A stretch of 64,000 nucleotides of DNA from Jaapia argillacea MUCL 33604 (taxonomy: Eukaryota > Basidiomycota > Agaricomycetes > Jaapiales > Jaapiaceae). The number at the start of each line of letters is the position of its first letter. Within the stretch, counting starts at the first letter, position 1. The DNA is taken from NCBI GenBank assembly GCA_000697665.1, contig KL197725.1, positions 97,255 through 161,254 of the forward strand. The letters run 5' to 3'. Positions 1-64,000 of the stretch are shown in pieces. Both the position numbers and the translations under genes were made by a program. The notes under the pieces are model-generated. The model was not told the origin of the DNA and did no database searches. It worked only from the letters and a program-made list of their open reading frames with translations.

Positions 1-960
1 GGGCGAGGTGGAATCTGGGGAACCCAGCTACAGTTGGCCCCGTCTAGGAGTTGTCCTGACATCTCATCCATGGTAAGTCGATCTCTTTATCGAAACTCAC
101 CTTGCTGATCTTTGTCCTGGTCCCATCGGCACCGTTCGCAGACGTCACATCACAAGCATCACACCCTCCTCTCCACCTCACCAATTCAATAACGATGCCT
201 CTGCTTGACTAACTCAAGCATCGAATGCATTCTAACAACCATATTCATCCCTTTGAGGCCATCCCTTTCAAAACACCGACCTTTATCACCACACCATTGT
301 TCACCCAACGCATACGTTGATGCTCATTTTCATATCCCCTCCAACTCATTTGCACGCATACACTCGTCGCTCTCCTTCTCAGGATAGCTTGAGGAGAGGT
401 TTGGTGAGAAATGCAATTGGAAGATCAGGTTTGGTTGGGCTGGCTGTTGGATGGGTCATCGGATGACACGGGTGTGTTATACAAGGGCGGTTTATGCCGA
501 AAATGGAGGCTTGAGGATGAAGTAGAATTTGCGGAACTCGTCTTGAATTGGGCCTTCAAGGGGTTTCGTTACAATGACATCCATCGTAAGTCCATCTGTG
601 TACCGAACCTCATCTTCTTGTTCATTTTTGTCCAGGTCACTCTCTCGGCGTTGTTTGCAGACCCCTTATCACGACCGTCATGTCGTCTCCTCCCTATCTC
701 ACCCGATTTCAGAATTGTTCCCACTATTCGACCGGCCCACACGTTGAACGTGTTGCGCCGACCGCACGCCCACCTCCCCTGAAACACCTACCTTTCTCGC
801 CATGCGTCGTTCACCTAACACATACGCTCTCTTCCCTCCAACTTGTTCGTATGCATATACCCATTGTTCTCCTCCATTCCGTTGTGATAGGGTTTTGGAT
901 GGGATGTCGAGATGAGGGGAGCTTTGGAGGGCAGAGGTGGACGCATCTGCGATGGAGATG
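1..960. repeat. Degenerate tandem duplication, unit about 0.5 kb
   Basis: Two diverged halves can be aligned by eye. The string starting at position 65 (catccatggtaagtcgatct) recurs in altered form at 578. The string at 301 (tcacccaacgcatacg) recurs as tcacctaacacatacg at 811. The string at 341 (ccaactcatttg) recurs near 838. The offsets are 497-513 bp, so this is one ancient tandem duplication with small indels. Open frames inside it (for example 411-782) are not conserved between the halves, so I do not call genes here. Confidence 0.55.
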
Positions 961-2155
961 GACAGAGGTGAATCAGCATAGATAGGATAAAGTCATGTCG
1001 AGTTGTCCTTTTCGAGTTGTTGCACACCGGAATCATTTGCAAGTCCTCCTTTTTGTGCCCCCCAACTCATCTCTGATGAAACCTCCTATAGGAGTGGCTC
1101 CTAAGTGACTTATGGATATCGCTTCTTCCTACCGACGCCCCCCACACAACATTCGACAACCTTTGCATCCCCTTCACAAAAACTCGACTGCCCCACTCGA
1201 TCAAACAACCAGTTCCGTCTTCCATACGTCTTCTCCAAACTCATCTTCTCGTCCTTTCTCGCCACCATCTCAACCAGATGACTACTATTTATCCCATCAG
1301 ACTCTACTGACCGAATCCTCTTCCACCCCGTTCCAAGACGCAAGTGCTTGTAGGAAGACATAGAGTCTCCCAGTTACTCAATGTTTGACATTCTTGAATA
1401 TATTGAGATGCGAAAACTCGTTCTGATCTCTGGATGGTTTTGATTCAAGGGGCTTTGGATGTCATTCTTGCCTTCGTGAACTCACACTCACTGGGTCTTC
1501 ATCTTGGCGGAGTGTCCCCGTTGGAAGCAGATGTGGGGGGTTAGGAGTAGGATGTCAGTCTTGGTGACAATGCGGATGTAGAAGTTTGTTTGAAAGCAAT
1601 GTCAGTTGGAGGTTGGAAGTTCATTGGGTCCATCTCAAAAATGCGTCGCCACCAATTCAGATATTTCGGTCCACCTTTGCCCTATTCATCTTACTCGTCC
1701 CTTCTGCTTCACAACCCCTATCGAGTGAGTCAAACTATTCTTTGTTGAAAATGCATACTCTGACGCAACCACTCCAAACACATAGGCGAACTCTATCGAT
1801 TTGCTCATGAATCCCGCTCCCTTCGGCTACACGTTCCCTCTTCAACCGCACCCTCACTAGTCTCCTGCTGATTCACTGGGCCTGCGATAACATTTTGCCT
1901 GACCCAACGAGCACGGTTCTCACATTCCCATCTCATGGTCCTTCGCTGATCAACTCAGTTGTTTGGTTTTCTAGTCCCACACCTTTGATTCCGGATCCCA
2001 CCTACCTGCATCCGAGCTTGTTAAAGTCGTCCAAGATGTAAATACTGAAATGTTGTTCAACAAGAAATATACTACGGACTTTGAGACACCATGTCAAAGG
2101 GTAATCGAGATTGAATATGATACTGTCTCGAGTGAGGTGGATGATGTAAGTACAA
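961..2155. other. Intergenic, nothing recognised
   Basis: Pyrimidine-rich sequence with only short unconvincing open frames on both strands. No transposon termini or RNA gene were seen. It lies 3' of the membrane protein gene that ends at 2156. Confidence 0.5.
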
Positions 2156-3490
2156 CTATAGATGAGGGATGAATGTCGTCCAATACACGGTCTCGAATGC
2201 TCCAGGAGGGAGAGAGCGAAGTGATGTAAATGCGAGGACCAGTAGTGTAATACGTGCAATGACATAGAGAAGAGATATAGCCGTTATCAGGAAGGCAAGC
2301 ACGGCGCCCAGAAAACCCTCAATCGGTTCGTCTCGAAATAGAAACACACCCACTAGCAGAAGAGGTGCTGAAGAGATGGTGACAGCGGACACACGCCACA
2401 TTAGCTGCTGCATGTGAGATGGAAATTGGAGCAACCAAGCAAAACAATGAATTGCCCCAAACACGCTGGTGATGAGTGCTGAAATCCATGCAACCAAACT
2501 TTCCTCCCTATCCCCGAGGTACCCTGCGTAGAATGTCAGCACCCGTAATTCCTCCGAATCGATGACGGGATCAAAGAAGGAGGCTAGGAAAGCCTGGTAG
2601 AGGAGATAGAAGGGGGCTGTGAAAACCCTTTGCAGAGGAGGATGGTACTCTGCAGAAGTCCACGCTTTTGCAAACACAGCTTTCGTTCCGGATTTGACCC
2701 AGGCAGCGACCTGGACGAAACCATTTCTCTCCTTGTGATAATCCTTGGCTCCATTTTCGGCTTCACCCGCTCCTTCAAGTCCTTCGCCGTCATGCTCGGT
2801 GGGCCACTCGCGAATGGTATACGGGTAATGAACATTGGCAGGTTTATTCCACCAAAACCAGTAGGTGGCGAGATTGAGAACCGTAAAGGCAAGTGTAGCG
2901 ATTTCGAGTTCGGTGATGGGGAGACGCTCGATGGCGTGGCCCAAACATTGAAGAATGAACCACATAGTTTGCAACAAGACGAGTCCTTTCGATATTGCAT
3001 CGCGCTTGCTGCTATCTTGTATGTAAGCCTCTGTGGTGGGCAAAAATTCATCAAGTTTGTCAAGCTGCAACCCCCCAAAACTACCATATGGTAGGACCAC
3101 CTCCACAGGCCCCGCCATCTTTCCCCAAACTCGCATAAAGCCGCCCATCAGAGTGAAGAAACCATGAGTCTTCGTCCACCCATGTTCTGTGACTCCACAT
3201 CAATACTCCCTCAAGAAGAGGAAGCCAAATAAATTGACTGCACCTGAATAATAATATGCTATCCGACAAGCGCCAAACCACTGCTTCATTGCCCATATAA
3301 TTACCAACTCTGGTGCAATCAATGCCATCAACATAAGTCCCACACGGCGGAAAGCAATCTCGATCGATGTTTCATCGGGACCTGGGATGTTTGGATGGAT
3401 AGCCACCCAAGTACAGGAGAAGATCGTCGTGAGGCAACTGGAAACGATTCCCCACATCATCCTGTTATGACAGACATCAGAAACGGACAT
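2156..3490 (-). CDS. Multi-spanning membrane protein of an Agaricomycete-expanded family (copy 1, intact)
   Basis: Two exons (3490-3244 and 3186-2156) joined across a 57-nt intron with GT and CAG ends give 425 codons with no internal stop. The N-terminal exon encodes MSVSDVCHNRMMWGIVSSC, then a hydrophobic segment with CTWVAIHPNIP. The second exon starts with a TxxHGFFTLMGGF-like stretch. It then carries a soluble loop and repeated hydrophobic segments around WFILQCLGHAIERLPIT, FTVLNLATYWFWWNKP, AWISALITSVFGAIHCFAW and LLYVIARITLLVLAFTSLRS, and ends TVYWTTFIPHL. At least five to seven membrane spans are likely. The HPNIP, FWWNKP and FxSLRSLPPGxFE motifs recur in the two other copies at 15.4 and 21.9 kb. 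I recognise the family as common in mushroom genomes but know no function. The start is the first ATG of the conserved N-terminus shared by all three copies. Confidence 0.85.
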
Positions 3491-4450
3491 GGTGGATGAG
3501 ACAATAACGATCGAGGGGTGGATGGCGATTTAGGGCGAGTAAGACGAGTACGTCTTTGAGTATCTCTTCCGCGGCTGCGGGCAGTGAATTTCTCCGATGT
3601 GGACGGTATGATTGACGAGAAAGGACGAGGTGGGGAGTACGAATCAGAGATCGAAGAAAAAATGATGGAGGTAGGGTTTGTGATGTCGATTGGTACGGTG
3701 CACAGTTGTCACTGAGGAGGGGTGCTGGGTTGGAAGCGATGGAGATTGGTGTTACGAGATGGAAGCAGAAACTGAGAGAATGGACGATGAGAAGAAGTGG
3801 AAGCTGGGGTCACGAGATCTGAGTGTGTAGATGAGGAATCGGCTGGGAGAGAATGGCGAATGGGAACAACGGTGGGGACTGCAAAGATGATCTATAAAGA
3901 CTGGAAAGAGGGTGGTTGATGGAAAGGATGAAGGTGGAGATCACGATATTGGTCAATGTAGAGCACAGATTTGGGCGAGGCAGGAGCGTTCGATTGGAGT
4001 AGATGGGAACGGGCGTCGCGAGATTGAGCTACTGGGGCAGAAGCTCTGGTGAAGGGAGTATGGTCGATGGGAAGAGGTGGAGGTTGTGGCCACGAGACCA
4101 GGATATGTAGACGGGGAGTAGGATGGGGAGATGATGACTAATGGAAAGGACGAGAGTGGGAACAGCGAGGGCAATCTATGAAAACCAGGGAGAGGGTGGT
4201 CAATGGAAAATTGAAGGCGGGAACCGCGAGATTGGTTGATGTACAGCACATACTGAGTGAGGTGAGAATTTTCGATGGGAAGATGGAGGTGAGTCCAATG
4301 TATATCGATACAGAGCACGAAACTGAGCAAGGTGTGGATGTTCGGTGGGAAAAGGTGGCGGTGAGGGCTGCGAGGTCGGTGTACGGGGCACGACTTCCAC
4401 GAGCAGGGGGGGGTTGGTGGGGAAGGGAGCGGTTGTGGTTATGAGGCTGA
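3491..4450. repeat. Degenerate tandem repeats upstream of membrane protein copy 1
   Basis: Purine-rich sequence. The stretch starting ctataaagactggaaagaggg at 3892 recurs in diverged form at 4175 (ctatgaaaaccagggagaggg), followed in both by a conserved series (gagattggtcaatgta... and cgatggga...). The period is about 283 bp, with fainter related units before and after. It fills the region upstream of the gene start at 3490. Open frames on both strands are by-products of the repeat. Confidence 0.5.
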
Positions 4451-6620
4451 TCTAGACGTTGACTGTGAGCGCTTCGAAGAGGATCGAGGGGTTGGTGAGA
4501 AAAGAGGGAGATCTAGACTATTGAGATAGGTCAGTCTGTTATGATATGAAAGATGGACGCATACCTGAAGCTGCAAACGCACGGCAACCAGGAGGTATCA
4601 ACGTGAGGAAAGCTCAGACTGCATGCATTCCCCTCGTGTATATCATATGGAACTCATGGTCCGGGGGTTAGAGTTCAAACGTGAATGGAATCACTGTATC
4701 AGCGCCCATTGAGCCAATAGCGACAAGGTGATTAATCGATAGGATTTGAAGCGGGAGAGCTGCATGATAACGTTTCTAAATCGTTGTTCACGATGATATT
4801 CATTCGGAAGATAGACTCTATGATGGTTGGGACCATTAGCTCACCTCATGGAGGCCTGCTGGAAGGCACCCACCCATTTGGTTGGTTCTAAACTGATTTC
4901 GAGCCGAACAGTGCTAGATTTAGCGCTCGTGTTGATTCAATCTGTTAGGACCTCCGTTCAGTCACCGTCTTCAAGCTTGCCAAGTCCGTCCTCAAGGTCG
5001 TAGCAAACCTCAGGTTCACGCGGCGTCCACGCCATTCTCATCGATCATCTACAGCTCATAACTTGGCTATTATCAACTGCGATTGAGATATTGGAAGTGC
5101 CGGCTTCAGGATGAAATTGATTAGGATGGTTTCTTTGGGAGACTCACCAGGCTTGCTGACGTTGGATAAACTTCAGACTAAATGCTCGTCGACTGATTCA
5201 CCATCAACATGTTTCCAGATGCATCCCTGTTGCTGTATGAATCCAACTTCTTCTCCTAACGCACTCGCTCGATGCCTCACCAATACGGATCCATCCAAAA
5301 TGCAACCCAACACCATATTCCTGTTCAACCTCATCAGGAAAACAGGTAATCGTCTGACGGGCTGCTGTCAGAGGCGACAGAGGCGAAAGAAGCCGCCAGA
5401 AGCTGTCAGATGGGCTGTCAGAAGCAACATTTCGCTAGTTGCCAGTTCCTCGATTTTGGCTCTGTCAGAAGATTGCGAGAAATTCGTGTCAGTTGCTCAG
5501 TTGCTGTCAGAGGGGCCAGATACAGGAAGATTGGGCCAATTACCCATTGGTCTTCCAGCTATGGGGCCATGTATCAATCTTATGGTATAACGAACAAGAA
5601 GGTACATAAGAACAATCGTAAAGGGACCTCAGTTAAGGATACAAAGCGAATGGTTACATTGATAGGGATGATTGGATGTAGAGACCCCAGGATATGAAAA
5701 ACACGGTGAAGCTTCTCGAGCAGGAAGTGGAAACGTGTGTGGGAGGAGGTCAATCAGGGAATATAGAACTCTCGGCTGAGGTGAGACACCGAGAGAGGGT
5801 CGAGCTGAGATCCATGGGTATGTGAGCAAAGTCTGGAAATTTTGAAATGCGAAATGTGTATAGCAGTACTTACCATTATATGAAACGTAATAGGTTATCA
5901 GGCACTCGCCTTGCACCCAAGGAGCTCTAAGCTAACGCCCAGGTCAGAGGAATTCTGCGGCAACCCAAAGTGGCTCTTTTGCGCCATTCACTTCGGGACT
6001 GAGCATTAGGCTTCACTTGAAAGAGGGTTTTGGAGACGACAGAGCACCATGAGACCATGAGGTCTCAGCAAAAGGGTGGGCAGTTGGGTCGGGTGAAGCA
6101 TTTGTTGCCAAGGTGTGAAAGAGTTCTGGAGGAGTGCTTGACGACGAATGATTTGAAAGGGTAAGAGGGCAACAAGATAGATGAGACGGAAACCAGGTGC
6201 CGTTCAGCGACTTGAATGAACACTCGAAGCTGAATGAACGGCCTTGTGTACACCACCAACCTGTCTGCCTGTGTACGGTAGAACTAGTCATTTGATGTGA
6301 GACAGAGATTGGCCACCTCAGCCCAGCACAGCGTCATCAGGGATCTGTCAGGATTCGCCACATAGGTAACACTCAAATCTGAGTTCGTGCAACACGCCCG
6401 TGATACACCTGTCAAGCACAATGGGCTCAAATGTGAGATCCCAAGGGTAAACCCCATGGAAGCCACAGGTAACAGAAGGTGATATACCGAAGTTCTCACA
6501 TGTTCTCCCCATAAGTTCTCCCCTGTGAATCACAGCAGTTGCGCAGGTGATCGACATCAAGCTCACTTTGCATCCGTCATATCTGAGTAACTTATTTCAT
6601 TATAAACCGAAGTGTCGTAG
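4451..6620. other. Intergenic with a TGTCAG-rich patch
   Basis: No gene is recognisable. Between about 5345 and 5520 the hexamer TGTCAG, often TGTCAGA, recurs at least six times in plus orientation with agcxgtcagaxg-type spacing. A less regular CTGACG/GTCAG patch lies at 13420-13500, on the other side of the two-gene block at 6621-12496. These could be subterminal motifs of an element. I could not find matching terminal inverted repeats or a target duplication. Open frames such as 5111-5590 run through the patch and look accidental. Confidence 0.35.
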
Positions 6621-9600
6621 CTACCCTCGCTTTTGTTTCTTTGCGGGCCCACTGCCCTGACGAGATGAGACCTGACCCTCCCCAGCCGCAGTGCTGAGAC
6701 TCCTCGGAACCTCCCCATTCGCATCTCCATCTGTCGCCAGTGCATCACCTTGCACCTTGTCCTTTGCTTGCCACTTCTCAAGGTCCTTCTGTTGCTTTTT
6801 CTTCTCCTTGGCCTCCTTCTGCTTTGCCTGTTTGATATCATATGCTACCTTCAATCCAGATGATAGCTTGTCATGTGTTTCTCGCCGATTGCCAAGATAC
6901 GGCTGAGGAATAGTGAGATCGCGAGGGAGGACAGAGCGGAGGAGATGGGCATTGTGTAATGCATGCATATTGAGAATATGATGTTCGATCAGTTTGTGCT
7001 CAATGAATTTCTCCATCTGACCAGAGTCTTCACACTCCTGTTGGCGGGGTCGTAAACCTGAAGGGACACACTGGGCATGATCACAATCGTGTTGAACATT
7101 GATAATAAAGTGGACTGCCTGGGAAGACGTGAATGTGGATTGTAATGGAACAAGGCAAACCGTCTGAACATACCTTCGAGTCCACAACCAACGACGATTG
7201 CTCTTGTTGATGTAGCAGTGCAACCGGCATATCGTAGACTTGATGCCGTTGGCTCCCGATCTCGAAACACTCAACAGTAACATAGGTAGTTGATTCATCT
7301 TTTGCTTGAATGATTTCGTTTATTCGCCCTAGTATCGACATACCCTTGATATTCATCTTGAGGTCAGTGGTCAAGTTGAAGGGAGAACAGAGCAAACACA
7401 CATCAAATAGTGAGCAGACAAATACCCAAGATGAAAGCTTGCAGATGTCACCAGTGGATGTGGTAATCTTGTGACAGGAGAGCCAGGAGGAGTCCTCGTT
7501 ATGAGTGGGTGGATTGATCGCCTTTGACACCGTGGTATTGCACCACATCAACTCCTGTCTCTTTTTTTTGGGAAGGAGGGTTGCGGCAACTGTCAGATTG
7601 CATGATGTTGAGCAATGGCGCGTCAACGGTGTCACTATTACTTACCTGGGATTGCAGGCTTCGTGACCATCCATCTGAGGTGATTTTGCAAAATACAGTG
7701 CTTCTCGAGAAAACCGCAGATCTTTGGTGAAGCACAAACCCATTCATCATCAGGCTGCTTCCACATCCCACCTGTGATACGCTGTTTGAAGGATTCTTGA
7801 TCAGCAAGTTGAATTGCAATGTCATGACTTGGGGCAAGATGGTTTGACAGAATTGTGCAGAATCGAAAGATAGCATTGAAACATTCGAAAACTTCAGTTG
7901 AGTGACCAATGATGGGACCAAATCACCGGACATCTTCGATTATGTGGACGAGGAGGTGTAACTTAATCTTCTTCCAGATCTTGGTGAGATCAATCACCGT
8001 GAAGATGTCGAGAACATTATTGATGGCAAGTTTGAGGTCGCACTTTTGATGGATAAGTCAATCGATATGGTTCGGGATAATATGTCGTGGAAACACACCA
8101 AATACTCCTCTAAATTGGCAATCTCCGGATACCAAAGTAGGGCGCATAGACTACCCACAGCCTTCCACAGCGAGAAATGATTCTCATCAAGCTTTCTGTG
8201 GAGATGGAAAACACTCATTTGGAGAATTTGCTTGAATTGCTGACCAATCAGCGAGTTCCGATACTGGTGGAGGTAAGTGGATCGAATTGGAGGAATGGTG
8301 AGACCATCAATGGAGCTTGATTGAAGCCTGATAAAAAAAGCGGCAAGAGCATCGTTGGAGAGGGCAGTGTGGGTCATGTGCCAGATATACTTGACGATAC
8401 CTAGGAGGATCGTATGGAGGACCTCAACAGGTGTATCTCAGTTTGGATCAAAGCCTATGATCATTCCGAGACTATTGTCAGCAATATTGGTAGGGAGATA
8501 GGTCAAAATTCTGTACCTTCCATCTGAAGGAACAGATTGTATATGTTGCGGCCATTCTCAACCACCCACATCATCAACTCGTTGGTGATCTCCTCCTCAG
8601 TGGACTGTGGTTTCTCAACCTTCAGTTGACAAGCGCGGGGAATGAGCCGATCTATCTAATGTTGTGTATATGCATCCTTGATGCCTGTATCGGTTTGACG
8701 TGTCTTGACCGCAGACTCGATACCACTACAGGCAAGCTTCACTTGGCAGCGAACTTTGTTAAGCGTAACATCAGCGGTGCGAGAGTTTTGGGCCTGGCAT
8801 CACACATGCTGAGATCAAGCCATCCATAAAGCAGCCAATTTGGGACGAACCTCAAATAAGCTATCATAACCGTCACTCGAAACTTTGAACGCCTCAGAAC
8901 CCCCCCAAGAGCACTTCCTACAGTCGCAATTCCCATTTCCGCCAATGTGTCCACACTCTTCACTTTGCATGGGGTTATCGGTGAGGGCGTCGACTGGAAA
9001 AACCCGAAATCGACAAAATCCGCCAGTGCTGGGGTCGGGAACTCGAATAGGGTTTTTGTGGGTTCCCCTGTGTGATAGAAAGCTGTTATCAAACCAAAAA
9101 ATTCTGATAAATCAACGGAAGAGACATACTCAATTAGTTTCTTCAGCGCGACAAACTGCTCCACAATGGATGCACTTGGTGATGTTGACGCAAAGTGGAC
9201 GTGAAACTCTTGTTGGAGAAACCTTCGAGGGAGGTTTGCATGCGTGATGTACGTGTTCCAGTGCTTGTTCCAAGATTTGCTGCAATTTGCGGACACGTCA
9301 TCGCACCAGACGCTAATCCAACTTGAATACAAGGGCTCGCCTTCTGCAAGCTCTCGAAGTGGGTTGGGCATTTTGCTGAGATGATCCTTGGAGCATGCTG
9401 GATCGTGGTCAATGTCAACTGCAAGTCTTTTCGATTGAGAGAGTCAAACATACCATCACAGCACGGAAGCAGTGAATGCTCGAGAAGATCCAGAAAATTG
9501 GATGCCAGGTCTTTCACCTCAAATATGAGCTCGTTCTCGTGGTCCACATGGTAAACAGCCTGGCTTTTGTTTGAGATACAGATGACAGCAAAACCATCAG

Positions 9601-10927
9601 CAATATACTCGTGATTTTCCTGCTGTCTCCACCTCTTTGGGATGATAAACTGCCCATTCCTCAACCACGCAAATTCATCCACAAAATACGCCTTTCCGCT
9701 CTTGTCAATGTAGTGAGGACAGAGCTGGTGGAGAGGCACTTCTTTACATAACTTTTCACCATGCCAGATCTCTGAAACCACACCATCAGTCATTTGCAGA
9801 TAGCGGATAATATGGGGTCGGATGAGGGGGTTGCTGTAGTCCTGGTCTTGTCTCAGAATCATGGGACAACAATGAGCAGGCAAATCTGCTCACTTTGGCA
9901 ATGATGGCAGTGATATCATTCATGTAAAAGATGTTACCAAGCACCAACTCAAACTTGATAGTTTTGATGCTTGAATCTTTTCGGAGGCCATCTTGCACTT
10001 TGTGGAGTGCGTTGAAAGATGGAACATTCTTGGCACCAGCCTCGCGTAGAACCCAAAGGATCATACGCATGAGAGCATCCGATATTCATAACCGAGGAAG
10101 GTTATCGAGTGTGTCCAGAAGGAAGAGCTAATTCAGCACTTATCAGTCAGTGATCGGTGAGCAGGAAAGCCGAAACTCACAGTTTTGTTGGCATACGGGA
10201 ACCATTCTTCAGAACGGCTTGGAGGAGAGTTGGTCTGAAAGCTGAAATGTTGGGCATGGATTTCATCTTGATCAAGATCGTCACTGAGATCTGCATATGT
10301 TGAGAGGTGGACCAGCCGACAAGTGTTTGAGAGAGTGCATACCTGCATTCTGCATCACATTGGTCATGGTGCTATCAACCAATTCCTTGTCTCCAAACTC
10401 CAGTAATGTTGAGAGTGTTGTATGGCCAATTCTGAGAGATTTTGCCAGGCGCATGGCTGTCCCAAGCTGGAACTGTTCATATTCGTCAGCCATCACCAGT
10501 GCCGCACTTGACACCAGGGCATCCCCAAGTGATATCAAGACATCATCATCAAAATGGTAGCTGGGGAGATCGTGAGGGTAACCATCATTCTGAGATGATG
10601 TCGGAGGGTTTACTGGTGCTGACCATGACGCCAAAAAAGCCTTGGACCACTCAGCGTGGAGTTGTTCTTCCCTGGCCAATTCTGCAGTGTGCTCCTCCTG
10701 TGCATGCAGACTAGAATGGAGGGAGGATGTGTGATTGTCACTCCGGAGGTGTCCTGGCAAAGCTGGCCAACCAATGAGCTTCCTGCCATGGTAAGGCTCA
10801 CACACCATGCACGAGAACTTCCCTCCTTCGTGCTCTCGGAAACCTGTGGTATTTCTTGAGTATGACCCATTCAAACAGAAATAAGTGTGAATGACTTACC
10901 TGGGTCTACGGGTTTTTGTTGTGCCAT
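6621..10927 (-). CDS. Zinc-finger, transposon-like protein of an unclassified Agaricomycete repeat family
   Basis: A multi-exon gene. The first exon is 10927-10900 (MAQQKPVDP) and joins across a 56-nt intron to 10843. The protein then reads [16 protein letters not shown]... followed by PGHLRSDNH, a CxxC...HxxxxxH zinc finger near residues 18-45. Later exons carry [25 protein letters not shown], a conserved block [16 protein letters not shown] with [31 protein letters not shown] (about 9150-9370) and, near the C-terminus, [24 protein letters not shown] and a coiled basic tail ending PAKKQKRG (possible NLS). I recognise this set as a family repeated many times in mushroom genomes and treat it as element-encoded. 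I know of no proven transposase activity. Exon joins between 7300 and 8740 were not resolved, so some could be broken. It is head-to-head with the gene starting at 11124. Confidence 0.7.
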
Positions 10928-11123
10928 CGGGGCAACACTGTGTTCCAGTCAACACAGCCACACAGTCGACACGAGTGGGGAAGAACACACTGGCAACAGC
11001 AATGTTGCTCGTGTGACAGGCCACCCTGAAACAATATTAAAAAAGCGGATTTTCAACATTTGCTCCTCGCCTCCTTCCAACCAACATTCCTGATCCAAGA
11101 AATTTCAGTGCCCTCTTCCAGCC
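10928..11123. promoter_or_regulatory. Short divergent promoter region
   Basis: Only 196 bp separate the start codons of the minus gene (10927) and the plus gene (11124), so they must share a bidirectional promoter. AT-rich sequence (aatattaaaaaagcgg) lies near 11030-11045. No repeated motif of the kind seen at 33-64 kb is visible here. Confidence 0.55.
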
Positions 11124-12496
11124 ATGCCATTCAACTTCGCGGAACTGCAAGCAGTTATGAGGTCTGGAGCACCACCCGACACTCCACAGCTAAATGGGGA
11201 CCAAATGCCGCAGCCACCGTTGTCCAAGTGCCAGCGCACCAATGATAATGATGACTCCGACTCTGAAGGTGAAAGGAATGGTTCTGGACCGACTCACCAC
11301 CTGTCGGATGGGGCTGAGGATGGTGCTGCCCCCTCCCCAAGGCTAACAGTTTTCAGCACTGGTAACTTGTCAGCGTTCACAGCAAAGGAGTGTAAGAGGG
11401 CAAAGCTCGATGCATCAGAGGAAGCAGATGTCCAGGCTTTCTCGAAGGTGAGCTGCTGGGGGTTGGCTGGTTTGAGGGTTGTGGGTACTGATGGTCTTTC
11501 TCGAAACAGATGCCAATCAAGCAAAAGTTGGTTAAGCTTTTCATCAGGGAGCAAGTGAACGCAAAGGTTCTCACCAAGATGGAGTGGGAGAAAAATCGAT
11601 GGGACAGTCCCTCCGAAGAGTTGAAGGTGCCTGATCTCCCAAATTGGGAATCCTTATCAATGTTTGCTAATTGGACTGGATGGTGGCAGGAGAACCTGAA
11701 GAAATATGTGTATGCCGTTGTCCTTTGCCCAACTCTTCACAGCTATCGAAACAAGTTCCCTCTGAACCATTTGCTGGTTTGTCTTTCAGTTCAGCTCGCC
11801 ACATCATCTCACTCCCGACATTACCAGGCAATCGTCAAGAAGCTTCGCTGGGATCTTCCACCAAAAATTGAACAAAATGCGGCGCACTGGAGTATCCTCT
11901 CCACAGAGGCCGGTAATGCTATCACACAAAAGCGCCGTGCGGTTAAGCAACAGGTAAGCAGGTTTCCTGCATTTCTCTTGGCTGTCACTCAGCACATCTG
12001 CGGCAGATCAAGATCAGCAAGGATGTCAACCTCTATGTGCTGGCAGAGTCCACGTTGGGTGACAGTGGGTGTACGCTAAGTCTGGAGTTCATTGCACATG
12101 TGGCCGTCTTGGTGAGGCCGCTTTCTTCTCGATTCTACAAAGGACTCCTTACTGAATGCTTGTTAGTGGTGTGTATATTTTGAAGAAGGTCATCACGACC
12201 ACACTTATTGGCCCAAAGTTGATGAATTTCTGGGGAACCTGAGAGATGAGGCAAATGGGTGTCCTGATCCAAAAATTGCGGCTTTGATGTGAGTCAAACT
12301 GCTCTTCCTGCTATTCTGACACCTTCTCATACCTGAATTGTGAACTGGCAGAGCTTTGAAGTTTATAATTGATAAGGATCTCAAGACCTACGGGAGTGGT
12401 GAGGTAGAGGAGCCTGACTTCGATACCCCTGTCCCTGAATGGGCAGAGACTGTGAATGCGATGGTTAATGGAGGCTCTGACCAACGTGACGAGTGA
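11124..12496 (+). CDS. Acidic-leader protein, partner of the divergent zinc-finger gene
   Basis: A multi-exon gene. Exon 1 (11124-11447) begins MPFNFAELQAVMRSG and carries an acidic, low-complexity leader (DNDDSDSEGE), then KECKRAKLDASEEADVQAFSK. Exon 2 begins at 11510 with MPIKQKLVKLFIREQ, followed by tryptophan-rich sequence (WEKNRWDSP, WTGWWQENLKKY). Further short exons run to a C-terminus DFDTPVPEWAETVNAMVNGG and stop at 12494-12496. The first intron (11448-11509) has GTGAGC and ACAG ends. Internal exon borders between 11710 and 12355 are not certain. I recognise the CKRAKLDASEEADVQAF-type block from mushroom repeats but assign no function. Its place head-to-head with 6621-10927 suggests the pair belongs to one element. 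Confidence 0.65.
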
Positions 12497-14567
12497 TAGC
12501 TTAGTGGTGGATCATTAGTATTTGTTTCTATGCTAGTATCCAAATAATTCACAGATTATATCTGCTCCTCCTCTATACCTGAGAATCAGCCATGCTGATC
12601 AGACCCTGTGCACGAGTCACTCATATGTTGCTCGACGAGAACCACACAAAACATATATATTGCTCACACTGAATCTGTTTCGAGTTTTCGAGGACCGAGG
12701 TGTTGAGATACCCACATGGACGATCTTCAGTATGGCATAGAAGCGTCCATCGCAAGTTTATGTGCAAGTACATCAGGGAGACAGGGGATGATGCATGGGC
12801 CAGTCATGCGGAGCTACATGGGTCAGACACCAGAAATGTAGGCGTGATGTATACATTTCCAAGTGAAGATGTCCAGCACAGTGGGGGTGCATTTCTCACA
12901 GATGTGACTGGTCAGTGCGCCACCAGCACCAGCCACATGCAAGGCACATGTCTGCAGAATGGTGGTGTAGGGACGTGGCATTGGTTGAGAAATGCCTGGC
13001 AATCGCCGACGCTGGACTTATCATTTTCAACGTGCTTTCAAGTACTCTGTCACCTTCCCTCACTCGCCCACCTATGTTTCTCTGGCCTACGCCTCACTCA
13101 TCCCTCCAGTCTCTTGTTGTATATCTGGCGGCTTTCAACTCGACCTCTCTCCATTCTGGCGCAACCACTATCCCTGGCACCTTGCAAGGAGCACACTTCA
13201 AGACCCCTTTGTCATACTGAAAATAAGCACTCCTCTGACTTGTTTTTCCTTGGACAGGCCTGGCTCATCTGAATGTTTGTGACGGGATTGTCATAGGTTG
13301 TAGTTTTAGGGGCTGCATGTTGTAGGAGTGTAGATACAAATTAGATAGGAAAATGTAATTTTCGTATAACTGTGAAATGTGTGGTCAGTGCCCGAAACCT
13401 GCCTGGCAAACTTTCCTTCTGAGGCCTCTGACGGCTCTGAGAAAATCCTGTCAGCCTGAAAGAGCGTCAGAGCATCCCCAGTTTTGCTGATGCTCCACTC
13501 TTCAATATGCTATGTTCAATGCGCACATAAAATGTTGGCTCTAGCTTGCGTTTTCCTAACACTGTGGGTCTACTCCACATCACAAGTCCTCGTATGAAAC
13601 GTGACTACTCGCCCCATTGGAATCTGATCCTTTTCATTTTCCGAGCTCTCATCTTGAGAATGGAGTTTATAGCAAGCGCCAACACAAGGACAGTTGGGAG
13701 TTGGGCGTTGAGTGCCAAGGATAGTTTGTGATGTATGCATGGATAAGGTGAGTGCCTCACTTATCTACACACCTTTGAATCCGAAGCCTCATGTTTGGCA
13801 TCTAGCATGATCCACCGAACTCCCAACGTCCTACCTTCCTACTCTCGCATTGTTCGCCTCAGTGAATTCTCTGCCCGCTTACCATGGAGAATTGGCCCTG
13901 GGTAGTTCCATTGTGGACTTTGAGATGGGATGGTGGTGAATGTTGGTGGGTATTGGATAATCCCCGAGCTCGGGCTGTGAATGTGAGAGGCCGAGGCTGA
14001 GGTTGGATAAGCATAGAGTTTCAAGTGTTGGTGGTCGATGATCGGTGAGATATCTCTTGATAAAGAAATTGAGTAATTTGATTCACCCATGGGAGAATGT
14101 CGTGTATAAGGGAGGGTTCGAGAGAAGGTGCTGGCCCGTTGACAAACCTTTCACAGGTCGACTGACTCCAACACCAAGTGTTTCAACAGTCGATTCTATT
14201 TCCCCCTTCAACCACCAAAACTCATCGTCAACTTGTCGTCTAGCAGTTGGCGGGATTTGAGTTTCGGAATTGGTTTTGGTTCGTTGCAGAACAACAGCAA
14301 GTTGACTGTGAAGAAATTGAAGAGTCTGGACGGGTTATACAGTAACTGGAGGTTGAGTCCATAGATCAGGGTGGACCGTTGGCTCAACTTCAGGTCCGCA
14401 CTCCAACTTGGCCTTCATTTTCTACAACTTGTTCACTCAGATTGACTCCTTACTCATGTCAGGCATTGTAATAAGGTTTATTCTGCAAGCGCTCTGGTGT
14501 AATACACTGCAAAATCGCACAAATTGATCTATCAGTCTATGTGAGAGATTTTCTTCAGTTGAGATAC
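12497..14567. other. Intergenic, no convincing gene
   Basis: Open frames here (for example 12700-13272) have no recognisable motif, no matching intron borders and no relative elsewhere in the window. A patch rich in CTGACG/TGTCAG lies at about 13420-13500. The stretch ends at the target-site duplication of the foldback MITE that starts at 14568. Confidence 0.45.
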
Positions 14568-15220
14568 CACCTTAAACAGGGCCAGATGTGTCGCTGGAGC
14601 ATGGTCAGAATAAATTCTGTATCATTGCCTCAATAAGTCTCTGGGGTGAGTGAGGCAGCAAAGCCTACATCGAAGTTTGACAGAGGCAATGACTTAGCAA
14701 AGAACTCAAAGGGGAACTACAGATCGAGAATTCAGGATGATAACCCAGATATAGAATATAAGAATCGGATAAGTGATGGCCACAAATGTGGCGACAAAAT
14801 TCAAACTATATTGCCGTCACACAAGTAAACTGTGAGCTGGATAATTACTTTTCCTATGTGTTGGGAGCATACCCATGGTAACCACCGTTTTAGGCTAGTT
14901 GCCATGGTTACCAGACTGTGCTGCCAACACATAGGAAAAGTAATTGTCCACTTCAAAGTTTACTTGTGCGACAGCCAATGTAGTTTGAATTTTGTCGCGC
15001 ATTTGTGATGATCACTTATCCTATTCTCATATTCCATATTTGGGTTAGCCTCTCGAATTCAAAATTTGTGATTCCTCTTCAAGATCTCCACAGAGTTATC
15101 AGCTCAGTTAAACTTCGATGTCAGCTTTGCTGCCTTCTCACTCCCAAGAACTTATCGAGGCAATGACTTGGAATTTATTCTGACTTTGCTATGCCGACAT
15201 GCCTGACCTTGTTTAAGGTG
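14568..15220. mobile_element. Foldback MITE, family with CACCTTAAACAG termini (copy 1)
   Basis: The 653-bp element is almost entirely one imperfect palindrome. It begins CACCTTAAACAGG and ends with the inverse, CTTGTTTAAGGTG. The 3-bp sequence TAC flanks both ends (14565-14567 and 15221-15223), a target-site duplication. The two arms pair throughout: for example ggcagcaaagcctacatcgaag on the left matches cttcgatgtcagctttgctgcc on the right. The loop centre near 14880-14910 contains catggtaaccacc and gccatggttacc. It has no coding capacity. A 3-bp duplication and CAC start fit a CACTA-like or related DNA transposon, but no autonomous relative was identified. Confidence 0.85.
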
Positions 15221-15445
15221 TACTGTCAGTCCCCTCGTGTTCACCTTATTCAGCCTCCCTGCACACTTCGGGGATGTATTTCTGCGCAAACTTGTTCGCT
15301 TGGACTCCCTTCAAGTTCAAGTACCCTGCTTGGCTGATTTCGACGAGACCTTTCACATCTCCACCCAAGACTTGCTCAAAGACATACACACATAATATGC
15401 CCTCTCATCTTCATCTGGCCCTAGTCTCTTGTCACCCAACTCACC

Positions 15446-17420
15446 ATGTTAGTTTCTGACGTCTGCCATAACAGATCAATGTGGGGCATTGTCTCCAGCT
15501 GCCAGACGACCGTTCTCGCTTGCACCTAGGTTGCTATCCATCTGAACATTCCAGGGCCCGATGAATCATCCATCAAGGTTACTTTTCGCCGCATAGGCCT
15601 TACCCTCATGGCGTTGATTGCACTGGAGTTGGTGATTTTGTGGGCGATGAAGCAGTGGTTTTGTCCTCGTCGGATTGCAAAGGATCATTCAGGTGCAATT
15701 GCCTTACGCGACTTTCTCATCACAAGTATTCTGATACCGAGTTTTAGCACGCGGGTGGACGAAGACTCATGGCTTCTTCGCTGTGATGGGCAGCTTTATG
15801 CGAGTTTGAGGAAAGATGGAGGTAGCATTGAAAGTCATCCTCCCGAACAATCTCGACAATCTCGCCGAATTTCCCCCAGTCACAGAGGTTCAAATACAAG
15901 ATAAAAGTAAATGCAATGCACTTTCCAAAGGACTCGTCTTAGTCCAAATGACTTGGTTTATCCTTCAATGCTTAGGTCAAGCAATTGAGCACCTTCCCAT
16001 CACCAAACTCAAAATCGCTATGCTCGCATTCACGATTCTCAATCTCGCCACCTACTCGTTTTGGTGGAATAAACCCACCAATGTGCAGTGCCCCTATCCC
16101 ATTTGCGAGAAGCCGACTATATATGAAGACGAAGTGCTTGAAGGAGGGGACAAAGCTGAGAATAGATCCAAGGACTACCACGGAAGGGGGAATGGTTTCC
16201 TCCGCCTTGCTACCTGATTGAATTCTGGCATTTGAGCTGTGTTTTCTTGGGTATGGGATGAGTCAGTGATGGATGATCCTCTTCCAATGGATTTTGTAGC
16301 ACTCCCTTTCTTCATTCTAGTCAACAGTTTCCTCAAGCCCTTCTTTACCCCAAAAATTGACAAAGATAGGCCTATGCAGGTACCGACATTCTATGCAGGA
16401 GACCTTGAGGATAAGGAGGAAAGTCTGATCGCGTGGATTTCAGCTCTGCTGGCCAGCGTGTTCGGAGCAATTCATTGTTTTGCTTGGTCTCTTCAATTTC
16501 TTTTACACACGCAGCAGTTGGTCTGGTGTATATCCGCTGTCACCATCACTTCAGCACCACTTCTGGCAATGGCTATATTTCATTTTCGAGATGCTGTTTC
16601 GACGTTTAGAACAGGATTTAGCCTCATGATAATATTCTCTCTCACCACATTGATATCCATTACATATGTCATTGCCCGCATTACCCTACTTGTCCTTGCA
16701 TTCATATTGCTTCGCTCCCTTCCTTGTGAGGCATACACCTTAAACAGACCTGACTGTGAGATGTTAGAACACCCTGAATATGATCCTTACCATTGCCTCA
16801 ATTTGTTGGGGGATTTGGGGTGGGAATAAAGTCGACAACTCAGTCAAAATGTGATAACAGGTTTGGTGAGACCCCACAGCCAATGCTCGAACTCTGAATT
16901 TGCCACAATGGACCAAATTTGGAATTTGGTGCACGAATAAGTGGCTTGGCATATTCCGACACAAATGCAAAGTATTGTCACCCTCGCATAGACAAAGTGA
17001 AAGCTGATCTTTTTGTTTACCTTTGCTGCAGCTGCATATCCTATTCTTCAGTGTGTTGTCATGGTTACGAAGGGTATGCAACCGCAGCAAAGGTAAACAA
17101 AATGATCAGCATTTGCTTTGTCTATGCTGCTGTGACAATACTTTGCATTTGTGTCGGAATATGCCAAGCCACTTATCTGAGTGCTAAATTCTAAATTTGG
17201 TTGGTTGTGACAAATTCAGAGTTTGAGCATCAGCTATGGGGTCTCGTCGAACCTGTTATCACATTTTGACTTAGCTGTCGACTGTATTCCCACCCCAAAC
17301 CACTCGACAAATTGAGGCAATGGTAAGGATCATGTTCAGAATATTCTACTATTTTACAGCTGGGTCTGTTTAAGGTGATACGAGACTGTTTATTGGACAA
17401 CATTCATCCCTCACCTCTAG
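15446..17420 (+). pseudogene. Membrane protein paralogue (copy 2), nonsense mutation and MITE in the last codons
   Basis: The start MLVSDVCHNRSMWGIVSSC at 15446 matches copy 1 at 3490. The conserved CTWVA tryptophan has become a stop (TAG, 15527-15529). The rest continues recognisably: HLNIPGPDESSIK, an exon at about 15740-16215 (MTWFILQCLGQAIEHLPIT, FWWNKPTNV) and a third block from 16239 (AWISALLASVFGAIHCFAW, VIARITLLVLAFILLRSLP). The reading frame changes near 15810 and at 16215. At 16736 a 642-bp MITE interrupts the gene. The final codons resume immediately after it, ETVYWTTFIPHL with TAG at 17418-17420, exactly as at the end of copy 1. The sequence before the start also resembles that before copy 3, so the promoter was duplicated too. 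Confidence 0.85.
16736..17377. mobile_element. Foldback MITE, CACCTTAAACAG family (copy 2), inside the pseudogene
   Basis: The 642-bp palindromic element begins CACCTTAAACAGACC and ends GGGTCTGTTTAAGGTG. ATA is duplicated on both sides (16733-16735, 17378-17380). Removing the element and one ATA restores the end of the membrane protein gene relative to copies 1 and 3, which confirms the insertion borders. The arms pair over most of their length (for example ggtttggtgagaccccac with gtggggtctcgtcgaacc in inverse). The inner loop contains gtcatggttacgaagggta. The terminal 12 bp and the 3-bp duplication match the copy at 14568. Confidence 0.9.
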
Positions 17421-19705
17421 TCATTCACCTGTAATCCATTCTCTCCCGTGACTTGATACCATATCAATCGGCGAAGACGCGTACACCAACATAGATAGAA
17501 GACTCACATGTGCTATGGCGCACATTGTATCTCGGGACCACAAACCGCTTGATTACCTGCCAACACCAACACCCCACCATCTTCAACATTCCAAGTCCCT
17601 ACCCTCGCATAAAGCCGACCGTAACAAGAGCCCATCTGTGCTTTGATACTGATACTCCACGCAGACGAGAGGCAGAGGAACAATATAGATTCCAGAACGA
17701 TTTGTCAAGGTCATAAGACCAAGCCATCCATCGACTTATCCAGAGCATCCAGAACTGAGTTCTATTATGCCAATCCCATTGATATGCGAAGGAGCAACTG
17801 GGAGTTTCTACGTTTCCTTCGACAGGTTCCGGAAGTGATTAATTATTGAAGTCGAAGGCGAGTTGGCTGTAGGATCTGGATGACTCATGACACAACCTCC
17901 TATTCATGAACACATTGACATCATTGCATTCCCTTTGAAATCTCCATGACGGTCGACCACGAGACAATGGCGGGGTTGGATGGAGTCTTTGCAATGATGA
18001 CCCCTACATCAGAGGAAATACGACTGAAGCGATGTTCTTGTAACCCATAGACTAAAGTTTGAAAATTCCAGGAAGATACGGTGGTGTGGTAAGAACGTCT
18101 CCTGTTGTGGTTTTTCATCACTGTAGGGATAGGAAGACGGGGATCCAACCTCAATGTCGAAGGAAGTTGAGGCCAAATATTTCTTGGCATGAGAACGTTA
18201 TAAAGAAGTGACCTGAGGCCGATCGAAATTCCCGACAACATCCTGGTATCAAGCACGACTTAGCATATAGTCAACCCAGAGAGGAAAATGTCAATGCACA
18301 CATACATCTACACCTCAATCACACTAGCCAAACAGCCAAACCACACACCACCCAATTCCTCTCAGTTGAACAGTCTCAGATCCAACCTAAACCCTACCAT
18401 CAAGCAATCAGACCTCTGTAACGTCAAGCAATCAGACCTCTGTAACGTCAAGCAATCAGACCTCTGTAACGTCAAGCTAAAGCGCCCATCTATATGCGCC
18501 CAATTATCACCGTGGTCAAGACCACAACTCTTGCATCGCTGCGAGGGTCGAGGGTCGAAGCTATCTGAATTTGCACCCCTAGTGGAGCTGGGATCGATTT
18601 GGAGGTTGATTGGCCAGAAGTTAGGGTCTGACTGATGTTCACGAAATGGGAGGGTCTGATGAATTCGATCACTTCGTAGACTTGGGATTCGAGTCGGAGG
18701 CGCACTGGAATATGGAGAGATGATGATAGGATGATTATGGCTGACGTTTACAATGGAGGAAAATAATGCACTCACACCGGAAGAATAAACACCAAGAGGA
18801 TCGACAATTCCGACCCACAGACCAATGCTCATAAATCCATAATCAAGACTCCTACACATCTGAGACCTCTCCCCTGACCCACGATGTTTCCGCTCCCTCT
18901 GAAGGAGAAACTTTGAACGAGATACGAGAAAGAGGGGATCCAAAACCCCTTATCCCTCATCACACTAGAACAACTTGCATCGCCCAGCGGTTCGAAATCA
19001 TCTCTCAGCCTCTCATACTGATCCCCAGGCATGACATTCCAACGAGCCTCCCAATTGAACTGTAGTCACGACAGAGAGGTGGCTCGTAAGTGTGATGAGC
19101 GTACACATGCTGATTGGATGGTGAGTCAGCAGCTACGGATCCAACTAGGCTCCAGTCAACTAGACAAATCCGTTCTGAACAAAACGACATTGCGAAATGG
19201 TATCCACAGCCCACGTGGCAGCGAAGTTGATGAGCAAGTTAGAGTAGGAGGTTTGAGATGTGTTGGATTGGGGGGGAGTCGGGGGAGTTGAGGGAGTTCA
19301 GAATTTCATGGCAAATGGTCCTGATTTTGGATGGAAGGCTGTGTATGTGGGTTCTACTGAGTCGAAGATGAGGGACAGATCGCGGAGGAGGGAACAGGAT
19401 TCTTACAGGAGGCTGGCGTGCAGGATTATCACAACATGGCTTCATCCCTACGTCGAGCCAATCGTAGACACATGCATCCGGATGGGCGCACGGCCAACCC
19501 CTCCACCTCCACCATCCCACCAACATCTCCTAGATAGAATCCATCCAAATTTGATGAGCACCTGGTGGCTATATGCACCTAAAAAGCAACCGATGGGCTG
19601 AAGGGAAGAGGACAGTGATATCAATTCTCGATATGACTGGGGCAAGCGCTGGTGCACGACAGTGGTGAGAAAGGGTGTTTCTTTGAGAAGGAATGGGCTT
19701 AAAGG
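17421..19705. other. Intergenic with a 24-bp tandem repeat, no recognised gene
   Basis: Several open frames occur (17921-18256 minus, 18288-18635 plus, 18362-18943 minus). None carries a motif I recognise and none has a relative in the window. The 18.3-18.9 kb frames on both strands run through the small tandem repeat, so at least part of each is accidental. A degraded host gene cannot be excluded. Confidence 0.4.
18401..18472. repeat. Tandem repeat, 24 bp x 3
   Basis: The unit caagcaatcagacctctgta plus acgt is present three times without mismatch at 18401, 18425 and 18449, followed by a partial unit. Because 24 is a multiple of three, both strands stay open across it, which creates repetitive peptide frames. 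Confidence 0.9.
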
Positions 19706-20089
19706 GTGGGTATGGTCATTGGTGAAGGGCCTGCAAAAGAGGTGAACGTTGGATTGATTTCGATAAAAACAAATGGGACTTACGAGAGATGGGCTTTCAA
19801 CGCAGAGATCAAGGAGCTGAGGCAGGTTCCCCAAACTCAATCCAATATCCAAGCCTCAATTCTCAAAGTGTGCCACCTCGCAGAGCACATTAACGTCATC
19901 AACTACCCATGTGCTGCTCAACCTGACCACAATGACATCTCTCCATCATCCTCGACCTCCTATACAATGTCAAACCCGCCCATCAACAGCAGTGATACCT
20001 CATTCCCGTCGGTGTCCTCCAGCTCCAAAGGTGTTTTGTACACTCATTCAGATTGGAAAACCAAGTGGGTTGACTGGAAGGTGGGTTGA
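19706..20089 (+). CDS. Possible HORMA-like fragment, uncertain
   Basis: This open frame contains KEVNVGLISIKTNGTYERWAFNAEI, split here as VNVGLISIKTNG, then YERWAFNAEI, then IQASILKVCHLAEHINVI. A strand ending in a turn and (L/Y)ERWxF, followed by a helix spaced like IQxxIxxI, resembles the centre of MAD2/REV7/ATG101-type HORMA domains. The upstream helices of a HORMA domain were not found in any frame. The C-terminal part (serine-rich, then HSDWKTKWVDWK) is not diagnostic. It may be a gene fragment or a chance resemblance. No exon model is offered. Confidence 0.25.
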   Translation: MGMVIGEGPAKEVNVGLISIKTNGTYERWAFNAEIKELRQVPQTQSNIQASILKVCHLAEHINVINYPCAAQPDHNDISPSSSTSYTMSNPPINSSDTSFPSVSSSSKGVLYTHSDWKTKWVDWKVG

Positions 20090-20419
20090 ATGGAATAAGT
20101 TGGTTGGGAACGAGGAACAAGGGGCAAGCAAGTTGTGGATCAAGCCTTGAGCTTAAAGTGAGGTCGACGTCAAGAGCAACAACAAAGCAACCATCAATCC
20201 AAGTTTGGTTGTGTTTACTAAATGCCCAAATGCGTCAGTGAAGTGATTAGGGTTAGGGGGCACCTGCTCGTCGTTTTTCCTCTGCTATCTGCTGTTATAA
20301 GTTCCCGACCCTGGAGAAGACGCAATCAAAAGGCTAATATATCTCATCGACCTCTCTTCCATGAATATTTCACCATTCATTCATCACGAATCTAACTTCG
20401 CTCCCCTTCCATGACCAGC

Positions 20420-21852
20420 AACGAATGCTCAATAATGATTCTCAATTCAAACCCAAAAATGACTGATCTAGCCCAAACTCTTCATTTCTTATCCCTTGCC
20501 ACGAATTGTCATGACAGCTATGCCAGCTTCAAGGTTAATTTGGACTTCCCACCTGGATTGACGTCGCATACCTCCACCGATCTCTTCCCGTTCTTGGATT
20601 CAGGACCTATCTTTCCTCGGCACGCTCAGCCCAACCCTTCCCTGGCTCTTCATCCCCAAGCCAGTTATGGACTACTGCTCATTGGGAATGCAGCATCTGA
20701 TCTCTATTGATCATACACATTATAATCGGTTCGTGCATCAATTCAAGAACGTTGTTAACCATTTTAATTCCTCCTCATCACTCTTCCCTCATCTCCCATT
20801 CAAAAGCCCATCCTGATCGACGTTGTGGAGCTAAACCACCCAAAAAGTTGACACCATATGTGCATCAATCTCTTTTCAGTTCAAGGGTCCAGGGCCTGCC
20901 ACTCTTGCTCCAGCTACATACATCCCAGCCCCTCCTCAGCTCTTCGCATTCCTCATGCCCAGTATGGGCTTTCTCTGGTATGGGATCTGGCATCTGGCCT
21001 CAAACAATCAGGCGGGGTACGATCGGTTTTTGCATTTCTTCAAGAACATTGTTAATGTTTGTAATTCTCCCACTCCCATCATCCCCAATCTCCCCAAAAG
21101 GCACAGCTACACATCGTCAGCGCAGATTTCAATGGTTGGCATAAGAGCCCGAATACCAGAAGATTGGCCAATAGCCAGCAATAGTTGGTGAGACGATCCG
21201 AACTATACCATGAAGCTTTTGGAGGTTTGATTTGCAGTTCTCATGCTACGTTCCTGTTGTTTTTGATAGGGCTTTGACTGGTGCAGGCTAGGTTGGAATC
21301 GATTGATTGATTGACAGTTTACGATTTATTTCATGCCTGCACTTCTTCCCCTGTACCTGGTCTGAAGTCTGGCTTGTGTGGCCTGTGTAGGACTTTTGCT
21401 CATCAATTGGTCAATGTGCAGTGTTTGATGGTCTTGTCAGTCCATCGAGACCTCACTGCAAGGCAACTCGATCAGTCGAGCTGTCGTGAGGGTGTTGTTC
21501 CAGGCTGTGGACGCCAGTCAATAACTCTGGAAAAGGCAACTACTTAGCTCACTTTGAACCCGTTAATGCAAAGTCAAAAGTTAGATCTAGTTAGAATCGA
21601 GTCTGGCCACTACTAGTCTCTGTCAACGTCGTGTTTGGCTCGATTACAGCCACTTAACGCTCACTGGCCTTGCATATCCGCATGCACACTTCTTTTTGCA
21701 TCGACTCCCTTCAAGCACCCATCTCAACTTACCATTCAACCACACGCATCTTCACCATCTGTCATTACCACCCAAGCACTACTTGAAGACTTACTTGCTG
21801 ATCTCACCCTCGCATCCTCATCTGGCACTAGCTTTCCGCAATCGAACCCACC
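20420..21852. other. Intergenic with a degenerate 0.3-kb tandem duplication
   Basis: The segment around 20625-20800 (cagcccaacccttccctggctcttc, then caattcaagaacgttgttaac and ctcctcatcactcttccctcatctccc) recurs in diverged form at about 20925-21100 (tttcttcaagaacattgttaa, then ctcccatcatccccaatctcccc). No gene is recognisable. The last few hundred bases before 21853 resemble the upstream region of membrane protein copy 2 (shared string tcgactcccttcaag). Confidence 0.4.
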
Positions 21853-23192
21853 ATGTCCACTTCCGACCTCTGCCATCACAGGACGGTTTGGAGAATCGTC
21901 TCCAGCTGCTTGACCACCATTTTTGCTTGTACCTGGGTTGCTGTCCACCCAAACATTCCCAGTCCCTACAAGACAAACATTCAGATTACTTTGCACCAGA
22001 TCAGACTTATGTTGATCACATTGATCGCACTGGAGCTCATCATTGTCTGGGTGATGAAACAATGGTTCGTGTCCCTCCAATTAGCAAAATATCATGCAGG
22101 TGTGGAAACTTTTTCTAGCTGTGAATGCTGAAGCACTGAATCATGTGTTGAGATGACGGATGGACTCAGACCCACAGTTTCTTCACACTTATGGGTGGGT
22201 TCATGCAAGTAGAAGTTCGTGGTAGACAGGAGATCCTGCTGGGACTCGTCCTACCAGATATTCACAATGGTCACGACAGACAGGAATATCTGCTCGTCTC
22301 AGAGACTCAAATCCAGGATAGAAGCAAGTGCGACGCCCTATCAAAATCACTTGTCTTACTTCAGACGTCCTGGTTCATCCTTCAGTGCATCGCTCATGCC
22401 ATCGAGGGTCTTCCCATCACTCCACTTGAAATCACTACACTTGCCTTCACCATCCTTAACCTAGCCACATTCAGATTCTGGTGGAATAAACCTGCAGATC
22501 TACGTTGTGCCTATTCTATCCGAGTCGGTGGGCAGACCAGTGCAGATGTTGGTGAAGGGTCCAACTCAGGCGAGGATGAACACCACTATGCAGCTGAAGC
22601 AGAAGCTGGGGTGGGAGGTGATCGTGGACAAACGAGTTGATTTTCCTGCGCTGCTTTCCATTCACGCTCCAGCCTGCGGCACACGATCTCGTTATTGAAT
22701 GAGATAACCAGTGATTCTCAGTATATTTCACCTAGTCATTGGCTTATTCACATAATCACCATGCCCATCTTTGGCTCTGAGGTTCATAATGGTGGGGACA
22801 TTCAGGAAGTGCCGACCTTCTATGCAGGAGACTTGTTGGACCCCGAGGTAGTTTGCATCACCTGGATTTCTGCACTCATCACAACCATCTTTGGGGCCAT
22901 CCATTTTCTCACCTGGTCTCTTCAGTTTCCATACCAAAGGGAACAAGTCGCCTGGCACAATTTTTCAATCCTCACCTCACTCATACCGTTATCTTTTACA
23001 TTAGTGCTCTTGGGGGAGGGGCGATACTATACACCGTGATCGGGGTCGTTTTTCGGCATAGTGGTTGTACTAACTATCTTCTACATCGTGTCTCATCTCA
23101 GACTACTGATCCTTTCATTTGTGTCCCTTCGCTCTCTTCCCCCTGGTACATTCGAGACGGTGTATTGGACGACCTTTATTCCACATCTGTAA
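21853..23192 (+). pseudogene. Membrane protein paralogue (copy 3), frameshifted
   Basis: The start MSTSDLCHHRTVWRIVSSC, the CTWVAVHPNIPSP motif and the following hydrophobic segment match copies 1 and 2. The first exon ends near 22100, where copy 1 has its intron. The second exon contains the diagnostic LQTSWFILQCIAHAIEGLPIT and FRFWWNKPADL. A block at 22695-23039 carries VPTFYAGDLLDPE and TWISALITTIFGAIHFLTW. The C-terminus (VSLRSLPPGTFE, TVYWTTFIPHL) is in yet another frame and ends with TAA at 23190-23192. At least two frame changes (about 22640-22700 and 23030-23050) cannot be explained by introns of the copy 1 gene. The loop between FWWNKP and FYAG is also shortened or scrambled. It retains the tryptophan lost in copy 2. 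Confidence 0.8.
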
Positions 23193-24477
23193 TTTCCCCC
23201 TTTTCACGCTCTTCGATATCCAGCCTGCTGTGTATGATAGCACGTCCCAATTCCCTCTGGTAGCAGAATATGATTAATTCGCAGAGAACGTCCAGGTTTC
23301 CCTATCGTGAAATGGCATCGTGGGGGAAGCATGCGTTATCAATTGCGATACCTTGATCTTCCACCACTTTGTCGAGGTCTGCTAACCAGATGGAAACTGA
23401 CAATAATCTGGTATGGGAGTCAGTGCATGAGGCACACTGAAGGACGTGTGGCTGATGTACACTCCAGTTCGGACGGAGAGATGGGGAATTCCAAAAGGTA
23501 CATGATTGATCCAGATTGATCCATACAGGATCGCCTGTAGGCTCGCATCGTGATACGTTTCTCACTGGGCAAACAAATAGCCCACCAGGCCAACCGAGTG
23601 GCCCCCGTAAAAGGAGAATGAAAGTTTACGAGTTGATCCTCACCAAGAGACGGCTGTGTGGACACACAGGTAGGCGTATCCGAGTTTTGGTGGAAGCTCT
23701 ATTACTGGGGGAAATGGGTCTGCAGAGGCTGGGGATTTGTCTCATTGATGGTAAGACCCAAGCTGTGATCAATAGTTAGTGGTAAATCAGGACTTCAGTG
23801 ATATTACAATGGCTGCAATGGAACAGGTTCCTCACCTGGTAGTCTCGCCAAGAATGGGGAACTTTTGAACTACAGTGGTTGGCAACCAACCATCTCCTGC
23901 AGCGTCGGATGACGACCATCAAGTCTGCAACCCATCATGATGCCAATCTACACAAACATACAGAAATACGACTGAGCCAGCCACCTCCGCACTCCTACAA
24001 AACGCGAGCAGCTGGCCAGTCAAACAACCGCCCGCCACAAGAATGGTAAAAGTAAGGCAAATCCCACCTCAAAAGACAGATTAACTCACCACCAAGCCCT
24101 GACATCATGGCAAACGAACAAGGACCGAGCCCGACAGCCTCTCAACTGCCCAAGTATGCTGGACACGTCATTCAAAAAAACTGGCCCCAGTGGAGGGAGG
24201 AATACGAGGTCACTGGCAGTGAATCTTCAATGGAGACGAGGTTTGGTGGGTGTATCAGTTGTAGGCAAAGGTTGTGTGTTGGGGAAATAGGTTGGCGCCA
24301 ATGTACAGAACATCTAATTCATCTCGAAGATACGCCGACGGGGAGAGGGTGGACCCAGGACATCAGCAAATCGGCATTTCCCTGGTGCCCCTGGAAGGAC
24401 TGGTGAAGTTTCAACAGTAGTCTTGGGAGTGTCAGACAATACTAGTCGTCAGACGAATCACCATACAATGAAAACTA
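23193..24477. other. Intergenic; one small unsupported open frame
   Basis: The 99-codon frame at 24107-24406 (starts MANEQGPSPTASQLPKYAG, contains CISCRQRLC and WPQWREEY) has an ATG in plausible context but no relative that I recognise. The remainder shows nothing. This stretch should contain the 3' end of the Plavaka-type element, but I could not identify a terminal repeat. Confidence 0.35.
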
Positions 24478-27400
24478 TTAAATACATTCATGAGAATGGT
24501 AATCTCTGTATTTATTCACATAGAAGGCCCGAAATGGGTCGAGGGAGTAGTAGAATGGAAAATCTTGAGGGAGAGGGGTATCATCGTAGACGGCAACGAG
24601 GTGACAAGCACGAATGATGCAGTCCAAATGAATAAGCCCAATGGTACGGTTGTCTCCCCCCTCAAAGGTCTCTGGCTCCACTACCCACATTCCGGTAAGC
24701 GGGTCAGGAACGTCACCCTTCGGAAAAAACCACTGAACCAATGCGCAGGGATACCACACAGAATTATGGATGAAGGACAAGGATCGTATGACCCTACCAA
24801 TCACCTTCCCTTTCATTTGATCATCTTCACCTGTATTCTGGATGAGAACAGTCTCGAATCGCGGATATTTCTTCCGCCATGAGGGATTGCTTCGAATCAC
24901 CTCCCAGTGCATGCCACATGAGCCGGAAAGCTCACTTGGAGCATAGAAGGTAGCGGTCGCACTGTGATAGACTGAGATACGGCCGTGGAATACAGGACAG
25001 TGATCGAGTGGGATATTTTCGGCTGCCAAATGGTCATCCAGGTAGAGTTGATCGTGAATGAATCGCCAAATCATATTTGGGAGGTCCGGAATATCAAGGA
25101 GGTCTGTGAGAGCTTGTGGTTTTCAGGACTATGCTGCAGAGCTATATATGAGGGTGGATATATCATAGATGAATTAATACAACACACTGGCTTGTTTTGC
25201 CAATCGAACATAGGATCGCCCCTGCAGCCCCTCAATGGCAGCTATATCCCTTTCCCCACCACCATCATGAGGATGCTCAGGATCATCCTCTCCGTCTGAG
25301 TCATCATCCTTGAGTAAACCCACCACACGTCTCACATGCGATATGATATCACCTTGTAACATCCCTCTCCTTCCGAACTCCACACGAACTGCTGCGAGTT
25401 TGCTTAACCTTGTGTTCATTCTGATTATCTGTCCAATTGGGTTGTTTCGATTGGACTGTTGCCAAGGTCGTTTAACAGTGGGGATATGCTTTGACTCAGT
25501 GATGGACGAGCAGAGTCCATTTGGAGAGCTGAAGAGTCGTATATTCTCCACATAGTGAACTAAGGCATGTTGTCGGGGAAGGGAGAATCCCTTTGGCTGA
25601 ATACCGGTCTCCTGAAAAATGGATCGGAACTCATGGAAACTTTCAAGGGTTTGATTCATTTCTTGCAAACAGAGGGTGTCGTGAGCAGACCATCGTGCCA
25701 GGTAGCAGAAATCAAGGAAAGCAGCGATACAGTGCACCATCTTGTCTGGAACGAATCCAACAATGGCTGGTAGAAAAACCTGATGATGATATTTGTCAGA
25801 AACAATGGAGCAGAAAACCCAGTCCAACGTACTTTCATCAACACCTTCGAATCATTCCCTGTCCACTGTTTGTACCCGCGACCCTCAGGAAAGCGCCGTA
25901 ATCCAGGGAATGCAGGCACAGCAGCAATCCTACAACCTCGACATGAGCCAAACTCCATGAACAATCAGAAACGATTACCCACCTCCAATCAATTTCATCC
26001 AGGATCTGCTTAGCCTCATGTTTGCTCGCAGCATGTGTCTCGACGTATTCCACAACCCATGCGACGAGATGGTCCTTGAATGTGCCTTTGATCAGTTGAT
26101 GGAGTAGATCGGGGGTGATCAATTGATGGATGTCAGCATGAGGAAAATAGTCTGTGAAGGGCTATACCAACATAGTCAGCAATCAGGACATAAGGATGTG
26201 GCGCATTTGAGTGTGATCAAACGCTCCACAAAACATACTCAACCAAATACATACAATGACATCACTGACCACGCCGAACGCATCCCAGAGTTCGCCCAGA
26301 TCAAATGTTTCGATGAGAGTATCTGTGTGATCTCGAAACTGAGGCAGACCAGCCTTCTCGAGATTGGATGGAGGCACACGACATCTTCGTGGAGAACCAT
26401 AAATAAGGTTAATCTGTCTCTGTTTTAAATTGATCTTGATCAAACACATACTTTGGGCACCATCCTTGAACGATCCCAGACAAAAATACTTGCTCCAGGT
26501 AATCAGCGATATATGGTCCCAACTGAAAAATGGCCCATCGGTAATGACCATCAGGACAACGCATGACTTCTGGTGTAGTCATCCCTGGCCGCAGAGGGGC
26601 AAGGATCTTCGCGATCGACTGGTGATACACCTGCTTTTTGAAGAGTCGAAACTCCTCGTCGTCCTCATACTCACGAGCAGCTACAAAATATCAACTTAGC
26701 TGATATGTTGTATCGAGGTGTCGATATGACTCACTTTTGGGAATAGCCAAGAAGGCGACTGGCACTAATCCCTCTCGATGGGCCTGCTGCATCTCATTAT
26801 CGATGTTACCAATTGATAGATAGAGGGGGTGAAATTCCTGATTACCGGTGGCAACGGAAACAGTTGTCTTGTCAGAGCCAAGGATAATTGGAACCAGCAT
26901 GGAACCATGGGTCAAGGGGTCCTCGGAGATCTCATCCTGGGTTCAGAAAGTTGTCAGTACAGTAGAATCAATGCTAGTAAACGAGTGACATACTGCCTTC
27001 TTGTATGCCCAGTGACCAGACATAACGTTGCAAAATCGCCGTTGATTGGGCCTGATGTACTCTTCAAACGGAGTGTAGTCGAACTTGCCATCAAATTCAG
27101 AACTTCCAGTCATAGTTCACATGACATCCAGGGTGTTACAGGTGTGGATGATGTATTCCTCTCTCATCCACAAAGGTGAGGTGTTTGACACATGACCATT
27201 GTACTTGACGCGAAAGGAGGACCATGATGATTCACCATACTCAATTGAGTCGATGGTCTCATGAAGGTGATCACAGTTTTCGAAGATCGGCTTCCCGCCG
27301 CCATCGAGTACAGCTTTCGCCACAAGAACACGGAGCAGATCATCAATTTCAGCTTTTGAGGTTTGGATCTTGTCAAACATGAGCTCTGCAAATTCAAACG

Positions 27401-27689
27401 AAGGGCGATCAGTAAAGGGAAACCAATTGTGCTCCATGGAGGGGGGATCAGGAGGGGTATTCAGAGGGAGAAAATTTCCCTGAGCATCACAATGACAGGC
27501 TGAGGGGCAGGCATCATTGGTTGTGCAGGTGAATCAAGGAAAACAGAACTTACCATTGAGAAGGGGATGAAAGTGAAATGTTGACTGAGGTCTCTGGGGT
27601 TTTGGGTCTTGGTGGTGGGTGTTTTTGTGGCGTGTATAGGCAGCTGTGGAACCAAAAGATATCTTGCAAGATTTGCAGTTGCAGGCCAT
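24478..27689 (-). pseudogene. Plavaka-type transposase, near full length with one in-frame TGA
   Basis: Exon 1 (27689-27554) encodes a C2H2 finger, MACNCKSCKISFGSTAAYTRH then KNTHH. Later exons follow the order expected of Plavaka transposases: [176 protein letters not shown] and a C-terminus ending near 24478. About eight short introns separate them. Two defects are visible. There is an in-frame TGA at 27117-27119, where the family usually has a charged residue. The join of exon 1 to the next exon is out of phase by one base using the visible splice sites. All other exons read through. The family assignment is from motif order and is strong. Confidence 0.85.
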
Positions 27690-27833
27690 GGTGAAATGTG
27701 GATGTAATCAAAGAGGATCGAATTCGAGTATAGGGCAATCACAAAAAAAGAGGGACTTAGAACGGAAATTTGCAGTTGAGGTGTGAGCGAGGAGATGACA
27801 CATCATGCTATCCCTCATTTTTTCACCTCCAAC
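27690..27833. promoter_or_regulatory. Short divergent promoter region between transposase and companion gene
   Basis: About 144 bp separate the transposase start (27689, minus) from the probable start of the companion gene (27834, plus). The arrangement matches the 196-bp divergent spacing at 10.9-11.1 kb. Confidence 0.45.
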
Positions 27834-30800
27834 AATGGCAGGTTGACAAGGCTCCTGCCGTGGTGGGGCCCGTTCTACCTCTAATTCAACTCAGAAAAAA
27901 ACGTCCTCGGCACTAGTGATGTTGAGGGCCTGGCTCAGCTCAATACCTGGGGCTTGGGCTCAGCTTTGGCAGGCTCAGGCTTCACAAATCCTGAGCCCGA
28001 GCCTCAGGCCCCAATGAGGGCTTGGTCGGGCCGGGCTCGGACCCAAGCCCAGGCTTATATGAGAATAATGGTGAAAAACTTTGATAAATTCATCTTGGTG
28101 GGGGTACGGAAGATACAAATGTCAAGAGACTCAGAGAGAGTCAAAGGGGAGAGGACCGTTGAGGGGAGAGGAATAATCGAAATGAAGCTGTGATTCGAGT
28201 CATGAGATCTGGGTGTTGGTGAGGTCGACGGTCGACGGTGGAAGCTGTGGTCGCCTTGATAAGTGGGTCAGATTCGGAGGTCATTACTTTGAGAACCCAC
28301 TCACCTGAGTCACCTCTTGTCTGTCACTGATAGTTCTGAGGCCCTCCTCCATCTTGTACACCACAATCACTGTCAATCAGATCCACCATCGATCCCAAGA
28401 GACTGCAGCCTCGCATAAGCTCACAGTTGTTGTTGTTGGCTCACTAGATTTGAAGCGAAGGGTCGGGGGCAGCGTGAGCACCAGGATGCGCCTGATGGAT
28501 GAATCAAAATAAGAGTCCATGGAAAACCAATCGCCGAGGGTGCCATTCACTTCCGGTCCTATATCTCAAGCAAAAAAGTTACCAGCGGTTGGGGCATCAT
28601 CACAGGTGAGGACACTAGTACCAATTATATCACCTCCGAAGCAGGAAAGTGCATAATGGGTCCCCGTGGTATCATACCGAGGACATTCGCGACTTGTCAC
28701 CGCGATGTGGTGTGACAAACACACCCTCTCCCCTCCCAACTTTCGTGTTGCTCAGGTTCTACGTCCTGCTTATGGAAAACTGAGTACCAGAGTCCACTGG
28801 CAGCACCAAACATCTCTCCAATCTGCTGTCATACAAAGCCTGGGCTCAAGCCTGAGGCTCAGGCTTTCCACGAACCAAGCCTGAGCCCAAGCTCTATGCA
28901 GGCCCTCTTATTGGGTTGGGCTTGGCCCAGCTTTTGAGGGTCGGGCTTGGCTCGGCTTTGGGCTTCAAGCCGAGCCCTCAACATCACTACTCGGCACCAG
29001 CAGACGATACTACACCTCCACTTGACATTGGTCACAAAAGGGGACATGCAGTACTTGCTGCAGATGACAACGACACCCACACCCTTCTCGAGAAAGACTC
29101 AGTTCCCCCTTTGAAACAACACAAGGATACTGGCAGTACTCACCCAGAGCCCGAGGCAGCTTCTGCCAAGCCATATTCGACTTGACTCGGAAATGCACTT
29201 CACCCTACCAACCAATTTGGTCTTCGAAAACGAACCAGAGCTCAGATATCTCAGGAGGCTGCAGCTAAGCAAGCCAAGAAGGATGTCGACGATGCAGAGA
29301 AGGCTGCAGAGACTGCAGAAAAGCAGATGCGAGAATTGAAGGGTGCAGAAAGGTTGAGGGCTTTGGAGACAGAGCAGGCACTTGAGGATGCAGCAGAGGA
29401 GGAATACTTTGTGATGGGGGTGCCAATTACCGAGCCCGAGCAACCAGAGGAGAATACATGCGGTGGAGAGCCATTGAGAGGCAGAGTGAAAGGTGTTGGG
29501 AAGAACAAAGCCACAGTTGCTGAGCAACCTGAGGCGCATGATGCTGACATTACCGTGCAGGGCAAGGGGAAGGTGAGAGTCTCAGCCATGAGGTGTATTC
29601 CTCGCGCTCATAGTTTGGCTTCTGTCAATCAAAGAAGCCCACAGCCACTGAGAAGAAGAAGGTGCATGCTCAAGATCTTCGCACCTTGATCTCGCCTGCC
29701 ACACAACCGAAGTACGTCACAGCTCCCCACGTCGTCTCAACCTTATCTTAATCTGCACTTGGCTGTTTCGTTGTATCTCACAGGACTCCTGCTGCTACAT
29801 CAACAAATGGCACCACTGCCAAGAAGACCAATCCAGCTACTGGCGGCTTTGTTGCCGGATGGCAGGAGAAGATGGCCCAACGCGAAGCACTCACATCTCG
29901 GTCCTCGAAGCCTCCTGCTCGTTCACGTCGAACCCACTTGAAGACCCCCCTTGTCGCACCAGGACCATTGCCAAGGAACAACAATTCCAGAAATGGGCCA
30001 GCCAATTCTTTGGGATTGCACCCGGCATCCTCATCAACTGATGATTTGGGAGGATTTGTGGACGATGATGTTGAGATGAAGCGGGTTACGACAAACAGGG
30101 TGAGAGGTGGCCGCCAGGTATGTCACCCTCCGTTGTCATCATGTATGTATACGTCTCGCTAACTGGTTTGTTGTATCCCAATAGATGGTTTCGTTCATTG
30201 ACGATGACGACGAGAACGATTATCTCACAAATAGGGCGCCATCCACTCACAAATGATCAAACATTACTCTGACACCTCTGACCCCTGCAACATTGGTGCC
30301 CTTACCTGGCCCAAAGTCTTTTGATGCTCTCCCCAATTCAATCAAGCCATTCTGGTCCAAAATTATCACTACTATCCTCAGGATCCTCAGGACAAGATTC
30401 AATCCTTGGAACCTGGATGGAGATGGAGACGACTTCCTCAATCTCCTTATGAGAGTTGTTGATTATGTCTGTCCTCAAGAGCAGATTGATATTGAGGTTG
30501 GGTCACCCACTTTTACTTACGTAAGTGCTTTTGTTTCGTAAATGTCACTATGTGTACTCAGCAAACCTTAGGCTAAACAACGTGTGTACGACTGGAGGGC
30601 CGATTTTCAGAAACGAGGCATCAGAGTTGTCAAGAACGCAATCCTCAGAGAGGTAGGCAAGGATGCCTTTAATGGGACGAAGCAAGCTATCGTGATTCAG
30701 TGGGTGGTGAAGGTCAGTGGAAAGAACGGTGCTGCATTCTGGGGTAAGCCTGATTCGAAGGTATGTTTGTTATCGATTGAGGTTTCTCTCCATCTAATCA

Positions 30801-31309
30801 GTTCTGTAGAACCCCTCAGAGGCCTTTCAATCTCCATACATCCTCGAAACCTTCTCGACACATCTGAAATCCATGACCAGGTCTGTCATGAAGGAGATGC
30901 AAGAAGTCGAGAACATGGGTGAGGGCGATGTTGATTATGAGGAGGAGAATGGTGGGCTGCCTGCTGGTGCTCTCACCCTTGCCACCATTGCTGTACGTCT
31001 TTTTCCCGTAGTCTTCGCTGAAGTTGGTTGATAGCACCTGCTTCCTAGGTCCAATGCACATTCCAAATGTATTCATCTGGGAAGTATATCACTCCCGATG
31101 ACAACTTTTCTGAGAAGACAGTTGGTGATCATACCGAGCAGTACACATCCAGCGACTCTCTCCAGTGACTCGTGGAAAATTTCCATCAGTTCGAATCTCT
31201 GATCAACAAAGCCACCGAGTACATCACGTATGTGAAGAAGGGTGTTGAGTCCAAGCTTGACATTCTCGTCTTGATGGATCCCAGCAGCCCCCCGCCCATG
31301 GATGATTAG
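27834..31309 (+). pseudogene. Companion gene of the Plavaka-type element, broken by a hAT-like MITE and three TGA codons
   Basis: Removing the MITE and one target copy joins GGARSTSNSTQKKTSSA to PADDTTPPLDIGHKRGHA in one frame, so the insertion is inside a coding exon. Downstream exons encode a lysine/glutamate-rich coiled region (QISQEAAAKQAKKDVDDA), a low-complexity linker, an acidic stretch (VSFIDDDDENDY), LPNSIKPFWSKIITTILRIL, QRVYDWRADFQKRGIRVVK, AAFWGKPDSK, FQSPYILETFSTHLKSM and GLPAGALTLATIAVQC, ending MDPSSPPPMDD with TAG at 31307-31309. The PxGALxLAT and FQSxxIxxTFxxHL patterns are those of a large Agaricomycete family; the DUF6532 name is possible but unchecked. In-frame TGA codons at 29183, 30254 and 31166 interrupt it. 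Near the start, ATGGCAGGT is followed by TGA, so the first codons are also damaged or mis-assigned. Function unknown. Confidence 0.7.
27914..28989. mobile_element. Non-autonomous hAT-like element (MITE) with 8-bp target duplication
   Basis: The 1,076-bp element starts TAGTGATGTTGAGGGC and ends GCCCTCAACATCACTA, perfect inverse of each other. It is flanked by CTCGGCAC at 27906-27913 and 28990-28997, a perfect 8-bp direct duplication. An 8-bp duplication and a TAGTG-type terminus are hallmarks of hAT transposons. The subterminal parts (27930-28060 and 28840-28970) are GC-rich and full of GGCTTGGGCTCAGG-like motifs in opposing orientation. The centre has no recognisable coding sequence. The intact duplication implies a young insertion into the coding exon of the host companion gene. 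Confidence 0.93.
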
Positions 31310-32050
31310 AGTCCATGCATCATGAGTTCTTATCATCCTTTCCCCAGCAGTTGCTCATGAACTGTTTGTTTAGACATAGATGTTGCCTCGAGGGACACCC
31401 ACTTCAGGATTAGGTCAAAAATAAAACCACCACTCATCGTATAACTAGAAATCGATACCAATAAATTCAGAGTGTTTATATTACTATTAGTTGTGATCCC
31501 ATCGACTGGAAGTCCTGGGACACTGGGAGTGTTTGACGAGGTTCGAACTCACACTCCTGAGAAGCCAAAAATGTCTCTCTGATACCTGGTTGACTGACGG
31601 GCCCTGAGCTCAACTGAACATCCTGAGAAGCTGCTGTCAGGAGCGGTCAGACGCTTTGCGACTTTGCTGATGGATATGAGAAATAGTCAGTCGTTGATCT
31701 GGGGTTTAGCAATAGAACTTGAATGAGACTGCAATCGAACAGGTACCTCACCTTGGAGTCCCACCGTCAACACCACTACCAAGCCCCTCTCGCAACACCA
31801 GAATACATCCATCAAATGCAAGTGAGTCCCAGTAAGAGGAGGCATGGGAGTCAGCTGACGATGCCACAAGCAATGCGTGAAAGGACACTTAACGACGGAT
31901 AGAACACAAGGTGAATCAGAAGAAGATGGTGCTAGAAGGAGAAGCATCAGCATTTCTGGATTTCCCTGAGATCCCCTGACAATCGCTTGTCAGGCAATTT
32001 CAGGGAGTTTCAGGGGAACGTCGGACTGTCAGAAGGGTCTGCTACTTAGC

Positions 32051-32090
32051 AAAATGGCAAAATGGCAAAGTGGCAAAGTGGCAAAGTGGC
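32051..32090. repeat. 8-bp tandem repeat (aaagtggc / aaaatggc x 5)
   Basis: Five perfect-length 8-bp units occur in a row, two of the form aaaatggc followed by three of the form aaagtggc. It lies in the intergenic stretch between the Plavaka-type element and the block starting at 33 kb. Confidence 0.9.
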
Positions 32091-32149
32091 AAACAAAGAA
32101 GGGATCGTGAACTTGGCCATTGTGGCATTGTAGCATAGTAGCAAATTCT

Positions 32150-32206
32150 TGTCCGGTCCGTTTGCTGGTCAGTCTGTTGGCCAGTTGGTTGGCCGGCTGG
32201 TTGGTT
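32150..32206. repeat. TTGG/CTGG-rich minisatellite
   Basis: Short imperfect repeats of ttggccagttggttggccgg type run up to the isolated MITE terminus that begins at 32208. Confidence 0.6.
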
Positions 32207-32207
32207 G

Positions 32208-32330
32208 CACCTTAAACAGACCCGCCTGTGTCGCCGGAAAAAACTCTGAATTTGCTCTGGAACATTGCCTGTGTTTGCGATGGGCCATGTGGCCCTGATA
32301 CACCTTTTCCCAATTTCTAAATATAATTTC
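32208..32330. mobile_element. Isolated terminus of the CACCTTAAACAG MITE family
   Basis: CACCTTAAACAGACCC is followed by gcctgtgtcgccgg, then gaacattgcctgtg, as in the first 60-80 bp of the copies at 14568 and 16736 (tgtgtcgctgg and attgcctca in the former). No inverted counterpart was found within the next kilobase, so the element is truncated or its second end is unrecognisable. The end coordinate is approximate. Confidence 0.45.
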
Positions 32331-32773
32331 AAGTTTGACACCTGCACACACTGGGAGCTCAAACTCTAAATATTGATGTACATCTCAAATTTTCAATATT
32401 GGGACACAAAATGAGTTTGATGCATGGTCGATGTCAAATCCCAACTATGGTGTGGACTGTGTGACGTTGCCATATTGGAAGGATAATAGGCGGTCTCATA
32501 CTCTAGGGTAAATCCAAAAGAAGAGGCCATGACATCCTTTAACAGAGCAAAGGTTACAAAGTCTAAATAAAGTGTAGCATGTGTTTCCACCTATAATTCG
32601 TCAGATTTGGGGTGATGACATAGCACACCCAGTATTTAAACTTTCTATCTGAGAACAAAGAAAAACATTGTTTTGGTGAAGGAGCCATCACCATTCTTAA
32701 CCTTTGCTGAAGGGTATGTTTCGTCACAAAGTGGGGCAGCACATTTAAAATTTGCGTCAGGAGCATATTGAAT

Positions 32774-32885
32774 GGGCCAGTACTGGGCCAGTCACTGGGC
32801 CAGTCACCGGTCAGTCACTGGGCTGGTCACCAGGCTGATAATAGGGCCAATCACTGGGTCATCGATGCACTGGGCTGTTCATGAG
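32774..32885. repeat. CACTGGGCCAGT-type minisatellite
   Basis: Imperfect units of about 11-16 bp (gggccagtcactgggccagtc and variants such as gggctggtcaccaggctg) are repeated roughly eight times. Confidence 0.7.
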
Positions 32886-33088
32886 GGCACTCACCAGGGT
32901 ACCTGGGGTACTTGCTGAAGTGCCGAAGTGCCAAGAGCAAGGGGAAGGAGAATACAGATTCATAATCACAACTTGAAGACAAGATGGAACGACTATATCA
33001 CTGCACAGTTCAGCCGAATGGCCCTTTCAATTGACAGTCCATCTCGCAGACTTGTGTCGCTTTGAGGGAGGTGGGTCCTGATAAGTTT

Positions 33089-33831
33089 TCAGTCAGACTC
33101 CTGGTGAGATGAGGGAGAAAGACATACCTGAACATTGTCAACTTCCTCACTGCTGCGACTTCTCCCGATTCTTTGGGTGCTGTCTGTGGACCTCAGTTTC
33201 CCTTTCCGAGCACTCACTGAAGTCCTCTTCAGGTATAACTTAATAAAATCCTGAGTTGCCCACGAATCTTGGTAATTTTGCAGCACCTGAAACTTCGAAT
33301 TCTGCTCTACCTGGGAGACCGTGAGCGAGATGTTCAAAATGAAAGTGGAACGTGGACAAACTTTGTGACAAACAAGGGCCACTTTCGACGCCTCTTGAGA
33401 TTTGTAGCTCAGATGTGTATCGAGATGGGCGTCGGCCAGAAGGTGGATATGTGTCTGATGGAGCCATTCAGATGCATCTGAATTTCAGAAGGAAGTCCAC
33501 ATACCTGAACACTTTCATAGAACGTGTGGGACCATTTCAAAACAGTCTCCAGTGTGTAGCCACCTTTCCTGCCTGGACGACCGACCAAACCTGGAGGCTT
33601 GGGAATGAGAGCAGAGGAGGGCGACTCCTCCCGTCCAAGTGTGGGCGATGTAGAGGGCTCCTTAGTTGGCACTGGTGGAATGGATGATTCAGACTTGGAT
33701 TGTGGTGCGGGTTCAGGTTCAAGTTCGGGTTCGAAAGTTGTTCAAAATGTGATAGTAGATCGGAGAATGACGTGCTCAGGGCTAAAGCGGGCACGACTAG
33801 TAATGGGCAGAAAATAACGTTGGACAGACAT
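33089..33831 (-). pseudogene. Transposon-associated 'IPKPPG' protein, one in-frame TGA
   Basis: It starts at 33831 with MSVQRYFLPITSRARF. A proline/glutamate-rich linker (EPELEPEPAPQ) follows, then SALIPKPPGLVGRPGRKGGY and TLETVLKWSHTFYESVQ at the end of exon 1 (near 33508). The next exons give VCHKVC...STF and FQVLQNYQDSWATQDFIKLYLKRTS, then SARKGKLR. The order IPKPPG-GRPG-GGY, then a tryptophan-rich YxxSWATQDFIKLxLK block, is a pattern I know from repeats in mushroom genomes; the function is unknown. A TGA at 33742-33744 interrupts the first exon in frame. The C-terminus is uncertain, and the coordinate given is the stop of the last readable exon. It diverges from the related gene at 34488 across the class A repeat. 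Confidence 0.65.
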
Positions 33832-33849
33832 TGTACGTGCTGAACAAAC

Positions 33850-34370
33850 TCTTGCTCAGACAGAGTTTATAAGGGGGAGTGCGAGGTGAAGTACTGCCAT
33901 GGAAGAAGGTAGTAAGAGCTGTCAGGACATGAGATTTGATCGGTTGAGGCAGAGTCCATCTGAAAGAGCCACTCCCAGATTGACACAAGGTCCCATTCAA
34001 CGGCAGTATAACGAATACAACACATACAGAAAATGGAAGAAGGGGTGAGGTGCCAGGAAAGAAGGGTTGCCAGGAATGTAGTTGCCATGAGATCAACTGA
34101 CACAGAGTCTAAGTCGACCATTTCCAGAATGACATAAAGTCTAACTCTGATCATGAAGGTAGTAGAATGCATGCAGGAAGTGGGATAAGAGGTAAGATGC
34201 CATTGTGGAAGGTAAGTAAAGTTTGGGTTCAGGCGTGTTTCCCTTTTTGGACAAGTGCAATTCATGCAAACTGGACAACATCACCAAATGTTAGCCCAAT
34301 CCTTGGTACTCAGAGTCTCGAAGCTGAGTGGACTTTGTATCTGCATTTAGACTTTGTGTCGATGGCGAGT
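33850..34370. repeat. Class A repeat, left arm (inverted partner at 43434-43960); divergent promoter
   Basis: This segment is inverted relative to 43434-43960 over about 500 bp. Examples are ggacaagtgcaattcatgca (near 34250) against tgcatgaattgcacttgtcc (near 43550), atttagactttgtgtcgatg (near 34346) against catcgacacaaagtctaaat (near 43461), and gttgccatgagatcaactga against its inverse near 43690-43720. The motif TAGACTTTGTGTC occurs here once in plus orientation (34347-34360) and twice, slightly altered, in minus orientation (34099-34112, 34131-34144). It occupies nearly all of the 656 bp between divergent starts at 33831 and 34488. The frame on the minus strand starting MNCTCPKRE is a shadow shared with the right arm. 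Confidence 0.75.
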
Positions 34371-34487
34371 AACAATGTTTTTTTCTTCTTTTTGGGCAAA
34401 GTTTGTTTTCTCCCTCCCAACATATTTATCTCGGACTGGGTATGCATTCGTGAGTAGCCAGTTTTCACTGCTCCTTGTCTTTTGGGA

Positions 34488-35260
34488 ATGAACCTTGACT
34501 CTACTAGAGGTGGAAATCCCACAGGCCGCGTTCATATGCGACCTGTATCGCTGACCCTATGCTCCACTTTCCTACCAGAGAGAGTCCCATCTTTCCTTCC
34601 CCATACTGCTGCCCCTCCTCAGCTCAGATCTCCCCTGACGGCACCAACCGATTTGGAATCTGGGTGCATCCCACCCACCTCCAGTTTGCAAGTCTCTGAG
34701 AACTTGAGCGTGAGCACAAGTGAAGTGGTGATCAGGTCAGTGTCATCCGAAGATGACATCTCTAGTGACTCTGAAGGCAATGTAGCAGTACGCAATCTAT
34801 CAACTGTGTTCTCTCCACTAACCGACTTTCATATAGGAACAGAAATACACGGAAAGCCCAGTGCTACGGCTACTGACCCTGGCCACCCTTTCTAATGGTG
34901 CTCGGATACCAAAACCCCCTGGCGAGGTGGGGAGGTCGAGTCCTCGAGGATATTCTCTACGCAAGGAGCTTGGATGGGACAAATCCTTGTACTCTGCAGT
35001 TCAGGTCAGAAACATCTGCTGCTTTTTCCAAACTTCATATGTTAACTCTCCTACCAGTGCTTCTTGAGGGACCAAGCAAGACTACATCTCATTATCAGTT
35101 GCACATTGCATATGCAGCCAAAAGGTGATCTATTGAAGGTATTTGATTCAGTAAGTCTCTTGTCACAAACTCTCGAGCATTATGGCTGGTTGGCTTATGT
35201 GAATAGTAGGGAGTTAAGAAATTTCTGTTCCTGGTGTTGTATCAGAACCATTGGGTGATT
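34488..35260 (+). CDS. Transposon-associated 'IPKPPG' protein, second copy
   Basis: The first long exon starts at ATG 34488 (MNLDSTRGGNPTGRVHMRP) and runs into a serine/acidic region (SSEDDISSDSEGN). A block at about 34890-35010, in a different frame, reads ARIPKPPGEVGRSSPRGYSL and RKELGWDKSLYSAVQ, then a GT splice site. This is clearly related to the block in the divergent gene at 33.5-33.8 kb (IPKPPGLVGRPGRKGGY...FYESVQ). Either an unrecognised intron or a frameshift near 34850 separates the two parts. Exons after 35010 are short and unresolved, and I do not see the YxxSWAT block of the other copy. The end is approximate. It converges on the gene at 35430-36940. Confidence 0.5.
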
Positions 35261-35429
35261 AAGGACTTTCTTCAAATGTTCCTTGCAAACGCTTGTCGGC
35301 ATGGAAGGAACTAGGCTACGAGTCAGGGGTACACGAGTGACTGGGTATTTCCACTTGTATCTTCCGTGCGGCGCCGCGTAAGGATTAGAATAGTTAGGTA
35401 TATGAAGACAATTTTTAGCTTCTCAGGGC

Positions 35430-36940
35430 TCAAGCTCAAGTCTGGCATCGCAGTGGGTATGAGGAATGAACATATGAGTTGCATTCAAACGACAAGAAGT
35501 GCATGTAAAGAATGAGATACATATAGGCATAATGACAACATTGATGGACAGAGTTCCTGCCCCATTCAAGACTGTGGTGTGCGAATCTAAAAATACAAAC
35601 TTGCGGAGGACATTGCCTGCATCCACCTTGACGCTCTGGTTTCCATCGCAACCAACCGCACATCCAGGGTCCTCAAAGCATCTTGCGTGCTAGTGATAAG
35701 CGATTGCATCACTTCACTCTGTACTCTCAGATTATCAATTCCATCCAAGAGTATACCAAAGGCAGGATCTGGCGCAGAAACTCTGTGGTGGGCAGAGTTG
35801 TGCGATCTGGAAGGAGCCGTGTTGGTTGGTAGGGGCGTGCAATGAGAGGGGGTGGGAAATGTGAAAGGCAACTGCAAGATTGTATTGCAAGCCTGAACAG
35901 CCAGGTGAGATAAGGAAAGATTGCTGACTATCCATGTACAGTAACTCACCGACAGGTTGGTCAATGGATTACTGGTCATATTCACCAGTTGGTTAAGGGG
36001 CCCCCTTGAACGAATGTGAGTCCCTCACATTAGGCGGGGCTCCTGGGAGCAAGGTATAAGTTATTGGACCAAAAAACTTACAGTTCTCGTCCCAAATGTT
36101 GACTATCCTCGGAGCCGTCAATGCACGGAAAGAAGCGGTGCCTGTACGGATGGTATCACGGGTCTGCAGAAATGGGAAGGAATGAGAAGATATGAAGGAG
36201 AAAATCAATGACTAACCCTGGGCAACCTTGACCTAACCAAGGAGAAATAGGGTTAGCAGGTAAAAGGGGTGGATTTGAATCTAGCACTTCAACTCATGGG
36301 AGCAGGACGAAGGTGCCGTCCAGCAGCACAGGGTTTTGGGAGTGGAGGTCTAGCACAGTTGACAGGGGCTAATAAGGGGGTAGATGAGAGACAGGGAGGT
36401 GTCAGAGAAAATATCCTACTCAGTAAATAATGGGGAGTTGTCGCAGTGGTTCCAGCTGCTGGCTGGGACTCAGAGGTCTGAACCCCGTTCTGTTGCCGAT
36501 TGATCTGTGTTATCTGCATGTTCATGAGCGTAAATTCTGAGATTTGAATGCATGAACCTCTTCATCCCTCGGCATGGCGTGAACGTCGGAAACGACACTT
36601 CCACACTCTGCTGGGGGGTAGTGATTGATCCCCATGTCACAGGTGTTCTGCTTGCAGTCTGGGAATGATAATTCGACATAACCGTGATCATTGAGGTACT
36701 GTGTGAGGTACGTTTTAGTCAGGTACCAAAGTCAACCCACAGCTAAACTTATGATGTCGTCGTGGTCAGAGGTGGCAGGTTGAATAGACATTGGTATCGA
36801 TGCCATTGGAGCTTCAAGGAAGAGATGGTGCCTCGAGAGGTCGTGGTATAATCTTGAGATGAGAGAAGGGAATGGCTGGGGTCAGTTGCTGGATGGCGAT
36901 CACGATGGCCTGTGACTGTTAAAAAACAAACGAATTCCAT
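35430..36940 (-). CDS. Unresolved multi-exon gene with a coiled-coil-like segment
   Basis: The probable start is ATG 36940 (MEFVCFL). This places it 1,209 bp from the divergent start at 38149, the same spacing as at the other class B repeats. Supportable coding segments are few. One is a proline/threonine-rich stretch near 36300-36690. The other, at about 35590-35800, reads DPAFGILLDGIDNLRVQSEV and then heptad-like LITSTQDALRTLDVRLVAME, which could form a coiled coil. I cannot chain the exons and recognise no domain. By position it corresponds to the coiled-coil-like gene beside class B copy 3. Confidence 0.35.
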
Positions 36941-37019
36941 GGGTTTGGGTTGGCTCGTGGGAGTTTACAATTTTACGCACCAAAGAGTAGCTGAGCGAGG
37001 CAAAAGCAACAATAGCTCA

Positions 37020-38010
37020 GAAGGAGATGTATGGCAGAGATAATTGAGATGATCACACCCAGCATCAGTGACAGGACTGCTTGATCATCGACTAATGGTG
37101 GCTGATGGAAGCATCAGGGATGAAACAATGGGACAATGAGTACAACCAATGTACAGATGCTCACCTTGAGAAAAGACGGAAGAAGGGTAGCGACGGGGTA
37201 CAATTGGAGGTCCCGAGGTAGGGATAGTGAGAGGAGCACCAAGATCTCTGGCTTGGGGTATGGAAGGGTGTGATCGATCGAGGGGTGGAGTGGCGGCTGT
37301 GTGCCATAAATCAGCAATGGCACAAAAGAAAAATGTGCAAGCGTACCTCCACAGGTCGTCCAGCTATTGTTGAACAACACAAATGGACTAGCAAGAAGGG
37401 ACAAAACAGACTCGAAATCAGTCAGCCTGAAATGGGGACTTGATCATTGAGAATGGAGAGTGGTGCAGAAGGTCGAATCAGGCATAGCACGGGAGGACAA
37501 TGGGGTCATACCTCGATCCAGAATTGTACCTTGACGCAGAATTTTGGGTGCAACAAGGGTTCGTGAATTGAACATCCGCGACACAAAGTCTAGCTCTCCA
37601 GGCGCAAAGTGAGTTCAGGAGTGAGAGGTCGAGCTTGAAGTACCAAAGTACCAGCTTGGTACCAGCACAAGTTGGGATCATGAGTTGGCGCTGTGGTTGC
37701 CAAGCATCTAACCATTCTTGGACAATTGCAAGACTTGCAATGATGGCGTCAAATCCGATCTTACCCTTTTTGGAAGGCACTCAGGTTCCAATCTGCTGGC
37801 ACTGCTGGCACTCGCAACCGTACCTCGCACTCCACTATCTTTTGTCTCCCTTCAAACGGCATTTAGACTTTGTGTCAATGCCTTCTCCATCTAGACTATG
37901 AGTCGACGTTGAGATCCATGCCTCATCCTCCATCTCTGCACCTCATCTCCAATTGCCTCCATTCACGCCCTTTTGTCCCTATTGTCCACCAGCTGGTGCC
38001 CTCTCAATTT
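37020..38010 (-). repeat. Class B repeat, copy 1; divergent promoter
   Basis: The repeat contains, on the minus strand, an open frame with NNSWTTCGGTLAHFSFVP then LQLYPVATLLPSFLKVSICT. That frame reappears at 47.9-48.1, 54.0-54.3 and 63.4-63.7 kb. Shared landmarks are ggagatgtatggcagagata (left edge), the small palindrome gtaccaaagtaccagcttgg, cgaccacaaagt-type motifs and cacgcccttttgtccctatt (right edge). The motif TAGACTTTGTGTC occurs in inverted orientation at 37580-37593 and 37863-37876. The open frames are probably by-products, because the repeat lies between start codons at 36940 and 38149. Confidence 0.85.
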
Positions 38011-38148
38011 CATGGAGTAAGCCCCATGTTTTCCCCTTAGGAATCCCCTTTATGATAAACAACCCCATCCAGTTGAACTCCTCGTCCTCTCCTCCTTGTG
38101 GAATTCTCTTTCAGGGCCAATTTCTGCTGTTGTTCGCAATCACCTAAC

Positions 38149-38848
38149 ATGGCCTCAAGTGCTCCGAGCCCCACTCGATTCATCCTTGAACCTGGTGTGT
38201 CTGCATCCCAGCTTCGGTGCTTGACAGTCTTAGCACTTGAGATGCTCTGCGATCAGTATGGGATCAGCCCTGTTGCAACTAGAGCTGACCATTGTCTTGT
38301 AAAGGCTGATATGATTGCAGCACTTCTGGTGATGTGTCTTCTCTCCATTCTCTGGGCCTGCCTTGCTTATATCTGGGTGATGTTTCAGCACTGCAGTACC
38401 TCGTCTCTAAGCTCAAGGGGAGCCAACATCCCACCTGACAGGTATGGCATTTTCTCTGATCCAGACCACCACTTACAAGGGCACTCAGTGTAATGGAGGG
38501 TACCAACACTCTCTCCCATCAAACAATGCAAATCCGAATCTATAAGCATTGTGGGGACTGGTGGCCCCATGCCACCCTCAATATGGATCTACTGAATGGC
38601 GGACGCATTGATGTCAAGGCATTAGTCAGCCTTGTGAAGTCGGAAATGATGGCAGATAGCACGTCGTTATCAAAGTATCAGGTGAGGTTCCTTTTCCGTC
38701 CTCATATCCCTTTGTTTATGAACTCCTCCCCCAGGTATTCGATCCTTGCCATAATCGTCTGTATTACATCGCTGATGAAGGTTTCCTGGAACCAGACAAC
38801 ATAGAATATCTTGCTGCAGAGGGCTACATCAAGGTTGCTGGAATTTGA
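38149..38848 (+). CDS. Small protein with a SAP-like N-terminal motif
   Basis: A compact multi-exon gene beside class B copy 1. Exon 1 starts at ATG 38149, MASSAPSPTRFILEPG, followed by LRCLTVLALEMLCDQYGI and KADMIAALL. A middle exon (about 38520-38682) reads IRIYKHCGDWWPHATLNMDL then GGRIDVKALVSLVKSEM. After an intron ending CCCCAG near 38730 the last exon reads VFDPCHNRLYYIADEGF, then EYLAAEGYIKVAGI and TGA at 38846-38848. The first block resembles the helix-loop-helix of SAP-type DNA-binding domains (LTVxxLxxLCxxxGI...KxDxIxxLL) and closely resembles a segment inside the neighbouring transposase (LTVPILHQLCVKKGI). It appears intact. A role in DNA binding for the element is plausible, not shown. 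Confidence 0.6.
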
Positions 38849-39546
38849 AGAAGAGTGATATTTTGTTGCCTTTTTCTAGCTCACGCCCTTCTTGTAACTA
38901 TCATGGCGTCCCTCTCCCGACTGAGATCTGTTTACTGTATTCACGATTCCTACTCGAGATGATCACCTTGACACTCACCAACTACTTACTATTGCCACCT
39001 CAAGGCTCGTGGTTCTCCTATGTAGTCCTCTTTATGTCTTTCCTTTCTCCACTCGCCCGCTCTGCACAATTCTCCTAGTTAGTATAAACTCCCCTGTGTC
39101 ATGTACCCATTTTCCCCAGTCAAACATTGATACTTTCGTACCGTCTCTCCCAACTTCGCAAGTTACTCAGTCTCGAAGCTCAATAGTAGTGTTTTTTGGA
39201 TGCTCCAGACGTCCCAATCAACTGATGCTCAAGCTCCTGGATTCTCACACTTCTCAAGACTTATTGTGTGTGAATTAAGTATGGTGCATAGAATCCATCA
39301 CTCCCGAGCATTGTGGTAGCATTCCTTACAGTAGTGTCCTGATGCATCAATTGAGAGAAGTACATATATGCTACACTGACAACTATATCCAAGCAATGAG
39401 TCATGGTCTCATATGAGCCTGTAATCCTACTCCCCCATATACCTGAGCTACTTGTAGCGTAGTCAGTTCTGTACCTCGAGTCTGAGAGGTTATAACCTAG
39501 TTCTGAGCCTGATCCTGTTGAACATCAGCAACTTGTGAAACTTAAA

Positions 39547-42500
39547 TCAGAGAAGGCTAACCCAATCAAAGGGACACATAATCAGGATCCCATCTTCCCA
39601 AGGGCGGCTAAAAGCGTGACATACGCGCTGATCAACAGTTACTATATCCACTTGATCACTGGTAGCTGTTGACCATATCCCTGCGCGGAAGTCAGGATAT
39701 TGGGTGAAAGGGTCATGAATGGGCAGGTCGGCGGGTAGGTAACAATGCACTGCAAAACAAACTTCTGGGACAGAGTGGGAGCCCTGGTATTGGCGAAGTA
39801 TTGTGAACATCTGGTGTATAAACCCTGGGACAAGGGGTGCATCTCTTATGGGTGTGAAGAAAATGAGACTATCGTGGCGGACTGAATTGTAGCTCGACAA
39901 GCGTAAACCAGCCTTAGTATGTCGCACCAGTGGCACAGCTTTGGTTACAGGACGACCACTGGCGAAAAGTGCTTCCCTAACATCTTTTTCAAGTGTGATT
40001 TCCAATGTTGCAAGGTACTGCGGTGGATTGGCGATTGTCGAGTCACTGTCCATGGAAAATGCAAGGATGTTGCTCATCAAGGTTCCCTGAAAATCACCGC
40101 TGAAGCCTTGCTCCAGGATTGGGAGGCAAAGTTGGAGTGTCTCAGGACAACAACCTGTTTGGAACATTCTGTGAAGGTTTGCAGCAGCACAGAAGGTGGT
40201 CATCATCATTCTTTTGTATTCAACTGTGATGGTGATTCATCAGGATAGAGGCAAGAAATAACTTGAAATTGTTCCATACCGAGTTTCGGATTGGTGTTAA
40301 CTTGCTGTAACACACCGACGATATGCTCAAAAGGGAAAACCCACCAACCATGGACTGGACCCAAGTTCTTCAGGAGTTTGCCAAGATGCAGGGCCAAATG
40401 ATGGTTCAGGCGAAGATCGAACTCAGGGAAAAGCGTCTTCAGACCGTCAATGTACGCCTTCATGAAGATAGTATATTTGTCAGCACAAGCCGCGGATGTG
40501 CGACGGAAGGTGGCATAGTTGACTGCCACCATCCCATTCATGGTGTTATTGGACCATGATAAACATTGTTCCCGATCGACGTCATCGACAGCATCAGCTA
40601 GGTCCCATAGGTCAGCAATAAGAGCCACGGGAAGGTTGAATTCCGCTGCCGAACGCCACTGATCAGCCTTTAATTTGCCATGGCTCGAGGATCCAAAGTT
40701 GACAGGAAGTGCAGTGTGGGACGAAGGATGGCTGGCGATCAAGATCGCAAGTTGAATGGCCTTAATCCCCTCTCGGGTAACTGGTTTCAGGTGCAGAAGG
40801 CCACCGGCTTCTGGAGACGGCTCAGGGGGAGGCCTATCGACAGGCTTGCATATATCTTCCAACTCCAACAATGCCAAGACTTCATCGCACTCATATTCCT
40901 TGACTCTACTCTCATTGGGAGTCGCCAATGATTGCTGCATACAGAGTGTTATCCATAGAGTGGATGGAAGGTAGTGATATGAACTTACCAATAGTAAGGA
41001 AATAAGATCATCTTTTTTCAACTTAGTAACCACCAGCAAAGATTTAATCCCCTTTTTGACACACAACTGGTGTAGAATAGGGACAGTCAGACACTTCATG
41101 TGACTCAGGGAGGGGTTGGTGGCAAGGAGTTTTCAAGCCTTTTCCATCACGGACTCTGATACCAGAGCAGGCATCGGCTTCTCGTCCTGCTCATGATCAT
41201 CATTAAGGTCGATGCCAAGGACAACACAGAAGTGGTGCTTCAAGATGCCTAGTAATAGATTTTGCATAGCGTCCACCACCACCATTTTCATGGGATCCCA
41301 ATAGGGAAGGCGAAGGAGTTCAGACCAACATATACCAAACTGGGTGAAAATTGCCTCCCTTGCCTTCGCACTTGGAGCATCGAGCCATTTCTGTGTGCAA
41401 GTGAGGTAATCTTCATGCGTCCATCGGGGCCAGGTGGAGGGGTCCGTATTGTCAATATCCTTCTTCTCCAGCTTGCACAATGAGGAGAATTTTTTCATCG
41501 CATACGAGGCACTCCCTCCAACCTTGCGAGATGCAGGTAAGTCGCAAACAAGGATAAGGATAGCACAGCGAACTCTTCGACCAAGAGGATAGCCGCAAGT
41601 TCTCGACAGATATAAGCCGTCATTCCTGGCCATGAGAAAGTCGTTGACGAGTGGTTTGAGGTAATGATTAATTTGCTTGAGAGATGGTTCTCTGGGCCCT
41701 GGGATAACACCTGTAAGATATATGTTCTCCAACTTATAATGAATACTGGGAGGCAAATTGAGGCAGGTCAAGCTCGCATGTCCTGTCGAAACCTTCTTTC
41801 CCCCTTGCTTATTCATCTGGGGGTTGAACCAGTCCATGGAAAGCGTGAACCTTAGCCTGAGGTCGCCTCCCCCCACAGTGAAAGGTTTCCCATCGGGCCC
41901 AGTGAACTCACGAGCTGTAGCACCATCGAGTATGTCCATCATTTCTTCTACTTCAACCCCTGAGCTCCAGCACTTCTGTTCCAGCGTGATTATCTCCTTG
42001 ATGTCCCTGCGACACAGGAGCCCAGCAGTAAAACCAGATAGAGTTTGGTAAACATAAGGGACCTTGGGGACCCATCCTGTCCGACTGTCAATGACAGCAG
42101 TCTTGAGGAGTCAGGCATTGCAGCAAGGGCGTTTTGTGAAGGGACGGAATTGGCATCGGTGAGGGTATCTTAACTTCTTCGTCTTTGGATCGACAGTTGG
42201 CGGATTCAGTGCTTTGCACGTCTGGCAAACCGCATACGTCCTTGTTTTGGGGTTGAGGGAATACTGTTTCCGAATGGTCTGAATATCGCGAGGAAAAGCT
42301 GAGAGTAGTTGTTGATCTTTGTCGTTGATGGGGTGATCTCGACCCAAAGATAGCATGAGCAAAAGTTGAATCATCTTGAGAACAAAACTGCAGGTCAACT
42401 GCGAAACACCCCCGAGCAGGTTGATGGCGATGGCTATGAAGGTTCTGATGATGAGAAGGGGGTCGGCTCTCTTCAGAGGATGGTTAAAGTATTTCCCTGG

Positions 42501-43229
42501 CAAACCATATTAGGGAATCCATACGCCTATCGGAATTTGGTACATACCTGTGTCGATCCAGTGCCCCGGCGGAGGAGCCACGCTAGTAGATGGGCTATTT
42601 ATTCCCATGGACTCTTTCCATTTCCCAATGCGCTCCATCTCAACTGCCACCTTTTCTTCCATGGAACTCTTCAGCAACATGATCGCACTGCTGCCCAAAG
42701 AAGAAGTTGATTGAAGAGTCAACGATGTCAACCTCAGCCACTCTTCATCCTTCTCTAATGGAGTGAGAGAGGAGAAAGTCAGGAGGAAAGGTGGATGTGG
42801 ATGAGCTAGGTGGCCTGCAAGAGTCTTCTTCACAGATTTGAGGCATTCCTGCAACTCGACGTCGAGAGAATACAGATGGTTATAGGTTTCCTGAATGTGA
42901 TCAATGGGCTGAGCTGGAGGTATGGGGGTTGATGGAAATACTGTAACAAGAGTGTGAGGGAAACTTTGATATAGATATGTTTGTGACTAACCAGCAGGAG
43001 TTTCGCTCAAAGGGAAGGTTGTCAAATTGACAGGGCCCTCACGAGCCCATATGGCTTCCCCGTGCTTAGAGTCGGGAGAGGAAGTAGCACTATTGAGGGC
43101 CATTGAGAAAACTTGATGCTCGAGAGATTCCAAATTGGTTGTATCTTGTCGAATAGAAACTGGCGCATGAAGACCCTGGAGCTGGTTATGCAGAGCATGG
43201 TGGTTAAGGGTACGGTGAGATGCTACCAT
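39547..43229 (-). pseudogene. tnp2-type (CACTA/EnSpm-like) transposase with two in-frame TGA codons
   Basis: The start at 43229 is MVASHRTLNHHALHNQLQG. The following blocks match the order of fungal tnp2/Transposase_21-like proteins: a helical region (LLGGVSQLTCSFVLKMIQLL), a cysteine cluster TYAVCQTCKALNPP...YPHRC...PCC, then FTLSMDWFNPQMNKQGG, TCLNLPPSIHYKLENIYLTG, IPGPREPSLKQINHYLKPLV, LVCDLPASRKVGG, WSELLRLPYWDPMKMVVVDA and MQNLLLGILKHH. A later region holds a SAP-like segment (CLTVPILHQLCVKKGIKS), KLKADQWRSAAEFNLPVALI, NHHLALHLGKLLKNLGPVHG and WWVFPFEHIVGVLQQ, and a C-terminal domain ending near 39547. The frame is continuous across TGA codons at 42111-42113 and 41133-41135, both at positions where arginine (CGA) fits. 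Otherwise it is nearly complete. It lies between the class A arms and may be the source of mobility for that unit. Confidence 0.85.
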
Positions 43230-43433
43230 CGAGGGCCTTGGGAGGACTATAGTTAATGAGGCTTGATTTTATAAGGCCCAGAGGGTACGGAAAATGAAAC
43301 AAGTAGCCAAAGATATCTTGGTGCCAGGACGATGGATCTGACGCTTCGTGGCCAGAAAACAAGAGTTTCCAAGGGGGAGGGTGTCAGACAGCAACCACTG
43401 ACAAGGGGTGCCTCAGTGGTTACGTTCCTCGTT

Positions 43434-43960
43434 GACACAAAGTTTAGGTGGGAGAAGATGCATCGACACAAAGTCTAAATGCAGATACAAAGTCCCCTTG
43501 TCTTCGAGCAGTCAACGTTAACATCGTCGTCTGAATATGGAGTTTGCATGAATTGCACTTGTCCAAAAAGGGAAATGGACCCGTACCTGGCACTGAGGTG
43601 CACATCGCCCTTGTGCATATTCTGTGTGTGTTCTGCTGCCTTCAGAGTTAGACTTCATGTCACTCTCACCTTGGTCAACTTAGACTCTGTGTCAGTTGAT
43701 CTCATAGCAACCGCACCACACAGACAAGTCCTGGCAACTCTTTGTCCTTGGCACCTTGCTCCTTCTTCCCCTTTCTGTATATGTTTTGTGCACAAAACTG
43801 CCATTGAACAGGAACCTTGTATCACTCTGGAAGTGGCTCATTTGAACAGGCTCTACATCACCCGATCAAACCTCATATCCCAACGACACTTCAGCTTCCC
43901 CCCTTCTTCTACAACTGGACTTCACCTCTTGTTCCCCATATGTGACACGCTGTCTTGGCG
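43434..43960. repeat. Class A repeat, right arm (inverted partner at 33850-34370)
   Basis: About 500 bp is inverted relative to the left arm. It holds two near-exact copies of GACACAAAGTCTA in plus reading (43434-43447, 43465-43478) and two in the opposite orientation (43648-43661, 43680-43693). Its inner edge is about 205 bp from the transposase start at 43229. The plus-strand frame at 43479-43967 (contains MNCTCPKRE) is the counterpart of the minus-strand frame in the left arm. It is more likely a by-product of repeat conservation than a gene, although conservation of the peptide start is noted. Confidence 0.75.
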
Positions 43961-44300
43961 TCTCTGAACCTGTGAACGACCACATTATAGGATCACCATC
44001 AGTCAATCTCATGGTGACAGCTCCAGCGACCCTTCCTCTTTGGCACTTGGTTGCTTGTCAATTCCTAGCTATATTTGTCCCACCATTGGTGAGCGACGTT
44101 GTTTCACTCCGGGAACGAATCTGTGTTGAAAAACTGACGACTCTTATTCTCTTCCTGTTATACTACCATTAGCTTGATATCCCCCTCACCTGCATTTGTA
44201 CCCTGCTGTTACCCTGGATGCTCAGTATGTATAGATTTCCCTTGTTGTAAACTACCGGCCACTTCCAGCATTCAGATCCAGCTCCTGAAGCTGATACTCA
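43961..44300. other. Short stretch right of class A arm; gene start expected, none resolved
   Basis: By analogy with the left arm, a plus-strand gene should begin here. The only candidate is an ATG at 44010 (MVTAPATLPLWHLVACQF), which gives a short hydrophobic frame to 44172 and no recognisable motif. Confidence 0.3.
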
Positions 44301-47300
44301 ATCTCCAAGGTGTCGATGCATTCTTGATGTTGATATGAGGCTTGGCAAATGTTGAGAATAAGCTGGGAACCCAACGCACATATGATCGTGGCCATATAGC
44401 TCCCAAATGCTTCGATGTAGACAGGCTAGATGTCCAATGTCAGAGTTAATCTGTGCATGGGCTGAGAATACATATACAGGGAGGGCGCATAGGACAATAG
44501 TGACCAGGGTGTATGCAGAGAAAGCTCTGGAAAGCAACTCTGCGTAAGCCGGAAACGTCAATATGCCTGCGAGACTACATTTGCAAGTCACAATCATGAC
44601 CAGCAAAATGAACCGTGGTCAATCCACCTAGTAGTCATGATCATACTAGCAACGTGACGAGTATGGATGATCAACACCCAAAACTATGTATATATCTTGC
44701 CAGGCTCGCCTGACGCAACGGCGACCACAAGATTTGTTATATGTACGATTTTTAGATCCCCATCAAGGAGTTGTGATCCACCTTCAGGAAGGTTGGGTCG
44801 AAGATCAGAGATTGGACAGGCCTGCAATTGCACATACCAGAGGCCATCAGGAAGATAGACAACCAACCTACAGGACGGTCGAATATTGCAAAGCAGAAGC
44901 ATGTGGTGACTTCGTCACACCAACAGTTCGACCACAGGGAGAAGTGAACAAGACGAACTTGAGTACCTACACAGGGATAAGTGTAACCTCCAGAACACCA
45001 AAGTCAAGATTTCATAAGATCCAAACGACATCCAAGCAGGTATCTTTTCAAGCCATCAGGCGTCCTTGTCGACGGGCTGCCTACATCTTCCCGATGCTAT
45101 TACAAATGTGATCGTAGGTACATACCACCATGGTTCAATTCCATCCCTGCAGTCTCCACCATATGCCCAAGCCCCTGGATTCTGAACTATCGATGCTGAT
45201 TGACAAATTGGTTCCCTAGCCAGCGGTCAATGATAAGTACTGGGAGGCAAGAAAACCATACATTATTGGGACCGATAGGCATGTGGGATTCCTCATTACG
45301 ATGTGAATCATTTTCATTGGGAGATGGTTGGGTGGTGGTTTGAAGAACCTGGTGAGGTTGAGACTGTGGCGTATATGTTGAGGTGGTGGTGGAGGCCGCT
45401 CACCGATCGTTCAAGCTGCATGATATCTCCATGTAGTTCGGCGAGAAACTGACATTTCATTCAGTGGTCAATGCGTACAATCGGGCCAGTACAGTGATGC
45501 TAACCTTATGGTGGGAAAAATGTAACTGCAACCAAGATCATTCGTGTATTCACTGCAAAAGAACATCAGACCTACCTCCGACCTGAGAAGAGAAGTCTCG
45601 TGTACAATGTGACTAGCCAACTGATGATGAAACTGGAGTCAGCTTCGAGGTGACAGAGACAATGATGCAACAAAACACTAACCTCTTCTCTTGCATTGGA
45701 CAACTCCGACTTCATGACTGCGGAAATCTGTCAGATGAAACATAAGAGTGATACCAACAGAGAGCGAGAGAAGAACCAACCTCCTGAGCGACTTCTTCAA
45801 GGTCTGATGGCTTGAGTTCCTCAGCAAAAGATGTCTTTGGAAGGATACAAATGAGATCTGGGTTTTACAATACCAAGAGGAACTAACCACATCAGGATGG
45901 AGTTGGTTGTCGCTGATGGGTGGTGTCTTTTGCAGGAGATGCCACAGACCTGAACAATGGAATCTTAGTTCAGTCTAAATGTCGGTGGGTACAGTTAGTA
46001 AATATATAATTGAAAGAGTAATGGCATGATTATAAGGGGAAAGACCTTTCACCTCGAAAGTGTTCATGGGAATGGCAGGAGATGCTGTGTGTTGGGAATG
46101 ACGACCTAGTTGTGGAGGTCTTACCTACTCAGATATAACGTCAGCAGGTGTGAAGAAGGGCAATACAATCGCTACTACTGACTGTGTGGTCGGGAAGCTG
46201 AGGCTAGGTGAATAGGATTGATATTAGGGCAAGATTGAACCGTATTTGAATACCTCTTGAGTGTGCCCACCAGGGAACCGACTGGGGACATTGATGCCTT
46301 TGGACACTAACAGAGTTGACTGATTCCACAGGTTAACAACGGTCAGGTCAGAAAAAAAAGCCTCTTACTTGACTGGTATCGAATCTAGTACGCTTGCGTG
46401 GGACTTCGTCCTGAGGCCCCATTACTCGCTTTGTCGGAATGGATGAAAGAGTGCCTGAGACATTTCCTGAGGCCTGAGCAAGACGCCCAATGATCTGTTG
46501 TAGCCTGGCCTGGAGGGGATGTGTTTTAATTCTCCCAAGAGAGTCCTGACTATTTGCACATCGATAATGCTTGTAAAAAAGAAAGATAAATATGGACCAT
46601 CACACCATTTGAGATGTGCATACATGCGTGCCACAGGAATTGTGTTCCTGGTTAGCAACTCGACTCAGATACCCATCTGAACGCGGATTTGAAGGATTGT
46701 TGAATGGAGAGCGCTGTAGAGTTCACAGCATGGAGGTTACATATAGGTGGAAAATGATGCAATGAGACATACAGTACGCTGGAGGTGCACTGAATCCTCA
46801 TTTCCTGGAATGTGCCGAGAGGGCTGCTTGGAATGAGTGTAAGTGGTTGAACAGAAGATAAAAGATTTGCACCTGGGGGATGACTGTCCTACGACATTTC
46901 ACAGATGAAGGTCCCAGACTGACTTCCACCTGCCATTTCTGAATTTTAGCGGATAGGAGAGACTGCTGAATCCAGACAGCATGGAGACCATTGGCATCAG
47001 GATAAACAGAATCAACCTCGTGGGTCGAGAAAAGGCCATTTCGGGGTGATGATACAGAAGCCCTAGGCTGTGAAGGACGTCAGCAGCGTTGACGTAGCAG
47101 AAGAGTGCAGGTGGCAGAAATATGTCGATAGTTAGATAGAACTGACCTTCTCATAAAAGCTAACTAGTTCTGTCATTTCTCTGTCGTGCAGGCCTTTACC
47201 GAAAATATCCCTGACAGTTTGAGTGGATTCGGTATGTGCATGGAGGGGAAAGACATGAACATTGTTGTAGACACCTCACTCAGAGAGAGAGTCTGTGGCG

Positions 47301-47667
47301 AAGCAGTAAGTCCAAAGGGTTTTAAACGATGAGAAAAGAAACAAACTAGTTTCGTCCTTGGGGAGGAAGCTACATCCAGACATAAGTATGGGTGGTTATG
47401 ATGGTAGATTGGTCGAATTTCACTCTGAACAGATGAATCTAGATTCAGATCAGCGTCTGATCCAGCGGGAGGAAAGTCCTATTTGGAAGGGTGAGCTAGA
47501 GAGCTTGGCAAAGGCAGAAGACAGAATATGATTACTTCAGGGGTCTGCTGCCTACAGTGTTTTCGAATGGTGCGTGGAGGATCGGATTCAGCCTGCCAAT
47601 TCTGAGGGAGTGCAGATGGATCGATACAAATCTCTTCGTTGCTGGAGTACGGAATGTATTTATCCAT
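44300..47667 (-). CDS. Unresolved multi-exon gene starting MDKYIPYSSNEEICIDPS
   Basis: The start codon at 47667 begins MDKYIPYSSNEEICIDPS, then ALPQNWQAESDPP. The same N-terminus, with two substitutions, begins the plus-strand gene at 63939 beside class B copy 4, which supports real coding potential. Further coding segments are seen at about 46860-46990 (VWIQQSLLSAKIQKWQVEVS) and 45680-45890. The gene appears to consist of many short exons separated by 50-60-nt introns, which I could not chain reliably. No domain is recognised. The 3' limit is a guess, set by the end of plausible exons and convergence with the sequence right of the class A arm. Confidence 0.4.
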
Positions 47668-47689
47668 GTTGTGCAAGGTGATGATGAAA

Positions 47690-49163
47690 AATAATTGGGG
47701 ATTTTATGGAAAGGACGAACAATAAGGAGAAGAGGACGGGAACAGCGCAGAGGGCCCACCTAACTACAGAAGACAATAAGTCAGAGGGAGATGTATGGCA
47801 GAGATAATTGAGATGGTCGCACCCAGCATCGGCGACAGGATGGATGGATCGTCGACGAATGGTGGCTGATGGAAGCATCAGGGATGAAACAATGGGACAA
47901 TGAGTACAACCAATGTACAGATGCTCACCTTGAGAAAAGACGGAAGAAGGGTAGCGACGGGGTACAATTGGAGGTCCTGAGGTAGGGATAGTGAGAGGAG
48001 CACCAAGATCTCTGGCTTGGGGTATGGAAGGGCGTGATCGATCAAGGGGTGGAGTGGCGGCTGTGTGCCATAAATCAGCGATGGCACAAAAGAAAAATGC
48101 GCAAGCATACCTCTGCAGGTCGTCCAGCTATTGTCAAACGACACGAATGGACTAGCAAGAAGGGACGAAACAGACTCGAAATCAGTTGGCCCAAAATGGG
48201 GACTTGATCATTGAGAATGGAGAGTGGTGCAGAAGGTCAAATCAGGCATAGCACGGGAGGACAATGGGGTCATACCTCGATCCAGAATTGTACCTTGACG
48301 CAGAATTTTGGGTGCAACAAGGGTTCATGAATTGAACATCTGCAACACAAAGTCTAGTGGAGTGACAAGAGCGACACAAAGTCTAGCTCTCCAGGCGCAA
48401 AGTGAGTTCGGGAGTGAGAGGTCGAGCTTGAAGTACCAAAGTACTAGCTTGGTACCAGCACAAGTTGGGATCATGAGTTGGCGCTGTGGTTGCCAAGCAT
48501 CTAACCANNNNNNNNNNNNNNNNNNNNNNNNNNNNNNNNNNNNNNNNNNNNNNNNNNNNNNNNNNNNNNNNNNNNNNNNNNNNNNNNNNNNNNNNNNNNN
48601 NNNNNNNNNNNNNNNNNNNNNNNNNNNNNNNNNNNNNNNNNNNNNNNNNNNNNNNNNNNNNNNNNNNNNNNNNNNNNNNNNNNNNNNNNNNNNNNNNNNN
48701 NNNNNNNNNNNNNNNNNNNNNNNNNNNNNNNNNNNNNNNNNNNNNNNNNNNNNNNNNNNNNNNNNNNNNNNNNNNNNNNNNNNNNNNNNNNNNNNNNNNN
48801 NNNNNNNNNNNNNNNNNNNNNNNNNNNNNNNNNGAGTTGGCGCTGTGGTTGCCAAGCATCTAACCATTCTTGGACAATTGCAAGACTTGCAATGATGGCG
48901 TCAAATCCGATCTACCCTTTTTGGAAGGCACTCAGGTTCCAATCTGCTGGCACTGCTGGCACTCGCAACCATACCTTGCGCTCCACTATCTTTTGTCTCC
49001 CTTCAAACGGCATTTAGACTTTGTGTCAATGCCTTCTCCGTCTAGACTATGAGTCGACATTGAGATCCACACCTCATCCTCCATCTCTGCACCTTGTCTG
49101 ATCGCCTCCATTCACGCCCTTTTGTCCCTATTGTCCACCAGCTGGTGCCCTCTCAATTTCATG
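47690..49163 (-). repeat. Class B repeat, copy 2, with internal assembly gap; divergent promoter
   Basis: Same orientation as copy 1 and inverted to copies 3 and 4. It shares the whole core with copy 1. With copy 4 it also shares an extension through the 5' leader into the MDKYI coding start (acaataaggagaagaggac and inverse). It has a private small duplication around the motif: two copies of acacaaagtctag at 48344-48357 and 48373-48386, with an inverted one at 49014-49027. Its right edge (gccctctcaatttcatg) lies 85 bp from the plus-strand start at 49248. The start-to-start distance is 1,581 bp, or 1,255 bp without the run of N. Confidence 0.85.
48508..48833. other. Assembly gap (326 N)
   Basis: The roughly 33 bases before the gap, beginning gagttggcgctgtggttgcc and ending ctaacca, are repeated directly after it. 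Class B copy 1 contains this sequence only once, uninterrupted, at about 37683-37716. The gap is therefore probably an artefact between two contigs that overlap. Confidence 0.9.
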
Positions 49164-49247
49164 CATATAAATAAGTCATATGTTCTCCCTCTTCTCGCAT
49201 AACCCCACCACTTTCCAATTCCTACGTCCTGTTATTTACTTTTCAAC

Positions 49248-50320
49248 ATGATTTCTCCTACATTTATCCCTACTCCTCACACCAGCCACATTCGGTCGCT
49301 TTCCCTGTGTCCTCTAGGAAAAGCCTTGGCCAGTGGTGCATCCAAAAGATCTGTTACCGTGTGGAGTTTTGAGCAATCGAAGCGCTTGTTCTGTCACTTC
49401 TTCAACCATGACATCACCACTGTCTCCCTTTGCCTTTCCCCTGCGTCACGTCTTCAATATCATCTCTTTTGTGTCCTCGAAGATGGCACTGTTGCATTGC
49501 TAGAATTTATGAGATTCTCCAATGTGGGCTTTTCGCATCTCCCTTCCGGCCTCACTCACTTTCTCTTGTAGTTCACCCTATCTTGTGTATACCTGAAATC
49601 GTCTGGTGCCATTATTCACGTGATTTCTTGCACCCATGACCTCGTCGTTTGTGGTGGTGAACTTGGTGTGTTTTATATATGGCGCTTCAATGACGGTAAG
49701 TTTCCTTATCATCCACATATGTCAATAATTCAATTTGTGTCTAGATGATATCTGGGAACTGCAAGACCTTGTTGACTTCTCGTCCCAATGTTTTCTATTT
49801 GGCAGAATTATAGGTCTCCATATTTCTGAATACACCAGCGACTCCCACATCACAGCTGTGTATACCACAGGTAAAGTCATGTTGGTACAACTTCTCCTGA
49901 GCGATTCTGCCCATTGACTCTTTTGTGAAGTTTTTTCAAAGAGGACTCTATCTGACTGATGACAGAGCTGGAGACAAGCTGTACCCTGTGAGTCCCTTCA
50001 ACATCTATTCCATGTACCCGTTGTATTGATTTGTTTTCCCAGGTTAAGCTGTGCTTTTATGGGAGATGGCGAGCGTCTGGCAATTCCGCTGCCCTCCTCC
50101 ACAGGTGTTAGCAGGGGAGAAGCCGACCATGGCGCTCTCGCGATTGCCTGACGATCTTGACTATGTTACTTGTCTAGGAGAAGAGAAATTCCTGGCGAGA
50201 AATGCGTGGGGCAATGTTTTTGCTTGGGATGGACAGTATGGAAATCTACTCTTTTACAGAGCCCATGAGGATTCTTGTAAGACGTCCCTCCCTCCCTGTT
50301 GGTCGAGTGCTCAATAACAG
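49248..50320 (+). CDS. WD40-like repeat protein beside class B copy 2 (exons partly resolved)
   Basis: The start MISPTFIPTPHTSHIRSL is followed by SLCPLGKALASGASKRSVTV and WSFEQSK, which has the form of one WD40 blade. A later exon near 49630-49695 reads LVVCGGELGVFYIWRFNDD, another blade end. Further exons give LHISEYTSDSHITAVYTTGK and, near 50180-50270, FLARNAWGNVFAWDGQYGNL. Short introns separate them. It resembles in style the WD40-like gene on the other strand at 61.1-62.7 kb beside class B copy 4, but the two are well diverged. Between 50320 and about 52270 more short open segments on this strand could be additional exons. I could not confirm them, so the end is provisional. Confidence 0.5.
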
Positions 50321-52324
50321 CTTGTCACTGCAGATGGTGGCCTATCCCAGGCTAGTATCACAGTAAGTTCATTATGTTCAGATACGCTTACTTAGATTTG
50401 CCTACCTCATCCCGATCAGGGATATTGGGATTGTGACCACAGCAAGGTGATAATAGCAATCTCCGACTGGCACCCTCTCAGTGTGATGAGCAATACAACT
50501 CCTGTTTGGCACTTGAAACGAGGAGGTGCATCATCATTTGCTTATCATTGCGCTTGTCTTTCTGACACTGACGTAACCCAAGGTGATAGATCTGCGGGAA
50601 TAATGTACCATCAAATGCGTGACCTCTGCGTGAAGCCGAAAATAGGGAAAGGTAAGTTGTGCATTGAGCTGCCATGATGCTATATATTCACAGCCCTCTC
50701 TTACAGTACAAATGTCTGCCAGGATCTCTCCTCAATCAAGCTGAAGGACGTCTAAGTAAGTCTTTCCCGTAAATCATCATGGCCCAGTGATTGTTAACTT
50801 TACTACCAGGAAAATACCTTGTGGCGCCCATGCCAAGCATCTGCATGGCTTTGCAGTGTGATACGTGTCTGAAGATAATGTGTGGACGGAGTGTCCAGAT
50901 CCCGTTCTGACTCACAGCATAGGCTTTCACTGGCTGACTGTCCTGCATGTTGTTTATTGTAATTTTCCTGTAACTGACGTCTTGGGTGATGAGATCGTGG
51001 CCCATATTTATTAGCATGTTCTCTATACCAGAGACATTAGGCTGCATATATGTACAAAGTCGTTCCTCATAGTCCCAGAATAACTATTCTATACAGAGCT
51101 ACAAGTGATGTAGTATGATTTCCCTATCAGCCATTGTTCAATTCTGGGGTATGTTCTTCATCGATACCTAGATGGGATAAGGTGCGTTAACACAGTCTAA
51201 TTGAGTTGGGCATCTACGATCTTGAACCTTGTCCGAATACAGTGTCGCACGGTTGCCACTGCCTGAAATAGCTTTGGGACATCCTGCTCTTGTGTTCATT
51301 ATATCGTGTAGAATGAGAATTTGCGCCACCTCACTGATTTTAGACTCTCTACAGGTCATTCCATGGCAACCTACTTAAAAATCGACAATGATCCTTGTTC
51401 TATTGTCAGTTGCACCAGTTTTCCATACCTCCGACTCCTTGGTTTAAACGTGCCATCCCAGCCAGTTATTAGAATCTCTTGTGCCACCCATCATCATGAG
51501 CCTCTCACACAGTTGTCCTCATTACCCTGCGTCTGATAACAACGTACATAATCCACAACCTCAGGTGGGTATCTCACCCACCCCATCCCTTGCGAGGGCT
51601 TTCAGTTCATTGCTCAGGGAAATCCGGTGGATTCATCACCTGGGTAACATCCAGGTCAGCCTGTGGAGTTTTTAATGCTTTATCTAACCACTTATGAGAC
51701 CTAATCCAGCCCCACATTGTCAATCTTCTTGCAGATATTCCCCAACACATCATCCTATGCAACACGCAGTCTAGTTGTCGTGGCTTTGGAAATTCGTCTC
51801 ATGAGGTGCACTATTTTAGCTGCTTTTTTTTTGACAAACTTTGCTCACCTATCCCAACTAGGGTGAAGAAGGGGCCTATGCCAATGGGAGAACTTCGGAA
51901 AGAAGCAGAGGGATAGTCACTGCCATCCATTATCATGCGTAATGTGAATAGCTGGTGTCCGTCTGAGAGGGATAGCAACTATACACCTACTCACCTGAGC
52001 TATGCACTGGACCCAATGCGGCAGGGATGGTGTCCCGATATGAGGAACATACCTTCCCCAATCTCCTCCAATTTGATCATGATGCAGTCCGTTGCTCACC
52101 TTCGATGTTATATGGGGTGTTGGGTTGGTGTTTTCAGCCGGGATCTACACGTTTACCGCAAGGAATGTATGTCGATGCTGGTACAACAAGCGCAGTACAT
52201 GGGGACTTTCAAAACTGTATCATACAAGCAAAACATTATGCATATAGACATGGGAATCAAGAGCTGTAATTATCAATAGTTGAAACACCACAGTCAGGTT
52301 ACACCACTAGCTTCACATAATGGC
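50321..52324. other. Unresolved; possible 3' exons of the WD40-like gene
   Basis: Short open segments on the plus strand (for example 50447-50677, 51321-51536, 51935-52279) are flanked by plausible GT/AG sites but lack recognisable WD40 strands. Nothing convincing is present on the minus strand. Confidence 0.3.
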
Positions 52325-53237
52325 CTAATTGATGTCTTCGAAGTCGGTCATCGGCTGTGTGAGACCGGCTGGCGTTCCTCCTATGCTCACATCGAAGGAG
52401 CCAGCCCGCGACCTCTTCCTCTTGCCCCACAGATGCTCAGCAGCCTCTTGTAACTCCTGAATAAACCCGATAAGTCCCGGCGAAGATAATGGTAGAAGTT
52501 CTTGAGCGAAAACCACAGAGCTTGCCTACCAACATCTGACAGCTTGTGGTTTCGGAGATGAACAAGCCCGTCCCTTGAAAGGAGTGTGATAGCTGCCCTG
52601 TTCCATTTACTGGAGACATTGGCATGCCAGTCCAGAAGTATGTTATCAACTGAGGGGCTGGGCCCTCCAGCAGTGTAAGTCGCAATGACATCGGGGTGAA
52701 CTGTTTGGGGGAGATCAGCACAGAGATTGACAGCAATATGCTTGCTTGAGAGATAGGCCCTGACTGCGTGCTGATGGTAGAAAATGTCAGTAGGGATTGG
52801 AGGGAACAGAGTTCGTCGTACCTTGAAAGGATACGTATCCTCCTCACTGCTTTCACCCTCATCACGAGAGTTGTCGTCATCACGAGAGTTCCCTTCATTT
52901 GAGATGTCAAAGATGGTGGAGCCTACTTGCTTATCTGGCCTCTCTTCTGCAAGTTGGGCTGAGACAGAATACTTGTCCATGAGCATGAGGCCTCTGGAAA
53001 ATGGAGCCTGTCATGACGTTAGAGTTAGCAATAGTGTCTGGAGCAGAATCGGATACGAACAGGATTGCCAACCGATGTATGGGGTGAAGAAACGTCTCGT
53101 GCCAAAAAAGTGCAATTGAAATGCAATTGAGACTCCAGATTCCATGTCTACTCCCGAAAATTAATTCCAAGAAAATGGTATTCGAGAGGATTAAAGAACA
53201 TCACCTCATCCAGGATGTGCTTGACACTTGTTGCCAT
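52325..53237 (-). CDS. Conserved transposon-linked protein with NILLDWHAN block (copy near class B copy 3)
   Basis: The probable first exon begins at ATG 53237 (MATSVKHILDE, then a GT site). The main exon begins near 53000 after a CCAG acceptor and reads MDKYSVSAQLAEE, an acidic stretch (DDDNSRDEGESSEEDTYPFK), then VRAYLSSKHIAVNLC, AGGPSPSVDNILLDWHANVS and WNRAAITLLSRDGLVHLRNH. This block is clearly homologous to the gene at 58.5-58.8 kb (LLAYLKKKNIG...GGNGPSINNLLLDWHQYALS...LLAREGLAKLRKG). A basic C-terminal segment (HLWGKRKRSRAG) ending PMTDFEDIN with TAG at 52325 lies in another frame, so an intron or frameshift exists near 52440-52500. Function unknown. It is divergent from the gene at 54488. 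Confidence 0.55.
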
Positions 53238-53375
53238 TTGAGAATTAGAGGGTAAACCAGCAGCATTTGTCAGATGATGCAGTGATGGAAGAGATCAACT
53301 GGATGTCGAATATTGAGCACAAGGGGTTCCTAGAGGTGAGTGGCTTGCTTGATAGAATTCAGAGTCTATAAGAAG

Positions 53376-54365
53376 AGCTGGTGGACAATAGGGACAAAAG
53401 GGCGTGAATGGAGGCGATTAGATGAGGTGCAGAGATGGAGGATGAGGCATGGATCTCAACGTCGACTCATAGTCTAGACGGAGAAGGCATTGACACAAAG
53501 TCTAAATGCCGTTTGAAGGGAGACAAAAGATAGTGGAGCACAAGGTACGGTTGCGAGTGCCAGCAGTGCCAGCAGATTGGAACCTGAGTGCCTTCCAAAA
53601 AGGGTAAGATCGGATTTGATGCCATCATTACAAGTCTTGCAATTGTCCAAGAATGGTTAGATGCTCGGCAACCACAGTGCCAACTCATGATCCCAACTTG
53701 TGCTGGTACCAAGCTGGTACTTTGGTACTTCAAGCTCGACCTCTCACTCCTGAACTCACTTTGCACCTGGAGAGCTAGACTTTGTGTCACAGATGTTCAA
53801 TTCACGAACCCTTGTTGTGCCCAAAATTCTGCGTCAAGGTACAATTCTGGATCGAGGTACGACCCCATTGTCCTCCCGTGCTACACCTGATTTGACCTTC
53901 TGCACCACTCTCCATTCTCAATGATCAAGTCCCCATTTCGGGCTGACCGATTTCAAGTCTGTTTCGTCCCTTCTTGCTAGTCCATTCGTTTCGTTCGACA
54001 ATAGCTGGACGACCTGCAGAGGTACACTTGTGCATTTTTCTTTTGTGCCATCACTGATTTATGGCACACAGCCGCCACTCCACCCCTCGATCGATCACAC
54101 CCTTCCATACCACAAGCCAGAGATCTTGGTGCTCTTCTCACTATCCCTACCTCGGGACCTCCAATTGTACCCCATTGCTACCCTTCTTCCATCTTTTCTC
54201 AAGGTGAGCATCTGTACATTGGTTGTACTCATTGTCCCATTGTTTCATCCCTGACGCTTCCATCAGCCACCATTCGTCGACGATCGATCTGTCCTGTTGT
54301 TGTTGCTGGGTGCGATCATCCCAATTATCTCTGCCGTACATCTCCCCCTGACCTTATTGTCTCAC
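53376..54365 (+). repeat. Class B repeat, copy 3; divergent promoter
   Basis: Opposite orientation to copies 1 and 2. It begins with gagctggtggacaataggga, continues with the core (gtaccaagctggtactttgg, NNSWTT... frame from about 54000) and fades after ctctgccgtacatctccccc near 54350. The motif lies at 53492-53505 and, inverted, at 53775-53788. Its left edge is 139 bp from the minus-strand start at 53237, and the start-to-start distance to 54488 is 1,251 bp. The frame at 53588-53890 is interrupted in other copies and is not considered a gene. Confidence 0.85.
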
Positions 54366-54487
54366 TGTAGCCAGGTTTCCCCCTTTATGATTTTCTTGTA
54401 GATTCACCAAGGTGATGGGATGGTTGAGGCGGGAGAAGGAATACTTTTTTGTATAAAGACCATGTCTTTGTAGCATTAGTAGTCCCA

Positions 54488-57400
54488 ATGGAGCACAATC
54501 ACTATGTTTCAGCTGACCCTTCCCCCACAACTATTCTAAGTGCATCTCCCAGCTCTGTAGTCCCCCGAAAGCGGCTGGCTCATCTGCCTTCTCTTTGAAC
54601 GAGTCTACTTGGTCTAAGCGCTCCAAACATGTGTGTTCTGTCCCAATCTCGCTATCCTACTTCTTCGTGTTGCTCATTCCTGTTCACAGCCAACTGAACC
54701 ATATTCGCCTCGCTCACCTCATCGCCGCCCCCTAAGACAAGAGGAAGGTTCTTCTTGCTGTAGCACTGGAGAATTTGCACGCGATTTGAGAACTCGTTCT
54801 CTTTCACCGTCTATTCTCCATTCTCCCAGTGCTGGAACAAGTGGTGTAATTTTACTCCTTCATTGAGTGCTGCCAGCGGTTGATTTTGTTTCCAGCTCAT
54901 CACTGCTGCGCTGGCAGCTGCTGCAATAACCGCGTCATCAGTTGTCAGTGTTGGTTCCCATCCTTTGACTGCCCCCCCAGCCATTGATTCTGAACCTCCT
55001 CCATCTGTTTTGGTAAACTTCTATCCTGTCACTCCATCTCCATGACCGTCTCTAATGCTCTCTTATTTTAGCCATCGCTGACCCCATTACGATCGACGGT
55101 GCCTTTAGGGGATGGAGGCGTCCCTGCTTTTCCAGCGGAACAACACCCTTTTCAAGAAACCACAATGAGGAATGGGGATTTCACCAGCATTCAAGTAGCT
55201 ATCTGATCTTCATCACTATTGCTGGTCTCATGCGTCCCGTCTCCAGGCTGTTCCGTCGATTGATGAGGCAGAAATTGGCATGTCTTCTCCATCTGATATG
55301 CCACGACCTCCACAAGAATCCATGCAGACGATGGTCGACCTTTTTGACAAACCAGCTTCGACAGAGGATGAGGAGGACATGACTGCCGAGGGCGCGGATG
55401 TTGTCAACGAGGAATTTGTGAGTAACTCTACTTTCGTTGCTTTATCTTGGGCTCTTATGCACCCTTTCTAACCTGCCATTTCTCCATGCCAGGATAATTC
55501 TCTCTTGAATCCGACGCCTGATGAAGAGTTTGCCTACCCTTATTTTATCGAAGAATTGAAGTTAGTCATCAGGAAAGCTGTCTGGTCAGCTTTAATTAAT
55601 GTACGTTGCTGAAATTGTCACATTGTCTGCCAAACCTCACATGTGGATGAAGAATAGGGAAGCCACTCTTCCATCTGAACACCTAGGCAGTGAACTCATT
55701 CAAGCCCTACACCACTGGATCGAGTTAGAGTACATTTAGAACCACAACACTATGTACTGATAGCCCCTTATAGGCAGATTTGGCACCTCCTCTCACTCGT
55801 CTCGTGCGAGATAGCCTTGCTCAAGAATTAAGGAATGCACCCGCCTTGCAACAGGTAGGCTGGTTCTCAAGATGAAGATAGGCGCTGACTCCGACTTATA
55901 GGAGTTTACCTCTTCAATGATATCGACTGAAGTGGCAAAGGAGGTGAGGTCGATGCTCACAGACCTCACGCCAATTCAGGTTTGTCTTCTGTCGCCCATA
56001 TTTTCATTTGAGCTGATGTCGCTTGTTAGTGCAACAGCAGTCTGGCCGATTGCTCTGCGCTCACTGGGGCTATCAAAAGCATAGTGCAAGAATCAATGGA
56101 GAATTGACTTGAAGTCGAGGTATGCCATAGGTACACCTATTAAACCTCAGGGAGTCTGACGATTTCCTTAGTCTGCCGAACGCTCCTCGACCCTTTCCGT
56201 GTTTACTGAGACAGCACAAACCATGATAGAGGAATCTATTACCAAGACTAGGGGTGACGCCGAGGCAAGTCACTGCTAAGGCTAGCCAAAGAGAATGCAC
56301 ACTGACATTGGCGACTGGACTTATAGCTTTCGACGACTTGCTCTGCTTTCATCTGAGCCGTGCGAGAGATCTTTGAGGAGTTTTCCTCCACCCGCCAAAG
56401 CGAGGTTTGTCAAGGTTGTCGATTAGAATCTCTAGCTCATGTCCCATTTCAGGTTCACAGTGGCACCATTGTTGAAGACTTACATGCCTCTTTGATCGAG
56501 GAGTTGCATAACGATGAGCGGAGAGTGCATTTATTTCTTTGGTGACTGTCAGTTATGAAGCGCTGATACCATTTCACTTAACTATAGGTTGTGGATATGG
56601 TGGTCAATTCAAGCTTTTATGACGAAAAGATGCAAGACACTACCCAACGAGTGTTGAGTGCCCTTGATGAGAAGGTGAGTGATTTTTTTCGTAATGCAAT
56701 GAACGCGAAATTTATTGCTTGATTCTCGAAAGCTGAAGATGTTGTCAGTGGCACTGGAGGAGCTTGGTAGAGACATCAACACCCATCTCCAGAAGGTTTG
56801 TGAGTCAATGTTTATTGATGGGGTACTGACAGGGGACCCACTGAGTAGATTGGCACCTCTGTTGAAGATCTCCGTCAGGTCACGGACAAGGTATGTATTT
56901 GTCACCAGTTTCGTTGCTACTTGTCTGACCATTTACCCAGGTGAGACATGGAATTCAAGAACACGTGGGCAAATCACAGGAAAAGGTTCGTGCTGAATGA
57001 GGTTGATGATTCATGTCAAGTTGTTCATGTCACCTGTTCTTGTAGAATGCAACAGCAATATCCCTCAACGCCGAATTGATCGGACAAGAGGTGAGGACGC
57101 CTGTACCTTTGCATGATCGCCATGTTTAGGCTCTCCTTAGCTGGCAATTTTCAAATTGGAGATGGAGACACACCACCGGGTTTGTCCCTTTGGCTGATCC
57201 ACATGCCGTTACTGACTTGGTTGTGCAGCTTCTAAAAGATCTCCAGGAGATGACCTCCCCTATCGCCTCCCATGTACACTCTGTACAGTTCGCCCTATGC
57301 ATGTCTTGCTAATCCATCTCAGGTCGCATCAACTATCTGAACCGAGTTGCTGCCACTTGGTCAACAGGTTGGCCGCCAAGCTTGAGGAGTGGATCAACAC

Positions 57401-58183
57401 TAACCTTCTAACGAACAGTTAACATCTGGACTAAGTTCTGAGGTGACTGGCCTTCGTTAAAAGGTCAGTCTTTCGTCATACTATGTGATTCCCCCCCTTC
57501 TCAAGCTGTTCGCTTTGATAGCTAATAACACTTTTGGGGAAAGATATCCAAGACATCTGTAATTTTCAATATCTTTGCCAACTTAGTCGTTTATGCTCCC
57601 TAAACAGCTTGCAGGTGTCATTCGTGAAGACATGAGGCAGTTACGTGCAGAGGTTGGTGTGCATTTCATGCGCATAAACCTTCAACTGATATCAATGACA
57701 GATTAGTGCAGGGGTCGAAGCCGCTGTCAGGCCTATCTGGGAGCAGGCATGTTGCTGATCATTCATAACCAAATCTTCACTTACAGTCGTTGAAGGTGCT
57801 GAAGCCCCACACCAACGGAACTGAGCTCTGCAGCGAAGTTGTTTAATTATCCGTGATTGCATCTAATTCCTGAACTTCTTGGAGCAGGTTTCAGATGCCT
57901 TACGATCCGGGCTCAATCATATTGGACAAGAAGTACGTGCACCCACAGTGACTTCTGGTCACTTGCTAATCATTTTGCTCTGTAGTTCTCCAAGAATATT
58001 CTTGAACAAATTGGATGAGAGCAAAGTCAGGTCAGTAATGGCGTTTTCTTCTTCTTCGTGGATTAACAGGTGCTCAATAGATGATGAGCTCTTTCAAAGC
58101 TCAAATGTGCGAAGAACAGCGCAATGTAAGGGTGTATCGGATGTATTTCTCACCCACCTTACATTGATATTCACTGCTTATAG
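54488..58183 (+). CDS. Coiled-coil-like protein built from many short exons
   Basis: The probable start at 54488 is MEHNHYVSADPSPTTIL. From 55.1 kb onward many short coding segments, mostly 60-110 nt, are separated by tiny introns: LPSLTPLRSTVPLGDGG, SIDEAEIGMSSPSDMPRPPQ, ASTEDEEDMTAEGADVVNEE, PPLTRLVRDSLAQELRNAP, SMISTEVAKEVRSMLTDL, SSTLSVFTETAQTMIEESI, AVREIFEEFSSTRQSEV, MVVNSSFYDEKMQDTTQRVL, LKMLSVALEELGRDINTHLQ and RHGIQEHVGKSQEKN. The polar heptad-like spacing suggests a long coiled coil or a rod of short helices. The 5' 200 bp need a frame change. The 3' part may join the gene at 58184, making one large protein. No known family is recognised. Confidence 0.45.
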
Positions 58184-59711
58184 ATGATGGTAGCCATTGC
58201 ACAAGGAACCATCCACAAACCTTCACGGGTATGCTCCAATTATTTCCGTGTCGTGGATGCTTGTCAATTCACCACATCCTTCAACTGGCAGACTGCTGCC
58301 ACGAAAACCAATCGCACTGCCAAGGGGAAGGAAAAGCAACCTGCCCTTGCTCTCACTCTGGCTGATGATCCTGATGTCGAAATGTTCCCTCTCCAAGACG
58401 GCGATGCAGATGACGAGGACAAAGACATGGATGCTGATGACAACAGGGAAGAAGCCAGAAACCCTTTCAATGTGTGCTAGACCCTTCTCATCTGTGTCCT
58501 TGACTGACCTTGTTTGTTGCCAGGCCGCTCTCTTGGCTTATCTCAAGAAGAAGAATATAGGAAACGGTATGGACCTGAGTCGACAAAACTCTGCTCATCC
58601 CTTCCTTGTTGCCGCCCATGAAGCAGGAGGCAATGGTCCCTCTATCAACAACTTACTTTTAGATTGGCACCAATATGCCTTGAGCCCATGGAACAAGGAT
58701 GCTGTCTTTCTCCTTGCCAGAGAGGGGCTTGCCAAACTCAGGAAGGGTAAACAGCCAGCCGTGGTAGCGTGAGTGGCAAAAACGTCTGTTGAAGAGCTCA
58801 TCACAATCATATCCAAGCAACTGTCACATCCACTCAAGACATATTGGCAATCACTTGGAATCAGCGATCCCAGGGCCCCGCGCGCTTCGACCACCCTGGT
58901 GAACCAGGCAACTGTCGTTCTTAGAGCTGCTGAAGAGCAAGCACTGGTTGCACAGTGTGCAAGGCGAATTTCGCGTAAACACGGTGTGAGTCATTTTCAA
59001 CCCTCAGTTCTATCTGTACTTGATATGTTCCCTCAGTTGTACGAACAAAGGGGTACGACGATCTTAGAGCAGATTCAAACCTCAAACGACCCTGAAACGG
59101 CTGCAGAGTGGAACAAAGCAGGCGTTATCCATGGAGTTCTTGCCGTTGATGGGATGAGCTCAGACGAAACTGATGTGGATAGTCTCGCACCTGGGAAGCA
59201 GAAGACTGTGATGTGGGTGGAGAAGGGTTACTTGGCAGAGGATGTGCCATGCATGTGGACAGTCATCGACTCTTATCACAACCCCATCAGACCTAACGGA
59301 TACCCCAAACCTGGCAATAAACCACTCCCTCACAAGCGCCAGGTGATCAAGGTCAGCAAGGATCGTTTTAAGAAAGGACTCCCACAAAACCTTTACTGCA
59401 CCGCCTACTGGAGTAATCTCAACCCAATGCAAAGGTTAATCTTGGAACCCAAGCTGGTCATTCCTATTCCAAAATTGGTGTGTACTTACCTGCGAAGATG
59501 CATGTGGTCCACTTAAATGTCTCTCATTCTGTAGCCTGAAGTCCCTGAACAACCTGCTGTTCAAATTCAACTGTGGATGACGGCTTACATGCAACAAATC
59601 TTTGGGCTCAATGCCAAGGGACTGAACCTCTGTACCCAACAGTCTCAGCACTTGAACTTTCACCCCATGGCCAACTATGTCAGGCCCTCCCAACCAGATA
59701 CCGCTCTCTAA
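58184..59711 (+). pseudogene. Conserved transposon-linked protein with NLLLDWHQY and GMSSDETD blocks, one TGA
   Basis: The exon from ATG 58184 (or an upstream exon) reads FNWQTAATKTNRTAKGKEK, then a very acidic stretch (DGDADDEDKDMDADDN) ending NPFN. A 53-nt intron (58472-58524) leads to LLAYLKKKNIGNGMDLSRQN, GGNGPSINNLLLDWHQYALS, WNKDAVFLLAREGLAKLRKG, then TGA at 58770-58772 with the frame continuing as VAKTSVEELITIISKQL. The next part has QALVAQCARRISRKHGV, AVDGMSSDETDVD, W-rich WTVIDSYHNPIRPNGYPKPG and, after an intron at 59478-59534, PEVPEQPAVQIQLWMTAYM, ending with TAA at 59709. The GMSSDE block is common in Agaricomycete repeats; function unknown. The TGA aligns with an uninterrupted stretch of the homologue at 52.5 kb. 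Confidence 0.65.
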
Positions 59712-61122
59712 TATGACCCAAACTCCACCCCTGTTCTCCCATCGAACTCTTCAGCAAGTTCTTCGAGCGTACTGGACTATCAACCCAGTTGTCAGGCTTG
59801 ATAGGTGCTCGTTTATGAACAGGGCGACGAGAAGTAGGCCTTAGTTGTGTTGGATAGCGTGCACAGGCCGCAGGCTACAGGTGGATGTGCTGGACAACAA
59901 TGAACCATAGGCAGGATGGGCGAAACATGTTGGAATGCTGCCGTATTCGACTCTCAGATATTCAGTTCAGTATGTATAATGTACTTCCTGCCTAAGCTAC
60001 TCAAATCAACTCTATGGGTTACTGCTTCACTTTCATTGTACGACGCCCTTGAACTTACTGGCGCTCATAGCTGTACCTTACGAACGATCTTTTTTGTCTC
60101 TCTTCAAACAACATTTAGTCAATCCTTACAGATTTCCACAAAATGGGGAGTAACCAAACTATGGCACTACTCAAAAAACTCTCCAAGTTGAGACCACATC
60201 TGGCACCCTGCCTCCCATCGATCAGCATTCAAACGTCGAACTTCAGCCTCTTCAAATGAGCTCACAACCTCTCCAACAGATCTAAAACCATAGTTGACCC
60301 AGCAAAAAAGGCTGCCAGCAGTATATTGAGTGTACGATAGCTGCGCCTCGCCCTCTGCAACCGGGATGTTCGAATGCCGGATGATTTTTGATTCAGTTGG
60401 ATTGCAATTCGGTAGGGCTGTTGATCCAAAGGCACTGTCAAGTTAATCAGAGCAACACACGTAGTTGGGTTGTGTTGGGTAATCTACCATAGTTGTAGAC
60501 CAACAGAACAACGAGATTGAATCCATTGCGTGGACTATCACCAACAATCCGATTCCGCATGATCTCACTCACAGTGACGGTACAAAGGGAGAGTACTTTC
60601 CTTAAATCATTCAGAAACCAGTTAGATATTGGCTTGAGATTGATCTGATAGCTGGGAAAGGTTAATCCAGCCTCCCTGGAACAAAGGGGTCGGTTTTAAT
60701 CAAAGGTACTGCGAATCTTGGGAGTAAGGAGAGTTGTAGGGTACATGATTCACGAGTACTGTATGTACGGGAGCGAGAGGAGACGGAATTTAATGAACTA
60801 ATCGCAGACTTCATGGCCGAACGACACATATATCGTCATCATCACATCTTAGCCTCTCCCAACCACAGGTCGCATACAGCCTGTGCACGACGCCCACCCA
60901 CTCTCCAAATTATCCAGCGCTTATCATAACGTCAAAGCTTGTGGGCATCCCATTGAATAGAACGTCAAAGAGGGTCAGGTCCGATTAAAGATATGAGTTG
61001 GGTTGAAATGGAGGTAGAATAATGTGCCACCACATCTTTCAGCACAAGCATCATGAGGGCAGTCAGGGGGGAGATGCACAGGATAAATATTGTATATTGA
61101 ATATACGACCACTGCGCTTCCT
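59712..61122. other. Convergent intergenic stretch, nothing recognised
   Basis: It lies between the 3' ends of convergent genes. No open frame with a recognisable motif, no repeat termini and no RNA gene were seen. Confidence 0.5.
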
Positions 61123-62743
61123 TCAAACTCTACATACGTCTGGCTCAGCTTTAATTTTCATACAATAAGTGGCTGGACGCACCTCAGAATGGCGAAACCA
61201 AACTTTGATAGTTATTGGCCCATCACCTGATGCCCCACTGACGATGATGGAGTGATGAAACCCACTATGAACCTGGGTGGAGAGGTCAACGAGCCATACA
61301 AGTGAGTCAACCATGGAAAGAACCAACTCCAATAGCTTGCACTGGGTTCCCTTGAAGGATAGAGTCAGAAGCCCATCATAGAACCACGTCAATTGGCAAT
61401 TACTTCGAGAATGAGTGAGTGAATGGACAAGAGTACCATCATCATAGTTGAAGAGCGAGACGGTTCCTTGATCACTACCACAAACAACGAGGGACTCTGG
61501 AGTGGCAAAAGCCATGGGAAGAATCATCAGGACCTGCATACTCTGATTGAAGAATCGAATGGGTTGAAGGAGGGGCATTGAGTATAGGTCAGTCCCTGTA
61601 TCAAGGTTGGAGACAAGGAGCAATTGTCCATCAGCGGCAAGGCCAGTAGCACCGCTGTGGAGGACAGTTAGAGGTCACATATGGTGGAAAACCTGCTCTG
61701 ACGTACATCTGGGTATGAATGCGTTGGTTCCAATTGACAGACCATGGATCGACATTATAGCATATTCTAGGTTGGGGGTCACAAGCTGTAAAAAGATGGT
61801 AGGAGACAAGGAGTGATTGTCCATCAGCGGCAAGGCCAGTAGCACCGCTGTGGAGGACAGTTAGAGGTCACATATGGCGGAAAACCTGCTCTGACGTACA
61901 TCTGGGTATGAACGCATCGGTTCCAATTGACAGACCATGGATTGGCGTTATAGCATATTCTAGGTTGGGGGTCACGAGCTGTAAAAAGATGGTAGGGAGA
62001 AGCGTACATTTCATGAAATTCCAGATAGGTGACGATGACAGCCTTTCCTTGGTTGACGAAATGGACAGTCCAAGAGATATATTCTGAACGTGGAGTTGTC
62101 ACAATTTCGCTCAATGTCCCTGTATGGATGAAGGGTAAAAAGACGAAGGAGCAGGCAGAAAAAAATCTCACAGTCAGGTTTGACAGCCCACAAGGTCAAC
62201 CGCCCCCCCCCCACGGTGGCCAAACGATGATGGAAGGGATCAAAATTGAGACTTTCGATACACCCTTGATGCATGGCACCAGGACCTAAGGATTCAAAGA
62301 CATTCTACAGGCGATACAGAAGCAAGTCAGGACAACATGAATCAGAAGAAAATTTGGCACACCTTCTTCTTGCTTTGGCCCCATATAGACACCAGGCTGT
62401 CAGCGCTGGAGAAGACAAATGCCTTACTGTCAGCTGCAGAGTCGATCCAAGCCCCTGCAGTGACTTGGCCATGAATAGACTCGCTATGCTTTTGGATGAG
62501 AGTCCCTGATGAAATGTCCCAGATGATGATATAACCGTCGTTGCCTAAGAGAGTGAAAGTCAACATCTCAATGGGAGGCCGCACCCCAGACGACATACCT
62601 CCACTCAACAGAAGGCGCCCCTCGGCATCAATTGCCAGCACATTGATGCTTTTGATATGTCTGGTAAGAGTGTGTTTCAGTTGGAACGATCCTATGAATG
62701 GAATTAGCTCTGGAGATGAGGATGCTGACGGATCTTCTACCAT
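61123..62743 (-). CDS. WD40-like repeat protein beside class B copy 4
   Basis: The start at 62743 is MVEDPSASSSPELIPFIGSF. Successive exons give WD40-like blades: HIKSINVLAIDAEGRLLLSG, NDGYIIIWDISSGTLIQK, AFVFSSADSLVSIWGQ, CIESLNFDPFHHRLATVGGG then RLTLWAVKPD, AVIVTYLEFHEM, CYNANPWSVNWNRCVHTQM, GATGLAADGQLLLVSNLDTG, ESLVVCGSDQGTVSLFNYDD then GTLVHSLTHS, and a last blade with HSIIVSGASGDGPITIKVW. The stop is at 61123. Blade order and content follow a WD40 family I know as expanded in mushrooms. At least six blades are visible, separated by 50-60-nt introns. An exon pair is tandemly duplicated at 61611-61996, and the consequence for splicing is unclear. No nonsense codon was found in the segments I checked. 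Confidence 0.7.
61611..61996. repeat. 193-bp tandem duplication inside the WD40-like gene
   Basis: The sequence beginning agacaaggagcaattgtcc at 61611 is repeated from 61804 with about 5% difference. The unit covers the exon encoding CYNANPWSVNWN, the following intron and the start of the GATGLAADGQ exon. Its junction fuses LLVS to YHLFTA in frame, so the duplicated exon could be spliced or read through. Confidence 0.9.
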
Positions 62744-62861
62744 GAACTTCGACTGCAGGAGGAACTGTGGAAGTAGTTTTGGAAGGTAAGAGTAGATTGC
62801 GTGAAAAAATTATAAGTCTTAAGATGAAGGGGGACAATAAGTTGATACAGACTGAAACAGA

Positions 62862-63835
62862 AAGTGAGGGACAAAAGGGCGTGAATGGAGGCAATTGGAG
62901 ACGAGGTGCAGAGATGGAGGATGAGGCGTGGATCTCAACGTTGACTCATAGTCTAGACGGAGAAGGCATTGACACAAAGTCTAAATGCTGTTTGAAGGGA
63001 GACAAAAGATAGTGAGGTACGGTTGCGAGTGCCAGCAGTGCCAGCAGATTGGAACCTGAGTGCCTTCCAAAAAGGGTAAGATTGGATTTGACGCCATCAT
63101 TGCAAGTCTTGCAATTGTCCAAGAATGGTTAGATGCTCAGCAACCACAGCGCCAACTCATGATCCCAACTTGTGCTGGTACCAAGCTGGTACTTTGGTAC
63201 TTCAAGCTCGACCTCTCACTCCTGAACTCACTTTGTGCCTGGAGAGCTAGACTTTGTGTTGCGGATGTTCAATTCACAAACCCTTGTTGCACCCAAAATT
63301 CTGCGTCAAGGTACAATTCTGGATTGAGGTACAACCCCATTGTCCTCCTGTGCTACGCCTGATTCGACCTTCTGCACCACTCTCCATCCTTAATGATCAA
63401 GTCGCCATTTCGGGCTGACTGATTTCGAGTCTGTTTTGTCCCTTCTTGCTAGTCCATTTGTGTCGTTCAACAATAGCTGGACGACCTGTGGAGGTACGCT
63501 TGCACATTTTTCTTTTGTGCCATCGCTGATTTATGGCACACAGCCACCACTCCACCCCTCGATCGATCACACCCTTCCATACCCCAAGCCAGAGATCTTG
63601 GTGCTCCTCTCACTATCCCTACCTCAGGACCTCCAATTGTACCCCATCGCTACCCTTCTTCCATCTTTCCTCAAGGTGAGCATCTGTACATTGGTTGTAC
63701 TCATTGTCCCATTGTTTCATCCCTGACACTTCCATCAGCCACCATTCGTCGACGATCAATCAGTCCTGTCGTCGATGCTGGGTGCAACTGTCTCAATTAT
63801 CTCTGCCGTACATCTCCCTCTGACTTATTGTCTTC
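62862..63835 (+). repeat. Class B repeat, copy 4; divergent promoter
   Basis: It begins gtgagggacaaaagggcgtg and shares the core and the longer right-hand extension with copy 2 in inverted orientation. The motif is at 62971-62984 and, with one change, inverted at 63247-63260. Its left edge is 119 bp from the minus-strand WD40 start (62743). The start-to-start distance to 63939 is 1,196 bp. The frames at 63060-63362 and 63436-63726 correspond to frames in other copies. Confidence 0.85.
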
Positions 63836-63938
63836 TGTAGTTAGGTGGGCACTCTGTGCTGTTCCTGTCCTCTTCTCCTTATTGTTCATCCTTTCCATAA
63901 AATCCCGTCGATTACTTCTCATCCTCACCTCACGCAAC

Positions 63939-64000
63939 ATGGATAAATACATTCTGTACTCCAGCAATGAAGAGATTTGTATCGATCCATCCACACTCCC
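63939..64000 (+). CDS. 5' end of a gene starting MDKYILYSSNEEICIDPS (cut by window end)
   Basis: Only the first 20 codons are in the window. They match the N-terminus of the minus-strand gene at 47667 with two substitutions. The 5' leader is also conserved between the two. It is therefore a paralogue carried with class B copy 4. Confidence 0.55.
   Translation, partial: MDKYILYSSNEEICIDPSTL

Follow-up and report, generated by a model that had tools for sequence, protein, structure and literature searches.

A 13-base motif in a Jaapia argillacea gene array as the putative top of a bulged hairpin with covarying arms

What role is played by a 13-base motif that recurs, in opposing orientations, between the genes of an array in Jaapia argillacea? 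Within the 64-kb stretch of DNA analysed here (the window), the original prediction had named six segments of two classes, A and B, sharing this motif and had proposed it as their functional part, i.e. a transposase or activator binding site or a bidirectional promoter element. In the following, C17 is the contig carrying the window and the array, while C60, C9 and C83 are other contigs of the same assembly.

Recurrence of the motif and the segments that carry it

The recurrence is real: with up to two mismatches, the 13-mer occurs 22 times in the window versus 1.75 ± 1.23 times in 100 dinucleotide shuffles (maximum 6), and 21 of the 22 matches lie in the six named segments (Table 1). That it was not noticed in the rest of the window is borne out apart from a single minus-strand match at 32553, which has no matching arms and is probably due to chance; it was treated as such, as was a second armless C17 match at 70764. 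In the 43.7-Mb assembly (stretches of N left out), the exact 13-mer is present in 15 copies, all located in C17:131602-181315 (around 50 kb), nine inside the window and six beyond it, compared with three copies of a reversed control pattern. At one mismatch, 65 sites (21 in the array) stand against 62 for the control; most of the 44 sites outside the array are therefore background, although C60:79641 among them is a genuine relative. Judged by these counts, the exact form is private to the C17 locus. The prediction, which would have lost its basis if the motif were equally frequent in random sequence, thus survives both the window shuffles and the genome control, and the 13-mer is conserved and probably functional.

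Class B comprises six copies, one of them split by a gap and the sixth (83.8-84.5 kb) truncated on one side, and class A two; no further copies were found, and class B has no match outside C17. The length of the fourth segment, B2, is inflated because of the assembly gap inside it, which is flanked on both sides by identical 33 bases. That the two classes share little beyond the motif is mostly true, but slight extra similarity is left once the motif is masked (alignment score with class B 38 for A1, reached by 2/200 shuffles, and 34 for A2, reached by 10/200). What is conserved in class B is the spacer between divergent genes; its outer ends are ragged and differ among copies, which is why a fixed-end transposon was discounted for this class. 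A 68-base inverted match between 32.0 and 98.1 kb was likewise dropped, since it resembles simple repeats.

Class B copies differ from one another chiefly by CpG transitions, suggesting that they are recent and decaying. Gene conversion or segmental duplication may have copied the spacers over one another recently, in a locus that would now be CpG-methylated and decaying. Its CpG observed/expected ratio of around 0.5 suggests silencing, which counts against the control element proposed below. Adjacent class B motifs look recombined when B2 and B6 are compared with B1, B3, B4 and B5.

Table 1. Segments, genes and motif sites in the window (arms: paired positions out of six)
Feature	Position	Strand	Remarks
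Class A segment A1	33883..34364	.	divergent spacer, 4 motif copies; 69% identical to A2
Class B segment B1	37009..38014	+	93-95% identity with other long B copies
Class A segment A2	43461..43928	-	69% identical to A1
Class B segment B2	47773..49163	+	interrupted by 326-base assembly gap, 48508-48833
Class B segment B3	53376..54360	-	93-95% identity with other long B copies
Class B segment B4	62867..63831	-	93-95% identity with other long B copies
B1 right partner	38149..38490	+	SAP-like gene of the original prediction; start by eye
Tnp2-type transposase frame	41136..42110	-	left of A2; PF02992, E 8.8e-12
Gene starting MDKYI	47173..47667	-	B2 left partner; provisional model
WD40-like gene	49248..49568	+	B2 right partner
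WD40-like gene	62342..62743	-	B4 partner
Hairpin	34093..34117	-	6/6 incl. one G-T
Hairpin	34125..34149	-	6/6 incl. one G-T
Degenerate copy TGGACTTTGTATC	34323..34347	+	2 Watson-Crick + 2 G-T of 6
Hairpin	34342..34366	+	4/6 incl. one G-T
Motif, poor arms	37574..37598	-	3/6 incl. G-T; looks like a join of the outer halves of two hairpins retained in B2
Hairpin	37858..37882	+	6/6 Watson-Crick
Weak hairpin	37886..37910	+	3/6
Degenerate copy	43428..43452	-	2/6
Hairpin	43459..43483	-	6/6 incl. one G-T
Hairpin	43643..43667	+	5/6
Hairpin	43675..43699	+	6/6 Watson-Crick
Motif, weak arms	48338..48362	-	3/6
Hairpin	48367..48391	-	6/6 incl. one G-T
Hairpin	49009..49033	+	6/6 Watson-Crick
Weak hairpin	49037..49061	+	3/6
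Hairpin	53458..53482	-	4/6
Hairpin	53486..53510	-	6/6 Watson-Crick
Motif, poor arms	53770..53794	+	2/6 incl. G-T
Weak hairpin	62937..62961	-	3/6
Hairpin	62965..62989	-	5/6
Motif, poor arms	63242..63266	+	3/6 incl. G-T

Pairing of the flanking arms

As read from the aligned copies, the 13-mer is the fixed top of a bulged hairpin, the stem letters of which vary between copies while self-complementarity is kept. Well-formed sites combine a lower stem of around six pairs, free in sequence, with a two-base 5' bulge above it (TA or TT), an upper stem of three pairs (GAC/GTC) and a five-base loop, mainly TTTGT or TTTGC. The hairpins stand singly or two to three together, typically 26-41 bases apart, ahead of genes. 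C60 carries 12 hairpins of the same design with the loop variant TTGACTTTG(C/T)(G/A)TC.

For the arm test, six bases per side (k=1-6) were compared at 45 sites on C17, C60 and C9, representing 41 distinct arm pairs; these counts keep 32553 and 70764, and the sites are not fully independent, as they sit in duplicated segments. Watson-Crick pairs make up 158/246, versus 75.6 ± 7.7 with shuffled arms, and 86/138 versus 40.4 ± 5.5 after collapsing similar arms to 23, values reached in none of 5000 shuffles in either case. The same holds for C17 taken by itself (94/162 versus 53.1 ± 6.1) and for C60 (57/72 versus 24.5 ± 4.7; with arms collapsed to eight, 38/48 versus 16.1 ± 4.1, 1/5000), while shifting the register by 1-3 bases lowers the Watson-Crick fraction from 0.66 to 0.12-0.23. 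With G-T counted, at least five of the six arm positions pair at 27 of the 45 sites, i.e. at 13/31 on C17, 12/12 on C60 and 2/2 on C9.

The hairpin has covariation support, in that both-side changes exceed the shuffled and slid controls, with two of the five measures of the covariation counter separating from shuffles weakly or not at all. In an alignment of 40 rows, from which 32553, 70764 and exact duplicates were omitted, the covariation score was 0.562 versus 0.183 ± 0.021 and the number of double-changed cells 92 versus 40.5 ± 6.2 (0/500 shuffles each), further pair types separated weakly (26 versus 23.0; 20/500), and pairs changed on both sides did not separate (6 versus 5.7; 328/500). 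G-T stands to A-C as 24:10 over k=1-6 (30.6:20.2 when shuffled) and as 12:8 over k=2-6 (21.0:18.5 when shuffled), which does not settle which strand folds. A covariance model run over 340 kb gave 34 matches with E <= 2.1e-4, none of them outside the C17 array, C60 and C9, compared with a best E of 4.3 in 20 control stretches (one all N, one around half N and one with 1152 N); under default filters it recovered 34 of 43 non-chance sites, the same sites that were used in training. A scan for other arrays with a conserved loop and variable stems returned C60 only and, having missed the C17 array, is insensitive.

Since the arms vary yet stay matched, a folded strand is indicated rather than a plain double-stranded site. 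An ordinary activator site in a locally duplicated gene cluster, as in the bidirectional element of the original prediction, would fit the enrichment of the motif, its place ahead of genes and the TATA-like boxes described below, but we consider it very improbable: complementary variable arms appear at two loci separately, duplex binding does not need complementarity, and the orientation of the sites is strictly polar. Moreover, both an activator and a TnpA-type duplex site would keep the letters of their half-sites, whereas here the flanks vary and only complementarity is kept. Template-switch correction of quasi-palindromes is a known mutational process and might keep the arms complementary with selection acting on the 13-mer alone, in line with the seemingly recombined class B motifs. 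That this is the whole explanation is barely conceivable, as the strict polarity would be left unexplained and none of the 12 C60 sites drops below five of six pairs, with an enclosed 13-mer that remains asymmetric.

Polarity, transcription signals and array genes

The motif had been placed between divergent gene pairs in opposing orientation. Indeed, all 24 sites in seven divergent segments (one beyond the window) face away from the centre, a count that omits 32553, 70764 and five further C17 sites outside divergent segments, and each hairpin has the same reading direction as the gene it faces. However, the sites at 73804/73831 and 81175, beyond the window, precede frames on the plus strand and have no divergently oriented motif as partner; divergence is therefore not essential. 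A bidirectional promoter element is thus not borne out, each hairpin facing one gene and non-divergent sites being present. In 8 of the 17 clusters that face a gene, a TATA-like box (two CATAAAA and one TATAAT included) separates the hairpin from the presumed start, a raw tally with starts placed by eye. The pyrimidine excess of the coding strand rises from 0.05 to 0.24 around 100 bases before the hairpin and persists beyond it. In class B, read in B1, B3 and B4, a possible spliced frame starts five bases past the motif; it is open over three junctions in B1 and B3 and interrupted by a stop in B4.

A possible, if doubtful, alternative is a DNA hairpin promoter, in which supercoiling between divergent promoters would extrude a cruciform and a protein would read its single-stranded loop upstream of TATA, as the phage N4 virion RNA polymerase does at early promoters. 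The divergent arrangement in seven segments, the TATA-like boxes 3' of hairpins and folding with DNA parameters, which gives the hairpin or one extra pair at 4/4 tested sites (-4.6 to -7.2 kcal/mol), are all consistent with it. On the other hand, in two of the four folds 8/200 and 21/200 shuffles do as well, the stems are short and bulged, non-divergent sites occur, and we know of no eukaryotic nuclear precedent. The promoters of the N4 virion RNA polymerase carry a 3-base loop on a stem of 7 bp. They resemble our sites in being polar hairpins before genes with a conserved loop and a stem that mixes conserved and variable bases (PMC4496689), but differ from the five-base loop, bulge and around nine pairs found here, in a eukaryote with TATA-like boxes.

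A gene finder trained elsewhere in the genome called just five genes in the 114-kb locus, while a locus-tuned one gave partial models, so that exon models and starts are provisional. Domain searches (stops as X; single frames) returned above cut-off only the Tnp2 frame and one WD40 gene, the B5 partner; DUF4218, other WD40-type models, Gcn1_N, DUF1932 and Plavaka matched below threshold. The SAP-like label given to the right partner of B1 gets no backing from Pfam, in which this gene has no match. Relatives of the MDKYI gene were found in the array locus only, and the WD40-like partner of B2 shows a dN/dS of around 0.20 against its B5 paralogue, at a dS of 1.56, i.e. near saturation. For the frame of the 81175 gene, a search of solved structures gave one meaningless match (E 0.83).

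The comparison with CACTA elements in the original prediction stands in one respect, i.e. the array contains a Tnp2-type transposase (PF02992); the Plavaka model gives 0.074 on this frame, below its cut-off. Ten partial matches to the transposase frame occur elsewhere in the genome (32-44% identity). It is tempting to view the hairpins as transposase recognition structures in the ends or subterminal repeats of a Tnp2/CACTA-like or other DNA transposon that moved genes, since relatives of three array frames are scattered in the genome, several with internal stops, CpG decay is typical of mobile DNA, and inward-pointing motif clusters bound the gene pairs between segments. Nevertheless, we regard this as rather unlikely. 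The conserved unit is a divergent spacer rather than a gene-bearing element, exact inverted 11-mers around Tnp2 (36.5-39.5 versus 43.2-45.2 kb, limited ranges) consist of motif-derived words and one other, class B has matches on C17 only, and the subterminal motifs of plant CACTA elements are, to our knowledge, not hairpins with free stems. The array resembles CACTA/EnSpm and Plavaka transposons (PMC12730594) in its Tnp2-type frame and repeated motifs near genes, but differs in that no matching termini were identified within the limited ranges and in that its motif is a covarying hairpin. The words 'subterminal' and 'SAP' are absent from the main text of that publication.

A private hairpin as a candidate control element

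The position of the hairpins ahead of genes, reading in the same direction, suggests a previously unrecognised control element acting by folding. We give an even chance to the reading that control of the locally expanded gene set lies, or once lay, with a private and polar hairpin element. The folded strand could be leader RNA or extruded DNA; a protein reading the bulge and the loop would recognise it, most likely in 5' leader RNA, whether nascent or mature, and the genes of one locus would thereby be switched or translated together. The pyrimidine skew points, indirectly, to hairpins within the transcript. A TATA-like box downstream of a hairpin would place that hairpin upstream of the transcript, which argues against leader RNA.

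The iron-responsive element is a cis-acting mRNA hairpin with a conserved top and a free lower stem. Our sites are similar in combining a bulge, a conserved loop and a stem kept by pairing, near the starts of a set of genes, but have another loop and bulge, are private to particular loci and were identified here in DNA. In Rfam, no family reached the gathering level for the window, and two C60 stretches gave four sub-threshold matches only, to unrelated families (E 0.033-0.68). Covariation-supported structures also occur in fungal non-coding regions such as UTRs; the screen that reported them included no basidiomycete query and its structures are predominantly single-copy ones (PMC8216456), whereas the hairpins here form arrays. 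Our literature searches found no description of the hairpin element. The 13-mer string itself turns up in one unrelated paper.

The design recurs at a second locus. Six C60 hairpins lie upstream of a gene 34% identical to the 81175 gene of the array, and all six are present in the minimum-energy fold of this stretch (z -2.41). The 81175 gene has two relatives outside the array, on C60 and C83, and the motif is known at C60 only, with none on C83 at one mismatch. Nor did the covariance model find a hairpin in the short stretches covered near relatives of the Tnp2 frame and of the 58.8-kb frame. Given the loop differences from locus to locus, the reader protein would probably be locus-matched and perhaps encoded there. 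We tentatively go one step further and propose, as a possibility with more against it than for it, that each array is a self-contained regulon, the genes of which share a polar bulged hairpin with a loop variant (TAGACTTTGTGTC on C17, TTGACTTTGCGTC on C60) that would be read in folded form by a co-diverged partner protein, and that such an array could duplicate and turn over like a mobile element.

If the control element proposed here is right, an apparently plain binding word would turn out to be a folded element, revealed by covariation among copies within one genome. Two gene arrays would then bear diverged versions of one structural signal, and a new hairpin family would join the control elements known in fungal biology.

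Motif counts and arm pairing

The clustering of a 13-bp motif, described in the original prediction, was borne out: its window count was correct and far above chance, 22 sites matching with two mismatches or fewer against 1.75 expected. All 15 exact copies found in the 43.7-Mb assembly lie within C17:131602-181315, i.e. from window position 34348 to about 20 kb past the window end on the same contig, while a reversed-pattern control gave three exact matches genome-wide. At one mismatch, the genome holds 65 sites (21 in the array) compared with 62 for the control, so most of the 44 sites outside the array are background, though one, C60:79641 on another contig, is not.

The motif can be read as the top of a hairpin, as the bases flanking each word vary by site yet complement each other. 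The pairing test covered 45 sites with 41 distinct arm pairs; C17 contributed 31 of the sites (two of them with three mismatches, and two probably matching by chance), C60 12 and C9 two. Watson-Crick pairs at k=1-6 numbered 158/246 among these arm pairs, compared with 75.6 +/- 7.7 when the 3' arms were shuffled (0/5000). This excess remained after collapsing similar arms, was also present in C17 and C60 tested separately, and was lost when the register was slid. A dedicated covariation counter scored 83.3% of cells as paired, versus 62.0% shuffled and 23-44% slid (covariation score 0.562 versus 0.183); with the same counter, pairs changed on both sides showed no separation (6 versus 5.7 shuffled), and further pair types a weak one (26 versus 23.0 shuffled; 20/500).

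In the common fold, a stem of six variable pairs is followed by a two-base 5' bulge, the GAC/GTC pairs and a five-base loop. With G-T counted, five or more of the six arm positions pair at all 12 sites on C60 and both on C9, but at only 13 of the 31 on C17. In four copies of class B, one of two kinds of intergenic spacer (A and B) carrying the motif, namely B1, B3, B4 and B5, one side has a single motif, where B2 and B6 keep two hairpins. The arms of the single motif resemble the outer half of each of the two B2/B6 hairpins, which, on our reading of the alignment, would make some of the C17 exceptions intelligible.

Rfam returned no family at threshold within the window, and just four sub-threshold matches, to unrelated families, on the C60 stretches. 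Two kinds of working system come closest, with no claim of membership in either. One is the bulged mRNA hairpin, exemplified by the iron-responsive element. The other is the promoter hairpin of phage N4 (PMC4496689).

A second locus and the strand of the hairpin

The plus-strand frame behind the motif site at 81175, beyond the window end, has two relatives outside C17. Directly upstream of the first, at C60:80174 (34% identity), stand six plus-strand TTGACTTTG(C/T)GTC copies; six more, on the minus strand, lie 0.4-1.5 kb leftward. The second, on C83 (35%), gave no motif match at one mismatch. Of ten exact copies of TTGACTTTGCGTC in the genome, seven are on C60, while C9:850.8 kb has two and C11 one. 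Sites are spaced 26-41 bases apart on C60 (one gap of 81), 19-32 on C17 and 61 on C9. Across 340 kb, a covariance model found 34 hits with E <= 2.1e-4, restricted to the C17 array, C60 and C9; as it was trained on these same sites, the informative part is that there were no others, the best match in control stretches having an E of 4.3.

All 24 hairpins scored for polarity are directed away from the divergent centre, and at single sites the hairpin reads in the same direction as the frame it faces. Coding-strand pyrimidine excess climbs about 100 bases before the hairpin, from 0.05 to 0.24 when averaged over 17 clusters that include many B copies; in control genes (21-25) it peaks at 0.15 immediately before the start codon. 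Class B also has a possible spliced frame beginning 5 bases past the hairpin, and both features fit a transcribed leader. Against such a leader, TATA-like boxes lie between the hairpin and the presumed start in 8/17 clusters. The counts of G-T versus A-C give no decision on strand. Weighing these points, we would place the RNA reading somewhat ahead of that of an extruded DNA hairpin. That the hairpins are transposon ends is a serious rival.

Spacers, neighbouring genes and probable recent copying

The class B spacer, roughly 1 kb long, occurs in six copies, the extra length of B2 being only apparent and due to an assembly gap, and class A has two copies of 69% identity.

Class B copies and side observations in and around the array (window numbering; positions above 64,000 lie beyond the window end)
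Feature	Position	Remark
Class B copy	37.0 kb	in window
Class B copy	47.8 kb	in window
Class B copy	53.4 kb	in window
Class B copy	62.9 kb	in window
Class B copy	78.1 kb	beyond window
Class B copy	83.8 kb	beyond window
Separate repeat set	2154-23194 and upstream	mostly 65-80% identical, without the motif
Weakly similar frames in mirror order either side of array	27-32 kb; 98-104 kb	a hint of a large, old inverted duplication, centre near 65.5 kb, within N stretch 64001-70640
2.1-kb inverted copy	34765-36913; 85936-88084	97.6% identity
Tnp2 (transposase) frame, stop codon, then DUF4218-like frame in same frame	39550-42110, minus	copy probably broken or spliced
Genes flanking B3	52390-53010; 58194-58769	common stretch around LLDWH...WN, read by eye; may be distant paralogues
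193-base tandem duplication (94%)	61605-61990	within WD40-like gene adjoining B4
LTR retroelement piece	about 84578-85883	splits left partner of sixth B copy; two 173-base direct repeats (95%); gag-like frame with CCHC knuckle (by eye); GGCCA on each side

Single-frame queries from the flanking WD40-like, IPKPPG, MDKYI and right-hand B1 genes found no matches outside the locus at E <= 0.001. The Tnp2 frame, the 58.8-59.5 kb frame and the gene behind 81175 do have relatives outside it, and several of these relatives contain internal stops. The median predicted intron is 56 bases, which, like the Tnp2 frame, would fit a basidiomycete. For the WD40 pair, dN/dS was 0.20 (dS 1.56, near saturation), and for three MDKYI exons 0.65, 1.46 and 0.27; by these last values, not all genes of the locus appear clearly constrained.

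Among five class B copies, 78/82 variable columns are transitions, 63/78 of these at CpG, and all pairs summed give 388 transitions and 16 transversions. The ratio is similarly skewed in two other recent duplications, at 47:3 in the 2.1-kb inverted copy and 13:2 between the MDKYI first exons of B2 and B4, and is ordinary in older paralogues (MDKYI genes 425:244, WD40 47:29, class A 75:44). CpG observed/expected is about 0.5 across most of the array. The 20 control stretches include one made up wholly of N; 17 of the others have values of 0.73-0.99, and the remaining two 0.39. A study of fungal transposable elements gives a solely CpG signature at C-to-T sites for the three basidiomycetes examined (PMC4352252). 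Differences that are nearly all transitions and mostly at CpG, as between class B copies, would point to recent repeats having been methylated and deaminated. Taken with the ordinary ratios of the older paralogues, this skew suggests that the class B spacers were recently copied or homogenised, separately from their older neighbours.
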